Assembly (NCBI RefSeq): GCF_041381155.1
Contig: NC_091135.1
Coordinates: forward strand, 3,923,620 to 3,987,619
DNA from: Argopecten irradians
Lineage: Eukaryota > Mollusca > Bivalvia > Pectinida > Pectinidae
Reading direction: 5' to 3'
Length of the DNA: 64,000 nt
Shown here: positions 1 to 64,000 of the stretch, piece after piece
Position numbering within the stretch: position 1 is the stretch's first letter
Layout: each line of letters starts with the position of its first letter
The notes under the pieces: model-generated
What the model was told of the DNA's origin: nothing
What the model saw: the letters and a program-made list of their open reading frames with translations, nothing else
Databases searched by the model: none
Program-made: the position numbers and the translations under genes

Positions 1-2045
1 GATTTAGGGGTCACAGGTCATATGCCTCAATCTTTAACAGAAGTGCCAAGGATTTAGGGGTCACAGGTCATTTGTCTTATAACAGAATGGCCAAGGATTT
101 AGGGGCCACAGGTCATTTGTCTTATAACAGAATGGCCAAGGATTTAGGGGTCACAGGTCATATGCCTATATAACAGAATGGCCATGGATTTAGGGGTCAC
201 AGGTCATGTGCCTTTATAACAGAATGGCCAAGGATTTAGGAGCCACAGGTCATTTGTCTTAACGGAGAATGACCAAGGATTTAGGAACCACAGGTCATGT
301 GCCTCGATCTTTAACAGAAGTAGGCCAAGGATTTAGGGGTCACAGGTCATTTGTCTTATAACAGAATGGCCAAGGATTTAGGGGTCACAGGTCATTTGTC
401 TTATCAGAGAATGGCCGAGGATTTGGGTCACAGGTCATGTGCCTCTATAACAGAATGGCAAAGGGTTTAGGGGTCACAGGTCATGTGCCTATATAACAGA
501 ATGGCCTAGGATTTAGGAGTCACAGGTCAATTGTCTTATCACAGAATGGCCAAGGATTTGGGTCACAGGTCAAGTGCCTCTATAACAGAATGGCCAAGGA
601 TTTAGGGGCCACAGGTCATGTGCCTCTATAACAGAATGGCCGAGGATTTAGGGGTCACAGGTCATGTGCCTCGATCTTTAACAGAAGTGCCAAGGATTTA
701 GGGGTCACAGGTCATTAGTCTTATAACAGAATGGCCAAGGATTTAGGGGTCACATGTCATTTGTCTTTATCAGAGAATGGCCAAGGATTTAGGGGTCACA
801 GGTCATGTGCCTCGATCTTTAACAGAAGTGCCAAGGATTTAGGGGTCACAGATCATTTGTCTTATCGGAGAATGACCAAGGATTTAGGAACCACAGGTCA
901 TGTGCCTCAATCTTTAACAGAAGTGCCAAGGATTTAGGGGTCACAGGTCATTTGTCTTATAACAGAATGGCCAAGGATTTAGGGGTCACAGGTCATTTGT
1001 CTTATCAGAGAATGGCCGAGGATTTGGGTCACAGGTCATGTGCCTCTATAACAGAATGGCAAAGGGTTTAGGGGTCACAGGTCATGTGCCTCTATAACAG
1101 AATGGCCAAGGATTTAGGGGTCACAGGTCATGTGCCTCTATAACAGAATGGCAAGGATTTAGGGTCACAGGTCATTTGTCTTATAACAGAATATAGGGGT
1201 CACAGTCATGGCCTCTATAACAGAATGGCCAAGGATTTAGGGGTCACAGGTCATGTGCCAATTGTCTTATCACAGGATTTTGGCCAGGATTTAGGGGTCA
1301 CAGTCATTCCTATATAACAGAATTAGGATTTAGAGTCACAGGTCAACATGTGCCTCTATAACAGAATGACCAAGGATTTAGGGTCACAGGTCATGTCCTA
1401 TTTAACAAATGGCAAATGGCAAAGGTCAATTTGGCCAAGGATTTGGGTCACAGGTCAGTGCCTCTATAACAGAATGGCAAAGGATTTAGGGGTCACAGTC
1501 ATTTTGTCTTATCAGAGAATGGCCAAGGATTTAGGGTCACAGGTCATGTGCCTCTATAACAGAATGGCAAAGGATTTAGGGGTCACAGGTCATTTGTCTT
1601 ATAACAGAATGGCAAAGGATTTAGGGGTCACAGGTCATGTGCCTCTATAACAGAATGGCCAAGGATTTAGGGGTCACAGGTCAATTGTCTTATCACAGAA
1701 TGGCCAAGGATTTGGGTCACAGGTCAAGTGCCTCTATAACAGAAAGGCCAAGGATTTAGGGGCCATAGGTCAATTGTCTTATCACAGAATGGCCAAGGAT
1801 TTGGGTCACAGGTCAAGTGCCTCTATAACAGAAAGGCCAAGGATTTAGGGGCCATAGGTCAAGTGCCTGTATAACAGAATGGCTAAGGATTTAGGGGTTA
1901 TTGGTCATGTGCCTTAGGGTATAACAAAATGGCCAAGGAATTAGGGGTTATTGGTCATGTGCCTTAGGGTATAACAAAATGGCCAAGGAATTAGGGGTCA
2001 TGGGTCATGTAATCTAGGTAAAACAGAATGGTCAGTGATTTAGGG
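1..2045. repeat. 46-bp-class minisatellite, about 45 units
   Basis: Units of about 40-47 bp follow the pattern GATTTAGGGGTCACAGGTCA, then TTGT or GTGC, then a short A/T-rich part ending in AACAGAATGGCCAAG. The array runs off the left edge, so its origin is not visible. Units become more divergent after about 1860. Most units hold GGGTCA-C-AGGTCA, two nuclear-receptor half-sites spaced by one base (DR1). Short open frames here repeat one peptide and are not genes. Confidence 0.95.
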
Positions 2046-2432
2046 ATGCTATGATTTGCTCATATAAACCTACTGTAACAGTAGCTACAATTCTACTACA
2101 TTAGTAACTGGCTGACCGTCAATTCTACTGTATTAGTAGCTTCGGCTGTCAATTCTACTGCAATAATATCTTATTATAGGCTGACGTGGTCAACTTCATG
2201 CGCTTCCACATAGGTTTTCTTTTCTTTATATTGGACAATAAATTATATTGTCTGCGAGAAACAGCAGATATTCTGTTACGATTTCGCATCGCGATCGCCA
2301 CAAACAGCTAACACAAATATTTTTCGTCCGTTCACTTTGGAACGACAAAATCATGAACGGGAATGTTACTTAGAACAAATTACTTACCTTATTTAGTATA
2401 AGTAACGTCGTAATCCAACCTGATGAATTCCC
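2046..2432. other. Spacer with short degenerate repeats
   Basis: This stretch has three loose copies of a TCAATTCTACTG-like word at 2086-2165 and otherwise AT-rich unique sequence. I see no exon with splice sites and no RNA gene. Confidence 0.5.
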
Positions 2433-3434
2433 TGGCTCAATCAGGTGCGGATTTACCACATGGACATTGAACAGGATATGACAGGTGGACGCTATGAGTT
2501 TTCATTACGCTAAAACATCAAAGTCAGGCACAAACGAACGATTCGGATAGACTTGTCACGTGCACGTGACCAGCTGCATTCGAAGATCCGGCGGGAAGTT
2601 CGTTTCTCAAGATTTTTCATTTGTCATCGAAATGTTTCCTACGAAAGCCAATTGTACTCATTTTGGCAGAAGAAAAAGAAAATCGTGTTATTACGCGAAA
2701 CTTTGGCATTATCACGCGAAAAATATTATATATTACATTATTTCAGACTTCGGAAGCCACATTTTAATTCCGGAAGCCACATTTTATATGGACCAGCAAG
2801 AACTTTGTCATCTTTACCCATGACGTTGTCGCTAAAATGAATTTTGAAACATCGTTTAAATCTGAAAACAGTCTCCATCTTGTTAATTTCAATAGCTTTA
2901 TATACCGTATTAGAGTTAATGTGCTTACCTGATGGCTCAATCAGGTGCGGATTTACCACATGGACATTGAACAGGATATGACAGGTGGACGCTATGAGAG
3001 TTTCAAAGTCAGGCACAAACGAACGATTCGGATAGACTTGTCACGTGACCAGCTGCATTCGAAGATCCGGCGGGAATTTTGCGGGGTGGACCGCGCAAGT
3101 AGTATTCGTTTCTCAAGATTTTTCATTTGTCATCGAAATGTTTCCTACGAAAGCCAATTGGACTCATTTTGGCAGAAGAAAAAAGAAAATCGTGTTATTA
3201 CGCGAAACTTTGGCATTATCACGCGAAAAATATTATATATTACATTATTTCAGACTTCGGAAGCCACATTTTAATTCCGGAAGCCACATTTTATATGGAC
3301 GAGCAAGAACTTTGTCATCTTTACCCATGACGTTGTCGCTAAAATGAATTTTGAAACATCGTTTAAATCTGAAAACAGTCTCCATCTTGTTAATTTCAAT
3401 AGCTTTATATACCGTATTAGAGTTAATGTGCTTT
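2433..3434. repeat. Tandem duplication of a 500-bp unit
   Basis: The block starting TGGCTCAATCAGGTGCGG at 2433 begins again at 2933, giving a unit of 500 bp. The copies are nearly identical along their length and differ by small insertions: an extra stretch near 2500-2515 in copy 1 and a GCGGGGTGGACCGCGC insertion near 3079 in copy 2. Each copy also holds an internal doubled GGAAGCCACATTTTA word. Open frames of 60-110 codons recur in both copies without a recognisable domain, so I treat the block as noncoding. Confidence 0.9.
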
Positions 3435-4555
3435 TAATAACTTTCAGGCGCGTAGCTACAATAGATTTCCATAGTTCCGTGTATCTACTGATTAAGTTTA
3501 TACACATAGTTTATTTGAAGCAAAATCTCCCTTTGCTTATATCTATACTGTTGCTAAAATAACTCCAGCCTATGAGTTAACAGAGTTTCCAATAGATCCA
3601 TTGATGTGCAACGCAGTTTATTTAAACGTTACCGTTAAGTACTGCATACGACATTCTATTGTTGGAAATCCAAAGGTATTATTTGTTAGTAATCATATAT
3701 ATCAGATGAAATTTTCCAATAATCCAATGGTCATGCGGAGGTAGATGTATAGCATATAAACCAGGATTTCCCTTTTTTGTTAAAATAAACATCAACTTAA
3801 TACATGTATTAGTGTTGTGACGTCATAGTCGCACGATAAATATTTGGCTTTTGAACTCCTGCCTCTGTCCATAATGTTGAGTTCACCGGGTAGTGTCCTA
3901 TGGCCATCTATTTTCTTGTTAGTAACAAGTATCACAAATAATGCTATTGGTATTTTTCAGAGAAACTTCTATCTAATATAAAAATTATTAGGTCTTTGAT
4001 TTGGTTAATATAACGATTGAACAGTGTTTTAATTGCGTTCATACCCTTATTAACGCAATCAAAATATTGTTCAATTCATATATTTACATAAAATAGTATA
4101 TTTTTACATGCTCGTGATCAAATTTAAAACGATGTTGGTTGCTAAGCTGGGTAACTACGGTAGTCAGGATGGCCGTCGATATAGTTCCAATTGTTGAATG
4201 TTATAGCTGCAGTTGATTTGAAATATAACAATGAAACATTTCATTTATTTTTAAAATATGTTTTTTCCCTCTCAATTTAATCCTATATAAATAATAATTT
4301 CCATTTCAAAAAATTGAGATAATTGAGGCAAAAGTACTACCGGTATGTATCGTAACAGTCCATGTCTGCCATGGAAGGCCACACATGGGTGGTCACCACC
4401 GATGCATGGCTCACAACTATCCAGTAATCCCTGTTCAACATTAGACCCCTTGCTGTGGCATAATATTTAGTATTCTGCAGTCAGTGGTGAATTGATAGTA
4501 TAAACCCTGTTGATTTCAACCAAAGGCTACTCAACTTTATTTCTCGATAGATTGA
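3435..4555. other. Unique AT-rich sequence, nothing recognised
   Basis: No convincing exon, RNA gene or repeat boundary was seen on either strand. Confidence 0.4.
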
Positions 4556-5386
4556 GTAGAGTTAGGGTACGTAATTTCGCACAGTACGTAATTTCGCACA
4601 CCTGACGATTTTTCGCGATCTTCCTTTAAATGTCAGAAAGATTTGCTCTGTTGTTTATGTTGTGACTAAAGGAGGCCTCTCACTGTGATTTTGTCATATT
4701 TAGTTAAACTTTTCAGGATAAGTTTGTTTTGAAAAAACGAAATCGGAATAATACGGCCCATCTCAGTAAAGAAATTAATAAAAAAAATAAACCACTTGAC
4801 ATAAAATAATTCTGAGTGATAAATAACTGACTCACGTACAAATATGTAGAGAAACTATCCTTTTTTAAGAATATATCGAAACCCGTATGAAAATCCATCA
4901 AGTATAAGCGGAAAACGGATATTTTCTGCGGACACCCTATGACTTTCTTGACCTCGTTTACATTGTTTACTATGGGGGAGCGGTCATTTTTCGTAACGAA
5001 AATGGCGGCGAAATATCACTTTTTCATTTAGAAATATAATTGTGTTTTGATGTCATTTCAAGATTTGAACGGTAATTAATCTTTGTTTATGATGTTGTTG
5101 GTCCATGAAAATGTTTGAAAATAATTATTTTCTCCAAAAACAAGAAAGTTAGAGGGGTGTGCGAAATTACGTCCCCAAAACCCGCTCAACTACAGGTTAA
5201 CCTCAAGTTAATAACAGCTCTCGTGCGCAGTGATACGTCTGCGCATATCCGGTTACATACTCGTGTGTTGTGAAGCACTGGTACATCTGCCGATGTAAGT
5301 CCAGTCTTTTTGGTTCGGAATGAAAGTATTTGAAATTCATTAAAATCAATGCCAAAATTGTGCGAAATTACGTACCCCCACTCTAC
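4556..5386. mobile_element. 831-bp inverted-repeat DNA element with doubled ends
   Basis: The ends are inverted repeats: GTAGAGTTA then GGGTACGTAATTTCGCACA on the left, and the reverse complement at 5359-5386. A second copy of the GTACGTAATTTCGCACA word sits immediately inside the left end (4584-4600), and another inverted copy lies at 5158-5178. The ends are therefore doubled, or one element is nested in another. There is no transposase frame, so it is a non-autonomous element. I did not find a clear target-site duplication. Confidence 0.75.
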
Positions 5387-6721
5387 GTCATCGTGCTATT
5401 TGGAGCCGCGTGGATGAATTTATGATGGTCCAAATCAGAAACTTTTGGTGTTTTCAGTAACCGAACGTACGTTCGATGAACATGTACATGTATCAAAATA
5501 GGTTTTAACACATATACATATGTACGTGTGTAAATACAAAGGTAGAAAAGTTACATTGTTTATGTTACTACGTACCTCTTTGACCAATGCTTCCGTGCGT
5601 ATGATAAATAAACAATGTTGTACAATGTACAGTTTTGCAAATTCCGATGACGTCGCAATGTTTACATGTTGTGTGTCTGTGAGTCTGTGTTGTTCTCTAC
5701 CACATGTAGCCTAGATCTTCATTCTATTCGTATTTTTAACATCTTTGGTTGTACGCGAATGGATAAGATATGTCAGAACAACATCAGTATTTGAGGTGGA
5801 TAAGTTTAACCAAAACGACCTAGCACGACAAAGCATTTTTGTTCACCTCGGCGGACAGACAAGTCCTGTACGTTATCTAGAATCTAGGCCTACTGTGAAT
5901 CGGCGAGAGTAGGTACGTTTGGGTGTTTCGAAATATCAATGAAACGGAATCCTACAATTGTAGCTTTACAATACTTGTAATAGATACCTCTAATATTTAT
6001 TGAAGTGTTTGAAACAACAATATGAATATAGTTAACATTTTGAGAGCGGTACAGTAAACGTTTACAGTAGTGGGCCTACCTGTGTTTGTACATGTTCCTC
6101 GAAACGACGTCCGATACATTTGAAAATCTCCAAAATCCGGAAATAATGACATGAAACTATGTAAACATCCGTGTATTCAAGAAATTTCAAACGTGAACTG
6201 ATTAAGTAGAACTCAAGTGATCACAAAATTGAAGAAACTCTCTGTTTGTCACACCTCCTTGACACAGGCGGTTTGAATCGGACACCGCGTCACAACTACG
6301 TTAAATATCCTGCCACGTTATGAATTGTGTAAGCGTGTGAAATCATACGAAGCAAAAGATTAAAACCAAACTGCTTTGCACCATGGTGTTTTTAACAACA
6401 GATAAATAAAATGATTTATAGTTCCATACCGGGAAAACCCCAGATATATGCTTCATCAGACGGAACTCATTTTATTGGTATGTTCATTGATAAATTGGCG
6501 GGAATTTCCGCCACTTCAAGTGGCTGTTCCAAATGCCTGTCGGAACCAAACGATATAATTCAATTTTAGTCTTATAAATGCCATAAACACTATTAAGGGT
6601 AAATTTTGAGCTATGAAAATAATAGTTCAGACTGTAAATATAATCGCGGTCCATGAAACAAATATCGATACCCTACTCAACTTTATCCTTCGATAGAACC
6701 ACCAGAAAGAGACTTTAATCC
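5387..6721. other. Intergenic sequence, nothing recognised
   Basis: AT-rich sequence with no supported exon or RNA gene. The word CTACTCAACTTTATCCTTCG near 6673 resembles the sequence just left of the element at 4556 (4529-4547), which suggests an older shared repeat fragment. Confidence 0.4.
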
Positions 6722-6725
6722 TTAA

Positions 6726-7537
6726 GGTAGACCGTCCCTTCTGGTTTCCTCTCATGGATTTCGTTCATTTTTTGATATTTTGATTTTAGGTATACCCTGA
6801 TCACAAAAACCGCATAAAAATCATATGTCACCGGGTTATTTTTTCTTCCATGGTTGCTTAAAGATATGTACAAATGACTTAATAATCCGGATTTTAAGGA
6901 TTTTTAAATAAATAATATTTCCTCCCTGTAGCATCCCTTAACATATAAATAATATACCTGTAACATGTTCATACCTTCAGTAGGTGATATAGAAGTCATT
7001 ACTATATCCAATAAGCTCGGGTTTTCCACAATAAAACGAAATATCGTTATTTTAAAATTAAGTCCGGACCCAATTTTAGTGAAAAAATTGCATAAAAATA
7101 GTAATATTTTCTTTTTTTCTGAAAAAATGATCTCAAGAAAAATCGATTTTTTAGAATTTCCATGAAGACTGGCTTATTTGCAATACGAAAAGCCAATAAA
7201 AAGTATACCTCACCGCATTATTTTTCAAATTATGACCGATTTGCTTCCTACAACCCCTTAAATTTTGGTCTGAAAATGTTAAAAAAAATAGGCGAATCTG
7301 TAGCACTTTTCAACGTTTTATGTTATTCATCTACCCTTGTTAGTTTTTACCGAATGGCACACCTTTATATTTATACACTTCAAGTAAACACTCGAAAAGG
7401 TTCTAGACGAAATACTTGCTCGAATGCCGATTTCAGAAGCGAGTTGTAATAGGTGGTTACGGAGAAATAAAATACGTTTGCCGGGATTCGGATAGCGACG
7501 TAACAAACGTATGACGTCACAGAAGGGACGGTCTACG
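6726..7537. mobile_element. 812-bp TTAA-flanked MITE
   Basis: Terminal inverted repeats of about 18 bp read GTAGACCGTCCCTTCTG from both ends. They are flanked on each side by TTAA (6722-6725 and 7538-7541). A TTAA target duplication is typical of piggyBac-type transposition. The interior has only short shadow frames, so this is a non-autonomous copy. Assignment to piggyBac is an inference from TTAA. Confidence 0.75.
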
Positions 7538-7549
7538 TTAAGTAATCTG

Positions 7550-7716
7550 CCCTTGCGGGTAGGTATTGATTGTGACGTCATGTGTTTGCGAGCGTAACGT
7601 CATACTTTTCAGAGAAAACGACGTAAATTGCGCTCACAAAATGATAATAACGTAGCAATCGATACCTACCCGCAAGGGAGCTAACTCTGTAATATGCAAA
7701 GACGGAATAGTTTGTC
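7550..7716. mobile_element. Small foldback element, copy 1
   Basis: The segment 7550-7678 begins CCCTTGCGGGTAGGTAT and ends with its reverse complement. The interior holds GACGTCA-type words. A second copy lies at 33893-34061 in the opposite orientation. Homology between the copies continues past the right inverted repeat (AGCTAACTCTGTAATATGC), so the mobile unit is longer than the palindrome. It abuts the TTAA element that ends at 7537. Confidence 0.75.
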
Positions 7717-8069
7717 TATATAATAGCATGCATCGGATTCATAACGAGACTATTCCATAGAGATAGCAGAATTAGCTTTAGGCAGCTAGATCCTTTTTCA
7801 TGTTTTAGAAATAAAATGTGTTAACAGTGAGAACTAAAATTGAACCAGATTTTCTATAAAACTATTTTTAGACGTTTTTGTACATAGAGTACTCACTGTG
7901 GTGGATCCACATCTAAACTGTAAGAATTCTCAGATCCCTGTGGAATATTCCACCAATCATAAATATCTTTGCCAAACTTCCCACAATTCCTAAAGGCAAT
8001 AATAACAATATATAGTGTAGTGGGCCTTTAAACAAAATGCACCGTTAATAAATATTCTTGTATTTTGTG

Positions 8070-8290
8070 ATGGGGCCGCGGTAGACGAGTGGTAGACAAG
8101 ATTTCTCGACATATTACCACAGGCCCTCCACCTCTGGGTCGCGAGTTGAAATCCATGTGGGATAGTTGCCTAGTACTGGCCTCTGGGTGGTGGTTTTTTC
8201 TCCGTGTAGTCCGGCTTTCCTGAACCAACAAAATCTGACACGTTCTTACACTATCCTATCTGCTAATAGGACATTAAACTAATAAAACCC
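8070..8290 (+). mobile_element. tRNA-derived SINE with perfect target duplication
   Basis: The head resembles a tRNA gene: GGGGCCGCGGTAGACGAGTGG in the A-box region and GCGAGTTGAAATCC, a degraded B box, at 8139-8153. The body is the CTCTGGGTGGTGGTTTTTTC type seen in many bivalve SINEs. The 3' end is CTGCTAATAGGACATTAAACTAATAAAA. The 12-bp word TTGTATTTTGTG lies at both 8058-8069 and 8291-8302, an intact target-site duplication from retroposition. The B box is mutated, so it is probably no longer transcribed. It is not a tRNA gene. Confidence 0.9.
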
Positions 8291-8487
8291 TTGTATTTTG
8301 TGTCTTGGTATGAATTACGGTTGTTTGATCAAACGTACAGTGAGATCAAATAGTTTATCTCCCACACGATTTGGTTCTTCCATTAAAAAGTTCGGTAGTA
8401 CACCGAGTGGTTTTGTGAGAAGTAACGTGTTTTCGGATTAGATGAGTAATTAATAACCGAAAGCAAACAGAGAAAATAAACAAACAT

Positions 8488-8493
8488 TTATTA
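8488..8493 (-). terminator. Poly(A) signal of the secreted-protein gene
   Basis: AATAAA on the minus strand, in the context TCTTTAATAAATGTTTG, lies about 265 bp past the stop codon at 8756. It is the first canonical signal there and would give a 3' UTR of roughly 290 bases. Confidence 0.7.
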
Positions 8494-8618
8494 AAGACAA
8501 GAAATGACATTCTACTATGGATTTCACACAATGGATTTCCTGTGTCAATGGCCAATATTTACAGAGGAAAATTGAGTATTCTTTAGGCTTCCGTTAAATC
8601 ATGCACGTCTTTCTGTCT

Positions 8619-8760
8619 GTGGTAAGTGTCCAGTCGTCCATCTATAGTGGTAAGTGTCCAGCCGTCCATCTATAGTGGTAAGTGTCCAGTCGTCCATCTA
8701 TAGTGGTAAGTGTCCAGCCATCCATCTATATAGTGGTAAGTGTCCAGCCGTCCATCTATA
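8619..8760. repeat. 27-31-bp minisatellite in a 3' UTR
   Basis: Five units of GTGGTAAGTGTCCAGYCGTCC plus ATCTATA. On the minus strand the array lies in the 3' UTR of the secreted-protein gene. It begins at the stop codon itself, whose TAG is part of the TATAG repeat word. The plus-strand G-GTAAGTGT resembles a splice donor, but the gene runs the other way. Confidence 0.85.
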
Positions 8761-8801
8761 CCCAGCGGGTCGGGTTTTCAAATACAGGTCTTGTAACCAT
8801 C
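8756..8801 (-). CDS. Secreted-protein gene, last exon
   Basis: The acceptor is TTTTGGTTTTCAG. The exon codes MVTRPVFENPTRWV and ends in TAG at 8758-8756. The stop overlaps the first unit of the 3' UTR minisatellite. Confidence 0.65.
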
Positions 8802-11800
8802 CTGAAAACCAAAATAACAATGTGAAAGGTAAAGAACGATAACTCGTACTTCCCTACTCCTTAAGTTTCCATCCCGCTTTGAGATGTGAAAGGTAAAGAA
8901 CGATAACTCGTACTTCCATACTCCTTAAGTTTCCATCCCGCTTTGAGACGTGAAAGGTAAAGAACGATAACTCGTACTTCCCTCCTCCTTAAAGATGCTC
9001 CACCGCCGACAAAGCATAAATGATATTAATCATTTGAACAATAATTGGTGTTTAATCGTGTATATATACGCCTAATTAACACAAAAATAATATATAATAA
9101 TTTACTTCGCCTTTGGTGCATGCGCAATCAGAACTTCATTCCATATAGGATATAGTGCCACGGAATTTTTTCGGGATGCAATTAATTATTTTTTTCATAT
9201 TTTTAACTTGAAGTAAAATTAGAAGCTCAAACTTTTCAATGGTGGTAATGGTGTAAAGTAAGTAACTTTTGTAACTGAAGAAAAATACTAAATCGTCTGC
9301 TCCTGTTTTTGATAGTGAAAAAATACCATTTGTCAGCGGTGGAGCATCTTTAATGATGTCATTATTGTATTCCAGATGCTCCATCCCGCTTTGAGATGTG
9401 AAAGGTAAAGAACGATAACTCGTTCTTCTCTCCTTTAGTTTCCATACCGCTTTGAGACGGTGACATCTTACATAGTCTAATCATTATAGTCTCAGTAAAA
9501 TTTAAAGTTGTGTGAATATGGATGCTTATATATGATGGTTCAGATCCATGAAAGCACTAATATACTATTGCCATAGCGGTAAATGTCGCATGACATATCA
9601 CACGTTTTGAAACTTGTTTCAAACTTTCAGGTAATATGGGAAAACCAAGTTGCATCACGTGACCGACACCCGATCGCGAGTCGTATCACGTGGTCAATAT
9701 CGGCAATACCCGTACAGATCGGAATAGATCGGAACAGTTCGGAGACTTCCGGGCTGTTTTAAACGTGTACACGTCAAAATCAATATTTTTATTTAATTGT
9801 TTAATAACTTAGCTAATACGAACTTTACAAAAGTCAGTAATTATCGAAAGTTGAAAACTTAGAGAGGCGGAGAAAATATGTAGAACACTTTAAATACTTT
9901 TTCTATGCCAAAAATACAACAAGTCACAGACCATACAACTTAAATGGCTTTCTTTGTATTATCGGCAATTTTAAGTTATAAACATTATGATGAGTTTTTT
10001 GCATCAGCATCTTTTTTTCTTGTAAAGCCTTTAGTTTAGAAGCCATAATAGATAAACGTTGATTGATTGTGATCACAAGAACTTTTTGCGAAATTTGAAA
10101 TTATAAGAACTTTTTTCGAAATTGGAATATTTATCACTCTTCTAATACTAAGTAGAAGTTGGAACCATCCCGAAGATTTCGTGATAACTTACCTCATGCC
10201 TAGACGACCAGGCCGTGCTCCTTCTCCCGCGGACACAAACGACTGGAAAGTTCTCACTGCCAGTACCCTGTCCAAACAAAAACGTACAAATGTATTGTAT
10301 TGAAACAAAAACATTGGGCTTAATAAGTTTTTCATTAACTGTAATATTTGAATCTCTCAAGATGGTTCAATGTAGCACCATCCACAGGCGCACGGATTAT
10401 GGTATAGATGTCTTGGTGTTATTCTCCGAAGTCGTAATATTATTAAAGCATATTCACAAGACATACTGTCAGATTATTTTTTGGCTGCAAATTCCCGGGA
10501 TGCAAACTAGTATATGATGGTCTAGTGCCAATTATAATGTATAAATATCAAAATTCAAATAAAGAAGATTAATAAATTTGTCGTATATGTGACCAATGAT
10601 TTTGTTAATGGGATTTATATGAAATAATTAAACCTTTAAAGATGCTCCACCGCTGACAAATGGTATTTTTTCACTATCAAAAACAGGAACAGACGATTTA
10701 GTATTTTTCTTCAGTTACAAAAGTTACTTACTTTACACCATTACCACCATTGAAAAGTTTGAGCTTCTTATTTTACTTCAAGTTAAAAATATGAAAAATA
10801 ATTAATTGCATCCCGAAAAAATTCCGTGGCACTATATCCTATATGGAATGAAGTAATGATTGCGCATGCACCAAAGGCGAACTAAATTATTTTATGTTAT
10901 TTTTTGTGCTAATTAGGCGTATATATACACGATTAAATGCCAATTATTGTTCAAATGATGAATATCATTTATTCTCTGTCGGCGGTGGAGCATCTTTAAG
11001 AACCCGATATGCAAATTAATCTAAACAGCGTGATTTGTGGGTAGGCAATTGTATCTGTATCTAGATTGTATGACTTCCCAATATTCCTATATATATTGCT
11101 TAAGCGAACGAGGAAATTATCTTGTGTGAAATAAAAACGGTTACAACATACACACACACAAACTGTACAAAATATTAGCGATTCCTAATATATGCTGCAG
11201 GTTTTAATACGGAATCTGCCGAGATATACCGAATAGAGACTTACTTCTGACACCTGTTGGGGACTGTATCCATGACAACACGGGGTCCCAGGTAGCGGAC
11301 GGTGTATGGCGGACACATACGTCCAGGCATCTGGGGGCGGATGGTGTTCATTAGATTTGACGGTCTCCTGTAGGTCACAGTCGGAATGTGAAATCCTCTG
11401 TTTAACACATCAATGCAAATCATGTCAGAAAACAACTTCTTGTTCAATCAAAGGCACCTGTAATCGCATTAGAAAGAGTTACATCGTCTTAATTGTAATA
11501 TTCGTTTTTCCCATTACGAATACGTTAACTTATATAGTTACCTGACAGGTGCGAACATTCCGCTTCCGGTATTTGGAACACCAGCAACCAAGCCGCTTAG
11601 TCCGGCTATGTCAAGTGTTCCAACGACCCTAGAATTTAAAAAAAATGTAGAATTCAAGTTTATTCTTTAATAGTTAGAATGATTTATTGTCGTTTAGGGG
11701 TGGAAGAAAAGCGTAGTACTTGGAGGAAAAAAACATCGACCCGCAGTCAGTATAACTATCAACTGCCGCACTTGAGTTTTGAACTTGCGACCAAAGACGC

Positions 11801-13591
11801 AAGACTCCATTTGGCTATCACATCCGCAACTAATTCAAAATAATTATCAAAATGCTGCTTTGTAAGTTATGAAGATTGGATGCCGCCACTGTGTGTTCTT
11901 AGTTGAAGTAAAGCTATCCACGTGACTCAATTGCACGTAGAAGTCAGGAGTTAAATTTACGGTTTTATAAAATCAATTTTTTTTCCCACCAAAATCGAAT
12001 GTCTTGATATAAATAACTTTAATAGTATTTTCTACTCACATTTCACACTCATCGTCGAGAGATATCACGAGATTATCGCCTTCGTAACGAGATCTGAACT
12101 CAGGACACGTGCGTTCGGGCTCAAATTGTTGGCAATGTGCGGTGGCAACGACTAGGATGATGTCTGAAACAGAAGGTATGGAATTGGCAAAAGGACGTAG
12201 AGGAATTTATAATGGTCAGAGGCGTCGGGTTTGAGTTTAGACTTAAATAGTTTGCAAAACATCAAGTGACTAATATCACAAAAGGACGGCATTTAAAAGG
12301 ATGCTTATACGCATCCTCAATACTCCAGGTGTTCCGATCACTTACGATCTCTACACCCCTGGACTATCTCATAGTAAAATTGAAGGCAGCTCAGCGGAAA
12401 ACATTTGACCAATCGCAGGCTAGCAAAGATTTCCTTTGAAGACTACATAGAGATCATAAGTGATCGGAACCCCTGGAATATCGAGGATGTCCTATACGAT
12501 GTTTATCATGTTCTGTATACATTTTTATGTAAGAGTCTCTCCCTGCATCATGACATAACAATGGTCCAGTAAAAATACGAAAAATAGAGGCCTAACCTCC
12601 AAATAGTTGTAACAGAATTTGTTTTCTACTTTTTGAGTCGGAGGTTCTTAACACGAAAAAGTCACCAAAATTTTATTGTTCGGAAAGTCTTTTTTTCAAC
12701 ACTCGGAGTCTGGAAAATCATTATGGCATTTTCTCTTCGGGTGTCTCTGGTGTGTGGGTTACCCCAAACGTAAATGAAGAGGTGTCCCGAAAGAAGCAAA
12801 ACAACTTTTCATTTCAGCCAGCCAATGAAATTGCAGCTCTCGCTCATGCATAATGCATTGCAAAAATTGCATAATTATTTTCTATTGTCCGATCTAGAAA
12901 ATTTGCGTGTTATTTTTGTTGAGACGGGATATTTTGATATAGTTGTCTCTTTTAGGTGAGAATAGCCTACATAGAAAATGAATTAATAACTATCTAAACA
13001 CTTGAGACGGTATTAAATGAATAATTCTTGCAAGACGTGGCATGCAATTTGGAGTTAAAAAAAGCATTGACAAAACCCAATAGACAAACTTTGAACATTC
13101 ATGTTATCTCTGCGACTCAAGTAAAATGTTTTACATGTAAAGTCTTTAATCCACAAATTGTATTTTAGAAGATTACACTAAAATAAGTATCAATGGTACA
13201 GTATTAATATTTCAACAATAGTTTTTTTTTCGCTGTTACAAAGACATAATTATGCAATTTTGATGTCGCCATACCTTTTTCCAATTCAATTAAAATTACA
13301 CTTGCAAATAACGCATAAAATGAAATTAAAAAAATACACAGATCAAGAGAGAAGGACTAAAATAATTGACGATTGAAGTAATATTCAATAAAAAGTTTTA
13401 TTACTTGTATTGCCATGATTTTGACAATTAAAACGTTAATTATGAGACACCATGCATTGGTTATATATATTTGGCTGATACAAATGTCTCAGAGCAAGCA
13501 CATTCCTTTTTGTCTATGTTGACAATGAAAATAGATAAAAGTATACCGTCCAGTACTTACAGATACATGTTGACTGTACAAAGGCATTCAT
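8756..13591 (-). CDS. Six-exon gene for a 171-residue predicted secreted protein, family unknown
   Basis: I assembled this from six minus-strand exons: 13591-13561, 12163-12040, 11628-11542, 11397-11245, 10267-10193 and 8801-8756. The coding lengths 31+124+87+153+75+46 sum to 516, which is 171 codons plus TAG. All five introns have GT donors and AG acceptors, and every phase agrees (1,2,2,2,2). The product starts MNAFVQSTC, followed by a hydrophobic run (IYIILVVATA), which reads as a signal peptide. The mature part has four cysteines (in ERTC, DDEC, GRMC and PNRC) and an Arg/Pro-rich C-terminal half. A TATA box lies 88 bp upstream of the ATG and a poly(A) signal lies downstream. I do not recognise the family. 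Structure is well supported and function is unknown; a secreted role is inferred from the N-terminus only. Confidence 0.8.
8818..9470. repeat. 64-bp tandem repeat, interrupted by a MITE
   Basis: Units read TGTGAAAGGTAAAGAACGATAA, then CTCGTACTTCC, then TCCTTAAGTTTCCATCCCGC. They start near 8821, 8885, 8949 and 9397. The third unit is split by the TTAA element at 8993-9349, which inserted at the TTAA present in intact units. The array lies in intron 5 of the secreted-protein gene. Confidence 0.85.
8993..9349 (+). mobile_element. 357-bp TTAA-flanked MITE, copy 1
   Basis: The terminal inverted repeat is AGATGCTCCACCG and continues imperfectly as CYGACAAA. The element is flanked by TTAA at 8989-8992 and 9350-9353. 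Its interior matches the copy at 10640-10995 in reverse. There is no coding capacity. A piggyBac-type origin is inferred from the TTAA duplication. Confidence 0.85.
10193..10267 (-). CDS. Secreted-protein gene, exon 5
   Basis: The acceptor TTTGTTTGGACAG precedes GGTACTGG; the donor is ATGAG|GTAAGT. In the phase set by exon 4 it reads VLAVRTFQSFVSAGEGARP. Another frame is also open and contains a cysteine, but it does not fit the exon 4 phase. Confidence 0.7.
10640..10995 (-). mobile_element. 356-bp TTAA-flanked MITE, copy 2 (inverted)
   Basis: It has the same terminal repeats as copy 1, with TTAA at 10636-10639 and 10996-10999. It is closely similar to copy 1 but inserted in the opposite orientation, about 1.3 kb away. 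It lies in intron 4 of the secreted-protein gene. Confidence 0.85.
11245..11397 (-). CDS. Secreted-protein gene, exon 4
   Basis: The acceptor is GTTAAACAG and the donor is CAGAA|GTAAGT. It is the largest exon, with GFHIPTVTYRRP, PGRMCPPYTVRYLGPRV and DTVPNRCQ. Two cysteines lie here. Both ends are phase 2. Confidence 0.8.
11542..11628 (-). CDS. Secreted-protein gene, exon 3
   Basis: The acceptor is AATTCTAG and the donor is GTCAG|GTAACT. It codes a Gly-rich stretch including AGLSGLVAGVPNTGSGMF, with no cysteine. Both ends are phase 2, so the exon could be skipped without changing frame. Confidence 0.75.
12040..12163 (-). CDS. Secreted-protein gene, exon 2
   Basis: The acceptor CTGTTTCAG precedes ACATCATCC; the donor is AAT|GTGAGT. 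It codes the end of the signal peptide (IILVVATAHC) and the acidic segment with two cysteines (ERTCPEF and DDECE). Confidence 0.75.
12313..12488. mobile_element. Foldback MITE of about 176 bp
   Basis: The left arm ATCCTCAATACTCCAGGTG-TTCCGATCACTTACGATCTCTAC is matched by an inverted right arm at 12444-12488 with several mismatches. The centre is about 90 bp. It lies in intron 1 of the secreted-protein gene. Confidence 0.7.
13561..13591 (-). CDS. Secreted-protein gene, exon 1
   Basis: The ATG at 13591-13589 begins MNAFVQSTCI. The donor is T|GTAAGTACT at 13560, phase 1. This exon codes the first half of the signal peptide. Confidence 0.75.
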
Positions 13592-13678
13592 GGCGCTGGT
13601 AGACAGTTCCTCTGTGTCGTTCCTGGCACTAGTGTATGTAGTATATGTCGGTATGGGTTGTCCTGGGGTTGATATCGG

Positions 13679-13686
13679 TATTTATA
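13679..13686 (-). promoter_or_regulatory. TATA box of the secreted-protein gene
   Basis: TATAAATA on the minus strand, in the context GGTCTATAAATACCG, lies 88 bp before the ATG at 13591. With the usual 25-30 bp spacing, transcription would start near 13650, leaving a 5' UTR of about 60 bases. Confidence 0.7.
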
Positions 13687-13699
13687 GACCCCTGCTAAT

Positions 13700-15979
13700 C
13701 ACTAACCCGACCCATACAGACATGTAACGTCAACAACATGACGCTGATGACGTCAAATGAGGCTCAGCGAATCAGATAGCAGTGGGCATGCATGTCTAGT
13801 ACTGGACAAACAAACAAGGGGCACCGACAGGAGATTTGAATAATACCTTAACTCAGCGAGCGAATTTTAAAAACTAACAAATAAGCAATAATTTATCGTG
13901 TAAATCATTATTACTGACTGTAATAAAAACAAATATGTGTCTTTTCTGTGCACGGGCTACCATTATAGAGAATATAAATATGTATTATATAGGTATAACT
14001 GACCCTCCACATATAGTTCGTCTGATTAATCTCTAAGTGTCAGAAAACGTCAGATGTAATGTCCAAATGTTCTGTCCATCACATTCAGGGGAACAATAAG
14101 GGGCTAGGAGCTTTATTAACGATGTTTTTCAAAATCTTTTCCTGACTCTTCTATAGTTTTTTTTATTGGTGTGTGGCTTTACAAAACGTAAATTATATTG
14201 TATTTAAATACTACACATTCCATTTCATCGCAGTAACTGAATGTCCTCTAAACTTTCTGGACGCCTCGTCCTCAGCCCTTCTCACTCAGCATGTTACTAG
14301 CGGCTACTCCAAGGTCAGTAACACACGCTTGGCATGTTGCGGACGTAATTACTTGCTAATTCTGGACATATTTGCGGTATGAAAAGTCGTGAAGAAGTTC
14401 GACAGGGCTGGTGGCGCGTACCAACTGTTGATTAATATAGCAAGCGGGATATGCACTTGTATACATTTGATTAATTAAAACGGTTTCATTGATGTTGTTT
14501 GTTTAATCTAAACAACTTGCATTTATTATATGACCATGCGGTGTGAAATACGGATTAAACTATACTATTAGTTCAAATGTCTAGTCGTGTGACTTTTAGA
14601 ATGAAAATAAAAATTATTTACAATGTGTACCATATATTGTCTTTTTTGTTCTATATCCAAAAATTCAGTTAACTATATAAAAGGAAATTTGATTTAGTTT
14701 TGATATAAATATCAATCGGATCCGAATCCTGACTCTAATTGTGAAAATCGTAAGAGGATTATAACTAGAGTGATCTATATGAATTCACTCAATTTTCCAA
14801 AAACGTTTAGTTATATAGATTTATGATCAAGAAAGCACCACCGTATTAATCATTGAGCAACTGCGATCCAAACTGTCCCTTGTCCCTTCTTTGTCAAACA
14901 TCACGCGGGACAACTCGAGCTCATTACTGAAGCCGTGGCACGATCATCAGCGCCTGTCCTGTAAGAGTTACCTCCCGTCGTTCAATCAGAACACCAGCTT
15001 AGTAAGTTATGGTTTTTTTAGAAGTGATTTTTTTTTTTATCTTTATAACGTCTCAAGTCCGAGTGAGATGCATGATATTGAATGGTTGGCCAATGCCATA
15101 CAGTAAGTATGTACAATTCTAGTTGCAAGCTTTGTTACAAACCCACTTGGAAAATTAACGCATTTTGAAAAATTATTTCAAAGTGCGTTAAATATGGTGT
15201 AGGTTCAACGCACTTTGAAAAAATACTTTATTTTTCATTTTACGTTAATATGGTACATATCGACGCACTTTGAATAAAAAAGTTGTTACGAATGAAACAA
15301 CTATCATTACTTGAGTACTGTGTAAAGTTTAGAAACATTTACTAATATAGATAATATTTTTACAAATGCCTTTTATGCTTCAGATTCATATGATAGAAAT
15401 TAAATATTATTAAAATTATAGTAACATGTAATTTCATCTTCTATTCACATTATCTTTAAATCATGAGTATATACTATTTGTTAATTATTTAGATTTATTG
15501 AAGTTATTGTTGTGATATAGGACCCAGAGCGTAGACTCAGCTCATTAGTAAGGATTTTATTATGCGGTTTACATAATATAAAACGAATCAAAGATCATTA
15601 TTTTTATATTAGATTTAATTTTTTTGCCATTTTTTATATGGTTTAAACAATATTTTATTCAATTCAATAACGATACAGTACAATATTCATATCAAAAAGG
15701 TTGGATACAGAAACAAGTACAATGTACTTATATTAATCCGTCTCCATATATATATAACTCATAAGCAATAGGACAGTACTGATGTCAGAATTTTCAGTGG
15801 TATTTATACAATGATTCGGTAGGGAAAGGGAAGGGTGCAGGGATTGAGTAGAGAAAAATGGTGTTTATTTTTCAACCATACAAAACCAGAGATTTGTTGA
15901 TAAATCGGCCTTAGTTTGATCATTAGTAAAACTAACACGGGTCATGATAATATACCCAATATACGAAAAAGATCAGATT
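13700..15979. other. Intergenic sequence with a small hairpin repeat
   Basis: The words AACGCATTTTGAAA and TTTCAAAGTGCGTT at 15157-15190 form an inverted repeat. Further copies of AACGCACTTTGAA or CGACGCACTTTGAA occur at about 15209 and 15260. Nothing else was recognised on either strand. Confidence 0.45.
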
Positions 15980-16577
15980 GGTTTTAAGATGGACAGTAGA
16001 GTAGTACTGATGGATATATATGTATTTATATCAACTTGAAACGGTTTGAGCGACTGATGAAATTTTGAACCGTATCAAAAATATTTACATTGTAATGATC
16101 GGGCATATTAGGGTTACCATAGAGTAAAGTGTTAATACCATAGTCATGGGTAAAACATACCATTCTTGTTTGTTGGTAATTTAGACAATGGAGAAGGAAA
16201 TGTTCAGAAGTTTCGTCCGATTGGTTACAGGAGCAGCGAGGACTAACTACAAGATTACAATGATATAGATGAGAGTGTAGAGAACTACAATGCATTCTAA
16301 GACGGGAGTGGTGAATCTGGCCGTGCCTTGTTTTTCAATGATAATAGTAGAGAGAGACAGCTAGGATATCAGTGTTAAGGAAGTTTTTGAGACAGGTAAT
16401 AGATGGATTAAATTTTATAATGTCCGGAAGCGAGTTCCATAGGTCCACAGAAGAAGTTAGAAAGGAGTCTTTGTAAAGGTTAGTGCGGCATGGAGGTTGA
16501 TAGAAAGAATCGGTTTCCCTTGTGTTGTATGAGTGAATATTACGATAACGAGCTGAGAGCATGTTAGTTAGGTATTA
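15980..16577 (-). pseudogene. LINE reverse-transcriptase C-terminal remnant
   Basis: The frame at 16562-16335 reads NLYKDSFLTSSVDLWNSLPD, a block typical of the region after the RT domain in non-LTR retrotransposons. The frame at 16295-16026 continues with RMHCSSLHSHLYHCN and a cysteine/histidine block (CSCNQSDETSEHFLLHC). One frame change and a stop lie between them near 16330. The 5' part is missing; homology ends at the poly-G run at 16579. It is a dead 5'-truncated copy. Confidence 0.8.
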
Positions 16578-16578
16578 A

Positions 16579-16594
16579 GGGGGGGGGGGGGGGG
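16579..16594. repeat. Poly-G run of 16
   Basis: A G homopolymer at the truncated end of the LINE remnant. Its length is likely to be unreliable in an assembly. Confidence 0.9.
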
Positions 16595-16716
16595 CACTGA
16601 CCATGAACAATCTGATGGAATTGAATGATTTAGTGTTTTCACCTTCTATTCATAAGTGTATCTAATCCAGATTCTGTATAAAGACAATCATGCATGGCTA
16701 GTGAGTTAGGTGACAC

Positions 16717-16940
16717 TTTGGTGTGTCTCGGCCAGGGGACAGAACCCGGAGCCTACCTCACGGGGTCGACCGCTCAACAGAAGACGAAAAGTGAGGTGGT
16801 GTCAAGGGAGACGTTGGAAAAAAGAAAGTCAGTTATGAAGACAAGATAAGATAATATCCTAAATAGTAGTGTTTTACGATCATGTATTAGGTGAAGCAAA
16901 TACAATGCTATTTTTAACGCCCTACCTGCGTGGTCAGTTA
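16717..16940 (-). mobile_element. Fragment of dispersed retroposon family F1
   Basis: The stretch from TGTGTCTCGGCCAGGGGAC to AACGCCCTACCTGCG matches the 5'-head half of the full copy at 49803-50331. The 3' tail half is absent. Confidence 0.75.
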
Positions 16941-17649
16941 AATCATATTAACAGTTTGTACTTCACCAGGAGTAAAAACTTCCTTTGTTTGTGTATTGAA
17001 ATGATTAAATTCTATGTTAATGTTCATTTGATATGATATAAATATGAATTTCGAGTCGATAATTGTTTTATTATGAATACACATGTACACGACATTTACG
17101 TAATATATCAAACATTCTCCCTTATGTAAAGTATGGACGCTGATATTCTATACAGTGAAAGTTGAAGAATTTCGAAGAGGAAACTGAAGCCTGCAAATAT
17201 GAAACGGAAATGTACACACAATAATTTACATGATCAAGTTAATTGTCGGATACCTGCTCCTTTCCATTACCTCTTGATGAATAATGAACGGACGTACCAA
17301 TAGATTATCTTGACGTCATGAAATTCGAAATGTCCCTTTTCGCCATATTTGGGTACGTCCTGGGTCTATTAAAATATTTTGTCAACTTCAAAAGTGATTG
17401 TGATGTGACGTCATACAACATGACGTCACAATGTATTTCTATATTTTTATGTTATAAGATCTATACGTTCTAATATCTTATATCAATCTGAGATGAAGGC
17501 ACAATGCACAGTTAAGTTTTTCTTGTGGCTATCGTGTTTAATCAAGAAGGAAAAAAGTGAAGTTTAAGCCAATCAGAAATAAATAAAAACACATAATTAT
17601 GTATCTATGTATATACAAATCTTCACCATTTACATTTCGTGTCATTATG

Positions 17650-17805
17650 CTAACGGGATTCGGACTCGCGACCCACCTTTGGGCCGCGAGTTCGAATCCC
17701 ACGTGGGGCAGTTGCAAGGTACTGACTATTGGTCGGTGGTTTTCCTTCGGATACTCCGTCTTTCCTCCACCAACAGACCTGGCCCGTGTGATAATGCACT
17801 CTTGT
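17650..17805 (+). mobile_element. tRNA-SINE fragment
   Basis: GCGAGTTCGAATCCCACGTGG (17686 onward) is an intact B box, followed by the GTTGCAAGGTACTGAC and TCCGTCTTTCCTCCACC body shared with the SINE at 8070. The A-box head and the 3' tail are missing, so it is a truncated copy. Confidence 0.75.
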
Positions 17806-17889
17806 TAAATTTTACGTTATTGTGTGGAATTGTATTCAAAATATAGTCATCCTGTAGATGTAATTACATGTCATCTATACAAAACATCC

Positions 17890-18109
17890 TATTTAGGAAG
17901 CTTCCCTTTATGAGCGTTCGCCCCTGTGAGAAAGGCTCTGGGTTCTGTCCACTGGCCGAGACACAAAAGTCTTAAAGGGACATGAACCTAAATAAACCAT
18001 GTAAATTTGAGTAAAATACATATTTACGACGTGTCAGTACCTTACTAAGTAATATATCTCAGTTATTGTGCAAATGTGTCAAATGAAATAATTATAATGG
18101 AAATTCCAT
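17890..18109. other. Intergenic sequence with an F1 scrap
   Basis: GGTTCTGTCCACTGGCCGAG at 17941-17960 is an inverted scrap of family F1. The rest up to the LTR is unassigned. Confidence 0.5.
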
Positions 18110-18256
18110 CGCCAATATTAGGCTAAACGTTGGAAGACAAATCACAACACAAACGCAGACTGTAAAGCTTGTAATGACGTCATCAAGGCGAGCGTAATAT
18201 AAGGAACCAATTCCGGATAATGCCGGATCCGGAATTTACTAACAATATACTGGCGC
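18110..18256 (-). repeat. 3' LTR, 147 bp
   Basis: It matches 23550-23695 with only one visible one-base difference (ATGCCGG versus ATGCGG). The ends are CGCCAATATT and ATATACTGGCGC, a short imperfect inverted pair, not TG...CA. Confidence 0.85.
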
Positions 18257-18276
18257 TACCGCTTTTTTCTTTCAAA
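18257..18276 (-). other. Polypurine tract of the LTR element
   Basis: The minus strand reads GAAAGAAAAAAGCGG directly before the 3' LTR, the expected place for the plus-strand primer. Confidence 0.7.
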
Positions 18277-18581
18277 GAGAGAACATCAATTATAGTATAT
18301 ACTTTTAAACATGAGCACACTCATTGGGTAGACTGCCCTCGTGCGTGTAAGGGGATTATTCTGCCCCGGTTATTTTCACAAAAAATACACACTTAACATA
18401 TTCAAAAGATCATTAGAGTTCAAAGTTACATCCGATAATTGGACAAGGAAAAGTTATTACAAAGCTACCTATTTGGCACTTAGAAAAATAAGAAACAATT
18501 AAAAGGCGTTGGAAAAACATTACTGGTACATGGTCACTAGTCACTCCATAACTAACACGTTCAATCAAAAAGGTTCACTTA

Positions 18582-18932
18582 TTAATCAGTCACATAGTCA
18601 TCCAGATACTTGGGACGTTGGATTTCCCGGCGAGGCCTGTTGGTTACGATCGGGGTTGTGAAAGTTTCTTGTCCATCGTTAAGGGTCGACTGAGGGTTGA
18701 ATTCATGCGCTGGTATCTCCGATATGACGCTAGGAATTTCGGGTAGTGGTTGTGGTTGTGGAGTTTCTAGCGGTTGCTCATTTTCGCGAAATGTCATCGG
18801 TCTGTTTCCAATACTAGTTGGCAATGTTTCATTACACGAGTCCGACTCGTCCTCATCGTTGAGCACAGAATTGTCAGACGCGAGAGTTTCTCTTTCCGTT
18901 CTTGTCAAAGTGGTGGAAGGAACCTTAAACAA
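18582..18932 (-). CDS. C-terminal tail of the retrotransposon polyprotein
   Basis: A frame rich in Asp, Glu, Pro and Gln that ends [18 protein letters not shown]. It continues the integrase protein after a change of frame near 18940. Such low-complexity tails after integrase are common in Gypsy elements. It has no independent function that I recognise. Confidence 0.6.
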
Positions 18933-20041
18933 GTCAGAATCCTCACGCTGTATGGCGATTTACGGAGTTGAGATCCTGCAAACTTACAAATGTTACGCCA
19001 CTGACCGTCACAAGATACAACGATATATCTGTCCCTTCCGTAGAACTTATTACGGTCGTCGTTCACGTACACGATGTCTCCAACGCGACTTTGCGGAGGC
19101 GTAGGCAGACAGTTGGACGGTGATTTCGATTTCTCACTATAAGGATGGTTTGCGGTTTTGAGATCGTGTTGACGCGAAATCAATTGCTGGTCGTCAACTG
19201 GGATTTGATGGTGAGTGAACTGATCTCGTTGAGTCCACATTTCACGAGCGGATAACCCTCGGTTTCGAAAGCGCGTGTTCATCCGGGACACAGCGAGTCC
19301 TAAGAGGAGAGGTGTTACTGCTCTGCACGTAGGGTCTTGTCGTAGGATTTCGTCCTCCAATTCCTGGATCGCGCGTTCGGCAACAGGATTTTTGTTTGGG
19401 TTTTTGACACGGCCGATTTCAATCCTCAATCGGTGTTTAGACAAGTCCTTGTCGTTCACGAGAGCGGAAAACCCAGGCGCGCCATCTGTTCGAATAACGG
19501 AGAATGGGCCGTCTAACGGATGCATTTCCGAGCACAAGTACATCAGACCGTCACGAAGAGATTCGCGTCGTTCGTTTTCCAATATTATCGCGGCAGTGAA
19601 CGATGTGACGTACTCGCGAACCACGAGAATAGGTTGGCGTTCGCGTTTCATAACATCCGCCGCAAACATCAGACCGATTTTTGCTGGGGGATCCCCAGTG
19701 CTTTGCACCCGAGTGTGACGCTGAATTTTGCTGAGTGACGCACATTGATGACATCCGGATGTTGTTCGTTCAACTGCCTTGTCCATGTCGAGGGCGAAGA
19801 AATAGCGATGTACAACGGCTTTGAGTTGATGAGTTGACGGGTGGTCCAATTTGATATGGAGCGACGTCAGAAGACCTTCCAATACGTTGCGCGGAATGAT
19901 TATTCGTTCACGCTGTGGTTCAAACGGGATATCTTTCTTCACAACCAAAAGTCCGTCTTGTGCAATTGAGGCAGATTGTAGATAACGTTTGACGTCCTTG
20001 ATATTTGTGAGTTTTTTCGACGGCCGTGTCCCTTGTTTCAA
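18905..20041 (-). CDS. Integrase of the LTR retrotransposon
   Basis: The N-terminal zinc-binding module is visible as the histidines in LDHPSTHQL and the pair CHQC (about residues 60-100). The catalytic core shows Asp in FAADVM, Asp in RTDGAPGF and Glu in [10 protein letters not shown], the D,D,E set. Integrase inserts the element DNA into chromosomes. The frame differs from the RT frame; the two meet at 20038-20041, so one small indel separates them. The listed start is only the frame edge, not a true start codon. Confidence 0.85.
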
Positions 20042-21480
20042 GTGGGCAGGTCAGAGAATTCACTCTGAATAGATATCCACGCAGGTCTGCTTATGTACGG
20101 CAGCTTCACCGAGTCGTTCAACACATCTTCTGTGGTAATGTGGCGTACCACAGAGCTTTCGATGTACCGAATGAACGAACAAACTTGACAGTTGGGCTCT
20201 TCACACTCTGCGGCATTCCGGCTAGAAAAGTCCGACGGTAAGATAGCAGCACCGGCGACATGTCTGATAGAAATTTGATATCGACTAGCGGTAGCCAAAA
20301 ATGTGGAGACACGCGGGCTAGCCGAGAACTCGCCCCTACACAGTTTTTCGTAAGCTTCCACACATGGTTTACTGTCTGTTAACACGCAAGCCGAAGCCGT
20401 AGACTGGATAATATAAGGGCTGAAGTGTTTTATAGCGGAAGCAATCGAAAGGGCTTCAATTTCACAGGGAATCCATAGACTCTGATTCTGTCGCAGTTTG
20501 GCACTGAAGAAGCCGGCAAGCAGTAGTTTATTACCGCGCGCGATGTACAAAGTCGCTCCCAGACCTTTACACTTGACTGCACCGTCGGTGACTATCCACA
20601 ATTGGTCGTTTGATCGCGGTAATGTTATGGACTTGTTGGTGCTCAAAGCGGTCTGAGCTTTACGGAAAGACGACAACAGTTCATCGGACCATAATATTTT
20701 GTCTTTCGACTCCCTTCCAGCAGTAGCGCTATCGAGTGGCGATATTAAAGACGAACAGCTTTTTATGACGCGTGCGAGTACCTTATAGGCTCCAACGAAA
20801 GAACGCAGACCAGTGACTGTTGTCGGTGGTTCACACGAGGCGAGTGCGGCGATTCGGTGTGCCGATGCTCTGGGCGTTCCTTGACGCCAAATCCATCCGA
20901 GGATTGTGACTTCCTTTGGTGCAATTACGGTTTTGGTCGAGGAGAGATTCAAGCCAGACTTTTGTAAGGCATCCAGTAATCGACCGAAGTTTGATAGCAA
21001 TTCCTCTTCCGAGTTTCCCCCGCAATAGAGATCGTCTGCTACTTTCGCAACGATTCCTTCCTGAACGAGATGACCGAGAACACGGCATGTCAATTCCTCC
21101 AAAGCCGTTTCAGAACCGGGCATACCCATGGCAGACCGGGCATAAACGCGGACGCCTCGAAACGGAGTCACTACACCACAGTACTTCATAGAGTTTTTAT
21201 CAAGCGGGATCTGGTAAAACGATTTTGTCAGATCTGTGACGGCGATGTAATTCCATTGTGCGATCTGTCTCAACGTGGAGTCCACATCGGGCATGAGCGA
21301 TGGTTGGGGTTTACTGTACCGTCCTACGTCGGCGAACGCGGTAACTAACCGAAAGCCACCGTTAGGCTTTTTTACGAGGAAGGATGGATTCACATACTCT
21401 ACATTTACGCTCACATCCTCGGGGCGACGAAAAACGCCCAGACCCTCGAGCTCGTCAAACTTATTTTGAAGTTCATCCAA
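20038..21480 (-). CDS. Reverse transcriptase-RNase H of the LTR retrotransposon
   Basis: RT motifs in order are [28 protein letters not shown] and the catalytic VADDLYCGG (about residue 145), with Asp-Asp retained. From about residue 300 an RNase H domain follows: VTDGAVK (Asp), CEIEAL (Glu), LTDSKP (Asp) and ILPSDFSSR (Asp). The true frame extends a little upstream of the first Met. A deletion near 21500-21520 seems to have removed the linker before RT and caused the frame change from the protease frame. The VADD motif in place of the usual Y-x-DD is notable. Confidence 0.85.
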
Positions 21481-22535
21481 CTGGTGTTTACTATATTGGG
21501 GCAGTCTTCCGTAGCCTTCAATGGACCAACAGCGCCGTTATAACCAGAGAAGGTAGGGTTGAAGACACTATCGTGTTGACCTAACAAGTCTTGAAAGCGG
21601 GATTTCACATCTCCAGACAGAATATTATCAGGGTCTAGGTTTACACTGTCAGAATACCTAACGTTTCCGGCTTTTTGAGTTTGAGTTTTGGTTGACATGT
21701 TCATATCACTTAACGGTGGGAGCGGTTCGGGGCAAAATGTCGATCGGATTTTGCACAGGTGCTCGTTTCGTTTAACAGTTTGAGGTTCAGTAGTAAGGTT
21801 GGGTATTCTGATTGTCCCTGCCACGCTAGATACAAGAGACGGTGGCGGCCAGGAAAACGGTTCATTAGTCGTGGGGTGAGGCTCTATAGAGAAAGTTTCA
21901 TCAGAAGGCGCAACATCGTCAGGGAGTTTCACTTCAAGGAATTCGCCCGGCCATACAGTGGTTGTTGTGGCGACCGGAGCACGAAGAACTTGTGCACGCT
22001 GTACGATGTGTTGGTTTGATCCTCGTAGCTGGGAACCATACGTGAACGCGTAGTTATCGCCTATGACTACTTCATGTCGAGATGGTCGGATAGAGATGTC
22101 GTTTTTCTCCATAAACGGGATACCCGCGAGAACATCTGTCGCGATATTGTCCACAACAAGACCTTCGAAAAACAAATCATGACCATTGTGATGAAATGAG
22201 AAGCGCGTTTCACCGATAACGTGTAATGCGGAGATACCGTCAGCCTGACTCACGACATGTGATGACTTGTTTACATGTACGCCTAACTTAGTAGTTATTG
22301 ACGAATGAATCATGTTGCCTGTCGCGCCGCTGTCAATCGTTAAACGAACTGTGTGATATCCATAAAAGGCATCGAGATACGGTGATTGGCGGATTTGTAC
22401 CCTATTCACACTAACTTCGACACGCGCGGTATTGGAAGAATCGGAGTCTTCTTCGTCACTGGGTGCAGCATCCGAATTCATAACACATCGCGCTTTAGCG
22501 AGGTATTTTCGATCATTCAAGGGAAAAATGTACAT
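21411..22535 (-). CDS. Protease region of the retrotransposon polyprotein
   Basis: The retropepsin active site reads [12 protein letters not shown], with the partner motif [10 protein letters not shown] further on. Acidic low-complexity sequence precedes it (DEEDSDS). It begins 18 bases inside the end of gag in the -1 frame. The C-terminal end of the open frame is out-of-frame sequence past the deletion near 21510. Confidence 0.8.
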
Positions 22536-23401
22536 TTACTGAGGAAGTGTGTGCTTGGCCGGCCTGCTTCCTTACAGAGGGGGCACGATTTCGATGAAAC
22601 GGTAGCGCGTGGACGCGGGGTGGGCTTGGGCGGAAACGCGAGACCTTGAGATCGAGTGTTCGATATCGCTGCTCTCATCACTTTGGCATCGTCGCTAGCT
22701 CTTATTTCATCTAACAATGAATCTAAAGCCTGCGATATTTCCGGCTTAATTGATGCAAGAGTTCGTGTTCTCAATTCGGTACCGTACCGCTGTTTAACAA
22801 GACGAGGAAGTTCAGGGTTTATTAGGCGAAGCCATGTTAAGACTGCTATGTTTTCAATGGTGGGAGACAGTTCTTCATCGTCAGCGATTTCTTGTCCGTG
22901 ATGAGTGATTCCCATGTCGCGACGAAGTAAATTATCCTCAATAAACGCCGTTATTCTCTGAAACAGGTCTTCCGGCCTTTCATTAGCTTCGAGTGTTATT
23001 GACGCGAAATCGATAAAGTGAGCCCCGGTCGATTGAAATCCGAAGTGCAAGCGAATTGTCTGCCAGATTGACGGGAGAGAAATTGAGTTCTTCACTATGG
23101 TACTTCGTGAAATTATAGGACAAAAGTTCGCGATTTGACCCAACATCATTTCAAGTGCACTGACTTTCTGTGCACGTGTTTTCCTCCGTGCCTGGGGGAC
23201 ATTATTATCGTCGTCAACAAAACCTCTATGAGGAGTGTCTCTGGTCTTTTTCTCCCATTGCACGCCTTCAACAAGAAATGGGGCGAAATTGGCATCGAGT
23301 GACAACGTGTACACCAGGTTTTGCCTCCAATTTTCAAAAGAGTTTATTGTCTCCACTTTACTCAGACACCACTGTTTTGGTGCTCTATTTTGGTTCGCCA
23401 T
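22517..23401 (-). CDS. Gag of the LTR retrotransposon
   Basis: It begins ATG at 23401 ([11 protein letters not shown]), about 150 bases after the 5' LTR, and runs 294 codons. The C-terminus has one Cys/His knuckle, [18 protein letters not shown] (spacing C-2-C-9-H-4-C), which would bind element RNA. The stop comes 3 codons after the knuckle, next to a TTTTT run where the -1 frame enters the protease region. Confidence 0.8.
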
Positions 23402-23534
23402 TTTTGTTGGGCGAATTGACTTACACAGTTACACACCACGCTTGCGACCCGGGTATAATGTTTATACGCTGTGATTAAATGTCTCTTACAGTTCAAAAGT
23501 TCATCCGTTTGCTGATGAAAAGGTGTGAGTAAGA

Positions 23535-23549
23535 ATCTCGCTGCCACCA
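23535..23549 (-). other. Primer-binding site (tRNA-Leu-like)
   Basis: The minus strand reads TGGTGGCAGCG immediately after the 5' LTR. It is complementary to a tRNA 3' end CGCTGCCACCA, which matches the acceptor of eukaryotic tRNA-Leu types. The tRNA assignment is from memory of the family and should be tested against the genome's own tRNAs. Confidence 0.65.
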
Positions 23550-23695
23550 CGCCAATATTAGGCTAAACGTTGGAAGACAAATCACAACACAAACGCAGAC
23601 TGTAAAGCTTGTAATGACGTCATCAAGGCGAGCGTAATATAAGGAACCAATTCCGGATAATGCGGATCCGGAATTTACTAACAATATACTGGCGC
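23550..23695 (-). repeat. 5' LTR, 146 bp
   Basis: Direct copy of 18110-18256. It contains ATGACGTCAT, a perfect palindromic CRE-type site, and TTATATTA, which could serve as its promoter. Confidence 0.85.
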
Positions 23696-23699
23696 ATAT

Positions 23700-24344
23700 T
23701 TCTGTATTTTGAACCGGCCTGGTCGAATTTTTGGTGACCTCCCACAATGCACTGCACATATATATGTAAACAAAATGGTGGGTCAAAAACGTGGGTGAAG
23801 CGAACACAAACGAATTCTGATAGAAAACAGTGTACGTCAAGAGTCAGTAACGTGCGCGATTGGGAAAGTAGGTAAATATAAATGGATCGCTGAAATGCAA
23901 GAGACGGGAGCAACTCCCCACTTTATACTTGCGTGATGTACATATGTGCAATAAGTCCTCCCTTCACGGTGCCCTGTCGCATGAAAAGTCTCGTTTGACT
24001 TTTGACTTATCATTCCTACGCTATAAATACAAATAATTTTATAACATGTGGCTTAAACTTCATTTTTCAACCATCGTAAATTAGAAAATAATCTTAAAAT
24101 GTGGAAAACTTATATTCCTTGTCATGTCAGCAAGTTTGTTGTTCAGTATAACCTTGTTTCGACCAGCTTTCGTTTTGTGTTCCAAATATAGAATATGACG
24201 GTCTATTTTTATCATTTTTGAGGTAGGTATTCCCCACGTTTTTCTGTCGTTTTAGATAACCAATCATTGTAATAAAATATTCAATAAACATCTGAAAACC
24301 ATATCTAAGCATACAGAACAAATTATTATTATGTCCCTTTAAAA
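23700..24344. other. Intergenic sequence, nothing recognised
   Basis: Short overlapping frames occur on the minus strand without a domain. No exon or RNA gene is supported. Confidence 0.4.
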
Positions 24345-24570
24345 AGTTGTAGTGTCTGCTCCTGCTTAGCGCTCAGCATACAGGGAGTGGGACGACTGGT
24401 TTGCCCGTTGTCAGTATAATGTGACCGGGTGGGGTATGTTGCTTGGTGTCTTCGGAGGCATGCTTCAGTGATATAGCACTATAAAATGGGCAACAGTTCC
24501 ACTATACAAGGAGACACAACATAAATATACCACAGTCTCCCAAAACATGCACTTCGCAAAACATACACTT
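24345..24570 (+). mobile_element. Fragment of retroposon family F1, inverted relative to other copies
   Basis: GCTCCTGCTTAGCGCTCAGC to CAACAGTTCCACTATACAAG is the reverse complement of the middle of the copies at 49139 and 49803. Both ends of the family consensus are missing. Confidence 0.75.
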
Positions 24571-24574
24571 AATT

Positions 24575-25457
24575 AAATAAACAAATCATCCCATTATCAT
24601 ATGAATATTTCGTAAGTGTTAAGCTGCTCACCCACACCTCAGGAAAAGGTTGTGAATAATTTTTGTGCTTGAATTAATTTTACTCACTCTCGGATGCTTT
24701 AGTTCACTAACTTTCTTTTAAAACAAGCTGCTTTAAGAATTTTTAAAACTCTTTTTGTCGAACAATGTAAAATTCAGAAAAATACTTTACACGGAAATTA
24801 AATAGCAAAATTAGTCTCTTTTTCTGAGTTATGTCATCCTGTTATCGCCGAAAGGTACCCTGCTTTTTCACTTGTCGCAGGCCTTGGTAGGTATATATAT
24901 ATATAATGTATTTATCACGCAAGCCAAAATTTAGCAATACACGCGATTCGCGCCAAAATTTAGCAATACACGCGATTCAAATTCACACGTACGGAAAAAA
25001 GTATAATCGTCCGCTAGCAGTGAATTTTCCGAGGTAAGGGTCTTTAAATAAATCAAAATGCTATGCTGTTAATCCGGTCAATACTATTTTAGGCACATTG
25101 TATTCTCAAGACTTGCCCTAATTTTCACTATGTCAAATTATATATGTATGTTGGTGCGCAGCAGATAATTGACTTACGTTTTAGCGTGTCTTTATTTGTA
25201 TACATATTAAATCCTATGTCGTAATCTCAAAGTGCAAAATTGGCAATTTGGAAAGATAAATTAAAGTCGTTGCAAAAGCAGTGCTTTCTAGTAAAAAAAC
25301 AAAAAACAAATCTTAATTACATTTCCCGAGAAATGTGACAGAGGAGAAAGAATATAAAAATACTATCCTAATTGTAGTTACCTTTTAGATATTTTAATGC
25401 TCCTTTTGGTGACAATTATGAGACAGGAAGAAGAATCTGTGTTACACAGAATCACAA
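24575..25457. other. Upstream region of the MFS transporter gene
   Basis: AT-rich sequence with a doubled word GCCAAAATTTAGCAATACACGC at 24922-24976. It would contain the promoter of the gene starting at 25458, but I see no clear TATA box near the start codon. Confidence 0.4.
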
Positions 25458-25706
25458 ATGGAGAGGTCCAACACATCGGACGATCAGCAGGGGAGCCAGT
25501 GTCGCGAGACCAACCCAAGGATTACCGTTATACGAAGTAGGGGACTACACAGTTCTATATCACAAGATACTATGACGGAGTCTAAGGAGGGTGCTGACTC
25601 AGCCAGGTGTAGTAATCCGTCATTTATCAGGGAGGTTCTAGAGAACAAGGACACGAGAATCAAGTTTGTGTTTAGCATCCTGGTAATCAACGCCTTCGTG
25701 GTATTG
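25458..25706 (+). CDS. MFS gene, exon 1
   Basis: It starts ACAAATGGAGAGG and codes 83 residues: a Ser/Asp-rich cytosolic N-terminus and the first helix (VFSILVINAFVVL). It ends ...GTGGTATTG|GTAAGTATG. Reading past this donor meets a TAG after three codons. Confidence 0.8.
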
Positions 25707-28026
25707 GTAAGTATGTAGGGGAGTGGTATTGGTAAGTATGTACGGCGAGTGGTATTGGTAAGTATGTACGGCGAGTGGTATTGGTAAGTATGTACGGCGA
25801 GTGGTATTGGTAAGTATGTACGGCGAGTGGTATTGGTAAGTATGTACGGCGAGTGGTATTGGTAATGTAAGTATGTACGGCGAGTGGTATTGGTAAGTAT
25901 GTACGGCGAGTGGTATTGGTAAGTATGTACGGCGAGTGGTATTGGTAAGTATGTACGGCGAGTGGTATTGGTAAGTATGTACGGCGAGTGTATTGTAGTA
26001 TGTGAGTATTGGTAAGTATGTACGGCGAGTGGTATTGGTAAGTATGTACGGCGAGTGGTATTGGTAAGTATGTACGGCGAGTGGTATTGGTAAGTATGTA
26101 CGGCGAGTGGTATTGGTAAGTATGTACGGCGAGTGGTATTGGTAAGTATGTACGGCGAGTGGTATTGGTAAGTATGTACGGCGAGTGGTATTGGTAAGTA
26201 TGTACGGCGAGTGGTATTGGTAAGTATGTACGGCGAGTGGTATTGGTAAGTATGTACGGCGAGTGGTATTGGTAAGTATGTAGGCGAGTACGGCGAGTGG
26301 TATTGGTAAGTATGTACATGATTGGTTCAGCTTATTATCCTGAGTATATTCGTACTACTCAGGGATGTCTAGTAAAGAAATATTTAAATTGTTATCTAGA
26401 TCGTTGCATGGCTATATCCTCAGTATTTTAGGAAGATAACCTCGTGACCGATACAATATGACGTTGTTTCTTGTTTAGGGATACAACGATGGACAGCTTA
26501 GACCTGCCTTCCCGGACCTCATTGAGATCGCCGGCGTCAGTCTAGAAAAAGGGTCCTCCATACTAACATCTTACTATTCCGGGCGTCTGATTGGTGCGGG
26601 ACTGGGAGGGATACTGCTGTCAAAGGTCAATAAATACATCGTATTCGCTGTGTCCCTGGTATTACAGAGTGGAGTTGTGGCTGCAATCCCCTGGTGTACA
26701 GTTTACGAACTAATGGTCGGTATACATGCTCTACACGGAATCTTGCAATCCATACTCAATGTAGGTAAGAGTATTTTAGTCCTTTATTAAATGGTATAAT
26801 GCTGATCAAATTTCTACTATGTATATTTCCTTAAGTGTAATATAGAAACCATACATGCGTCACATTAACACAATTCTGAATTGTAATTATTTCCAAACTT
26901 GCATATATTTCGTTATTGCATTTGACCTTCTTTCAATGATATCTGTTTCATAATCCACATTAAAGGCATCACCACGGCATCCATACAAATATGGGGAACT
27001 GATTCAAGAGGCAGGACCTATGTCTTCATTTTGTACGCGTTTCTAGAGATTTCCTGTGCAGTTGCACCCATCGGAACGGCGCCATTCTTGCATGAAAAGG
27101 AAATCACTAACGAAGTTGCAAATATCAGTAACACACCAATCCAGACCGGTACATGCTGCTCTGGAGATGAAACGTTTGTAAATGATACCAGATCTCCTTC
27201 CAGATACCCACAGACTGACTCGAGACTTTATATCGCTTACTCTATATCTGCAGGGATGGCGGTAGCTGTGGCAGTGCCGTTCTTGATTGTGTACCTGAAA
27301 ACAGGTGTCGAAGATTCTACGGGACCACAAACGTTTAAGAAGAGCACATTTCTTGACAAAACGTCACCAGTCTCAAATTATCTGCAGTTCATCAACATTG
27401 GATTATTTTCCGGAATTTACACCGTCATGGAGGTGTGTTATCCACAATATCTAACGGTGTTCTGTCTCCGGTATCTAGATTGGACCAAGACCTCTGCAGC
27501 CATGGTAACGTCCGTCCTCTCGTTCTCTAGACTAGGTGGCAAATTTGTAGGAATTGTTCTAGTACGAGTGATGAAGGCACACACGATTTTACTGGTTGTT
27601 AGTCTTCTTGATACGTTTGGGTTTGTTTGTTTAAATATTAGTGTCTATACCTTTGATGATATTGGCGTCTGGGCATCAGCCTGTATAACCGGGTTAGGCA
27701 CCAGTATCATGTGGCCTACCGCTCTTAGCTGGATCAACTCGAATCTGATTGCTGTCAGTGGTAAGGTGTCCAGCTACCTTCTTGTAATAGCGTACCTGTT
27801 TGCTCTAATTACCCCTATAGCTTTAGGACATCTAATGCAGGAGGTGTCTCTTCTCTGGTTTTGTTACATTAGTTTGATGGCGTCGGTTGTGATTGTAGCC
27901 AATGTTATATGTATGATAATTCACACAAAACGTCATGATAAGGGAGGTCATGTCTACGAAGCAGAGATATATACTATAGAGTCGGTGAACAAGAAAGAAG
28001 CCCAATCCGAGGTGACCAGATTGTGA
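25458..28026 (+). CDS. Major facilitator superfamily transporter, MFSD4 / NaGLT1-like, 531 residues
   Basis: Exons are 25458-25706, 26479-26764 and 26966-28026, with phases 0 and 1, and all junctions are GT-AG. The 531-residue product has about 12 hydrophobic segments, a hydrophilic N-terminus of about 65 residues, and a luminal or extracellular loop with NIS and NDT glycosylation sequons. GRLIGAGLGGILLSK after the second helix is an MFS motif-A-like loop. IQIWGTDSRGRTYVF and GLGTSIMWPTALSWIN resemble the MFSD4 / sodium-dependent glucose transporter 1 group. It would be a plasma-membrane solute carrier; sugar is a family-based guess. A decayed paralogue lies convergently at 48096-32611. Exon 1's donor is the first unit of a minisatellite that fills intron 1. 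Confidence 0.85.
25698..26312 (+). repeat. 26-bp minisatellite seeded on an exon end and splice donor
   Basis: About 23 units of GTGGTATTG|GTAAGTATG plus TACGGCGA. The first unit is the last 9 bases of exon 1 plus the first bases of intron 1. Every unit repeats a consensus donor, TTG|GTAAGTAT. The array makes up about 610 of the 772 bp of intron 1; the equivalent intron of the paralogue is 135 bp with no array. Confidence 0.95.
26479..26764 (+). CDS. MFS gene, exon 2
   Basis: The acceptor is CTTGTTTAG and the donor is GTAG|GTAAGA. It is 286 bp, exactly the length of the paralogous exon at 47845-47560. It codes GYNDGQLRPAFPDL and two to three helices. Confidence 0.85.
26966..28026 (+). CDS. 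MFS gene, exon 3
   Basis: The acceptor is CACATTAAAG. One long exon codes the remaining helices and a charged C-terminal tail ending KEAQSEVTRL, with TGA at 28024-28026. Confidence 0.85.
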
Positions 28027-29211
28027 TTTTATCTATTATTTTTGTTAAACGAAGGTGTCAGTGTAATGGAAATGAGTATTAAGTTTTGTTGCTGTAATGC
28101 CAAGCGAATATGGACAGATCTTAGTGTCGGTCATAAACATCACTATTGTGAGTGAGTGTAGTATGAAGGTAAGGTTCCCGAAACTTGTATGCAAAGCTTG
28201 AACTTCACTTAATATCTTACCAACACGACCATTATCATTTAGCCACCTTTGTCATATACTGTGATTAAAACTTCTAGGATTAAAATTCTGCAATATGATC
28301 CTTTTGTTACTTCTTTCATTTTGGCCTTTTTATTAATCCCAAAAGTTTCTGATTCGTCCATGGTACACTTTTATTTGTCATGTGAACAGATTAAAGTTAC
28401 ATGTGTCATCACTTGGCGAACATTTTAACTTTGTCATTTTTACTTCAGTAATCTATTGAAAACTATACGTTTTAATGAATGAAGTTGTGAAAATAATTCA
28501 AATGGACAGACAAACATGTATGACGCCTTATAACATTAGTTATAACACATAAACTGTGCTTTATTAAATATCCCTTTTTATTCCTTAAAATCACTTAACA
28601 ATGACTAATACGCTGTAAACATGTAAAACATCAAATAACAGCTAAAAACATCATTTTCAGCTGTTATTTGTGCTTTTTAAATTAAAACCTATGCATTTTG
28701 GTATTGCAATTCTCGATATGTTGGCAATTTTCTGGTGGTGAATAAAACATTAAAAACTGTTCTTGAGTCTGTAGTTCTTAAGTGGTTTTTTTTAAACGCA
28801 TTAGACAATGTACATTCACTTTCCTTTTTACAACGAAAGGTTCCATCTATTTTGTCATGTCGCATAATTACTTTAAAATACTATTTGATGTTAACAGCTA
28901 CACTCTATTGAAAATGTAAATTTTGAAGACAAAATATTCAAATATATAACAATGCATATTACTGCTGGCAACATGACAAGTTTTACTTCCAGCATTTGTC
29001 TATAATCCAATTTAACAAATGTGTGATTTTCTGTGATGAAATGCATCGTATCTTATCATTCAGTGCAAATGTGTAGATATCTCCTGAGGAAGTCTACTTT
29101 ATTTAAAAGTATCCATGGATCTGCTTTAAATTATTCTAGGATAAATGTAAACTTTCATGAGTTTTAGATCACGGCATATAGCAATGTCAAACATTGTAAT
29201 TGCTTAATAAA
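28027..29211 (+). other. Probable 3' UTR of the MFS gene, with poly(A) signals
   Basis: AATAAA occurs at 28741-28746 and at 29206-29211. Either could end the transcript. CAAATAACAGCTAAAAACATC-ATTTTCAGCTGTTATTTG at 28632-28670 forms a stem-loop. No other coding exon is seen. Confidence 0.5.
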
Positions 29212-29237
29212 AACCTTGTATATCTGTGTTGCAAGCA

Positions 29238-30262
29238 GCTAGCCCTGCACAAGGTGTGAGTCAGAAGCTAGCCCTATACAAGGTCTGAGTCAAGCTAGCC
29301 CTACACAAGGTGTGAGTCAGAAGCTAGCTCTATACAAGTTGTGAGTCAAGCTAGCCCTACACAAGGTGTGAGTCAGAAGCTAGCCCTACACAAGGTGTGA
29401 GTCAGAAGCTAGCCCTACACAAGGTGTGAGTCAAGCTAGCCCTACACAAGGTGTGAGTCAAAAGCTAGCTCTATACAAGTTGTGAGTCAAGCTAGCCCTA
29501 CACAAGGTGTGAGTCAGAAGCTAGCCCTACACAAGGTGTGAGTCAAAAGCTAGCTCTATACAAGTTGGGAGGCAGAAGCTAGCCCTACACAAGGTCTGAG
29601 TCAGAAGCTAGCTTATAAAATGTGTGGGTCAGAATTTAGCTCTACACAAGGTGTGAGTCAGAAGCCAGCTGTATACAAGGTGTGATTCAGAAAATAGCTC
29701 TATACAAGGTGTGGATCAGAAGCTAGGTCTACACAAGGTGTGAGTCAGAAGCTAGGTCTACACAAGGTGTGAGTCAGAAGCTTACTCTACACAAGGTGTG
29801 AGTCAGAAGCTAGGTCTACACAAGGTGTGAGTCAGAAGCTTACTCTACACAAGGTGTGAGTCAGAAGCTAGGTCTACACAAGGTGTGAGTCAGAAGCTTA
29901 CTCTACACAAGGTGTGAGTCAGAAGCTAGCTCTACACAAGGTGTGAGTCAGAAGCTAGCTAGCTCTACACAAGGTGTGAGTCAGAAGCTAGCTCTACACA
30001 AGGTGTGAGTCAGAAGCTAGCCCTACACAAGGTGTGAGTCAGAAGCTAGTCAGAAGTGTGAGTAGCTAGCCTACACAAGGTGTGAGTCAGAAGCTAGCTC
30101 TACACAAGGTGCGAGTCAGAAGCGCTACACAGTGCGAGTCAGACTAGCTCTACACAAGGTGTGAGTCAGAAGCTAGCTACTACACAAGGTGTGAGTCAGA
30201 AGCTAGACCTACACAAGGTGCAGAAGGTGTCAGATCTAGACCTACACAAGGTGAGAGTCGGG
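29238..30262. repeat. 27-29-bp minisatellite with an AP-1 motif per unit
   Basis: Units read AAGCTAGCTCTACACAAGG plus TGTGAGTCAG, with variants AGCTTACTC and AGCTAGGTC, about 35 copies. Most contain TGAGTCA, the AP-1/TRE core. The AGCTTACTC and AGCTAGGTC types alternate at 29725-29910, so there is higher-order structure. The array lies directly downstream of the second poly(A) signal of the MFS gene. Confidence 0.9.
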
Positions 30263-32610
30263 TAATAAATTGCGTTCGTCTTGAATGAACTGTCAAGCTA
30301 TCCATGCTGTTTTTTTTCTAGAGGAACTCAATTCATCACCCGATGAAATTGACCAAAGCTGTAACTAGGACGTGCTCGGCAATGCAAGTGTGGTAAGGAA
30401 TGATACCAATACTGTTATACAATATATACAAGATTTATTGTACAAAATATACATGATTGTTTTTGGTTTTTCCTTAAGTAAAACTAGATACACTTTATTG
30501 CACAAATGACACATAAGATACAATATTATACAAAAGTACCTATAAAAGCTAATTACATATTATACTTATAATAAACCCCTAGAGTCTCTAAGATACGATC
30601 CACGGTCTGGCTACCAGCTGCTACCTTGTGGTTCCGTTGATGCTACCCGGATGCAGCAACACAGTTACAGATCAAAGTCAAAAGTCAAAGTCCATGACAA
30701 ATCGCATCAGCATGAAATGTATGCATAAGTGTTTACGTAGAACAAAGGCCAACACTCGGATCTAACACAGAACCTCTGCAGACGTCTGCCTACACAGGAC
30801 CGCCAATTAAAAGTCCTCGATTCACAACCCTTTTATGTAAAAAACTGTACAACACTGTACTCTTGGCTGAAGTTGGTAAGTTAGTGCTATATATAGACTC
30901 CTCCATCGTCTGGGTTTTAAGCTATACAAATATTATCGTATGGTATTCCGATTAACTCTGTAATAACCCACTATATATTATTGATGATAATTAAATTAGA
31001 TAAAATATTAACAATTTTCGAACTCATAGATTATATTACCTTACCACCCAATTCACAAAATGCCAGGAGCATTCCCGCCTTTCATGTGTAGGGCGCATTC
31101 TCCAAACAGGTGCGGTTTCACTCCAACCGTGAACGCCTATCACGATCAACATATAAAGTGTGCATTGTGTAAACCATTGACTAACTTAAATTACGATGAT
31201 AACTAATGCTATTATAAAATATGTTTTGCTATACCATAACACAATCATTTTGAAATAGTTTAAATGTTCCCCACGTCAACTAATATACACAATCTATATA
31301 ATCGACACTAGCATGACTACATGTGCGGCGTATGTTTCACAAACAAAACGAAGGCGCGTCATTACAATACACATACACAGGATGAGTTCTAATCTTCGGT
31401 AGAGTACACTGGCCTAAAAAACTCACCACTTTGTTATACTCACAGATAGCAATACGATCAGTGTACTTGTACATGATATATTATTGACAAATTGGCTACA
31501 ACAAACTGCACCTACAATCTGTAGTTTGTGCTTCGTGGGATTATATACGTCATGGCTGCTCATGTATCTAACATGTCCGCTACACACAGTTGATAGTTAA
31601 AAACAGACCCGAGAGTGGATAACTAAATTCCGTATTTACAATGCGCGAAACAATTAAAACTGTAAAATGATTAAAAATATACATGTGACCGTAACACCAA
31701 AGCAAAGTTCAAACCTTCTATTTCAATTAAATCGTACATTATTTCATCATATACATGTACATGTATATTTAAACCTCTTATCAAACTTTTTGCGTGTCTC
31801 TCTAAATCTTGGCTTGTGCAAGTCTACAACCAGAGACGTAAGAAAATAGACCCGCCATTAGAAAACAACTTCCGGTAATTAAAATAAATAGCGAAAACTT
31901 ATTACAATTTGTCATATATTTATTTAGAAACAATGATCTTATCAGTGTAATCCTGATGAAACCTAAAACCTTTACAATAAATTTAGAAATCATTGCAAAA
32001 ACAATTTCGTCAAACATGCGGATGGATAACGCCTAGACTGTGTGATACGGTAGTCTCCCGATCCGATTCAAAAATGGAGAGTCACCGTAACGTGATGGGA
32101 CTGGCATTGCTCTTGGTGTGTTTTATGCAATCTTCAGTCGTTCTGACGTAGTAGCGACAAACGTCATACGAGGGCATGACACTTTTTATTCTTCCTCAAT
32201 GTTGCTCAATTCAAACGATAAACATGTGTTAGCAAAACGGTAAAAAGACGGAAATTGATCCGATAGACCCAAACAAAGCATAAATAAATCGCATCATGTG
32301 TAGAATATTTATTTATCAACACAGAGAAACCAGAATCAAATTCTCCGAGTACAAAGAATAGAGATGCCTATCGACATATTATGAGTTTTGATGAAATTCC
32401 ATTTTCAAACGAACGTTGACGGGAAGGGTTTGTATGTAATCGGGTAAGTCAATTATGTAAATTGTCAATCCAAGTGAATCCCTTTATCTCGGACCTAATA
32501 TTTCCCGAAGACAACACATCGCTAGACCCATATTCAATCGTTTAAATGTGTTAGGTACCTACGATGAACACTGCAGTCAGGCCTAAGTAGGCTAGTTACT
32601 TAGACACTAG
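30263..32610. other. Intergenic sequence between convergent MFS paralogues
   Basis: No supported exon. GATTTATTGTAC at 30430 and TTTATTGCAC at 30499 would be minus-strand AATAAA signals, and TTTATT at 32307 could end the pseudogene transcript. A candidate acceptor-like TTTTTTTCTAG at 30310-30320 leads into a short open stretch but has no partner exon that I can support. Confidence 0.4.
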
Positions 32611-33690
32611 TTACAACGTGGAAGAAACCGTTCCATTCTCGTCCTGCTTGGTTGACTGTAAGGTATATACCTCTAATGTGTAAGTATTACATTTTTTGTC
32701 GTATAGCTTGGTATGAATAATCATAAACACAATGTTTATTATATTCATAACAGAAGCGATGAGACAATATGTAACATAAACCACAGAAGTGAAACCTCTT
32801 GCATGAGATGTCCTAGGGCTATAGGTGTAATAAGACCAATAAAAGCAAGCCAACCATCAAAAGTTAACTGGCCACTTTACCCTCGACAGGAATCAGATAG
32901 GCGTTGACCCAACTTAATATAGTAGGCCACATGATGCTTATAGCTAACCCAGTTATACAGGCTGAATATACCTCAAATTCCAAAGTCAAGCACAAGTGAA
33001 ATCGGCACGTAACAGTCAGAGCAAGCAAAACCTCGAGATTATTCAAGTAAAACTTGCAAGTAAATAAGGTCGGAAATGTGACTTTATTACACGTACCAAG
33101 AAATATTCTTCACACCATTTTACCCAGCCTAGTCTGAGAAAGAATAGAGGAAAACGGATGATTAACTAGGAGCCCAGAAGATTTTTAGTCCCAATTAAGA
33201 TACTGTGACACAAAATTACCGTCAAGATATTGAGCGAGTTAGCTAAAGATCAAACTACTAGTAAATATCCCAGAAAAACATTCCAATATTTATAAACTGC
33301 GCAGTTTATTGCGACGATCATTGAAGAAACTGAATAAGAACGGATCATGTTTTTCTTCTCGTTATTCGTATTCTCAATGGAGGCAGTGGCATCTTTTCCG
33401 TCAGCAATTAGGATCAGGAATAGCGAATGAGAGACTTACGGATTCCCAATCATCCTGCTGAGATGACGTAGGCGATATAAAGTGTCGACTCCGGAGGATC
33501 AGCATCTTGAGAGCTGGAGGGAAGCTCGTGTCATTAATGGAAGAATCATTACCAGACAGGAATGTTGTTGTGATATTATTGACATTTTCCTGTAGGAATG
33601 GTGCTGTTGCGATGGGTGCCAAGCCCAAGAGAAATCTCGTAGAATAAGTACAAAATCAATATAGGTACGCCCTCTTGACGTTGATAAAAA
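32611..33690 (-). pseudogene. MFS paralogue B, exon 3 remnant
   Basis: Pieces in several minus-strand frames match exon 3 of the intact gene in order: APIATAPFLQENVNN (33628-33401), then degenerate middle sequence, then SACITGLAISIMWPTILSW (33046-32864), and then MIIHTKLYDKK and the tail (32853-32611). Frame changes and stops separate the pieces, and at least two shifts occur before APIATAPF near 33640-33680. It cannot code an intact transporter. Confidence 0.85.
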
Positions 33691-33712
33691 AAAAAAAACA
33701 AAAAAAAAAAAG

Positions 33713-33747
<35 letters not shown>

Positions 33748-33810
33748 AAAAAAAATTAAAAAAAAAAAAATATAAAAAGACAATATAAAAATATAATAAA
33801 AAAAAACTGC
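33683..33810. repeat. A-rich low-complexity tract
   Basis: Over 100 bases of nearly pure A on the plus strand lie exactly at the 5' edge of the decayed exon 3. It may be a retroposon tail or an assembly-prone homopolymer. Confidence 0.85.
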
Positions 33811-33892
33811 ATGGAAGTCGTTGTTATAGCTTAAAAAAGAAACAGTTTTTCTCTGAAGTAAATGTAATTAAATACATTGTATAATATCAAAC

Positions 33893-34061
33893 CTTTATTT
33901 CCGTCTTTGCATATTACAGAGTTTTAGCTCCCTTGCGGGGTAGGTATCGATTGTTACGTCATATTTTGTGAACGTAATTCACGTCGTTTTTTCGCCGAAA
34001 AAAGTATGACGTTACGCTCGCAAACATATTGCGTTCACAATCAAATACCTACCCGCAAGGG
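33893..34061 (-). mobile_element. Small foldback element, copy 2
   Basis: It has the same CCCTTGCGGGTAGGTAT palindromic ends as 7550-7716, here at 33930-34061. The left extension (33893-33929) is the reverse complement of the right extension of copy 1. Confidence 0.75.
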
Positions 34062-34103
34062 CACATAGCTCATATTTGTAATATGCCAAATACAGAATAT
34101 GTC

Positions 34104-34690
34104 AGGGGGTCGAACGTGTCTTGTTATGGTAAAGGTGTAACTTGGTATGCAAAGCAATATATGGCGTCGAAAGATCCGCTTCGAGAATCAGCAGTGATCG
34201 GGAAATCACTCATATCTCTTCTATGTTTCATGCAACACTTTTGTAGATACATTGTATTGTGTTTCGGTGACAAAATGATTGCAGTTTTCTAAAAATCTGC
34301 AAGAGGAAAAATTACTGTCCTCACTTAAAAAAAAACAATGAAGAAAAACCACGTGATTTTCACGCAAAAACAGCATCTCGACATGGTATAGGAATCTGTT
34401 TGGCTGAATATGAAATTGTAGTTCGTTAGAACAGCCGTATCATAGACAGAATCCTGTAAAATAATCTATCAAACACTTGGTATGTAAAATAATCTATCAA
34501 ACACTTGGTAGCGCAGTCGTGGACACCACCGGTTTTGGTATGACACTAGAAGTAATGAAGATTAACTGCTTAAAAATGCGATGTAGGTATTTAGAGTGTA
34601 ACTTTGTTTTTGAGTCAAACATTCTATAATGGACTAAATATCACATTCATTAGCGAGCCCTTTTTGCCAGGAATCCTCAAGAAAAATCCT
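34104..34690 (+). repeat. Dispersed repeat family F3, copy 1
   Basis: It begins CAGGGGGTCGAACGTGTCTTG and runs through CGGTGACAAAATGATTGCAG and GACACCACCGGTTTTGGTATG. It matches 40196-40862 over its whole length and 46910-47375 in reverse over about 470 bp. No coding frame is convincing. Confidence 0.8.
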
Positions 34691-35778
34691 GCTTGTATCT
34701 ATCATTTTCCCAATTTCTCTTATTTCGTGTATCTCCTCGGCGTATCGTTTTTTACAATCAGTATAATAATTATTATGAGTACGGGGTTTTTTTATAAAAA
34801 AAAAAGATGTTTTATTATTGTGCGTACGCGGGTCTACCCAAGTGGTTGCAATGAGTAACCGGCCGTTCTGACTGCATTTTTATTAATTTCTTATTTCAGG
34901 ATTTGTGAATGCATTAGTCCAACACTAGTTAGCGTTGTTGCTGATTCTCTTTATTGAATGCCTTTGCCACACAGAGGTGATTAAATATGCTATAATATTA
35001 CTTACTATTTGCGTGTGTCTATTGCGATACAATGTAATTGTCCTTAGACATTTTGTTTAATGAGATTTATATTATTACGTTTATTGTTAGCGGTGTAGCG
35101 CATCGTTTATCCCTAGATTGTATGCTTTTTAGTGTGTTAACTTATTCCCGTTGATTGTACGTATTTTAATAATCATAAATGCCGGATCTTACAGTTTGTC
35201 TTGTATGTGTAATGTATGTAATAGATATTAACCGAAGAGGAGGTATGCATCCGTATATCAACTGTAGTGTTTGTTACCCATTTAAGGATGGATTGAACCG
35301 GACATAGAAATCGACACCATTGAAGGTTCACAGCAGCATGGCTCACACGTTTATTCAACTGCGCATGTGTACAGATTACAAACATAATTCTGTATCCAGT
35401 TAGTTCGGAAAGGTATATACTAAATACAGGATAGTTGCACGAATGTGTAAGATTACCATTATCATAAACTTAGTAAGACATCACAATCCCTTTCTTTTTT
35501 CTTTTAAATGAAAGAACCTTCATATCATATTTTAGCACTCAAAATATTACCATATGTAAACTTTGAAATTAATGTCATAACATTATTGATTAAACTGTTT
35601 TGATTAATCACATAAACCATTTAAAATTCAATATTCCCCGACTTTTCAATTTTACTGTCCGTTCATTTTTCACAGTTCTATATAACACTATTTTCCACAT
35701 ATCTGCTTGATATGAATTCCAGAAATTAAATCAGTTATCATATGTAGTTCATATTCACAGGATTATTTTACATAGTCT
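34691..35778. other. Intergenic sequence, nothing recognised
   Basis: AT-rich sequence without a supported feature. Confidence 0.35.
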
Positions 35779-37501
35779 TTAAATCTCGTTGGCAACTGTC
35801 CCTATGTGGTGTGCGCTAATCGTCGAAGTGGTACGACGCCCCCTGGAGTTGTGGTTACCAATATATCGGCGTCGGTATCCAACGTCGTTTCTTCCTGTTC
35901 CTGAATTGAATTTTCCTCTGGTAAGTTGCCCGAGTTGTAGCGATGAACTTCTTGTTTCCGAATCATGACCTTGAGAAAGGTCAAACTCCTTTTCACGTGG
36001 CTCATCCGATTTCGATTTCAACACACTTTTCTCCTTCTCAAGGAACTTTTTGAACACTAGTGATATTTCTCTAATATTCCTGCCCTTTCGGGGTCAGGAT
36101 TTTCACACAATTGCCATATTTGGCCACAACTTTCACAGGATTTGGATCAAACACTGAATCTAACTTATTTTCAACAGATCTTTCTTTAATAACGCTTTTA
36201 TCACACCAACACAGATTTCACTTTTTCCTTTGCCTTTCGTATCTCGTCTCCGTACATCATTTTCCTTTTTCCTTCCTTTCACTGTCTCGGTCCCGAATGG
36301 TAATGTCGAATATCCATTGATCTGTAATCGAGAATCAGGTAGCATAGTTTTCGTACGAAGTCTCCTCCCGAAACATAAGCTCTGCTGGGCTTATTCCTGT
36401 TAGTCGAGTGTGGTGTAGCACGATACATCATTAGATAAGTTTGTAGATCCTCCTTCCAGTCTTGCTTTTGAGCATGGTGCGATTCTTATCTGTTTCAAAA
36501 TTGACCTGTTCTGTCTTACCACTTCCCCGTTAGCTTGAGGCCATAGAGGAGTGAAACGTCGATAATTCGATTCCATTCTTTTTCAGGAATGACTGAAATA
36601 CCTCTCTACGGAACTGGGGTCCGTTTTTCCCCGATGACAGACACTGACCGGATTACCAAATGAACTAAACAGTTTCCTTAAGACTGGAGGCTGTTTTCTC
36701 TGCTGTCGTTGATTTGCATATGCTGACATCTACCCATCTCGAGTAAAAATTCAGAATCTTTCTAAGATTCTAACTCAATCTCGCGAAGGGTCATGGCTGT
36801 AGGCACGCTAGATTCCGCGACAAATATGACATATCCCTCGGTTTTGTCTCGAGTTTTCACCACAGGCTCAACTGTCAACGATCGAGATAACGAGTCCGCA
36901 ATGGTTTTGGGTCCTGGTGTATATTGTCGTACGGTGTATCTATAGTGTTGTAACCGTAGCACCCAACGTTCAAAACTCTAGCACACGGTTTTGATTTCGG
37001 AGTGAATATATACTGAAGTGGTTTGTGATCAATCAATAACTCAAAATCTGTACCGTAGATAATACAAGTGTTAAAACGTTCACATGCCTACACCAACGCG
37101 AGAGCTTCTTTCTCTGTTTGTGAATATCTCCTCTCCACATTCGCCAGACTACGACTTGCATAGCAGATTACACGGCTCTGTCCATCTTTCTACCTGTATC
37201 GAGCACACCTCCAGAGTCCCAACAGGACTAGCATCTGCTATAAACTTGGGTTTTCGCATTTAAGTCACTGCAGTGTTTCTGCACTAGAAAGTCTCTTTTT
37301 CAAAATCTGAAACGCAGTAGTTTCCTGGTCAGTTCGTCCACTCAAACGGTTTTCGCTCTTTTTGGTTTACTTCCTTAACGGTTCAGCTACTGTTGCTATG
37401 GGTCGGGAATACAATTTTCTACTGAAATTGACGAGACCAAGGAAACTCCTCATTCCGACAGTTTTCTGGACGTCGAGCTTTCACTTTTTTATTCGCAAGT
37501 C

Positions 37502-37901
37502 CTATACCAGTTCCTGACAAAATATGTCCCCATAAACTCTACTTCTGGTAAGTTTAAACTTGCACTTGTCATAATTCAGTGTGAGGCCCCTCTCCTGGAT
37601 AACAGATAATGCCTTGTTGAGACGGTGATCATATTCCTGCTGAGTAGCCCCATGTACCAAAATATCGTCGAAAATACTGTGTACTCCGTCACATTTGTCG
37701 AGGTGCTGCATCATAATGCGATTGTACATTTCCGGAGGCACAGCTGATACCAAACATCAACCATTTATACTGGAAAACACCTTTGTGGGTCATGAACACA
37801 GTTATTCCCCTTGATCTCTTATCAACTTCGATTTGGTGGTAAGCTTGGGCAATGTCGAATTTCGTGAAAATAACGCTTCCGAGTGACACTTTCAATGACA
37901 T
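37502..37901 (-). pseudogene. RT fragment of the Gypsy remnant
   Basis: IFTKFDIAQAYHQIEVD and FQYKWLMFGISCA, and then in another frame SIFDDILVHGATQQEYDHRL, give the palm motifs with the Asp-Asp pair. One frameshift lies near 37740. Confidence 0.85.
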
Positions 37902-37907
37902 CTCCGC

Positions 37908-38381
37908 TTACAAGCTCGTCCAGTTTTTCCTCAACCTTCTCCTTAACGAATACGCCATCCTACTACATGTACCAGCTTGCACAACAGGTTTCACAGTTTT
38001 ATCAATAGGTAGCTTTAGTTGATAGTCCTTAAGCTTTCCAACACCCTCAAAAACACTTGGGTACTTTTCTCGAATTGAGCTTACAGTCACATTTTCTGGT
38101 CCAAATCGGAGTATTTCCCTGATTTTTAGCTGTTCCTTTCCCCATCGACGCCTTTCCTTTTTCCTAATAACAAAGAACTCGGCTGTCTTTTGAACTCCAG
38201 ATTCTGGCTCCTTGACCTCTCCTACAAAAGTTACTACTACAGTTAAAGGAACGTCGATCCCATATGCAAATAACCCCTTACTTGGTTTAATTTTCTGGTC
38301 ACGTACCTTGATGTTGTTCCTTTTCAGTTGGTTCCAATACTGTTGGTCAAGCACATCAACACCTGCACCAGAGTCAATCAC
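37908..38381 (-). pseudogene. Protease and linker of the Gypsy remnant
   Basis: MIDSGAGVDVLDQQYW holds the retropepsin Asp-Ser-Gly. Downstream, VFEGVGKLKDYQLKLPIDKT is the conserved linker before RT in Gypsy elements. Confidence 0.8.
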
Positions 38382-38529
38382 GAATTTTGCTTTTGACGCC
38401 TCCCAGTTCTACATTTATTAACTGCCATCATCACCCGCATCAAATACTGAATAGAAATTCATCATTAGAGTCATCATCAGCGTCAACTTGTTTCACACGA
38501 GTATGGTTGTGTTATTTTGATTTAGTTTT

Positions 38530-38660
38530 ACATCGCGAAGCGAAATGTCCAACTTTTTTACACTGGTTACAATTCCTATTCTTAGTAGGCTGGGTGGATC
38601 AGATTTAAGGTGTCCAGAATAGCCACATGCAAAACAAATTCTGCTATCCTCAGATTTTTT
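38530..38660 (-). pseudogene. Gag zinc-knuckle remnant
   Basis: One frame gives ICFACGYSGHLKSD, a knuckle lacking its last cysteine. A neighbouring frame gives CNQCKKVGHFASRC, complete with C-2-C-4-H-4-C spacing. Confidence 0.75.
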
Positions 38661-39712
38661 AGTAACTTGACGTTTCTTTTCACTGTATCTTTTGCACTAA
38701 CTTTTCGTACCGTTCATGCGTTCTCCATAGAAAGTTTCCTCCCTTTGGCGCCGCGTCAAATGCGTTTTGCTAGTTCTCGTAATTTGATCGAATGTAACGT
38801 TACGTCATTTGAGTAGCTTCCTCCGTAGGACGACTCGAACTACATTTCTCAATGATTTGTTCACGAATCATCTCATTCATGTCTATGAAAATTGCAGAAA
38901 ACTGACCTTTTTCACGTAGTCTTGTGATGAATTGTTCAATCAATTCAGCTGAACTTGTGACATGGCCCAGAATTGCGACCTTTCGAATGTCTCGTTCACT
39001 TGAGGCCTGAAAATGTCTTAATAACACGTCTTTCGTAACGGTATACCACGTTTTTCCCTCTCTTCCATTATCCGGCTCTCTAACATTTATCATTTTCATA
39101 ATACTAAGTAAGACATCACACCAACCCTGGGCACTCGTGCAGGTTGTGAATCTTGAGCCTCGAAGCGGGTCGGGATTCTACTTTACGTGTCAGCCCAGGT
39201 TCCGACATTACCGCAGAGCCGAGATTATATGCGACGAAACAATACGAATGGTTGGCGAGACAATATTTCGGATTTATCCCCTACATATAAATTTGATTGG
39301 TTATCCTCAATCGGAAGCCACTTCCCGCGATATCAACACTGTGTATACATACATGTAGGACTCGACTAGCGACTGCAGGAGGATACAACTTCTCGGTCAA
39401 CAATTTGAATGAAGATATTTCATTTTATACAGACTACGAATATGGAGCTCGCCGCTTTACAAACTACAGAGTATAACATATCTAACAACATTTTAATAAC
39501 ATTGCTATTCATGAATTGTTGCTTTTTTTAATTATGAAAACGAAATTAAGAAATCACTAGTATTTTGTATGTCTTTTTTAGAGATTTATTATAATTTTAC
39601 TTTAAAAAGAAATAAACTTTATTAAAAACAGTGTATTGCCAGCTGTTTTACACCGTATAATTTTTACGGACATGACGTTTGATAATATAAATTTTCCTAA
39701 TATTAAGATGTC

Positions 39713-39960
39713 CTTGTATTCCATACGCGTATTATATACTTAGGCGTCTACTTTACTCTTGCGATTGTTTAATATAATGATGTAAAATAAAGGAAAAACC
39801 GTTCTAGTTTTTCCAATATTGAGTTTGAATGTGCCCCTGTGATCCAGGCCCCATTGCAGCCTTCCGATGTCCAACGAACCCCTGTGGTATGTCCTTATCC
39901 CCTGTCTCCAATACCCTACAGCTACTTGCACTGATGCACGGTGCTCGAAACAGATCAGTA
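39713..39960. repeat. Dispersed repeat family F2, copy 1
   Basis: It holds CCATACGCGTATTATATAC and CCCCTGTGATCCAGGCCCCA. The same order occurs at 41960-42215, and a partial copy lies at 41341-41445. Function and class are unknown. Confidence 0.75.
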
Positions 39961-40009
39961 GAGCTAACAGTAATTCATCTCTTGCATTTTTAGAAAACTG
40001 AATCCATTT

Positions 40010-40165
40010 TGTCACCGAAATGCTAAGTATCTACAAGAAGTGTTGCGATGGTTACATAGTGAGGTCATGAGTGATTACCCGATCACGGTTGACTCTCGAA
40101 GCGAAAGCCATATTTGCTTCCGCATATCAAATTACACCTATCGCATATACCAAGGACACGTTCGA
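40010..40165 (-). repeat. Inverted partial copy of family F3
   Basis: It is the reverse complement of the first 160 bp of the copy that starts at 40196, so the two form a large foldback with a 30-bp spacer. Confidence 0.75.
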
Positions 40166-40195
40166 AGATCCCTGTGTGTTTGATTTATCTTAATC

Positions 40196-40862
40196 AGGGG
40201 GTCGAACGTGTCTTGGTATGCGAAGGTGTAATATTGATATGCGAAGCAAATGTGGCGTCGAAAGCTCCGCTTCGAGTGCCAACAGCGATTGGGAAATCAC
40301 TCATGCCTCTTCTATGCTTCATGCAACACTATTGTAGATGTTTGAGGTTTCGGTGACAGAATGATTGCAGTTTCTAAAAATGCAATATGTAATTACTGTC
40401 CTCACTTAAACAAAAAAAGAACCACGTTATCATCACGCTTAAAACAACACCTGGGCATGGTACAGGACTTTGTTTGGCTGAATGTGACATTGTAGTTCGT
40501 TAGAACAGCCGTATTGATAGACAGAATCCTGTAAAATAACATATCAAACAATGTTTGCCCTGTTTCCACAGTGAGAAATGACTGAATTCACCAGTACCGA
40601 TTCGTTTTATTTTCGGTGTACGCAATCATTGGTAATGCTGCAGGCTCGTGGACACCACCGGTTTTTTGGTATGATATGGTCTGTTTACATACAAAGTGAC
40701 GTAGATATTTGGTAAAGTCTGGTATAACTGCTTAAATCAATTGATGGAGGTATTTAAGAGTGTGCAACAATGCTTTTGTGTCTCAAACAATCGTATAATG
40801 GACTAAACATCAAATTTATTAGTGACTGCCCTTTTTGTCAGGCATACTTAAGAAAACTCCAT
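40196..40862 (+). repeat. Dispersed repeat family F3, copy 2
   Basis: It is a direct copy of 34104-34690 with small indels, about 6.1 kb away. Confidence 0.8.
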
Positions 40863-41135
40863 AGATAAAAAGTAATTTTGCTCGAAAGCAAAAAATAATA
40901 CAGATATGTTTCTTCGCCAACTGTAACACCATTAATTATGTTTTTCCGTTCACATCATATTTGCTCCATGATCACCGAAACTGGATTAAATATTTCAATT
41001 AAAAAAATAACTTTAACTTGTATTACATATGCGCACTTAGACCTGTACATCCCGTTCAGTGTGAAAATAGAAATGTCAAAGACACGACGTAAAATAAAAG
41101 GATCGGACGGGAAGGAACGAACATGTAAGCACGTT

Positions 41136-41159
41136 GGGGGGTGGGGGGGGGGGGGGGGG
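41136..41159. repeat. Poly-G run
   Basis: G homopolymer interrupted by one T. Its length is not reliable. Confidence 0.9.
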
Positions 41160-41340
41160 TACCTGCAATATTGTAGACTAGACAAAAAATTGTATCGTCT
41201 TCAGCCGATATAGTAGGCCGAGTATGCAAATTCGTTCTAGAGGTGGTTGGGGGACATAAATTAAATACTCCATTCTGACGACTTTAACACACGCCATTTT
41301 AAATAATGATATTGATTTGTTTTATTTTATTGATTTTTAT

Positions 41341-41445
41341 GTGCCCTAGTGATCAATGCCCCATGCAGCCTTCGATGTAACAAACTCCAGTGGTCTTAGC
41401 CATGTTTCATACCCTACAGCTATGCACGGACATTCGTGTATAATA
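41341..41445. repeat. Dispersed repeat family F2, partial copy
   Basis: GTGCCCTAGTGATCAATGCC to CATACCCTACAGCTATGCAC matches the second half of the copy at 39713. Confidence 0.7.
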
Positions 41446-41464
41446 TATATTTTCCTAATATTAT

Positions 41465-41626
41465 GAGACTCTTTCATAAGTGGATATGAAGGATAGGGAT
41501 ATTCTACCCTCGGGATCACAAAATGTTGCAAAACCCTCGGCAAGCCTCGGGTTTTACTTCATTTTGTGACCCTCGGGTAGAATATCCCTATCCTTCATAT
41601 CCACATATGAAAGAATCTTATATTCT
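41465..41626. repeat. Long near-perfect hairpin
   Basis: A left arm at about 41467-41525 (GGATATGAAGGATAGGGATA and on) is matched by an inverted arm at 41560-41626. The loop is about 35 bases and carries CCCTCGG words. Arms of about 60 bp with few mismatches suggest a young foldback MITE. Confidence 0.85.
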
Positions 41627-41959
41627 TATACAGAGTATTTTTTCTTTCATACCTCGACGTTTTATTGCAATTTTACAACTATAATATCCCGCCATTTTGA
41701 AATAAATTCGAAGAAATTTACGGCTGAAAGTCAATTTTCACGGGAAAAAATAAAAAAAATTCCGCTGTTTGCATCTTTAATAGTAAAACCAGTCAAGTTT
41801 GTGAAAAAATGTTAAAATTTTACCAAGGAAATAGAATTCTGTTGACGCCGTGACGTCACGAGGCTTTATTGCATGGGTAGCCATGCAATACAGCCTCAGG
41901 CGGCATGAGTGTATTGCCCTAGACCAGCCAGTATTACACCCGTAGGTATGAAGGAATAT

Positions 41960-42215
41960 GATGCCTTTTTATTCCATACGCGTATTATATACAAAGGGGT
42001 CAACTTAACTCTTGCGATTTTTAGTAATGATGCAATGAACGTTCATTTCTCCAATATTGATTTGATGCGCCCCTGTGATCCAGGCCCCATGCAACCTTCC
42101 GATGTAGCAAACCCCTGTGATATGTCTTACCCATGTTCCATACCCTACACACGGACGCAGGTTGATAACCAAATACTACGCACGTGCTCGAAATAGGTTT
42201 GTATTCAAATATTAA
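41960..42215. repeat. Dispersed repeat family F2, copy 3
   Basis: Direct copy of 39713-39960, sharing CCATACGCGTATTATATAC and CCCCTGTGATCCAGGCCCCA. Confidence 0.75.
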
Positions 42216-43654
42216 TCTGTGCTCGTGCATTGTAACGGGCAATACGTTAAAAAAAACAACTCCAATCAAAGGAGCTCAAATTATCGGCACCCTTGCGTAA
42301 GTGAAACCAACAAAAAACTTTTCTGCATACTTCCAGCCTCTCACAAATGAAAAGTAGTGTGGCCAATAAATGCCTTGTTTCCACAGTTGACTCCACAATA
42401 ACCCCCTTTCATGGCCAATCAAGATTACTTGACCATGAAAGGGGCTGAATCCCTCATTCATGGCCAATCAGGATTATAACAGCTGGACATGTGTGCAGTC
42501 GACCATGGTAACAAAATGCTGTAAGAAATGGGAGATAATCATTACCCACCTTGTTCTAATGATTAAATCAATCAATAGGCCAATTAACCGATGCTGACAA
42601 GATTTTTAAAACTACAATGCAATTAGAAAATCACATTTATTTAAATGTACATCGAAAAAGCTTCATTTATTATTATTTCAATTAATTATCATATGATAGC
42701 AGCTTCGTATTGTAAGGAAAACTTTTAACTCCACAGGACCATTTATATCAACAAATGCTGCCTTGGAATTGATATAAATGCATTCTATCAATTGAAAGCA
42801 CAGATGGGTTTAACTTTACTTACATTAAAAAGTTTCTTAGAATTTCTTTTCTTCATTTACTTATTTTTCTTGCAATTGCTGAACAGAGCTTGATAACAAT
42901 CCAATTGTTTCATACTGTACATATCCCCTATAAATATTGTGATGTAGTAGAAGTTTTCACCTCTACACATAGCAAAATACTTGTGTTCCTTACAGTGGAC
43001 AAGGACAAACTGATGAATTAACATTGAGCAAATACTGAGAAATGCTCACAAGCTTAATAGTATGGGAGAGTGGGGTATAGGGACAGAAAGGTGTGAACTT
43101 TTCAATCAATCTGTCTTTTTGATCGAGGTTAAGAAGCATGAAGTAAGTCAGTTATTGCATGATTTCTCGTCACTCGAGACTTATTACCCCCTCGCTTTGC
43201 TCGGGTGCAATAAATCCCTTATTACTCGAAAGCCATGCAATAACCTTTACATACAATCTCGGTCGAGATCTCATAATATTATGTATGTAATGTTATGTAA
43301 TAGACACCATCTATCTTACATACAATAATTGTACATGTCCTCAATTAGGAACGAGGACCTGTGGTCGGGATATGCACTCAAGCATGACACAGGTATAAGT
43401 CAGCCATCATGTGCACAGACACGGGACAGTGCTGTAGCAGACGATTATTTTGAGCTGAGAAACAGGTATATTATATTAAACATGTATAATAAACAAACTT
43501 TGTAACTCAAGAATTCAGCGTATGGAACTCTATCTTAATGCATCACACGCAAACGTTTATGATTTAACAAAACAGAAATCATCAAAATACATTCAGACAT
43601 TAAACTAACCAATTATGCAAACCGATAAAAACACAACATCGATTTTATGGATGA
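42216..43654. other. Intergenic sequence with small inverted words
   Basis: CCCCTTTCATGGCCAATCA at 42403 and related words at 42420-42472 form short repeats around GGCCAATCA. No exon is supported. Confidence 0.4.
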
Positions 43655-43770
43655 TTACATTTGTTTGTTTGTTTGATTAAATTAATGGCTTATTAATGTT
43701 ACAGCCATGGTCATGTATGGGGTGTGTAGCGTGTATGAAGTGCGGGGGTGGGGATGAATAAAAAAATGGA
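43655..43770 (-). mobile_element. 5'-truncated copy of retroposon family F1
   Basis: TTTGTTTGTTTGATTAAATTAATGG begins the 3'-tail end of the family; only about 100 bp of body remain. Truncation away from the tail is what target-primed retroposition produces. Confidence 0.65.
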
Positions 43771-43804
43771 ACATACGAAGTATCTGCTACAGCTAGGTTC
43801 AATG

Positions 43805-46771
43805 GGGACACCTACGTCACCGGAAGTGATATCGGACACACAAAAACAATGAAAAAACGCCCGCTTCAAGATGAAAATCGGCTGAAATTATGACATAAAA
43901 GCAATGCATCTTCTTAACCTATCGCGCGTCAAAGACAGTGTATTGTTAGAGACTCTGTGAAATTATTAAATGTCGTCAAACTAGCTCAGATTATGCAAAC
44001 ACCTCGACACAATATTTTTTGACAGCAGGGATATCGGTCACATTTATTCACTAAAACGTTATAAATTGCAAATAAATAATTTTGCTGCCACAAAACTGTC
44101 CCGTTTACTAATAAGTAATATATGACTGTTGTAGAAAATATTTCATTCATTATATCTGCTAGTGGAGAATCATATACGGTGCTTAATTAGAAGTTATGAA
44201 AGTGATATCGGTCACACTTAGAACTTTAGGGATGACGGTCACATCCAAAGTTACGAAAACTGTGGATTAAGACGCCAAAATACTTTTATTGAATTTATCT
44301 GATCTTGAAAGAAGACTTTTGAACCCCCTATCAGCAAATGGTTAATGAGCTATTGAAATCGCTTTTCGTCTATTGCTCATCATCCGTCTGTCTTTTTTTT
44401 CCACAGCGTGGCTATTGGTCACATTTTATTCACCGAAAATATGCCAAGTGTAATTTTTTTTAACTTTACTGTTATTTACTGACATAAAATACCTTATATT
44501 TCAAATAGTAGCTATAGTTCATTTTTATCCGCTACAAAAGTGACATACATGTATAAACTAGTTGACGTTTTGTTGTTTTTAAAAAGGATGTCGTTCACAG
44601 GGTAACGGTCACATCCAAATATTTTGAAATGCTTTGTCGCTTCGTAAAGATTGCTGAAATATTGCAGCGTTGTTTTCCCTAACTAATTATTCAGGTAAAA
44701 AGGAAATACTACCGAGATATATGATACATCATGAACTATTATCGTAACATTTGTTTTGCTAAATACTTGGTATTCGTACACTGTATATTGTTTAGTTTTT
44801 GTCTATACATGCTATTTGTACTACACACCTTTGTTCTTGCATTGTCTTTGCGTATAATTTAAAAAACTTCGCAGTGACAATATACAAGAAACTACATAAA
44901 ACTTAAAGATGTAAAGACATCCGATGTAAACAAAAGGAAAAAGCACACTAATCTATAAGCTAACAGAAATACGTGAATACATGATAGCACAGGATCACTG
45001 AGGGTTTTTAGCTGATAGCGTTAGTACAATTCTACATGTCAGTTCACTAATAATTTCTTCCACAGATTTAACACACAATAACGATTGAAAAGGTACTTAG
45101 AATATATCTTAACAACAATAGCATCAATGATCATATTGCAAACAAATTATAAAAGCAAATCAGTTGTTGATAACAGGAGGGCCAAGAGTCATATCGTTGA
45201 CCGTTTCACACATTGCGATTGTACAAAATCGGGTCAATTTCAACATGTTGTTCCAATATTCTTTAGCGCTCTCATGTGTGAATTAATAGATGTCCAGTTG
45301 GGCATTCATACTCCGCTTAATTGTCAAAACGGTAATGCAATTTAACCGTATACCTTTTTCATTTGATTATAACACCTCTGTCATGATAACATCCCAAGAT
45401 ATTGGTATCTAAATAAAAATACAATATCGTCAAGGACGCGAAAACAAAGCCCGTATTTTATGTGATTCCGAATTGGCACATAAAATTACTTTTGGACATC
45501 ACATAATAAAATATGCTACATTAGCTGTTTCATGACAGACCCACTCGAATGTCAGAGAATTGCAGTTTGGTAGGATATAACATATTAGAGGTTGCAGTGA
45601 TAAAGTATTATATATGTATATGAATGCTAATAAAGCAACACGTGGTAGTAAATATAATTTCAGATTAGGCACAAATTATTCATTATTTATGTAATTATAA
45701 TCTGTCTCAAAGATATGAGCTATTAATAAATACAATCCTTATGTTAAAAATTATCTATATCGATCAATATATTTGATTAATTGTATGTTCTTAGACTCGG
45801 TAAATCGAAACGAACTTGAAGTTTGTCGATTACCGCGGTTATTTCCAATTGGCGTGACCTTTTTGACAATCAAACAAGTAGTAAAGAGAGAGATACATGA
45901 TAAGTACTTAAAAAATTCCCTGAAAAGGTTTCATTAAAGTATTAAGCTCAACAATCGTTTGATTTGAACCATAAGCAAACAAGTTACATCTATTAGAATC
46001 AAAGAAGTGGACTTTCTAACGATTGAAAATTTAAAAATGCATACCATTAAATTTTTATAGGTAAAATTACATGTAGCTCGGTACTGAAAATAATAATCGT
46101 ATTTCAGTACTTTCAGAGAAATAACAGGACAATTTAAAGACGGCCGACGGAATGTGACGTGCAATGGCTGGAAGGCGATTTTCATAGCTCGCCAACCTAT
46201 TTGATTGATGGAGGGTTTAAAGAGATCAATTCAATTTAAAAGTATTTTGACTGGTGTTGCAGGGTTATCCATTGGAGGTTGCATGAACTGCCGTAAAATA
46301 TTCTGTTTTCGTATTCAATGGATTGTGACCTGTTACACCTTAGTTCTAAGTGTGGGACCGATATCGCTTTCATAATTTCATATGTAAGCACCGTCTATGT
46401 TTCTCCACTAGCAAATTTAATGTAGGTATACAATTTTCTTTCGACAGTCATTTATATATTACATATTAGTAAACGGGACGGTTTTGTGACAGCAACATCT
46501 ATTTATTTACAACTTCTAAAAGTTTATTGAATAAAATGTGACCGATATCTCTGCTGTCGAAAAATATTGTGTCGAGGTGTTTGCATTATCTGAGCTAGTT
46601 TGACGATATTTAATGGCTTCATATAATCTCTAACAATACACTGTCTTTGACGCGCGATAGGTTTAGAAGATGCATTGCTGTTATGTCATAATTTCAGCCG
46701 ATTTTCATCTTGAAGCGGGCGTTTTTTCATTGTTTTTGTGTGTCCGATATCACTTCCGGTGACGTAGGTTG
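43805..46771. mobile_element. 3-kb foldback DNA element, Mutator-like by structure
   Basis: Inverted arms of about 450 bp (43805-44265 and 46325-46771) begin at CCTACGTCACCGGAAGTG. They are flanked by AGGTTCAATG (43795-43804) and AGGTTCATTG (46772-46781), a 10-bp target duplication with one mismatch. Long arms with 9-10-bp duplications are the pattern of Mutator-like elements. The interior has degenerate copies of the arm words (GGTCACATTTTATTCA) and no transposase frame. The class is inferred from structure only. Confidence 0.75.
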
Positions 46772-46909
46772 AGGTTCATTGTTTGTTGGACCAAAAGTAG
46801 TTTATCTTACCCATCTGTTATAATAACAGCGTCAGATCTTGGTAAATAACATGTTAGTAAAATAATAGAAAATACAAGTTTAGTAGTCAAACACCAAAAT
46901 TCATCATAT

Positions 46910-47375
46910 GGTGTCCACGACTACGCATACCAATGATTACGTACACCGAAATAAAATGATGGGTACTGTAAATTCAGCCGTTTTGCACAGTGGAAACAGG
47001 TTGAACATTGTTTAATATGTTATTTTACAGGATTCTGTCTATCATACGGCTGTTTCTAACGAACTACAATTTCACATTCAGCCAAACAAAGTCCTGTACC
47101 ATGCCCACGTGCTGTTTTTAGCGTGAAAATCGAGTGTTTTTTTCTTCAATAGATTTGTATTTAAGTAAGGACAATAATTATATCTTGCATTTTTAGAAAC
47201 TGCAATCATTTTGTCACCGAAACGCAATATCTACAAGAGTGTTGCATGAAGCATACAAGCGACATGGGTGATTTCCCAATCACGGTTGATACTCGAAGCG
47301 GAGCTTTCGACGCCACATTTGCTTCGCATACCAAATTACACCTTCGCATACCAAGACGCGTTGGCCCCCTGTTAA
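46910..47375 (-). repeat. Dispersed repeat family F3, copy 3 (inverted)
   Basis: It runs from GTGTCCACGACTACGCATACC to CCAAGACGCGTTGGCCCCCTG as the reverse complement of the copies at 34104 and 40196. Confidence 0.8.
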
Positions 47376-47559
47376 TGTAGGTATCGAAGACAGGTTTGTT
47401 TCATCGTCGTTTGCTGGAGTTTCGTCCATAACAATACAATAGTTATGCAGGGAAACTAACATGACAAGAGTTGTAAACTAGTTACATGTATGTCATATAA
47501 ATCATATTTAAACATTCCATTGCATCGTTATCATCGATATTTACTATACATGTACCTAC

Positions 47560-47845
47560 CTATGTTTAATACGCCTAACAAAGTCCCGTGTAGCGCATGT
47601 GCAGCCACCATCAGTTCATAAACTGAACACCAGGGGATGGCTGCCACTATCCCGCTATCTACAACCAATGGCACCACAAATAAAAGGTATGGATTAAACT
47701 TTGACAGCAAAATCCCTCCCAGACCAGCACCAACCAAACGTCCCGAGACATAGGAGGTGATTATCGAGGAACCTCTTTCCAAATCGACATTGGTGATCTC
47801 AATAAGGTCCGGAAAGGCGGGTCTAAGTTGACCTTCATGATAACC
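47560..47845 (-). pseudogene. MFS paralogue B, exon 2
   Basis: Acceptor TTGTTGTAG, donor ATAG|GTAGGT, 286 bp, open throughout (GYHEGQLRPAFPDL ... GVLNIG). Length and phase equal exon 2 of the intact gene. This exon alone is intact; the flanking exons are not. Confidence 0.85.
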
Positions 47846-47980
47846 CTACAACAAAAAATCACTTTCGAGGTACAGGTTGATAATGAAAACTTAACAAGAC
47901 CTCCCCCTAGCACCAAGACAGAACATAAACATGGACGTCTACAGAAATAGCTCTTGATATCAATGCCTACTTCTGCTCAC

Positions 47981-48096
47981 CAATGCCATCAAAGCTGCTA
48001 TCACAAGGACACACTAATCAACACCTTGACCCGGATGTACTTGTTCTCTCTGATTAGTGATGATATCCGCCGATTGGATGGAATATTGTGTGCCAT
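47981..48096 (-). pseudogene. MFS paralogue B, exon 1 with frameshift
   Basis: It starts MAHNIPSNRRISSLIRENKY and resembles the FIREVLENKDTRIKF segment of the intact gene. The length of 116 bp breaks the frame: the end of the helix (VIAALMAL) and its donor TTG|GTGAGC are in another frame, with TGATAG between them. A single-base indel explains it. Intron 1 here is 135 bp and has no minisatellite. Confidence 0.75.
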
Positions 48097-48099
48097 AGC

Positions 48100-49138
48100 T
48101 TGTGTCCGCTGATTCGTTATCACTTATATATCATGGATGAATGACCACCTCGATATATGTACAGTAGTATTGTCAAACATAAACGACATTAAAAGCTGAA
48201 TGCTTAGAAAGCCTTTGAATAGCTACCTAGAGTAATTCCAATTTATATATCATTTTTAATGGCAACATTTTTTAACTCCATGTTTAAAGAATACTATTAT
48301 TTTATTTCCCCCTAGCGTCCTTCAGTCTGGATTTAGAATAGATAAAAAACATATGTTATCTTCTGAATAAAATTAAAGTGTGTTTATGCATTTCCGCTGG
48401 CAAATGGTTAGAAACTAATTTGTTTTAATTGGATTAGACAAGCTGTTAAAGCATCCTATCATTGAGACTGTCGATGTAATCTCGAGAGTATTATGTCCTT
48501 TTACAAAGTGAAATGTCTAGTCTTGTGCATAGCGGTTTGCCTTAAAGTCGCATAATCCATATCATTCAGGATTCGTATTCGTAAAACATAGAGCAAAACA
48601 AACTGTAAATTTGCTTCAAAAAGTTACGAAGTTTCCCTTAATAATAAGTCTAGGAAGTTCGAAGATCCTTTTTCATATATATTAAATTAAGTTTTGTTTT
48701 TTCGCTGTTTATTATGGGCAATATCCGAAGATCATGTGACCTCAAGCACAAAAAATGGCGTTTTCATACGAAAGTATTTACATGTAAGGCTATCGTTCAT
48801 AGCATAAAACTATTCGTAACATCCGAAAATCTTGAATTGTGAATTGAAGTCTAGAGGTTTTTATATCCCTTCTGTAATTCATTATAGTGTATATTTAGAG
48901 TGACATTGCTTTAAGATATTAGCCTCTTATAGTGATGTTTGTATACCTATATACCACTTCTTAGGTATACTTGAACATAACGATATTGATAAAGAAGTGT
49001 ATGTTCACCGAGTTTAACCTGAGGTTTTTACCGTTGACTCGTAGAATGTTTTGTGAATTTAAGAATTTTTCAAAGTAAAAAAACCCACAAAAAACCCATT
49101 GTAGATATCTCTTAAATAATGCCACATTGTTTAGCACA
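48100..49138. other. Intergenic sequence, nothing recognised
   Basis: AT-rich. Any promoter of MFS paralogue B would lie here, but none is evident. Confidence 0.35.
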
Positions 49139-49640
49139 TTTTGTTTGTTTGTTTGATTGATTTATTATTAACATCCTATTAACAGCTATTGTCATGTAAG
49201 GACGGCCTCCCATGTATGTGGTGTGTTGCGTGTATGTTGTGCGAGGTGCGCGTTTTGGGAAACTGAGGTGAATTCATGTTGTGTCTTCTTGTATAGTGGA
49301 ACTGTTGCCCTTTTTATAGTGCTATATCACTGAAGCATGCCGCCGAAGACACCAAGCAACACACCCCACCTGGTCACATTATACTGACAACGGCCAAACC
49401 AGTCGTCCCACTCCTTGTATGCTGAGCGCTAAGCAGGAGCAGGAACTATCACTTTTATAGTTTTAAGGTGTCTCGGCCAGGGGACAGAAACCAGAGCCTT
49501 CCTCACAGGGGTAAACGCTCAACTCAATGCCAAAAGCGAGGCGGTACCAAGGGAGGCATTAGGAAACAAAGTCAGTTAGGAAGAAGAGAAAAGATAATAT
49601 CCTAAATTTAGTCGCCTTTTACGATCATAGAATATGGGCA
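49139..49640 (-). mobile_element. Retroposon family F1, long copy
   Basis: It runs from the TTTGTTTGTTTGATTGATT tail to GGGCAGCAAGTACAG and is similar over its length to 49803-50331. It lacks the CAACGCCCTACATGCA head. Confidence 0.8.
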
Positions 49641-49699
49641 GCAAGTACAGGGCAGAGGGACCTTGATATCTCACATTGGATCCCTTCTCTAATTTTTTG

Positions 49700-49802
49700 C
49701 ATATGTCAAAGCTGAAAAGACCTCGGTATCTCAGCCGCCGCTGTTGAGCAACTGGATGCCTGTCAGGAAAGATGGTCGAATACGGTCGGCAAGGTGGCTC
49801 GA
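49700..49802 (+). pseudogene. 5' part of an interrupted coding remnant
   Basis: An open stretch (WMPVRKDGRIRSARW) stops at the F1 insertion and appears to continue at 50342 once the insertion and one target duplication are set aside. It belongs with the remnant at 50342-51000. Confidence 0.35.
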
Positions 49803-50331
49803 TTTTGTTTGTTTGATTATTTTAACGTCCTATTAACAGCAAGTGTCATGTCAGGACGGTCTCCAATGTATTCAGTGTGTAGTGTAGTGTGTGTGAAGTG
49901 CGAGGTGCTTGTTTTGAGAGACGGCGGTATGTTCGTGTTGTGTCTTCTTGTATAGTGGAACTGTTGCCCTTTTCATAGTGCTTTATCACTGAAGCATGCC
50001 GCCGAAGACACCAAGCAACAGACCCCATCCGGTCACATTATACTGACAACGGACGAACCAGTCGTCTCACTCCCTCTTTGCTGAGTGCTAAGCAGGGGCA
50101 GAAACTACCACTATTATAGACTTTGGTGTGTCTCGGCCAGGGGACAGAACCCAGAGTCTTCCTGACAGGGATGATCGCTCAACTCAAGGCCAAAAGTGAG
50201 GCGGTGCCAAGGGAGGCATTAGGAAACATCATGTCAGTTAGGAAGAAGAGAAAAGATACGATCCTAAATTTAGTCGCCTTTTACGGTCATGCAATAGGGG
50301 CAGCAGGTACAATTCCAACGCCCTACATGCA
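49803..50331 (-). mobile_element. Retroposon family F1, full copy with 10-bp target duplication
   Basis: GGTGGCTCGA lies at 49793-49802 and again at 50332-50341. On the minus strand the element starts TGCATGTAGGGCGTTGG and ends with CTGTTAATAGGACGTTAAAA, then TAATCAAACAAACAAAA. The 529-bp body carries a GTCTCGGCCAGGGGACAG word that marks the family. It has no coding frame. The tail resembles that of the tRNA-SINE at 8070. Confidence 0.85.
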
Positions 50332-50341
50332 GGTGGCTCGA

Positions 50342-51000
50342 CGGCGGTCCGTGGAGCGGTCTGTATAATATGCAGAAAACAGAATCTAAAAGGAACAACT
50401 GCAAACTGCGCTTAGGTCACCGGCGGTAGCAGAGGCAGTTGAAGTCCTGAACATGTTTGACAACGGTGACGTGACGGAGGTTGCCAATGCCCAGTTCTCA
50501 AAAATCCGCAATTATCTCATTTTCCGAATGCTTGCCTGTAATGCTTAACAGTCAATAGCCGCTATGAGTATGAGAGCATATAACTACGCAGAAGAACGTT
50601 AAGAAGAGACCCAAGCCAATCACGGTTGCGGACCACAAGACCGTGTAACAAAACCCCGGCAACCCTAGCAGTGTTGGCGAACCTTTGGCGCCTCCTCTCC
50701 ATCTATGTAAACATACACAGAAGAAATATCGTTCCTAAACGGAGGGAGCTCGAAGATGAGAACGGCAAGATCTACACAGTTTTCACCGGAAATGACATGG
50801 AGTCGGGACATGTCAATAACGCTATTAATACACCTGGGCTCCGGCATGTACCGGCGCTCCAGCAATTTCCGCTACTAAGATCAGAAAGGCAACTGTATAA
50901 CTGCAGTAAGGGAGAGACGTCCAGAGATACGAGATGCTCAGTGGGCCATGTGGCTCACAGCAGCCGTCCAACACAAGGATGAAGAAATACAGACCTTTGA
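50342..51000 (+). pseudogene. Degenerate coding remnant, possibly tyrosine-recombinase-like
   Basis: EAVEVLNMFDNGDVTEVANA and QFSKIRNYLIFRMLACNA (about 50430-50545) are followed after stops by TVFTGNDMESGHVNNAIN-like sequence (50770-50830) and RKATVTAVRE-like sequence (about 50880-50920). The order resembles a repeated molluscan protein that I associate with Crypton/phage-integrase-like recombinases. That link is from memory and uncertain. At least three stops or shifts make it dead. Confidence 0.4.
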
Positions 51001-51033
51001 CGAGGATAATCCTTGTGTAATAGTCCTTAAATT

Positions 51034-51890
51034 TGTTTGTTTGTTTGAGTTTTACGGCCCATCGACAACTAAGATCATTTAGGGCCAAACTACAAGGCAG
51101 GCATTAGTATTAGGATACAATCAAGGACTGTATCTAAAAGATCAGAATAAGAAAAAGGCAAGTAAAAACTAAAAACACAAAATGTAAATGTTGATTTAAT
51201 AAAAAGAGTTGTATAGGATAAACTCTTTTTGGCTAAAACACATGAGAAAACTCACAACGAGTGTTGCGTTGATATGATAAGATGAGAAAACGTTCAAAAT
51301 GACAAATTTATTAAAAAATGCCGATCTATGAGATAGTCGAATTTACGATTATGTCTCACGACATGGAACAATGTGTACATGTCGGAGACTTCAAAATACT
51401 TATCTCGTATGTGTTTAAAATCAATACAGTGCACTAAAATATGTTCCATTATGAGAGGAGAATCACATGCATGGCATGTTAGTGGATCCTCCCCTCTCAA
51501 TAGATAGGAGTGTGTAAAATGTGTTTGTCCAGTTCGGGGCCGAGAGAGAACAACTTCCTCTCTGCGGTCTCTCCGACTGGATAGTTTAGCATTAAGTGTA
51601 GGTTGTATTTTAAACAGTTTATTGTTTGTTTCGGTAGACCACCTTTGTTGCCAATGGTGTTTGATAGCTGATTGAGTAGAAGGTTTGAAATCAGTATATG
51701 GTAGTTTCAAATATGTGCTGGATGAAGAGCAGTCTTAGCTGCTTTATCGGCCTTTTCATTCCCATTTATACCCACATGACTGGGAATTCAGAGATAAGTA
51801 ATTTGAGTTTTAGAAGATAATCGAAATGTTCGGATCAAAAGATTTTGGACCAATGTGTTTTCTGGGGTTTCTTGATTTCAAAGCCTGAGT
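51034..51890 (-). pseudogene. LINE 3' remnant with RNase H end
   Basis: About 51800-51740 gives PSHVGINGNEKADKAAKTAL, the end of an RNase H domain, then a stop, and then an open frame at 51710-51294 with NNKLFKIQPTLNAKLSSRRD, REEVVLSRPRTGQTHFTHSYL and a CHACDSPLIMEHILVHC finger. This is the C-terminus of an RNase H-bearing non-LTR element. The 3' end on the minus strand is a CAAACAAACAAA tail at 51034-51048. The 5' part is absent. Confidence 0.8.
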
Positions 51891-51892
51891 TT

Positions 51893-51970
51893 GTTTGTTT
51901 GATTATTTTAACGTCCTATTATCCTTTTTGATCCTTTGCATATGCTACCCGGTAAAAGGCGACTAAATTT
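51893..51970 (-). mobile_element. Rearranged fragment of family F1
   Basis: GTTTGTTTGATTATTTTAAC and GGTAAAAGGCGACTAAATTT, the two ends of the family, are joined with the body deleted. Confidence 0.6.
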
Positions 51971-52212
51971 AGTATATACTTCTGAATTATTATTATTGTC
52001 TAGACATACTTATAAATCATCATTGTCTTTGAATACATGTTTTGAAAGAATATATGGTTCAATAGACGAGAAAATATATACTTTTTCTTAAATTAAAGTA
52101 TTGTATAGAGGGGTAACCGAACTCTAAGCATGATGATACCTTTCACTTCTATTTCCGGAACATAATACATGTACAACATACATTTCGAAGCATTTCAGGC
52201 GTTTAAAAAACC

Positions 52213-52362
52213 CAGCGGAGACCGCTTTTTTTGTTATGACGTATTCGAACCATGACGTCACGTCATTATTTACTGGCGTGAATTAATGACGTTACAAAGA
52301 ATGTCCAGCCAATGAAAAGCTTAATAAATCCCTAGTCGATAAAAAGAGTTCTTGGTTATATT
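52213..52362. repeat. 150-bp repeat with CRE and CCAAT words, copy 1
   Basis: TGACGTCACGTCATTATTTA, then ACTGGCG, TGACGTTA, CCAGCCAATGAAA and AATAAATCC. The same order recurs at 52595-52742. It reads like a core-promoter segment but no downstream exon is evident. Confidence 0.7.
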
Positions 52363-52594
52363 ACACTGATGAAATCACTGGATATGATGGATTATGTGAC
52401 AAGATATAATATTATGGACTTTTATTCTGTTGAATATAATGTGATACAGAGTAGAAAAAGAGTCATAAAGCGAGGCGGTTCATATCAAATCATATTTACC
52501 AGCATTATATGGTCAATAAAGTAAAATAAAAAATAATATAAAAAAACTTCCTCTTAATTCAGTCAACTTTTAATACACAATATTTCAAAAAGGA

Positions 52595-52742
52595 AGGAGG
52601 CCACCTTTTAGTACGTATTCGAATTCTGACGTCACGTCATTATTTACTGGCGTAAAGTTATGACGTCATAATGCATGTCCAGCCAATGAAAGGCGTAATA
52701 AATCCCCGGTCATTAAAAGAGTTTTTGGTTATATTAATTATA
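52595..52742. repeat. 150-bp repeat with CRE and CCAAT words, copy 2
   Basis: It is a direct copy of 52213-52362 with about 15 per cent difference by eye. The second CRE here is a perfect TGACGTCA (52661-52668). Confidence 0.7.
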
Positions 52743-52946
52743 TTCAATCCCAACTTGATACTACATTCAGAGTCTGGTGACTTCAGTATGAAACTCCTCC
52801 AGGTTTGTTGACTGAAAAATGACATAGTTATGGTACATATATAATATCTTTTTACAATTAAGCATTTATAGCATCATTTCATAATTGACTTGAATATTCG
52901 ATCATGATGTGTTTTAACCAGTGCTCTATCTTTATATAGGTATGCA

Positions 52947-53100
52947 TTTAAGCAGTGAACATCTTTCAGTTGGCATTCTTAGCCAATATGAATGCCAACT
53001 GCCTATAAAGGCAAATTCTATGAAGCGCTCTAGCGCTTCATGTTGAATTTGTATAAACATTGGCTATTAATGCCAACAGAAGACATTCAATGCTTATATT
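52947..53100. repeat. Nested inverted repeat
   Basis: The centre TGAAGCGCTCTAGCGCTTCA is almost self-complementary. The outer arms (AGTTGGCATTCTTAGCCAAT and its imperfect inverse ending at 53077) make a hairpin of about 150 bp. Confidence 0.75.
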
Positions 53101-53711
53101 TACATTTGGTTTCATATTTATGATGAAACCAGAAGAGATTTTACATCTATGATGAATTAAATAATTCGTTATCCTCAAGGAAGGAGCAGCCATTTTAACA
53201 GCCATTTTAATAGCCGTTTTCCGTCCGTGATTGCTGGCACGACAGTTCTGATGTCACAACGATAATGACGTCAAAATAAGCAGTTGAAGTTCATAGTCAA
53301 TATGATTGCCAACAGCGTTTGATAAGGTTACATAGTGGGACTGCAGTAAAAATGTAAATATATTCATGTACAAAAAAGGGTTATTGACAAGGCAATAGAA
53401 CATGTAATAAACGTTTGATAATACTTTATATCAAAATGATTTTTAAATCAACTCTAGTGAATAACTAAGGCAGTTGATAAACAAAGCTTTTTAAATTCTT
53501 AAATTGATGGAGATTTGAAGATTATTTTTATGACCGAGACACCATACATATAATCGGGATGTACGATTTGTTTCCATGTGGTATGATTCCACTGTCGCTA
53601 CTGATTACTAGTTGAGACCGTGATAGATTCAATGTAGATTTGTATGGCGTATGCCGCGATGAAGTAGTAAGCGGTTCCTCTCTCGGAACACCTGGTTATC
53701 ATATCCCAGCC

Positions 53712-53754
53712 CTACACCGGGATGTTGAATGGGAAATCGGGAGCGTGGACCATT
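53712..53754 (-). CDS. AKR last exon
   Basis: The acceptor is GTATATTTTAG. It codes [13 protein letters not shown] and stops at TAG (53714-53712), the usual H-P-x-[FY]-P-F C-terminus of AKR1 proteins. Confidence 0.85.
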
Positions 53755-56700
53755 CTAAAATATACGAAATAGATTCATCATTGTTTTATTGGATAATACA
53801 AAACGAGAATTAAACAGTGAAACGTTAGGGAAATTTTCTAGTGTAAAATCTTGTCCTTTTCACATTAAAGTGTAAAGATAGAACAGTGCTAATCTTATCC
53901 TTTTGTAACTGTATGTACAATGAACAATAGCATTATTACAATATACATGTATCGGTAATTTAACAACCATTTTAAAAGAAAAATGAATGAAATCTTATAA
54001 ATATTTTCTTATCAATTTTTGCTACATTTGTGATTTTGTTTTCTTTTTACAAAACTTTTTACTTACATATGATACTTGAACATCCGTTGGTCAGTATCTA
54101 TGTTTTCAATAACGGCCGTATCTTCAGGCGAGAGTTCGAAATCAAATACCTGAAAAGTTCGTCATTTACTGTTCAGCATAGCTGAATTAAAATGTATTCA
54201 AAAGAACATACACATATGTAATCTGCCGAGATAAGTTTAACTACAGCAATCCCAACTGCAAAACTCCCTATGTTCACCTATATCAAATTGGATAACTATT
54301 AAGTTGAAGAAACTTAGTGTGCCAAAATAAACAATGTTATTCCCTGTGTGATCAAACTTACAGTTTTGTTGTTTGTAAACCACATACACACGTTTGTACG
54401 GAGAAATAAATGGCGATGGTACTCACATTTCCATTTTCCCTAATTCTAGAGGGCGTTACACTTTTAGGGATAACGATTAGCTCCCTTTGAAGGAGATTCC
54501 TTATCAGGATCTGAAATACAACCATGAAATAAAAACTCCTCATTTCGCGAACTCATGTTTTTTGATATATCCAATTTCACGAGGCCAATCTTCTGTATAA
54601 TCTTATATAAAATACTATATCTGTATTTACAAAATCGCTGTGTAAGATATGTCTGTTGTTACGCAATGAGAAATGTATCTGTTCTACTATTTATTATCAG
54701 CCCAGAAGCCGTTTATATACGTGAAAAAATCACAAGTTCATTGTTCATACTATTTCTGTTCATGTCCTCATAATCAACTTCATAACTTTGAATCTCTTAG
54801 TATTAGTAAAGTTGATAAGTATAAAAAGTATAGATATAGACTAATCACGGGAACTATATAATATGGTCGCTGGCTGTGTTCACACTACCGTATACGCAGT
54901 CATGATAAAGTTTTAACCCTAGCTGACTAGTCGAATCCTTCCAAATGCCTATTCTACAAACTACATTTACCTGAGCTAGAGTCGTTGATACTTTGTCGCT
55001 AGTTATCCTAAATTACATTTAACTGAGTTGGAATCATTTTTACTTTGTCGCTAACATAAGTTCGAGTCCTTTGATTATTTGTCGCTAGTTACCCTAAACT
55101 ACATTTACATAAGTGCGATTTTTTTATTATTTGTCGCTAGATACCATAAACTTCATTTACCTGACCTACTTTGTTGCTAGTTACCCTAAACTACATTTAC
55201 CTGACCTACTTTGTCGTAAGTTACCATAAACTACTTTTACATGAGTTCGAGTATTTTGATTATTTGTCGCTAGTTACCCTAAACTACATTTACCTGACCT
55301 TCTTTGTCGCTAGTTACCCTAAACTACATTTACCTGACCTACTTTGTCGCTAGTTAACCTAAACTAAATTTACCTGACCTACTTTGTCGCTAGTTAACCT
55401 AAACTACATTTACCTGACCTACTTTGTCGCTAGTTACCCTAAACAACATTTACCTGACCTACTTTGTCGCTAGTTAACCTAAACTAAATTTACCTGATCT
55501 TCTTTGTCGCTAGTTAACCTAAACTACATTTATACCTGACCTTCTTTGTCGCTGGTTAACCTAAACTACATTTATACCTGACCTTCTTTGTCGCTCCTTA
55601 CCCTAAACTACATTTACCTGACATACTTTGTCGCTAGTTAACCTAAACTACATTTATACCTGACCTTCTTTGTCGCTAGTTAACCTAAACTACATTTATA
55701 GCTGACCTTCTTTGTCGCTAGTTTCCCTAAACTACATTTACCTGACCTACTTTGTCGCTAGTTTCCCTAAACTACATTTACCTGATCTTCTTTGTCGCTA
55801 GTTAACCTAAACTACATTTATACCTGACCTTCTTTGTCGCTAGTTTCCCTAAACTACAACACCTGACATACTTTGTCGCTAGTTAACCTAAACTACATTT
55901 ATACCTGACCTTCTTTGTCGCTAGTTTCCCTAAAAACTACATTTACCTTACCTACTTCGTCGCTAGTTAACCTAAACTACATTTATAGCTGACCTTCTTT
56001 GTCGCTAGTTACCCTAAATTACATTTACCTTACCTACTTTGTCGCTAGTTAATCTAAACTACATTTATACCTGACCTATTTTGTCGCTAGTTACCCTTAA
56101 TTTCAAAACCTGAGCTGGAATCTTTTGATACTTTGTCACTAATTACCCTAAACTACATTTACCTGACCTATTTTGTCGCTAGGTACCCTAAACTTCAATA
56201 CCTGAGCTGAATATTTTGATACTTTGTCGCTAGTTACCCTAAACTATATTCACCTGAGCTGGAATCCTTGATACTTTGTCGCTAGTTACTCTAAACTACA
56301 TTTACCTGAGCTGGAATCCTTGATACTTTGTCGCTAGTTACCCTAAACTACATTTACCTGAGCTAGAATTCTTGATACTTCGTCGCTAGTTACCCTAAAC
56401 TACAGTTACCTGAGCTGGAATCCTTGATACTTTGTCGCTAGTTACCCTAGACTACATTTACCTGAGCTAGAATTCTTGATACTTCGTCGCTTGTTACCCT
56501 AAACTACATTTACCTGAGCTGGAATCCTTGATACTTTGTCGCTAGTTACCCTAGACTACATTTACCTGAGCTAGAATTCTTGATACCTCGTCGCTAGTTA
56601 CCCTAAACTACATTCACCTGAGCTGGAATTCTTGATACTTCGTCGCTAGTTACCCTAAACTACGTTTACCTGAGCTGGAATCCTTGATACTTTGTCGCTA

Positions 56701-59700
56701 GTTACCCTAAACTACATTTACCTGACCTATTTTGTCGCTAGTACCCTAAACTTCAATACCTGAGCTGAATATTTTGATACTTTGTCGCTAGTTACCCTAA
56801 ACTATATTCACCTGAGCTGGAATCTTTTGATACTTTGTCGCTAGTTACCCTAAACTACATTTACCTGAGCTGGAATCCTTGATACTTTGTCGCTAGTTAC
56901 TCTAAACTACATTTACCTGAGCTGGAATCCTTGATACTTTGTCGCTAGTTACCCTAAACTACGTTTACCTGAGCTGAAATCCTTGATACTTCGTCGCTAG
57001 TTACCCTAAACTACGTTTACCTGAGCTAGAATCCTTGATACTTCGTCGCTAGTTACCCTAAACTACGTTTACCTGAGCTGGAATCCTTGATACTTTGTCG
57101 CTAGTTACCCTAAACTACGTTTACCTGAGCTGGAATCCTTGATACTTTGTTGCTAGTTACCCTAAACTACGTTTACCTGAGCTAGAATTCTTGATACTTC
57201 GTCGCTAGTTACCCTAAACTACGTTTACCTGAGCTGGAATCCTTGATACTTTGTTGCTAGTTACCCTAAACTACATTTACCTGAGCTGGTGTCTTTTGAT
57301 ACTTTGTCGCTAGTTTTGCTATAACAGGATCGGCCAACAATACAGGTGGTGGGGACTCGCCGGGTACCCTACATAAGAGATAGTGGGCACGGTTTGTTTT
57401 AGTGACATTAACAACCTTTCCCCTTTTATACCGAACGTTTGGTGATATTTACATATATTGCAATCGACATATCTGGCACTATGAGCATCTAATCTGTTAA
57501 TAACAACCTTTTTTTTCAATCTCACTTGTAACAAGCGTTTTCATTTGGTTCAACAAATTATGCTTCTTGCTTGTAACAAGCGTTTTCATTGGCTTAACAA
57601 ATTATGCCATAAACCCATAACGTAAAAAATGACGTCACTATTTATAACGTTTATAAGAATTAACTTGAACATCTTTTGTTTTAAAATCTGTGTATATGCT
57701 CTGTCGATTATATTTCACTTGAATATTGTTGTATTTGGCTGAATTTTGTATTTTTACTGTATTATTGTTGTATTTGGCTGTATTTTGTATTTTTACTGTA
57801 ATATTGTTGTATTTGGCTGTATATTGTATTTTTAATGTAAGGTTTTTGTATTTGGCTGTATTTTGTATTTTTACTGTATTATTGTTGTATTTGGCTGTAT
57901 TTTGAATTTTTACTGTATTATTGTTGTATTTGGCTGTGTTTTTGTATTTTTACTGTATTATTGTTGTATTTGGCTGAATTTTGTATTTTTTTACTGTATT
58001 ATTGTTGTATTTGGCTGAATTTTGTATTTTTACTGTAAGGTTTTTGTATTTGGCTGTATTTTGTATTTTTACTGTATTATTGTTGTATTTGGCTGTATTT
58101 TGTATTTTTACTGTATTATTGTTGTATTTGGCTGAATTTTGTATTTTTTCTGTAATCTTGTTGTATTTGGCTGAATTTTGTATTTTTACTGTAATATTGT
58201 TGTATTTGGCTGTATTTTGTATTTTTACTGTATTATTGTTGTATTTGGCTGTATTTTGTATTTTTACTGTAAGGTTTTTGTATTTGGCTGTATTTTGTAT
58301 TTTTACTGTATTATTGTTGTATTTGGCTGTATTTTGTATTTTTACTGTATTATTGTTGTATTTGGCTGTATTTTGTATTTTTACTGTAAGGTTTTTGTAT
58401 TTGGCTATATTTTGTATTTTTACTGTATTATTGTTGTATTTGGCTGTATTTTGTATTTTTACTGTATTATTGTTGTATTTGGCTGTATTTTGTATTTTTA
58501 CTGTAAGGTTGTTGTATTTGGCTGTATTTTGTATTTTTACTGTATTATTGTTGTATTTGGCTGTATTTTGTATTTTTACTGTAAGGTTTTTGTATTTGGC
58601 TGTATTTTGTATTTTTACTGTAAGGTTTTGGTATTTGGCTGTATTTTGTATTTTTACTGTATTATTGTTGTATTTGGCGGTATTTTGTATTTTTACTGTA
58701 AGGTTTTTGTTTTTGGCTGTATTTTGTATTTTTACTGTATTATTGTTGTATTTGGCTGTATTTTGTATTTTTACTGTATTATTGTTGTATTTGGCTGTAT
58801 TTTGTATTTTTACTGTAATATTGTTGTATTTGGCTGAATTTTGTATTTTTACTGTAATATTGTTGTATTTGGCTGTATTTTGTATTTTTACTGTAATATT
58901 GTTGTATTTGGCTGTATATTGTATTTTTACTGTAAGGTTTTTGTATTTGGCTGTATTTTGTATTTTTACTGTATTATTGTTGTATTTGGCTGTATTTTGT
59001 ATTTTTACTGTATTATTGTTGTATTTGGCTGTATTTTGTATTTTTACTGTAAGGTTTTTGTATTTGGCTGTATTTTGTATTTTTACTGTATTATTGTTGT
59101 ATTTGGCTGTATTTTGTATTTTTACTGTATTATTGTTGTATTTGGCTGTATTTTGTATTTTTACTGTATTATTGTTGTATTTGGCTGTATTTTGTATTTT
59201 TACTGTATTATTGTTGTATTTGGCTGTATTTTGTATTTTTACTGTAAGGTTTTTGTATTTGGCTGTATTTTGTATTTTTACTGTATTATTGTTGTATTTG
59301 GCTGTATTTTGTATTTTTACTGTATTATTGTTGTATTTGGCTGTATTTTGTATTTTTACTGTATTATTGTTGTATTTGGCTGTATTTTGTATTTTTACTG
59401 TAAGGTTGTTGTATTTGGCTGTATTTTGTATTTTTACTGTATTATTGTTGTATTTGGCTGTATTTTGTATTTTTACTGTATTATTGTTGTATTTGGCTGT
59501 ATTTTGTATTTTTACTGTAAGGTTTTTGTATTTGGCTGTATTTTGTATTTTTACTGTATTATTGTTGTATTTGGCTGTATTTTGTATTTTTACTGTATTA
59601 TTGTTGTATTTGGCTGTATTTTGTATTTTTACTGTATTATTGTTGTATTTGGCTGTATTTTGTATTTTTACTGTATTATTGTTGTATTTGGCTGTATTTT

Positions 59701-62700
59701 GTATTTTTACTGTATTATTGTTGTATTTGGCTGTATTTTGTATTTTTACTGTATTATTGTTGTATTTGGCTGTATTTGGTATTTTCACTGTATTATTGTT
59801 GTATTTGGCTACCTTGCTATAACTCTCTGTGACACTGTCACACCTCTATAATGATTTGAGGTCTAACTTACGTAAGAGCTGCCGTACTACCAGGGGACCC
59901 TATCGGGCCATACGCCATCAACCTAATATTGTCCTTCAGTAAAACTCTCTCTAGCTTCCTCTGCTGAAAATAAGCGTGACACTCAACCTGCATAAAGCAA
60001 AATATAAAAATGTACATCATTTGTACCGCTACAAAACGTTTTTGTTCAGAAAAGGAAAATTATTGATAGTATACGGTGTAGTAGTAAGAGAAAAAAAGTA
60101 GTTTGTATACAGAAATTCGTCAAGCAGTAAATATTTTCTCTCTTAGACAAACAACATAAATACAGAAATGTATTTCACAACGATAGAGGTACACTTACTG
60201 ATGAATTTTAGTGTAAAACCTATTGATTAATAACTTTACACTAAGTTATTTTCGCGGCGTTTTCATATCTCAGAATGTTTTCATGTCTCAGGACGTTTTC
60301 ATGTCTCAGGACGTTTTCTTATCTCAGAGCGTTTTCATTTCTCAGAACATTTTCACATCTCAGAACGTTTACATGTCTCTGAACGTTTTTATGTCTCAGA
60401 ACGTTTTCATGGCAATTAAATTTCCCGATTAAGAGGTTTAAAACTCTATTGCGCTTGCAGCTGAAACTGGTTTTAGTTCATGTGTAAAATGAAAACACTC
60501 CCAAACCTGATTCAATACTGGCTTTACTCGTGCAACTTTCAAGATGCGTGCCACTTGTGCGGCATTGAAGTTCGATACCCCGATACTCTTTGCTTTCCCT
60601 TCATCGACAAGTTTCTCCATTTCCTATAGGATAAGAAAACTGAAAAGGTCAGGCGGGAAATTTTTGATACAATATTGTGACAAATCTTTTTTATATGTAA
60701 CGTCATTGTCATTAAAGGCCAACTAGCTCTCCGAAACGGTTTTAGATTGGAATTAAATCGAAATTGATAATTTTGTAGAGTCACAAAAGTTATTAGCTTA
60801 CCGTTAATACTACACCCGTCATCCCATTCTGAAGAATTAAATTTGAATAAATTAATTTTTAATTTTCATAACGCGGGTCGTATTACGTTTCCCGCCGTCG
60901 TCCTAATTACCGAGCGTTAGATGACTGAGGCAGACGGCAGAAGAGCTGAATGAATCTTCACCGTTAAATATAGTTTACGCATGAAATCTTGCATTTGTTT
61001 GGCAATGTAACCTCATTTTTGGCCATGGATATATATTTTCTTATGTTAAGTATGTTTTTAAGAAACTTAACTTTTTTGTTTCGGAAAGGTAATGGGTCTT
61101 TAATGCATTGACAAAATGTTTTTATCTCTTACCTTACTTGCAAATACACCATTAAACTGCTATAATGTTTCTCTTATACTTCATGATTGCACATAGTTGC
61201 TAAGGAAAAGACAATTACAAAGGTGGGGTGTAAGGCACGCGCACTGAATGATTACGTGACATCATCAATACATTGTGGATGACGTCATCAATCATGAAGC
61301 ATACGGAAAGTGCTCGATCGAAAACAGCTGTTAAAGCAGTTCACTTGACAGACCCATGTAACATTCTTGTTGTAGCGGGCAACGGTGGGAAGGGAATTAG
61401 TGTTCAGTTTTACTCGCTTGGCTGAGAGGATATGACAAAATACGTTTCCGCCAGCTTCCATCTACAAAAACAAGACTTCCGGTTTATCCAAATTCCGGAT
61501 TACATATACTATAACACTGAAGGGAGATAACTCGTACGACCTTATTACATAATCATCCGCCTAGCCATACTATAACCATAACATTGTATAGGACCAAATC
61601 AACTAAAGGCAGCTGTCTCGCTATACGTTTCAGCGAGACAGCTTTCCTTGACAATCAAAATACCGGTTGTACAAATGTTAAGATGACTTAAGCTTCCTCT
61701 CATATAAAAAGCATACAACCATGTTATGCATGTTTCAATTAAAAATTAGAACATCCCTTCATTGTATATGTATATATTACTATCGAATAGACTCCAGGAA
61801 GCGATTAAAAAGACATTCTCTAATTATCAAGATACACTATAGTCGCGAACGCTTACCTTCCAAACCCCTTCAAAATCCACCGCGCCATCGTTGTCCAGCT
61901 GACCATCAATGAAGGGGAAAATGTTGTTGGGGTCGTTTTGCTTCTATATTTATAAACCAAATAAAAACACACACGGGTTATCATGTTTTGTCCTTATCAT
62001 ACGTAATCTAACCTGAACGTTGATCAGGTGAGGACAAATATAAAAATTGGCCCCTGATGTCAATAACATTTTTCTAATCTTTTGCCAGCTATTACTGCTT
62101 AGTTTTGCTATCATTGTATGAAGTTTGAACAAATTCTGTCTCAAGTTATCCTCTAGAAACGAAAATTTGTGAACAAACTATTTTTAGTAACGGTGACCTT
62201 TTGACCCCAAATGCAATCCCAAGCAATTTCATTGATGTGTTCTTAACGTATCATCTGGAAACTAAAATTTGTAAAAAAAAATCTATTTTCAGTAACAGTG
62301 ACCTTTGTTGTTGAACTTTTGACCTCAAATCTAATCCCGAGCAATTCCATTGATGTGTTCTCAACTTATCCGAAAACTAAAATCTGTGAAACAAATTATT
62401 TTTAGTAACAGTGAACTTTTTGAACCCAAATTCAATACCGAGCTGAATTTTCTCATATTATACCGTTGTGTGAAGTTTGATAAAAATACATTGATGCTTT
62501 CTCAAGTTATTGTCCGAAAAACTAAAATTTGTGAAACAAATTTTTTTAGTAACAGTGACATTTTTAATTGAACTTTTTGAACCCAAATTTAATTGAACCA
62601 AGGAAAAATAGTTTAACAAACTTACAAGATTTAAACAGGTATATTTTACCTTTGTCGTTATAAACAGGTATATTTTACCTTTGTCGTTATAAACAGGTAA

Positions 62701-63884
62701 TTTTACCTTTGTCGTTATAAACAGGTAGATTTTTACCTTTGTCGTTATAAACAGGTAGATTTTACCTTTGTCGTTATAAAAACAGGTAGATTTTACCTTT
62801 GTCGTTATAAAACAGGTAGATTTTACCTTTGTCGTTATAAACAGGTAGATTTTACCTTTGTCGTTATAAACAGGTATATTTTACCTTTGTCGTTTATAAA
62901 CAGGTATATTTTACCTTTGTCGTTATAAACAGGTAATTTTACCTTTGTCGTTATAAACAGGTATATTTTACCTTTGTCGTTATAAACAGGTATATTTTAC
63001 CTTTGTCGTTATAAACAGGTATATTTTACCTTTGTCGTTATAAACAGGTATATTTTACCTTTGTCGTTATAAACAGGTATAGATTTTACCTTTGTCGTTA
63101 TTAGATTTTTACTTTGTGTTATAAACAGGTAGATTTACCTTTGTCGTTATAAACAGGTAGTTTTAGTCGTATAAACAGGTATATTTTACCTTTGTCGTTA
63201 TAAACAGGTAGATTTTACCTTTGTCGTTATAAACAGGTATATTTTACCTTTGTCGTTAAACAGGTAGATTTTACCTTTGTCGTTATATATTTACTTTGCG
63301 TTTTTACAGAATTTTCCTTGTCGTTATAAACAGGTAGATTTTACCTTTGTCGTTATAAACAGTTAGATTTTTTACCTTTGCGTTAAAACAGTAATTCCTT
63401 CGTTATAAACAGGTAGATTTTACCTTTGTCGTTATAAACAGGTATATTTTACCTTTGTCGTTATAAACAGGTATATTTTACCTTTGTCGTTATAAACAGG
63501 TAGATTTTACCTTTGTCGTTATAAACAGGTAGATTTTACCTTTGTCGTTATATAAACAGGTAGATTTTACCTTTGTCGTTATAAACAGGTATATTTTACC
63601 TTTGTCGTTATAAACAGGTATATTTTACCTTTGTCGTTATAAACAGGTAGATTTTTACCTTTGTCGTTATAAACAGGTAGATTTTACCTTTGTCGATATA
63701 AACAGGTATATTTTACCTTCGTCGTTATAAACAGGTCATCCCTGTTGACCTTGTTTGTACTAAGGTATTCCTGGAGGACTTCGCCTATCTCGGCCTCGTT
63801 CTGGTAGTTAAAGGCCGTATCAAACAGGCGGTACCCAGAATCCAACGCGGTCCTCACGGCAGCCTTCACTTCCTCTGGCTTACT
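53712..63884 (-). CDS. Aldo-keto reductase (AKR1-like), eight exons, first exon outside window
   Basis: Minus-strand exons: 63884-63717, 61943-61857, 60623-60507, 59987-59872, 57368-57281, 54510-54427, 54149-54067 and 53754-53712. All junctions are GT-AG and all phases agree, giving 261 residues and TAG. AKRs are cytosolic NAD(P)H-dependent carbonyl reductases with a TIM-barrel fold. Catalytic Asp (LFDTAF), Tyr (NYQNE) and Lys (LFITTK) are in the first exon seen, and the NADP-binding [13 protein letters not shown] is in exon 54510-54427. The segment with the catalytic His, which should lie between 63717 and 61943, is not found. About 320 residues is usual; the first exon and this segment account for the shortfall. 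Two introns are minisatellites seeded from exon ends. It may be a working gene with an assembly loss, or a pseudogene. Confidence 0.85.
54067..54149 (-). CDS. AKR penultimate exon
   Basis: The acceptor is AACTTTTCAG and the donor is CATAT|GTAAGT, phase 2. [17 protein letters not shown] is the conserved block after the cofactor site. Confidence 0.85.
54427..54510 (-). CDS. AKR exon with cofactor-binding motif
   Basis: The acceptor is TGTATTTCAG and the donor is GGAAAT|GTGAGT; 28 codons. [19 protein letters not shown] carries the Lys, Ser and Arg that bind the NADP phosphate in AKRs. Confidence 0.9.
54957..57280 (-). repeat. Minisatellite (40- and 52-bp units) made from an AKR exon end and its donor
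   Basis: On the minus strand the 52-bp unit is AACTAGCGACAAAGTATCAA plus GGATTCCAGCTCAG|GTAAA plus TGTAGTTTAGGGT. Its first part is the end of exon 57368-57281 ([11 protein letters not shown]). A 40-bp form lacks 12 bases inside the exon-derived part and dominates 55170-56080. There are about 50 units, most with CAG|GTAAA. The array fills the 2.8-kb intron. Confidence 0.95.
57281..57368 (-). CDS. AKR exon that seeds a minisatellite
   Basis: The acceptor is CTTATGTAG and the donor is GCTCAG|GTAAATG. It reads [18 protein letters not shown], then [11 protein letters not shown], matching the LLEDPVIKEIA...KSPAQ block of the family. Its last 34 bases and the donor are copied across the whole downstream intron. 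Confidence 0.85.
57524..57607. repeat. Doubled 38-bp word
   Basis: CTTGTAACAAGCGTTTTCAT occurs twice with its flank, in the AKR intron next to the exon at 57368. Confidence 0.7.
57712..59815. repeat. 39-bp minisatellite in an AKR intron
   Basis: The unit is TTGTTGTATTTGGCTGTATT plus TTGTATTTTTACTGTATTA, about 54 copies. ATTATTG and AAGGTTTTTG variants alternate roughly every third unit, a higher-order repeat. Because 39 is divisible by three, frames above 600 codons are open on both strands; they are artefacts of the repeat. Confidence 0.95.
59872..59987 (-). CDS. AKR exon VECHAYF
   Basis: The acceptor is CTTTATGCAG and the donor is CTTAC|GTAAGT, phase 2. [12 protein letters not shown] and [13 protein letters not shown] are the conserved NQVECHPY and AYGPLGS blocks. 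Confidence 0.9.
60259..60411. repeat. 18-bp minisatellite, about nine units
   Basis: CGTTTTCATGTCTCAGAA and variants, in the AKR intron between the exons at 60507 and 59987. Confidence 0.85.
60507..60623 (-). CDS. AKR exon with SIGVSNFN
   Basis: The acceptor is TTATCCTATAG and the donor is AATCAG|GTTTGG; 39 codons. [20 protein letters not shown] is an AKR signature, and the exon ends KPVLNQ. Confidence 0.9.
61611..61643. repeat. Perfect 12-bp hairpin
   Basis: AGCTGTCTCGCT and AGCGAGACAGCT are separated by 9 bases, in an AKR intron. Nothing shows a function. Confidence 0.75.
61857..61943 (-). CDS. AKR exon, loop before helix 4
   Basis: The acceptor is ATAAATATAG and the donor is TGGAAG|GTAAGC; 29 codons. 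It reads [20 protein letters not shown] and ends FEGVWK, matching the segment that follows the catalytic-His strand in AKRs. Confidence 0.8.
62162..62600. repeat. Four degenerate monomers of about 100-145 bp
   Basis: Each has AAAATTTGTGAACAAA, then TTTTTAGTAACAGTGAC and GAACCCAAAT. They lie in the place where the missing AKR exon would be expected. Confidence 0.7.
62633..63716 (-). repeat. 29-bp minisatellite made from an AKR exon end and its donor
   Basis: The minus-strand unit is CTGTTTATAACGACAAAG|GT plus AAAATCTAC, about 37 copies. The first unit is the end of exon 63884-63717 (LFITTK, with the catalytic Lys codon) and its donor. Units at 63100-63400 have many small gaps, which may be real decay or assembly error. 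Confidence 0.95.
63717..63884 (-). CDS. AKR exon with catalytic Asp, Tyr and Lys
   Basis: The acceptor is TATGTCTAAG and the donor is ACGAAG|GTAAAATA. It reads [20 protein letters not shown], then [10 protein letters not shown], and ends DDLFITTK. The catalytic Lys is the last codon. An upstream in-frame ATG (63905) exists, but AKR proteins normally continue upstream through LGLGTW, so I prefer a splice acceptor here. Confidence 0.85.
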
Positions 63885-64000
63885 CTTAGACATAAAGAAG
63901 TGCATTTTATCAATGGTTGTACGTAGAGCAAGTGGATTGTGATATGGACTTAAAATGTAAATCTAGGTCGAGTTAGAGTGTTTGCTATTGCCCAAACTAA
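63885..64000. other. Right edge of window
   Basis: Intron sequence of the AKR gene by inference. No first exon with LGLGTW-type coding is seen before the window ends. Confidence 0.4.

Follow-up and report, generated by a model that had tools for sequence, protein, structure and literature searches.

A minisatellite of the human IFI6 (6-16) gene is said to contain multiple splice donor sites, as reportedly described by Turri et al. in 1995. According to a paper that cites this work, the downstream repeat units of this gene serve as donors (PMC4526556). In intron 18 of the human ABCA7 gene, a VNTR is built of 25 bp units that start at the canonical donor of exon 18, each unit bearing a donor, and its alleles range from 298 to 10678 bp; the RNA of this gene shows both canonical splicing and the use of a downstream donor, which retains one 25 bp unit and is out of frame (PMC5954066). 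The name of "exon stuttering", or sequence stuttering, has been given to a phenomenon found mainly on avian dot chromosomes, in which imperfect tandem copies of an exon's edge, together with the donor or acceptor next to it, run through the intron beside them (PMC12954441, Genome Biol Evol 2026). The chicken cases reported comprise 236 introns from 115 genes, 190 of these introns being located on dot chromosomes; over 90% of the sources are no more than 1 base away from the border of the exon, and the exon part measures 20–187 bp, with a median of 36 (PMC12954441). The same source describes an intact coding region, an ohnolog without the repeats and a large length variation, and speculates on GC content, G-quadruplexes or meiotic conversion as causes. 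It reports exon stuttering as new, and as not detected in other vertebrates except for GC-rich gerbil genes (PMC12954441).

Here, a window of 64,000 nucleotides from the scallop Argopecten irradians was analyzed, in which three tandem arrays (A, B, and C) run across exon–intron borders; the genome paper of the bay scallop (PMC7090048) was used as background only. The initial annotation of this DNA knew of no named system describing such arrays. However, exon stuttering (PMC12954441) and the ABCA7 VNTR (PMC5954066) share the same anatomy, and the IFI6 minisatellite appears to be alike. This kind of genome instability is already known, and what is new in this case is the mollusc, the low GC and the lack of a G-quadruplex motif. 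No invertebrate case, from molluscs or others, was found among the matches listed for the open-licence part of PubMed Central. The first-intron minisatellites of an earthworm metallothionein (PMC12783039) were set aside, since the available text describes no donor-bearing unit, and chicken MUC2 (PMC3549977) was judged not relevant from the text available.

Host Genes of the Arrays

By homology, the window carries two neighbouring genes that are unrelated to each other: an MFS transporter gene (sodium-dependent glucose transporter 1-like) on the + strand and an aldo-keto reductase (AKR) gene on the − strand. The A. irradians protein P0001 showed 100% identity across 70% of the MFS query, and protein P0020 of the same species showed 99% identity across 64% of the AKR query. 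The GC content of the window is 37.5%. The three donor-straddling arrays are located within 38 kb, A in the MFS gene and both B and C in the AKR gene.

Coding exon 1 of the MFS gene, taken from the first ATG of the frame (25458–25706, +), ends in ...FVVL at a codon border. It is followed by intron 1 (25707–26478, +), with a length of 772 bp, or 186 bp once array A is collapsed, and by the rest of the gene (26479–28026, +), with exon 2 (26479–26764, +), intron 2 (26765–26965, +) and exon 3, starting at 26966 (+). Two degraded MFS paralog fragments were observed beside the intact gene, at 32611–33700 and 47531–48070 (−), which suggests a local gene cluster in which decay has occurred. Additionally, the region 18100–23720 holds an LTR-type retroelement whose ends look near-identical by eye, with reverse transcriptase/RNase H frames on the − strand.

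The exon numbers of the AKR gene were assigned in this analysis. Exon 2 (63717–63884, −), the putative source of array B, ends in ...DLFITTK, and the next exon detected is located at 61857–61943 (−, KQNDPNN...GVWK). Exon 7 (57281–57368, −), the putative source of array C, ends in ...KYQKTPAQ, and exon 8 (54427–54510, −) begins with ILIRNLLQ.

Three Arrays Across Exon–Intron Borders

Arrays A, B, and C are very probably exon-border minisatellites of the exon-stuttering type, generated by three tandem amplifications of donor-straddling segments. The initial annotation had them begin exactly at an exon–intron border, each unit containing the end of the exon and the 5′ splice site. All three run through the donor, and they start 9, 19–20, and 34–35 bases inside the exon, respectively. 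As for the borders themselves, those of A and C are well supported, and that of B was established by homology only.

Array A (25698–26318, +) contains 22 copies of GGTAAGTATGTA. Tandem Repeats Finder detected it as 26 bp × 23.1 at 25698–26289, and its last, more diverged copies were read from the sequence as far as approximately 26318. The unit consists of 9 nt of exon end, GTGGTATTG, and approximately 17 nt of intron, GTAAGTATGTACGGCGA. The exon ends at 25706 (+), and the periodicity begins 9 bases within it and continues across the donor. The array is near-homogeneous, with 18 identical units among the 21 parsed, which suggests a recent spread, and its GC content is 0.45. The border was crossed without a gap by eight of the nine homologues aligned (9 of the 13 homologous proteins found); the ninth, P0009, begins downstream. 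P0001 begins inside MFS exon 2, so the public model of the same species omits this border. The MFS reading frame is intact at the exon of array A. When intron gain was sought at this array, none was detected, and the degraded MFS paralog shares this intron position, its intron there, of 135 bp, being free of any array (47846–47980, −).

Array B (62632–63736, −) was detected by Tandem Repeats Finder as 29 bp × 38.3 and contains 34 copies of GGTAAA. Its unit consists of 19–20 nt of exon end, CCTGTTTATAACGACRAAG, and 9–10 nt of intron, GTAAAATATA (often GTAAAATCTA). The exon ends at 63717 (−), and the periodicity begins approximately 20 bases within it and continues across the donor. Identical units account for 11 of the 30 parsed, and the GC content is 0.29. 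Exon 2 ends with DLFITTK exactly where its relatives go on with L. A search of the window for the following exon of the family (L..IHIP, approximately 39 aa) found nothing credible, so that this exon is lacking between exon 2 and the next one detected (61944–63716), and P0020 begins later than exon 2, at MEKL; for these two reasons the border was drawn from homology only. This AKR copy may be decaying, non-functional or misassembled, and, if it is decaying, selection on the border may have been lost. The same AKR intron also holds, downstream of the array at 62000–62600, several diverged copies, seen by eye, of a segment (with ACAAATTTTAGTTT...) that exceeds 100 bp in length.

Array C (54949–57315, −) contains 31 copies of AGGTAAA in 52 bp units and a 40 bp variant. 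Tandem Repeats Finder gave rows of 40, 52 and multiples at 55054–57315, and the last, more diverged copies were read from the sequence as far as approximately 54949. The 52 bp unit consists of 34–35 nt of the end of exon 7 and 17–18 nt of intron, and the 40 bp variant is without 12 nt of the exon part. The exon ends at 57281 (−), with the periodicity beginning approximately 35 bases within it and continuing across the donor. P0020 reads KTPAQ and then ILIRNLLQ, joining exons 7 and 8 across the intron of this array. In place of the AAAAGACACCAGC of the exon, most of the 52 bp copies share an altered AAGGATTCCAGC or a similar sequence. Among 26 parsed units the distal ones are the more diverged, identity to the commonest unit being 0.71 in the distal half as against 0.96 in the proximal one, and the GC content of the array is 0.38.

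Position of the Arrays

Three additional arrays were detected in the same AKR gene, none of them border-spanning: a 39 bp × 53 array 61 bp beyond the exon 6 donor (57724–59810, −), an 18 bp × 8.6 array 95 bp beyond the exon 5 donor (60258–60411, −), and a weak 23 bp × 3 array 156 bp from the exon 7 acceptor (57525–57595, −). The first of these is AT-rich and open over more than 600 codons on both strands. Two arrays elsewhere in the window were left out of the case count, since no upstream exon was seen by eye. The unit of the array at 8619–8760 (28 bp × 5) contains a strong donor-like 9-mer, GTGGTAAGT, with a score of 5.7, and 3 of 1000 shuffles scored as high; this array could be a fourth case, provided that an untranslated exon has its end at this point. 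The array at 29237–30220 (29 bp × 35) has AAGGTGTGAGT in many units, with a score of 3.8 that was reached by 42 of 1000 shuffles, and begins approximately 26 nt after an AATAAA (29206–29211), close to where the MFS transcript may have its 3′ end.

The positions were compared with a chance model in which the arrays are collapsed and the founder takes a random position, either within introns or across donors. Three of the six arrays of the two genes straddle a donor, against 0.35 expected (P = 0.003, or 0.0024 when acceptor-straddling was allowed), in a post hoc comparison of two genes picked for their striking look. In the AKR gene alone, excluding the weak 23 bp array, two of the four arrays do so (P = 0.015, or 0.013 with acceptors allowed), again post hoc. 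The excess of donor-straddling arrays is therefore modest as well as post hoc, and there is about an even chance that the shared position is plain background, produced in a repeat-rich genome with short introns by chance and by the selection of a striking case. The background is considerable: tandem arrays occupy 15.8% of the window (16 intervals, counting a poly-A run and two-copy repeats), and 21.7% of tandem repeats is the figure given for the related scallop A. pleuronectes (PMC10225492). Moreover, the borders are a sizeable target because the collapsed introns are short (186–1233 bp), and a fraction of a straddling array is expected in any case. The low probabilities obtained speak against plain background, to the extent that post hoc values can. 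The initial annotation had proposed that donor-containing DNA is prone to amplification, and a proposal of this kind is not sustained by so modest an excess at such targets. In its position rule the straddling is real, but the retention of donors is the same fact and not a second one. When a founder straddles the border, a donor falls within each unit without any added coincidence, and "every unit keeps a donor" was accordingly discarded as extra evidence.

Alternatively, the start of the intron could be a favoured birthplace of tandem duplications, owing to breaks linked to transcription or to short direct repeats surrounding the donors. We consider this mutational bias rather unlikely. Five of the six arrays are closer to the donor than to the acceptor (sum-of-fractions P = 0.008), as it would predict, but the sample is small and post hoc, its sixth array is the one located 156 bp from an acceptor, and the same skew would result if selection acted against arrays close to branch points and acceptors. 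At the inferred single-copy border of array B, a 9 nt direct repeat, ACCTGTTTA, lies across the donor with a spacing of 29 bp; such a repeat would be expected if the duplication was repeat-mediated, but it could also remain from contraction of the array edge. By contrast, no direct repeat was found across the inferred junctions at the edges of arrays A and C, where approximately 5 nt of filler lie between the intron and exon parts. Both background and mutational bias concern the location of the arrays, and both are compatible with A, B, and C being exon-border minisatellites.

Donor Sites and Source of the Units

The initial annotation had counted over 100 donor-like sites, with an intact donor in each unit. 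This number was reached with looser patterns (23 in A, 34 in B, and 53 in C; 110 in all), but not with strict ones (22, 34, and 31; 87 in all), and some units of B and C have altered donors. Donor strength was scored with a hand-set matrix based on the metazoan consensus. On this scale the first donors scored 4.4 (A), 2.3 (B), and 4.6 (C), and the five other AKR donors scored span 0.5–7.0. Sites of at least 5 bits numbered 0, 0, and 3 in A, B, and C, compared with shuffled-array means of 1.5, 0.1, and 2.0, and a single site of array B reached 3 bits. The best donor of the unit was matched by 86 (A), 29 (B), 72 (C, 40 bp), and 46 (C, 52 bp) of 1000 shuffled units. The arrays thus contain many moderate to weak donors and not many strong ones, those of B being the weakest. 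Strong donors being hardly commoner than in the shuffles, donor strength contributed no support.

These many decoy donors might nevertheless be functional and tune splicing or expression, and the length of the ABCA7 VNTR is reported to change splicing (PMC5954066). Such a role is very unlikely here: the MFS paralog intron has no array, the AKR copy is without one exon of its family, and downstream donors lead to early stops. When reading beyond the first donor of A, B, and C, a stop is encountered 3, 10, and 4 codons on, respectively, and for this reason each protein is preserved only with the first donor.

In both B and C, the exon part of the first unit is coding sequence that relatives conserve; the likely source is therefore the exon, from which the copies in the intron would be derived. 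A screen of 10 exons against the window (cut-off of 26 bits; last AKR exon left out; the 9 nt exon part of array A too short for it) detected copies in the adjacent intron for AKR exons 2 and 7 only. Exon 2 gave 27 matches of at least 26 bits at 62654–63678, within array B, and exon 7 gave 40 at 54985–57262, within array C. One shuffled window, used as a control, gave 0 for these two exons and 3 over all 10. Nine other matches of at least 26 bits, for four exons, were MFS paralog fragments or distant matches, none of them in adjacent introns as judged from the listed best hits and ranges. Few matches reach within one base of the exon end (0 of 27 for exon 2 and 2 of 40 for exon 7), because the copies differ from the exon near its end.

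The unit sequences of the three arrays are mutually unrelated, as are their lengths, and the claim of three independent births at exon–intron borders in two unrelated genes was borne out. When the units were sought elsewhere in the window with up to 6 substitutions (for C, with a 35 nt piece of the unit), none was found, and a mobile-element origin of the units was rejected for lack of such copies in the window. That the arrays are an assembly artefact or mobile-element sequence, and not a local amplification, is highly improbable: indels resembling sequence errors are present in some units, but each unit is confined to its own exon in the window and its source is conserved coding sequence. 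The assembled copy number of the arrays may still contain assembly errors. No G-quadruplex motif was found in the three arrays, whose GC content is 29–45%.

Discussion

The proposed course of events is that a 26–52 bp segment across a 5′ splice site was tandemly duplicated, on three occasions, and then amplified inside the intron. Growth would have taken place by slippage, unequal exchange or repair. The first donor would remain beside the exon, so that splicing there would leave the protein unchanged and everything beyond would be intron, while the use of a downstream copy would stop the reading frame within a few codons (3–10). Selection presumably tolerates these arrays since they would be almost neutral. 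The anatomy of the arrays, the independence of their units, the stops, the conserved exon part and, for array A, the array-free paralog intron were all read from the genomic sequence, and the first donor is predicted to be the one used in cells. The earlier view that intron growth is compatible with coding agrees with these results, the first donor staying at the exon end.

In practical terms, gene models may break at such borders. Both models of the same species begin downstream of an array, P0001 after A and P0020 after B. On a broader scale, exon-border amplification at 5′ splice sites could be recurrent and genome-wide in scallops, donor-biased, and in no need of high GC, G-quadruplexes or dot chromosomes, an extension that we put forward only tentatively. 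If true, its reach would perhaps extend to repeat-rich invertebrates generally, and it would be a general route of intron growth and not an avian oddity. The donor bias would then arise since an extra donor after an exon is silent and an extra acceptor before an exon is not. Arrays across donors and across acceptors can be counted in any chromosome-level genome, which makes this a cheap test.

With regard to known systems, intron gain by tandem duplication likewise involves a short tandem duplication over an exon–intron border with its splice signals; there, however, one duplication gives rise to a new intron, whereas in the scallop existing introns appear to lengthen. The scallop arrays apparently resemble the IFI6 minisatellite, compared here by its description only, in supplying several donor sites. 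Like the ABCA7 VNTR, they begin at the donor of an exon and their units carry this donor. In the available text, by contrast, the ABCA7 array is C-rich, its start is placed at the GT and an exon part is not mentioned (PMC5954066); both polymorphism and RNA effects have been demonstrated for it.

Exon stuttering, as far as it is described in the available text (PMC12954441), involves donors or acceptors, whereas all three scallop arrays involve donors, a difference that is weak at 3 to 0. The exon part of array A, with 9 nt, is shorter than the lengths of the chicken screen. As regards the coding exons, the MFS frame and the exon 7–8 junction are kept, and the AKR gene is without one exon of its family. 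As in exon stuttering, the block repeated through the intron in arrays A, B, and C comprises the margin of a coding exon with the splice site beside it, their units are local and not dispersed within the window, and the MFS paralog intron without an array corresponds to the avian ohnolog without repeats. Unlike the avian cases, which are linked to high GC, these arrays have no G-quadruplex motif and are found in a mollusc, in a window of low GC; three cases within 38 kb of such a genome speak against high GC as a requirement.
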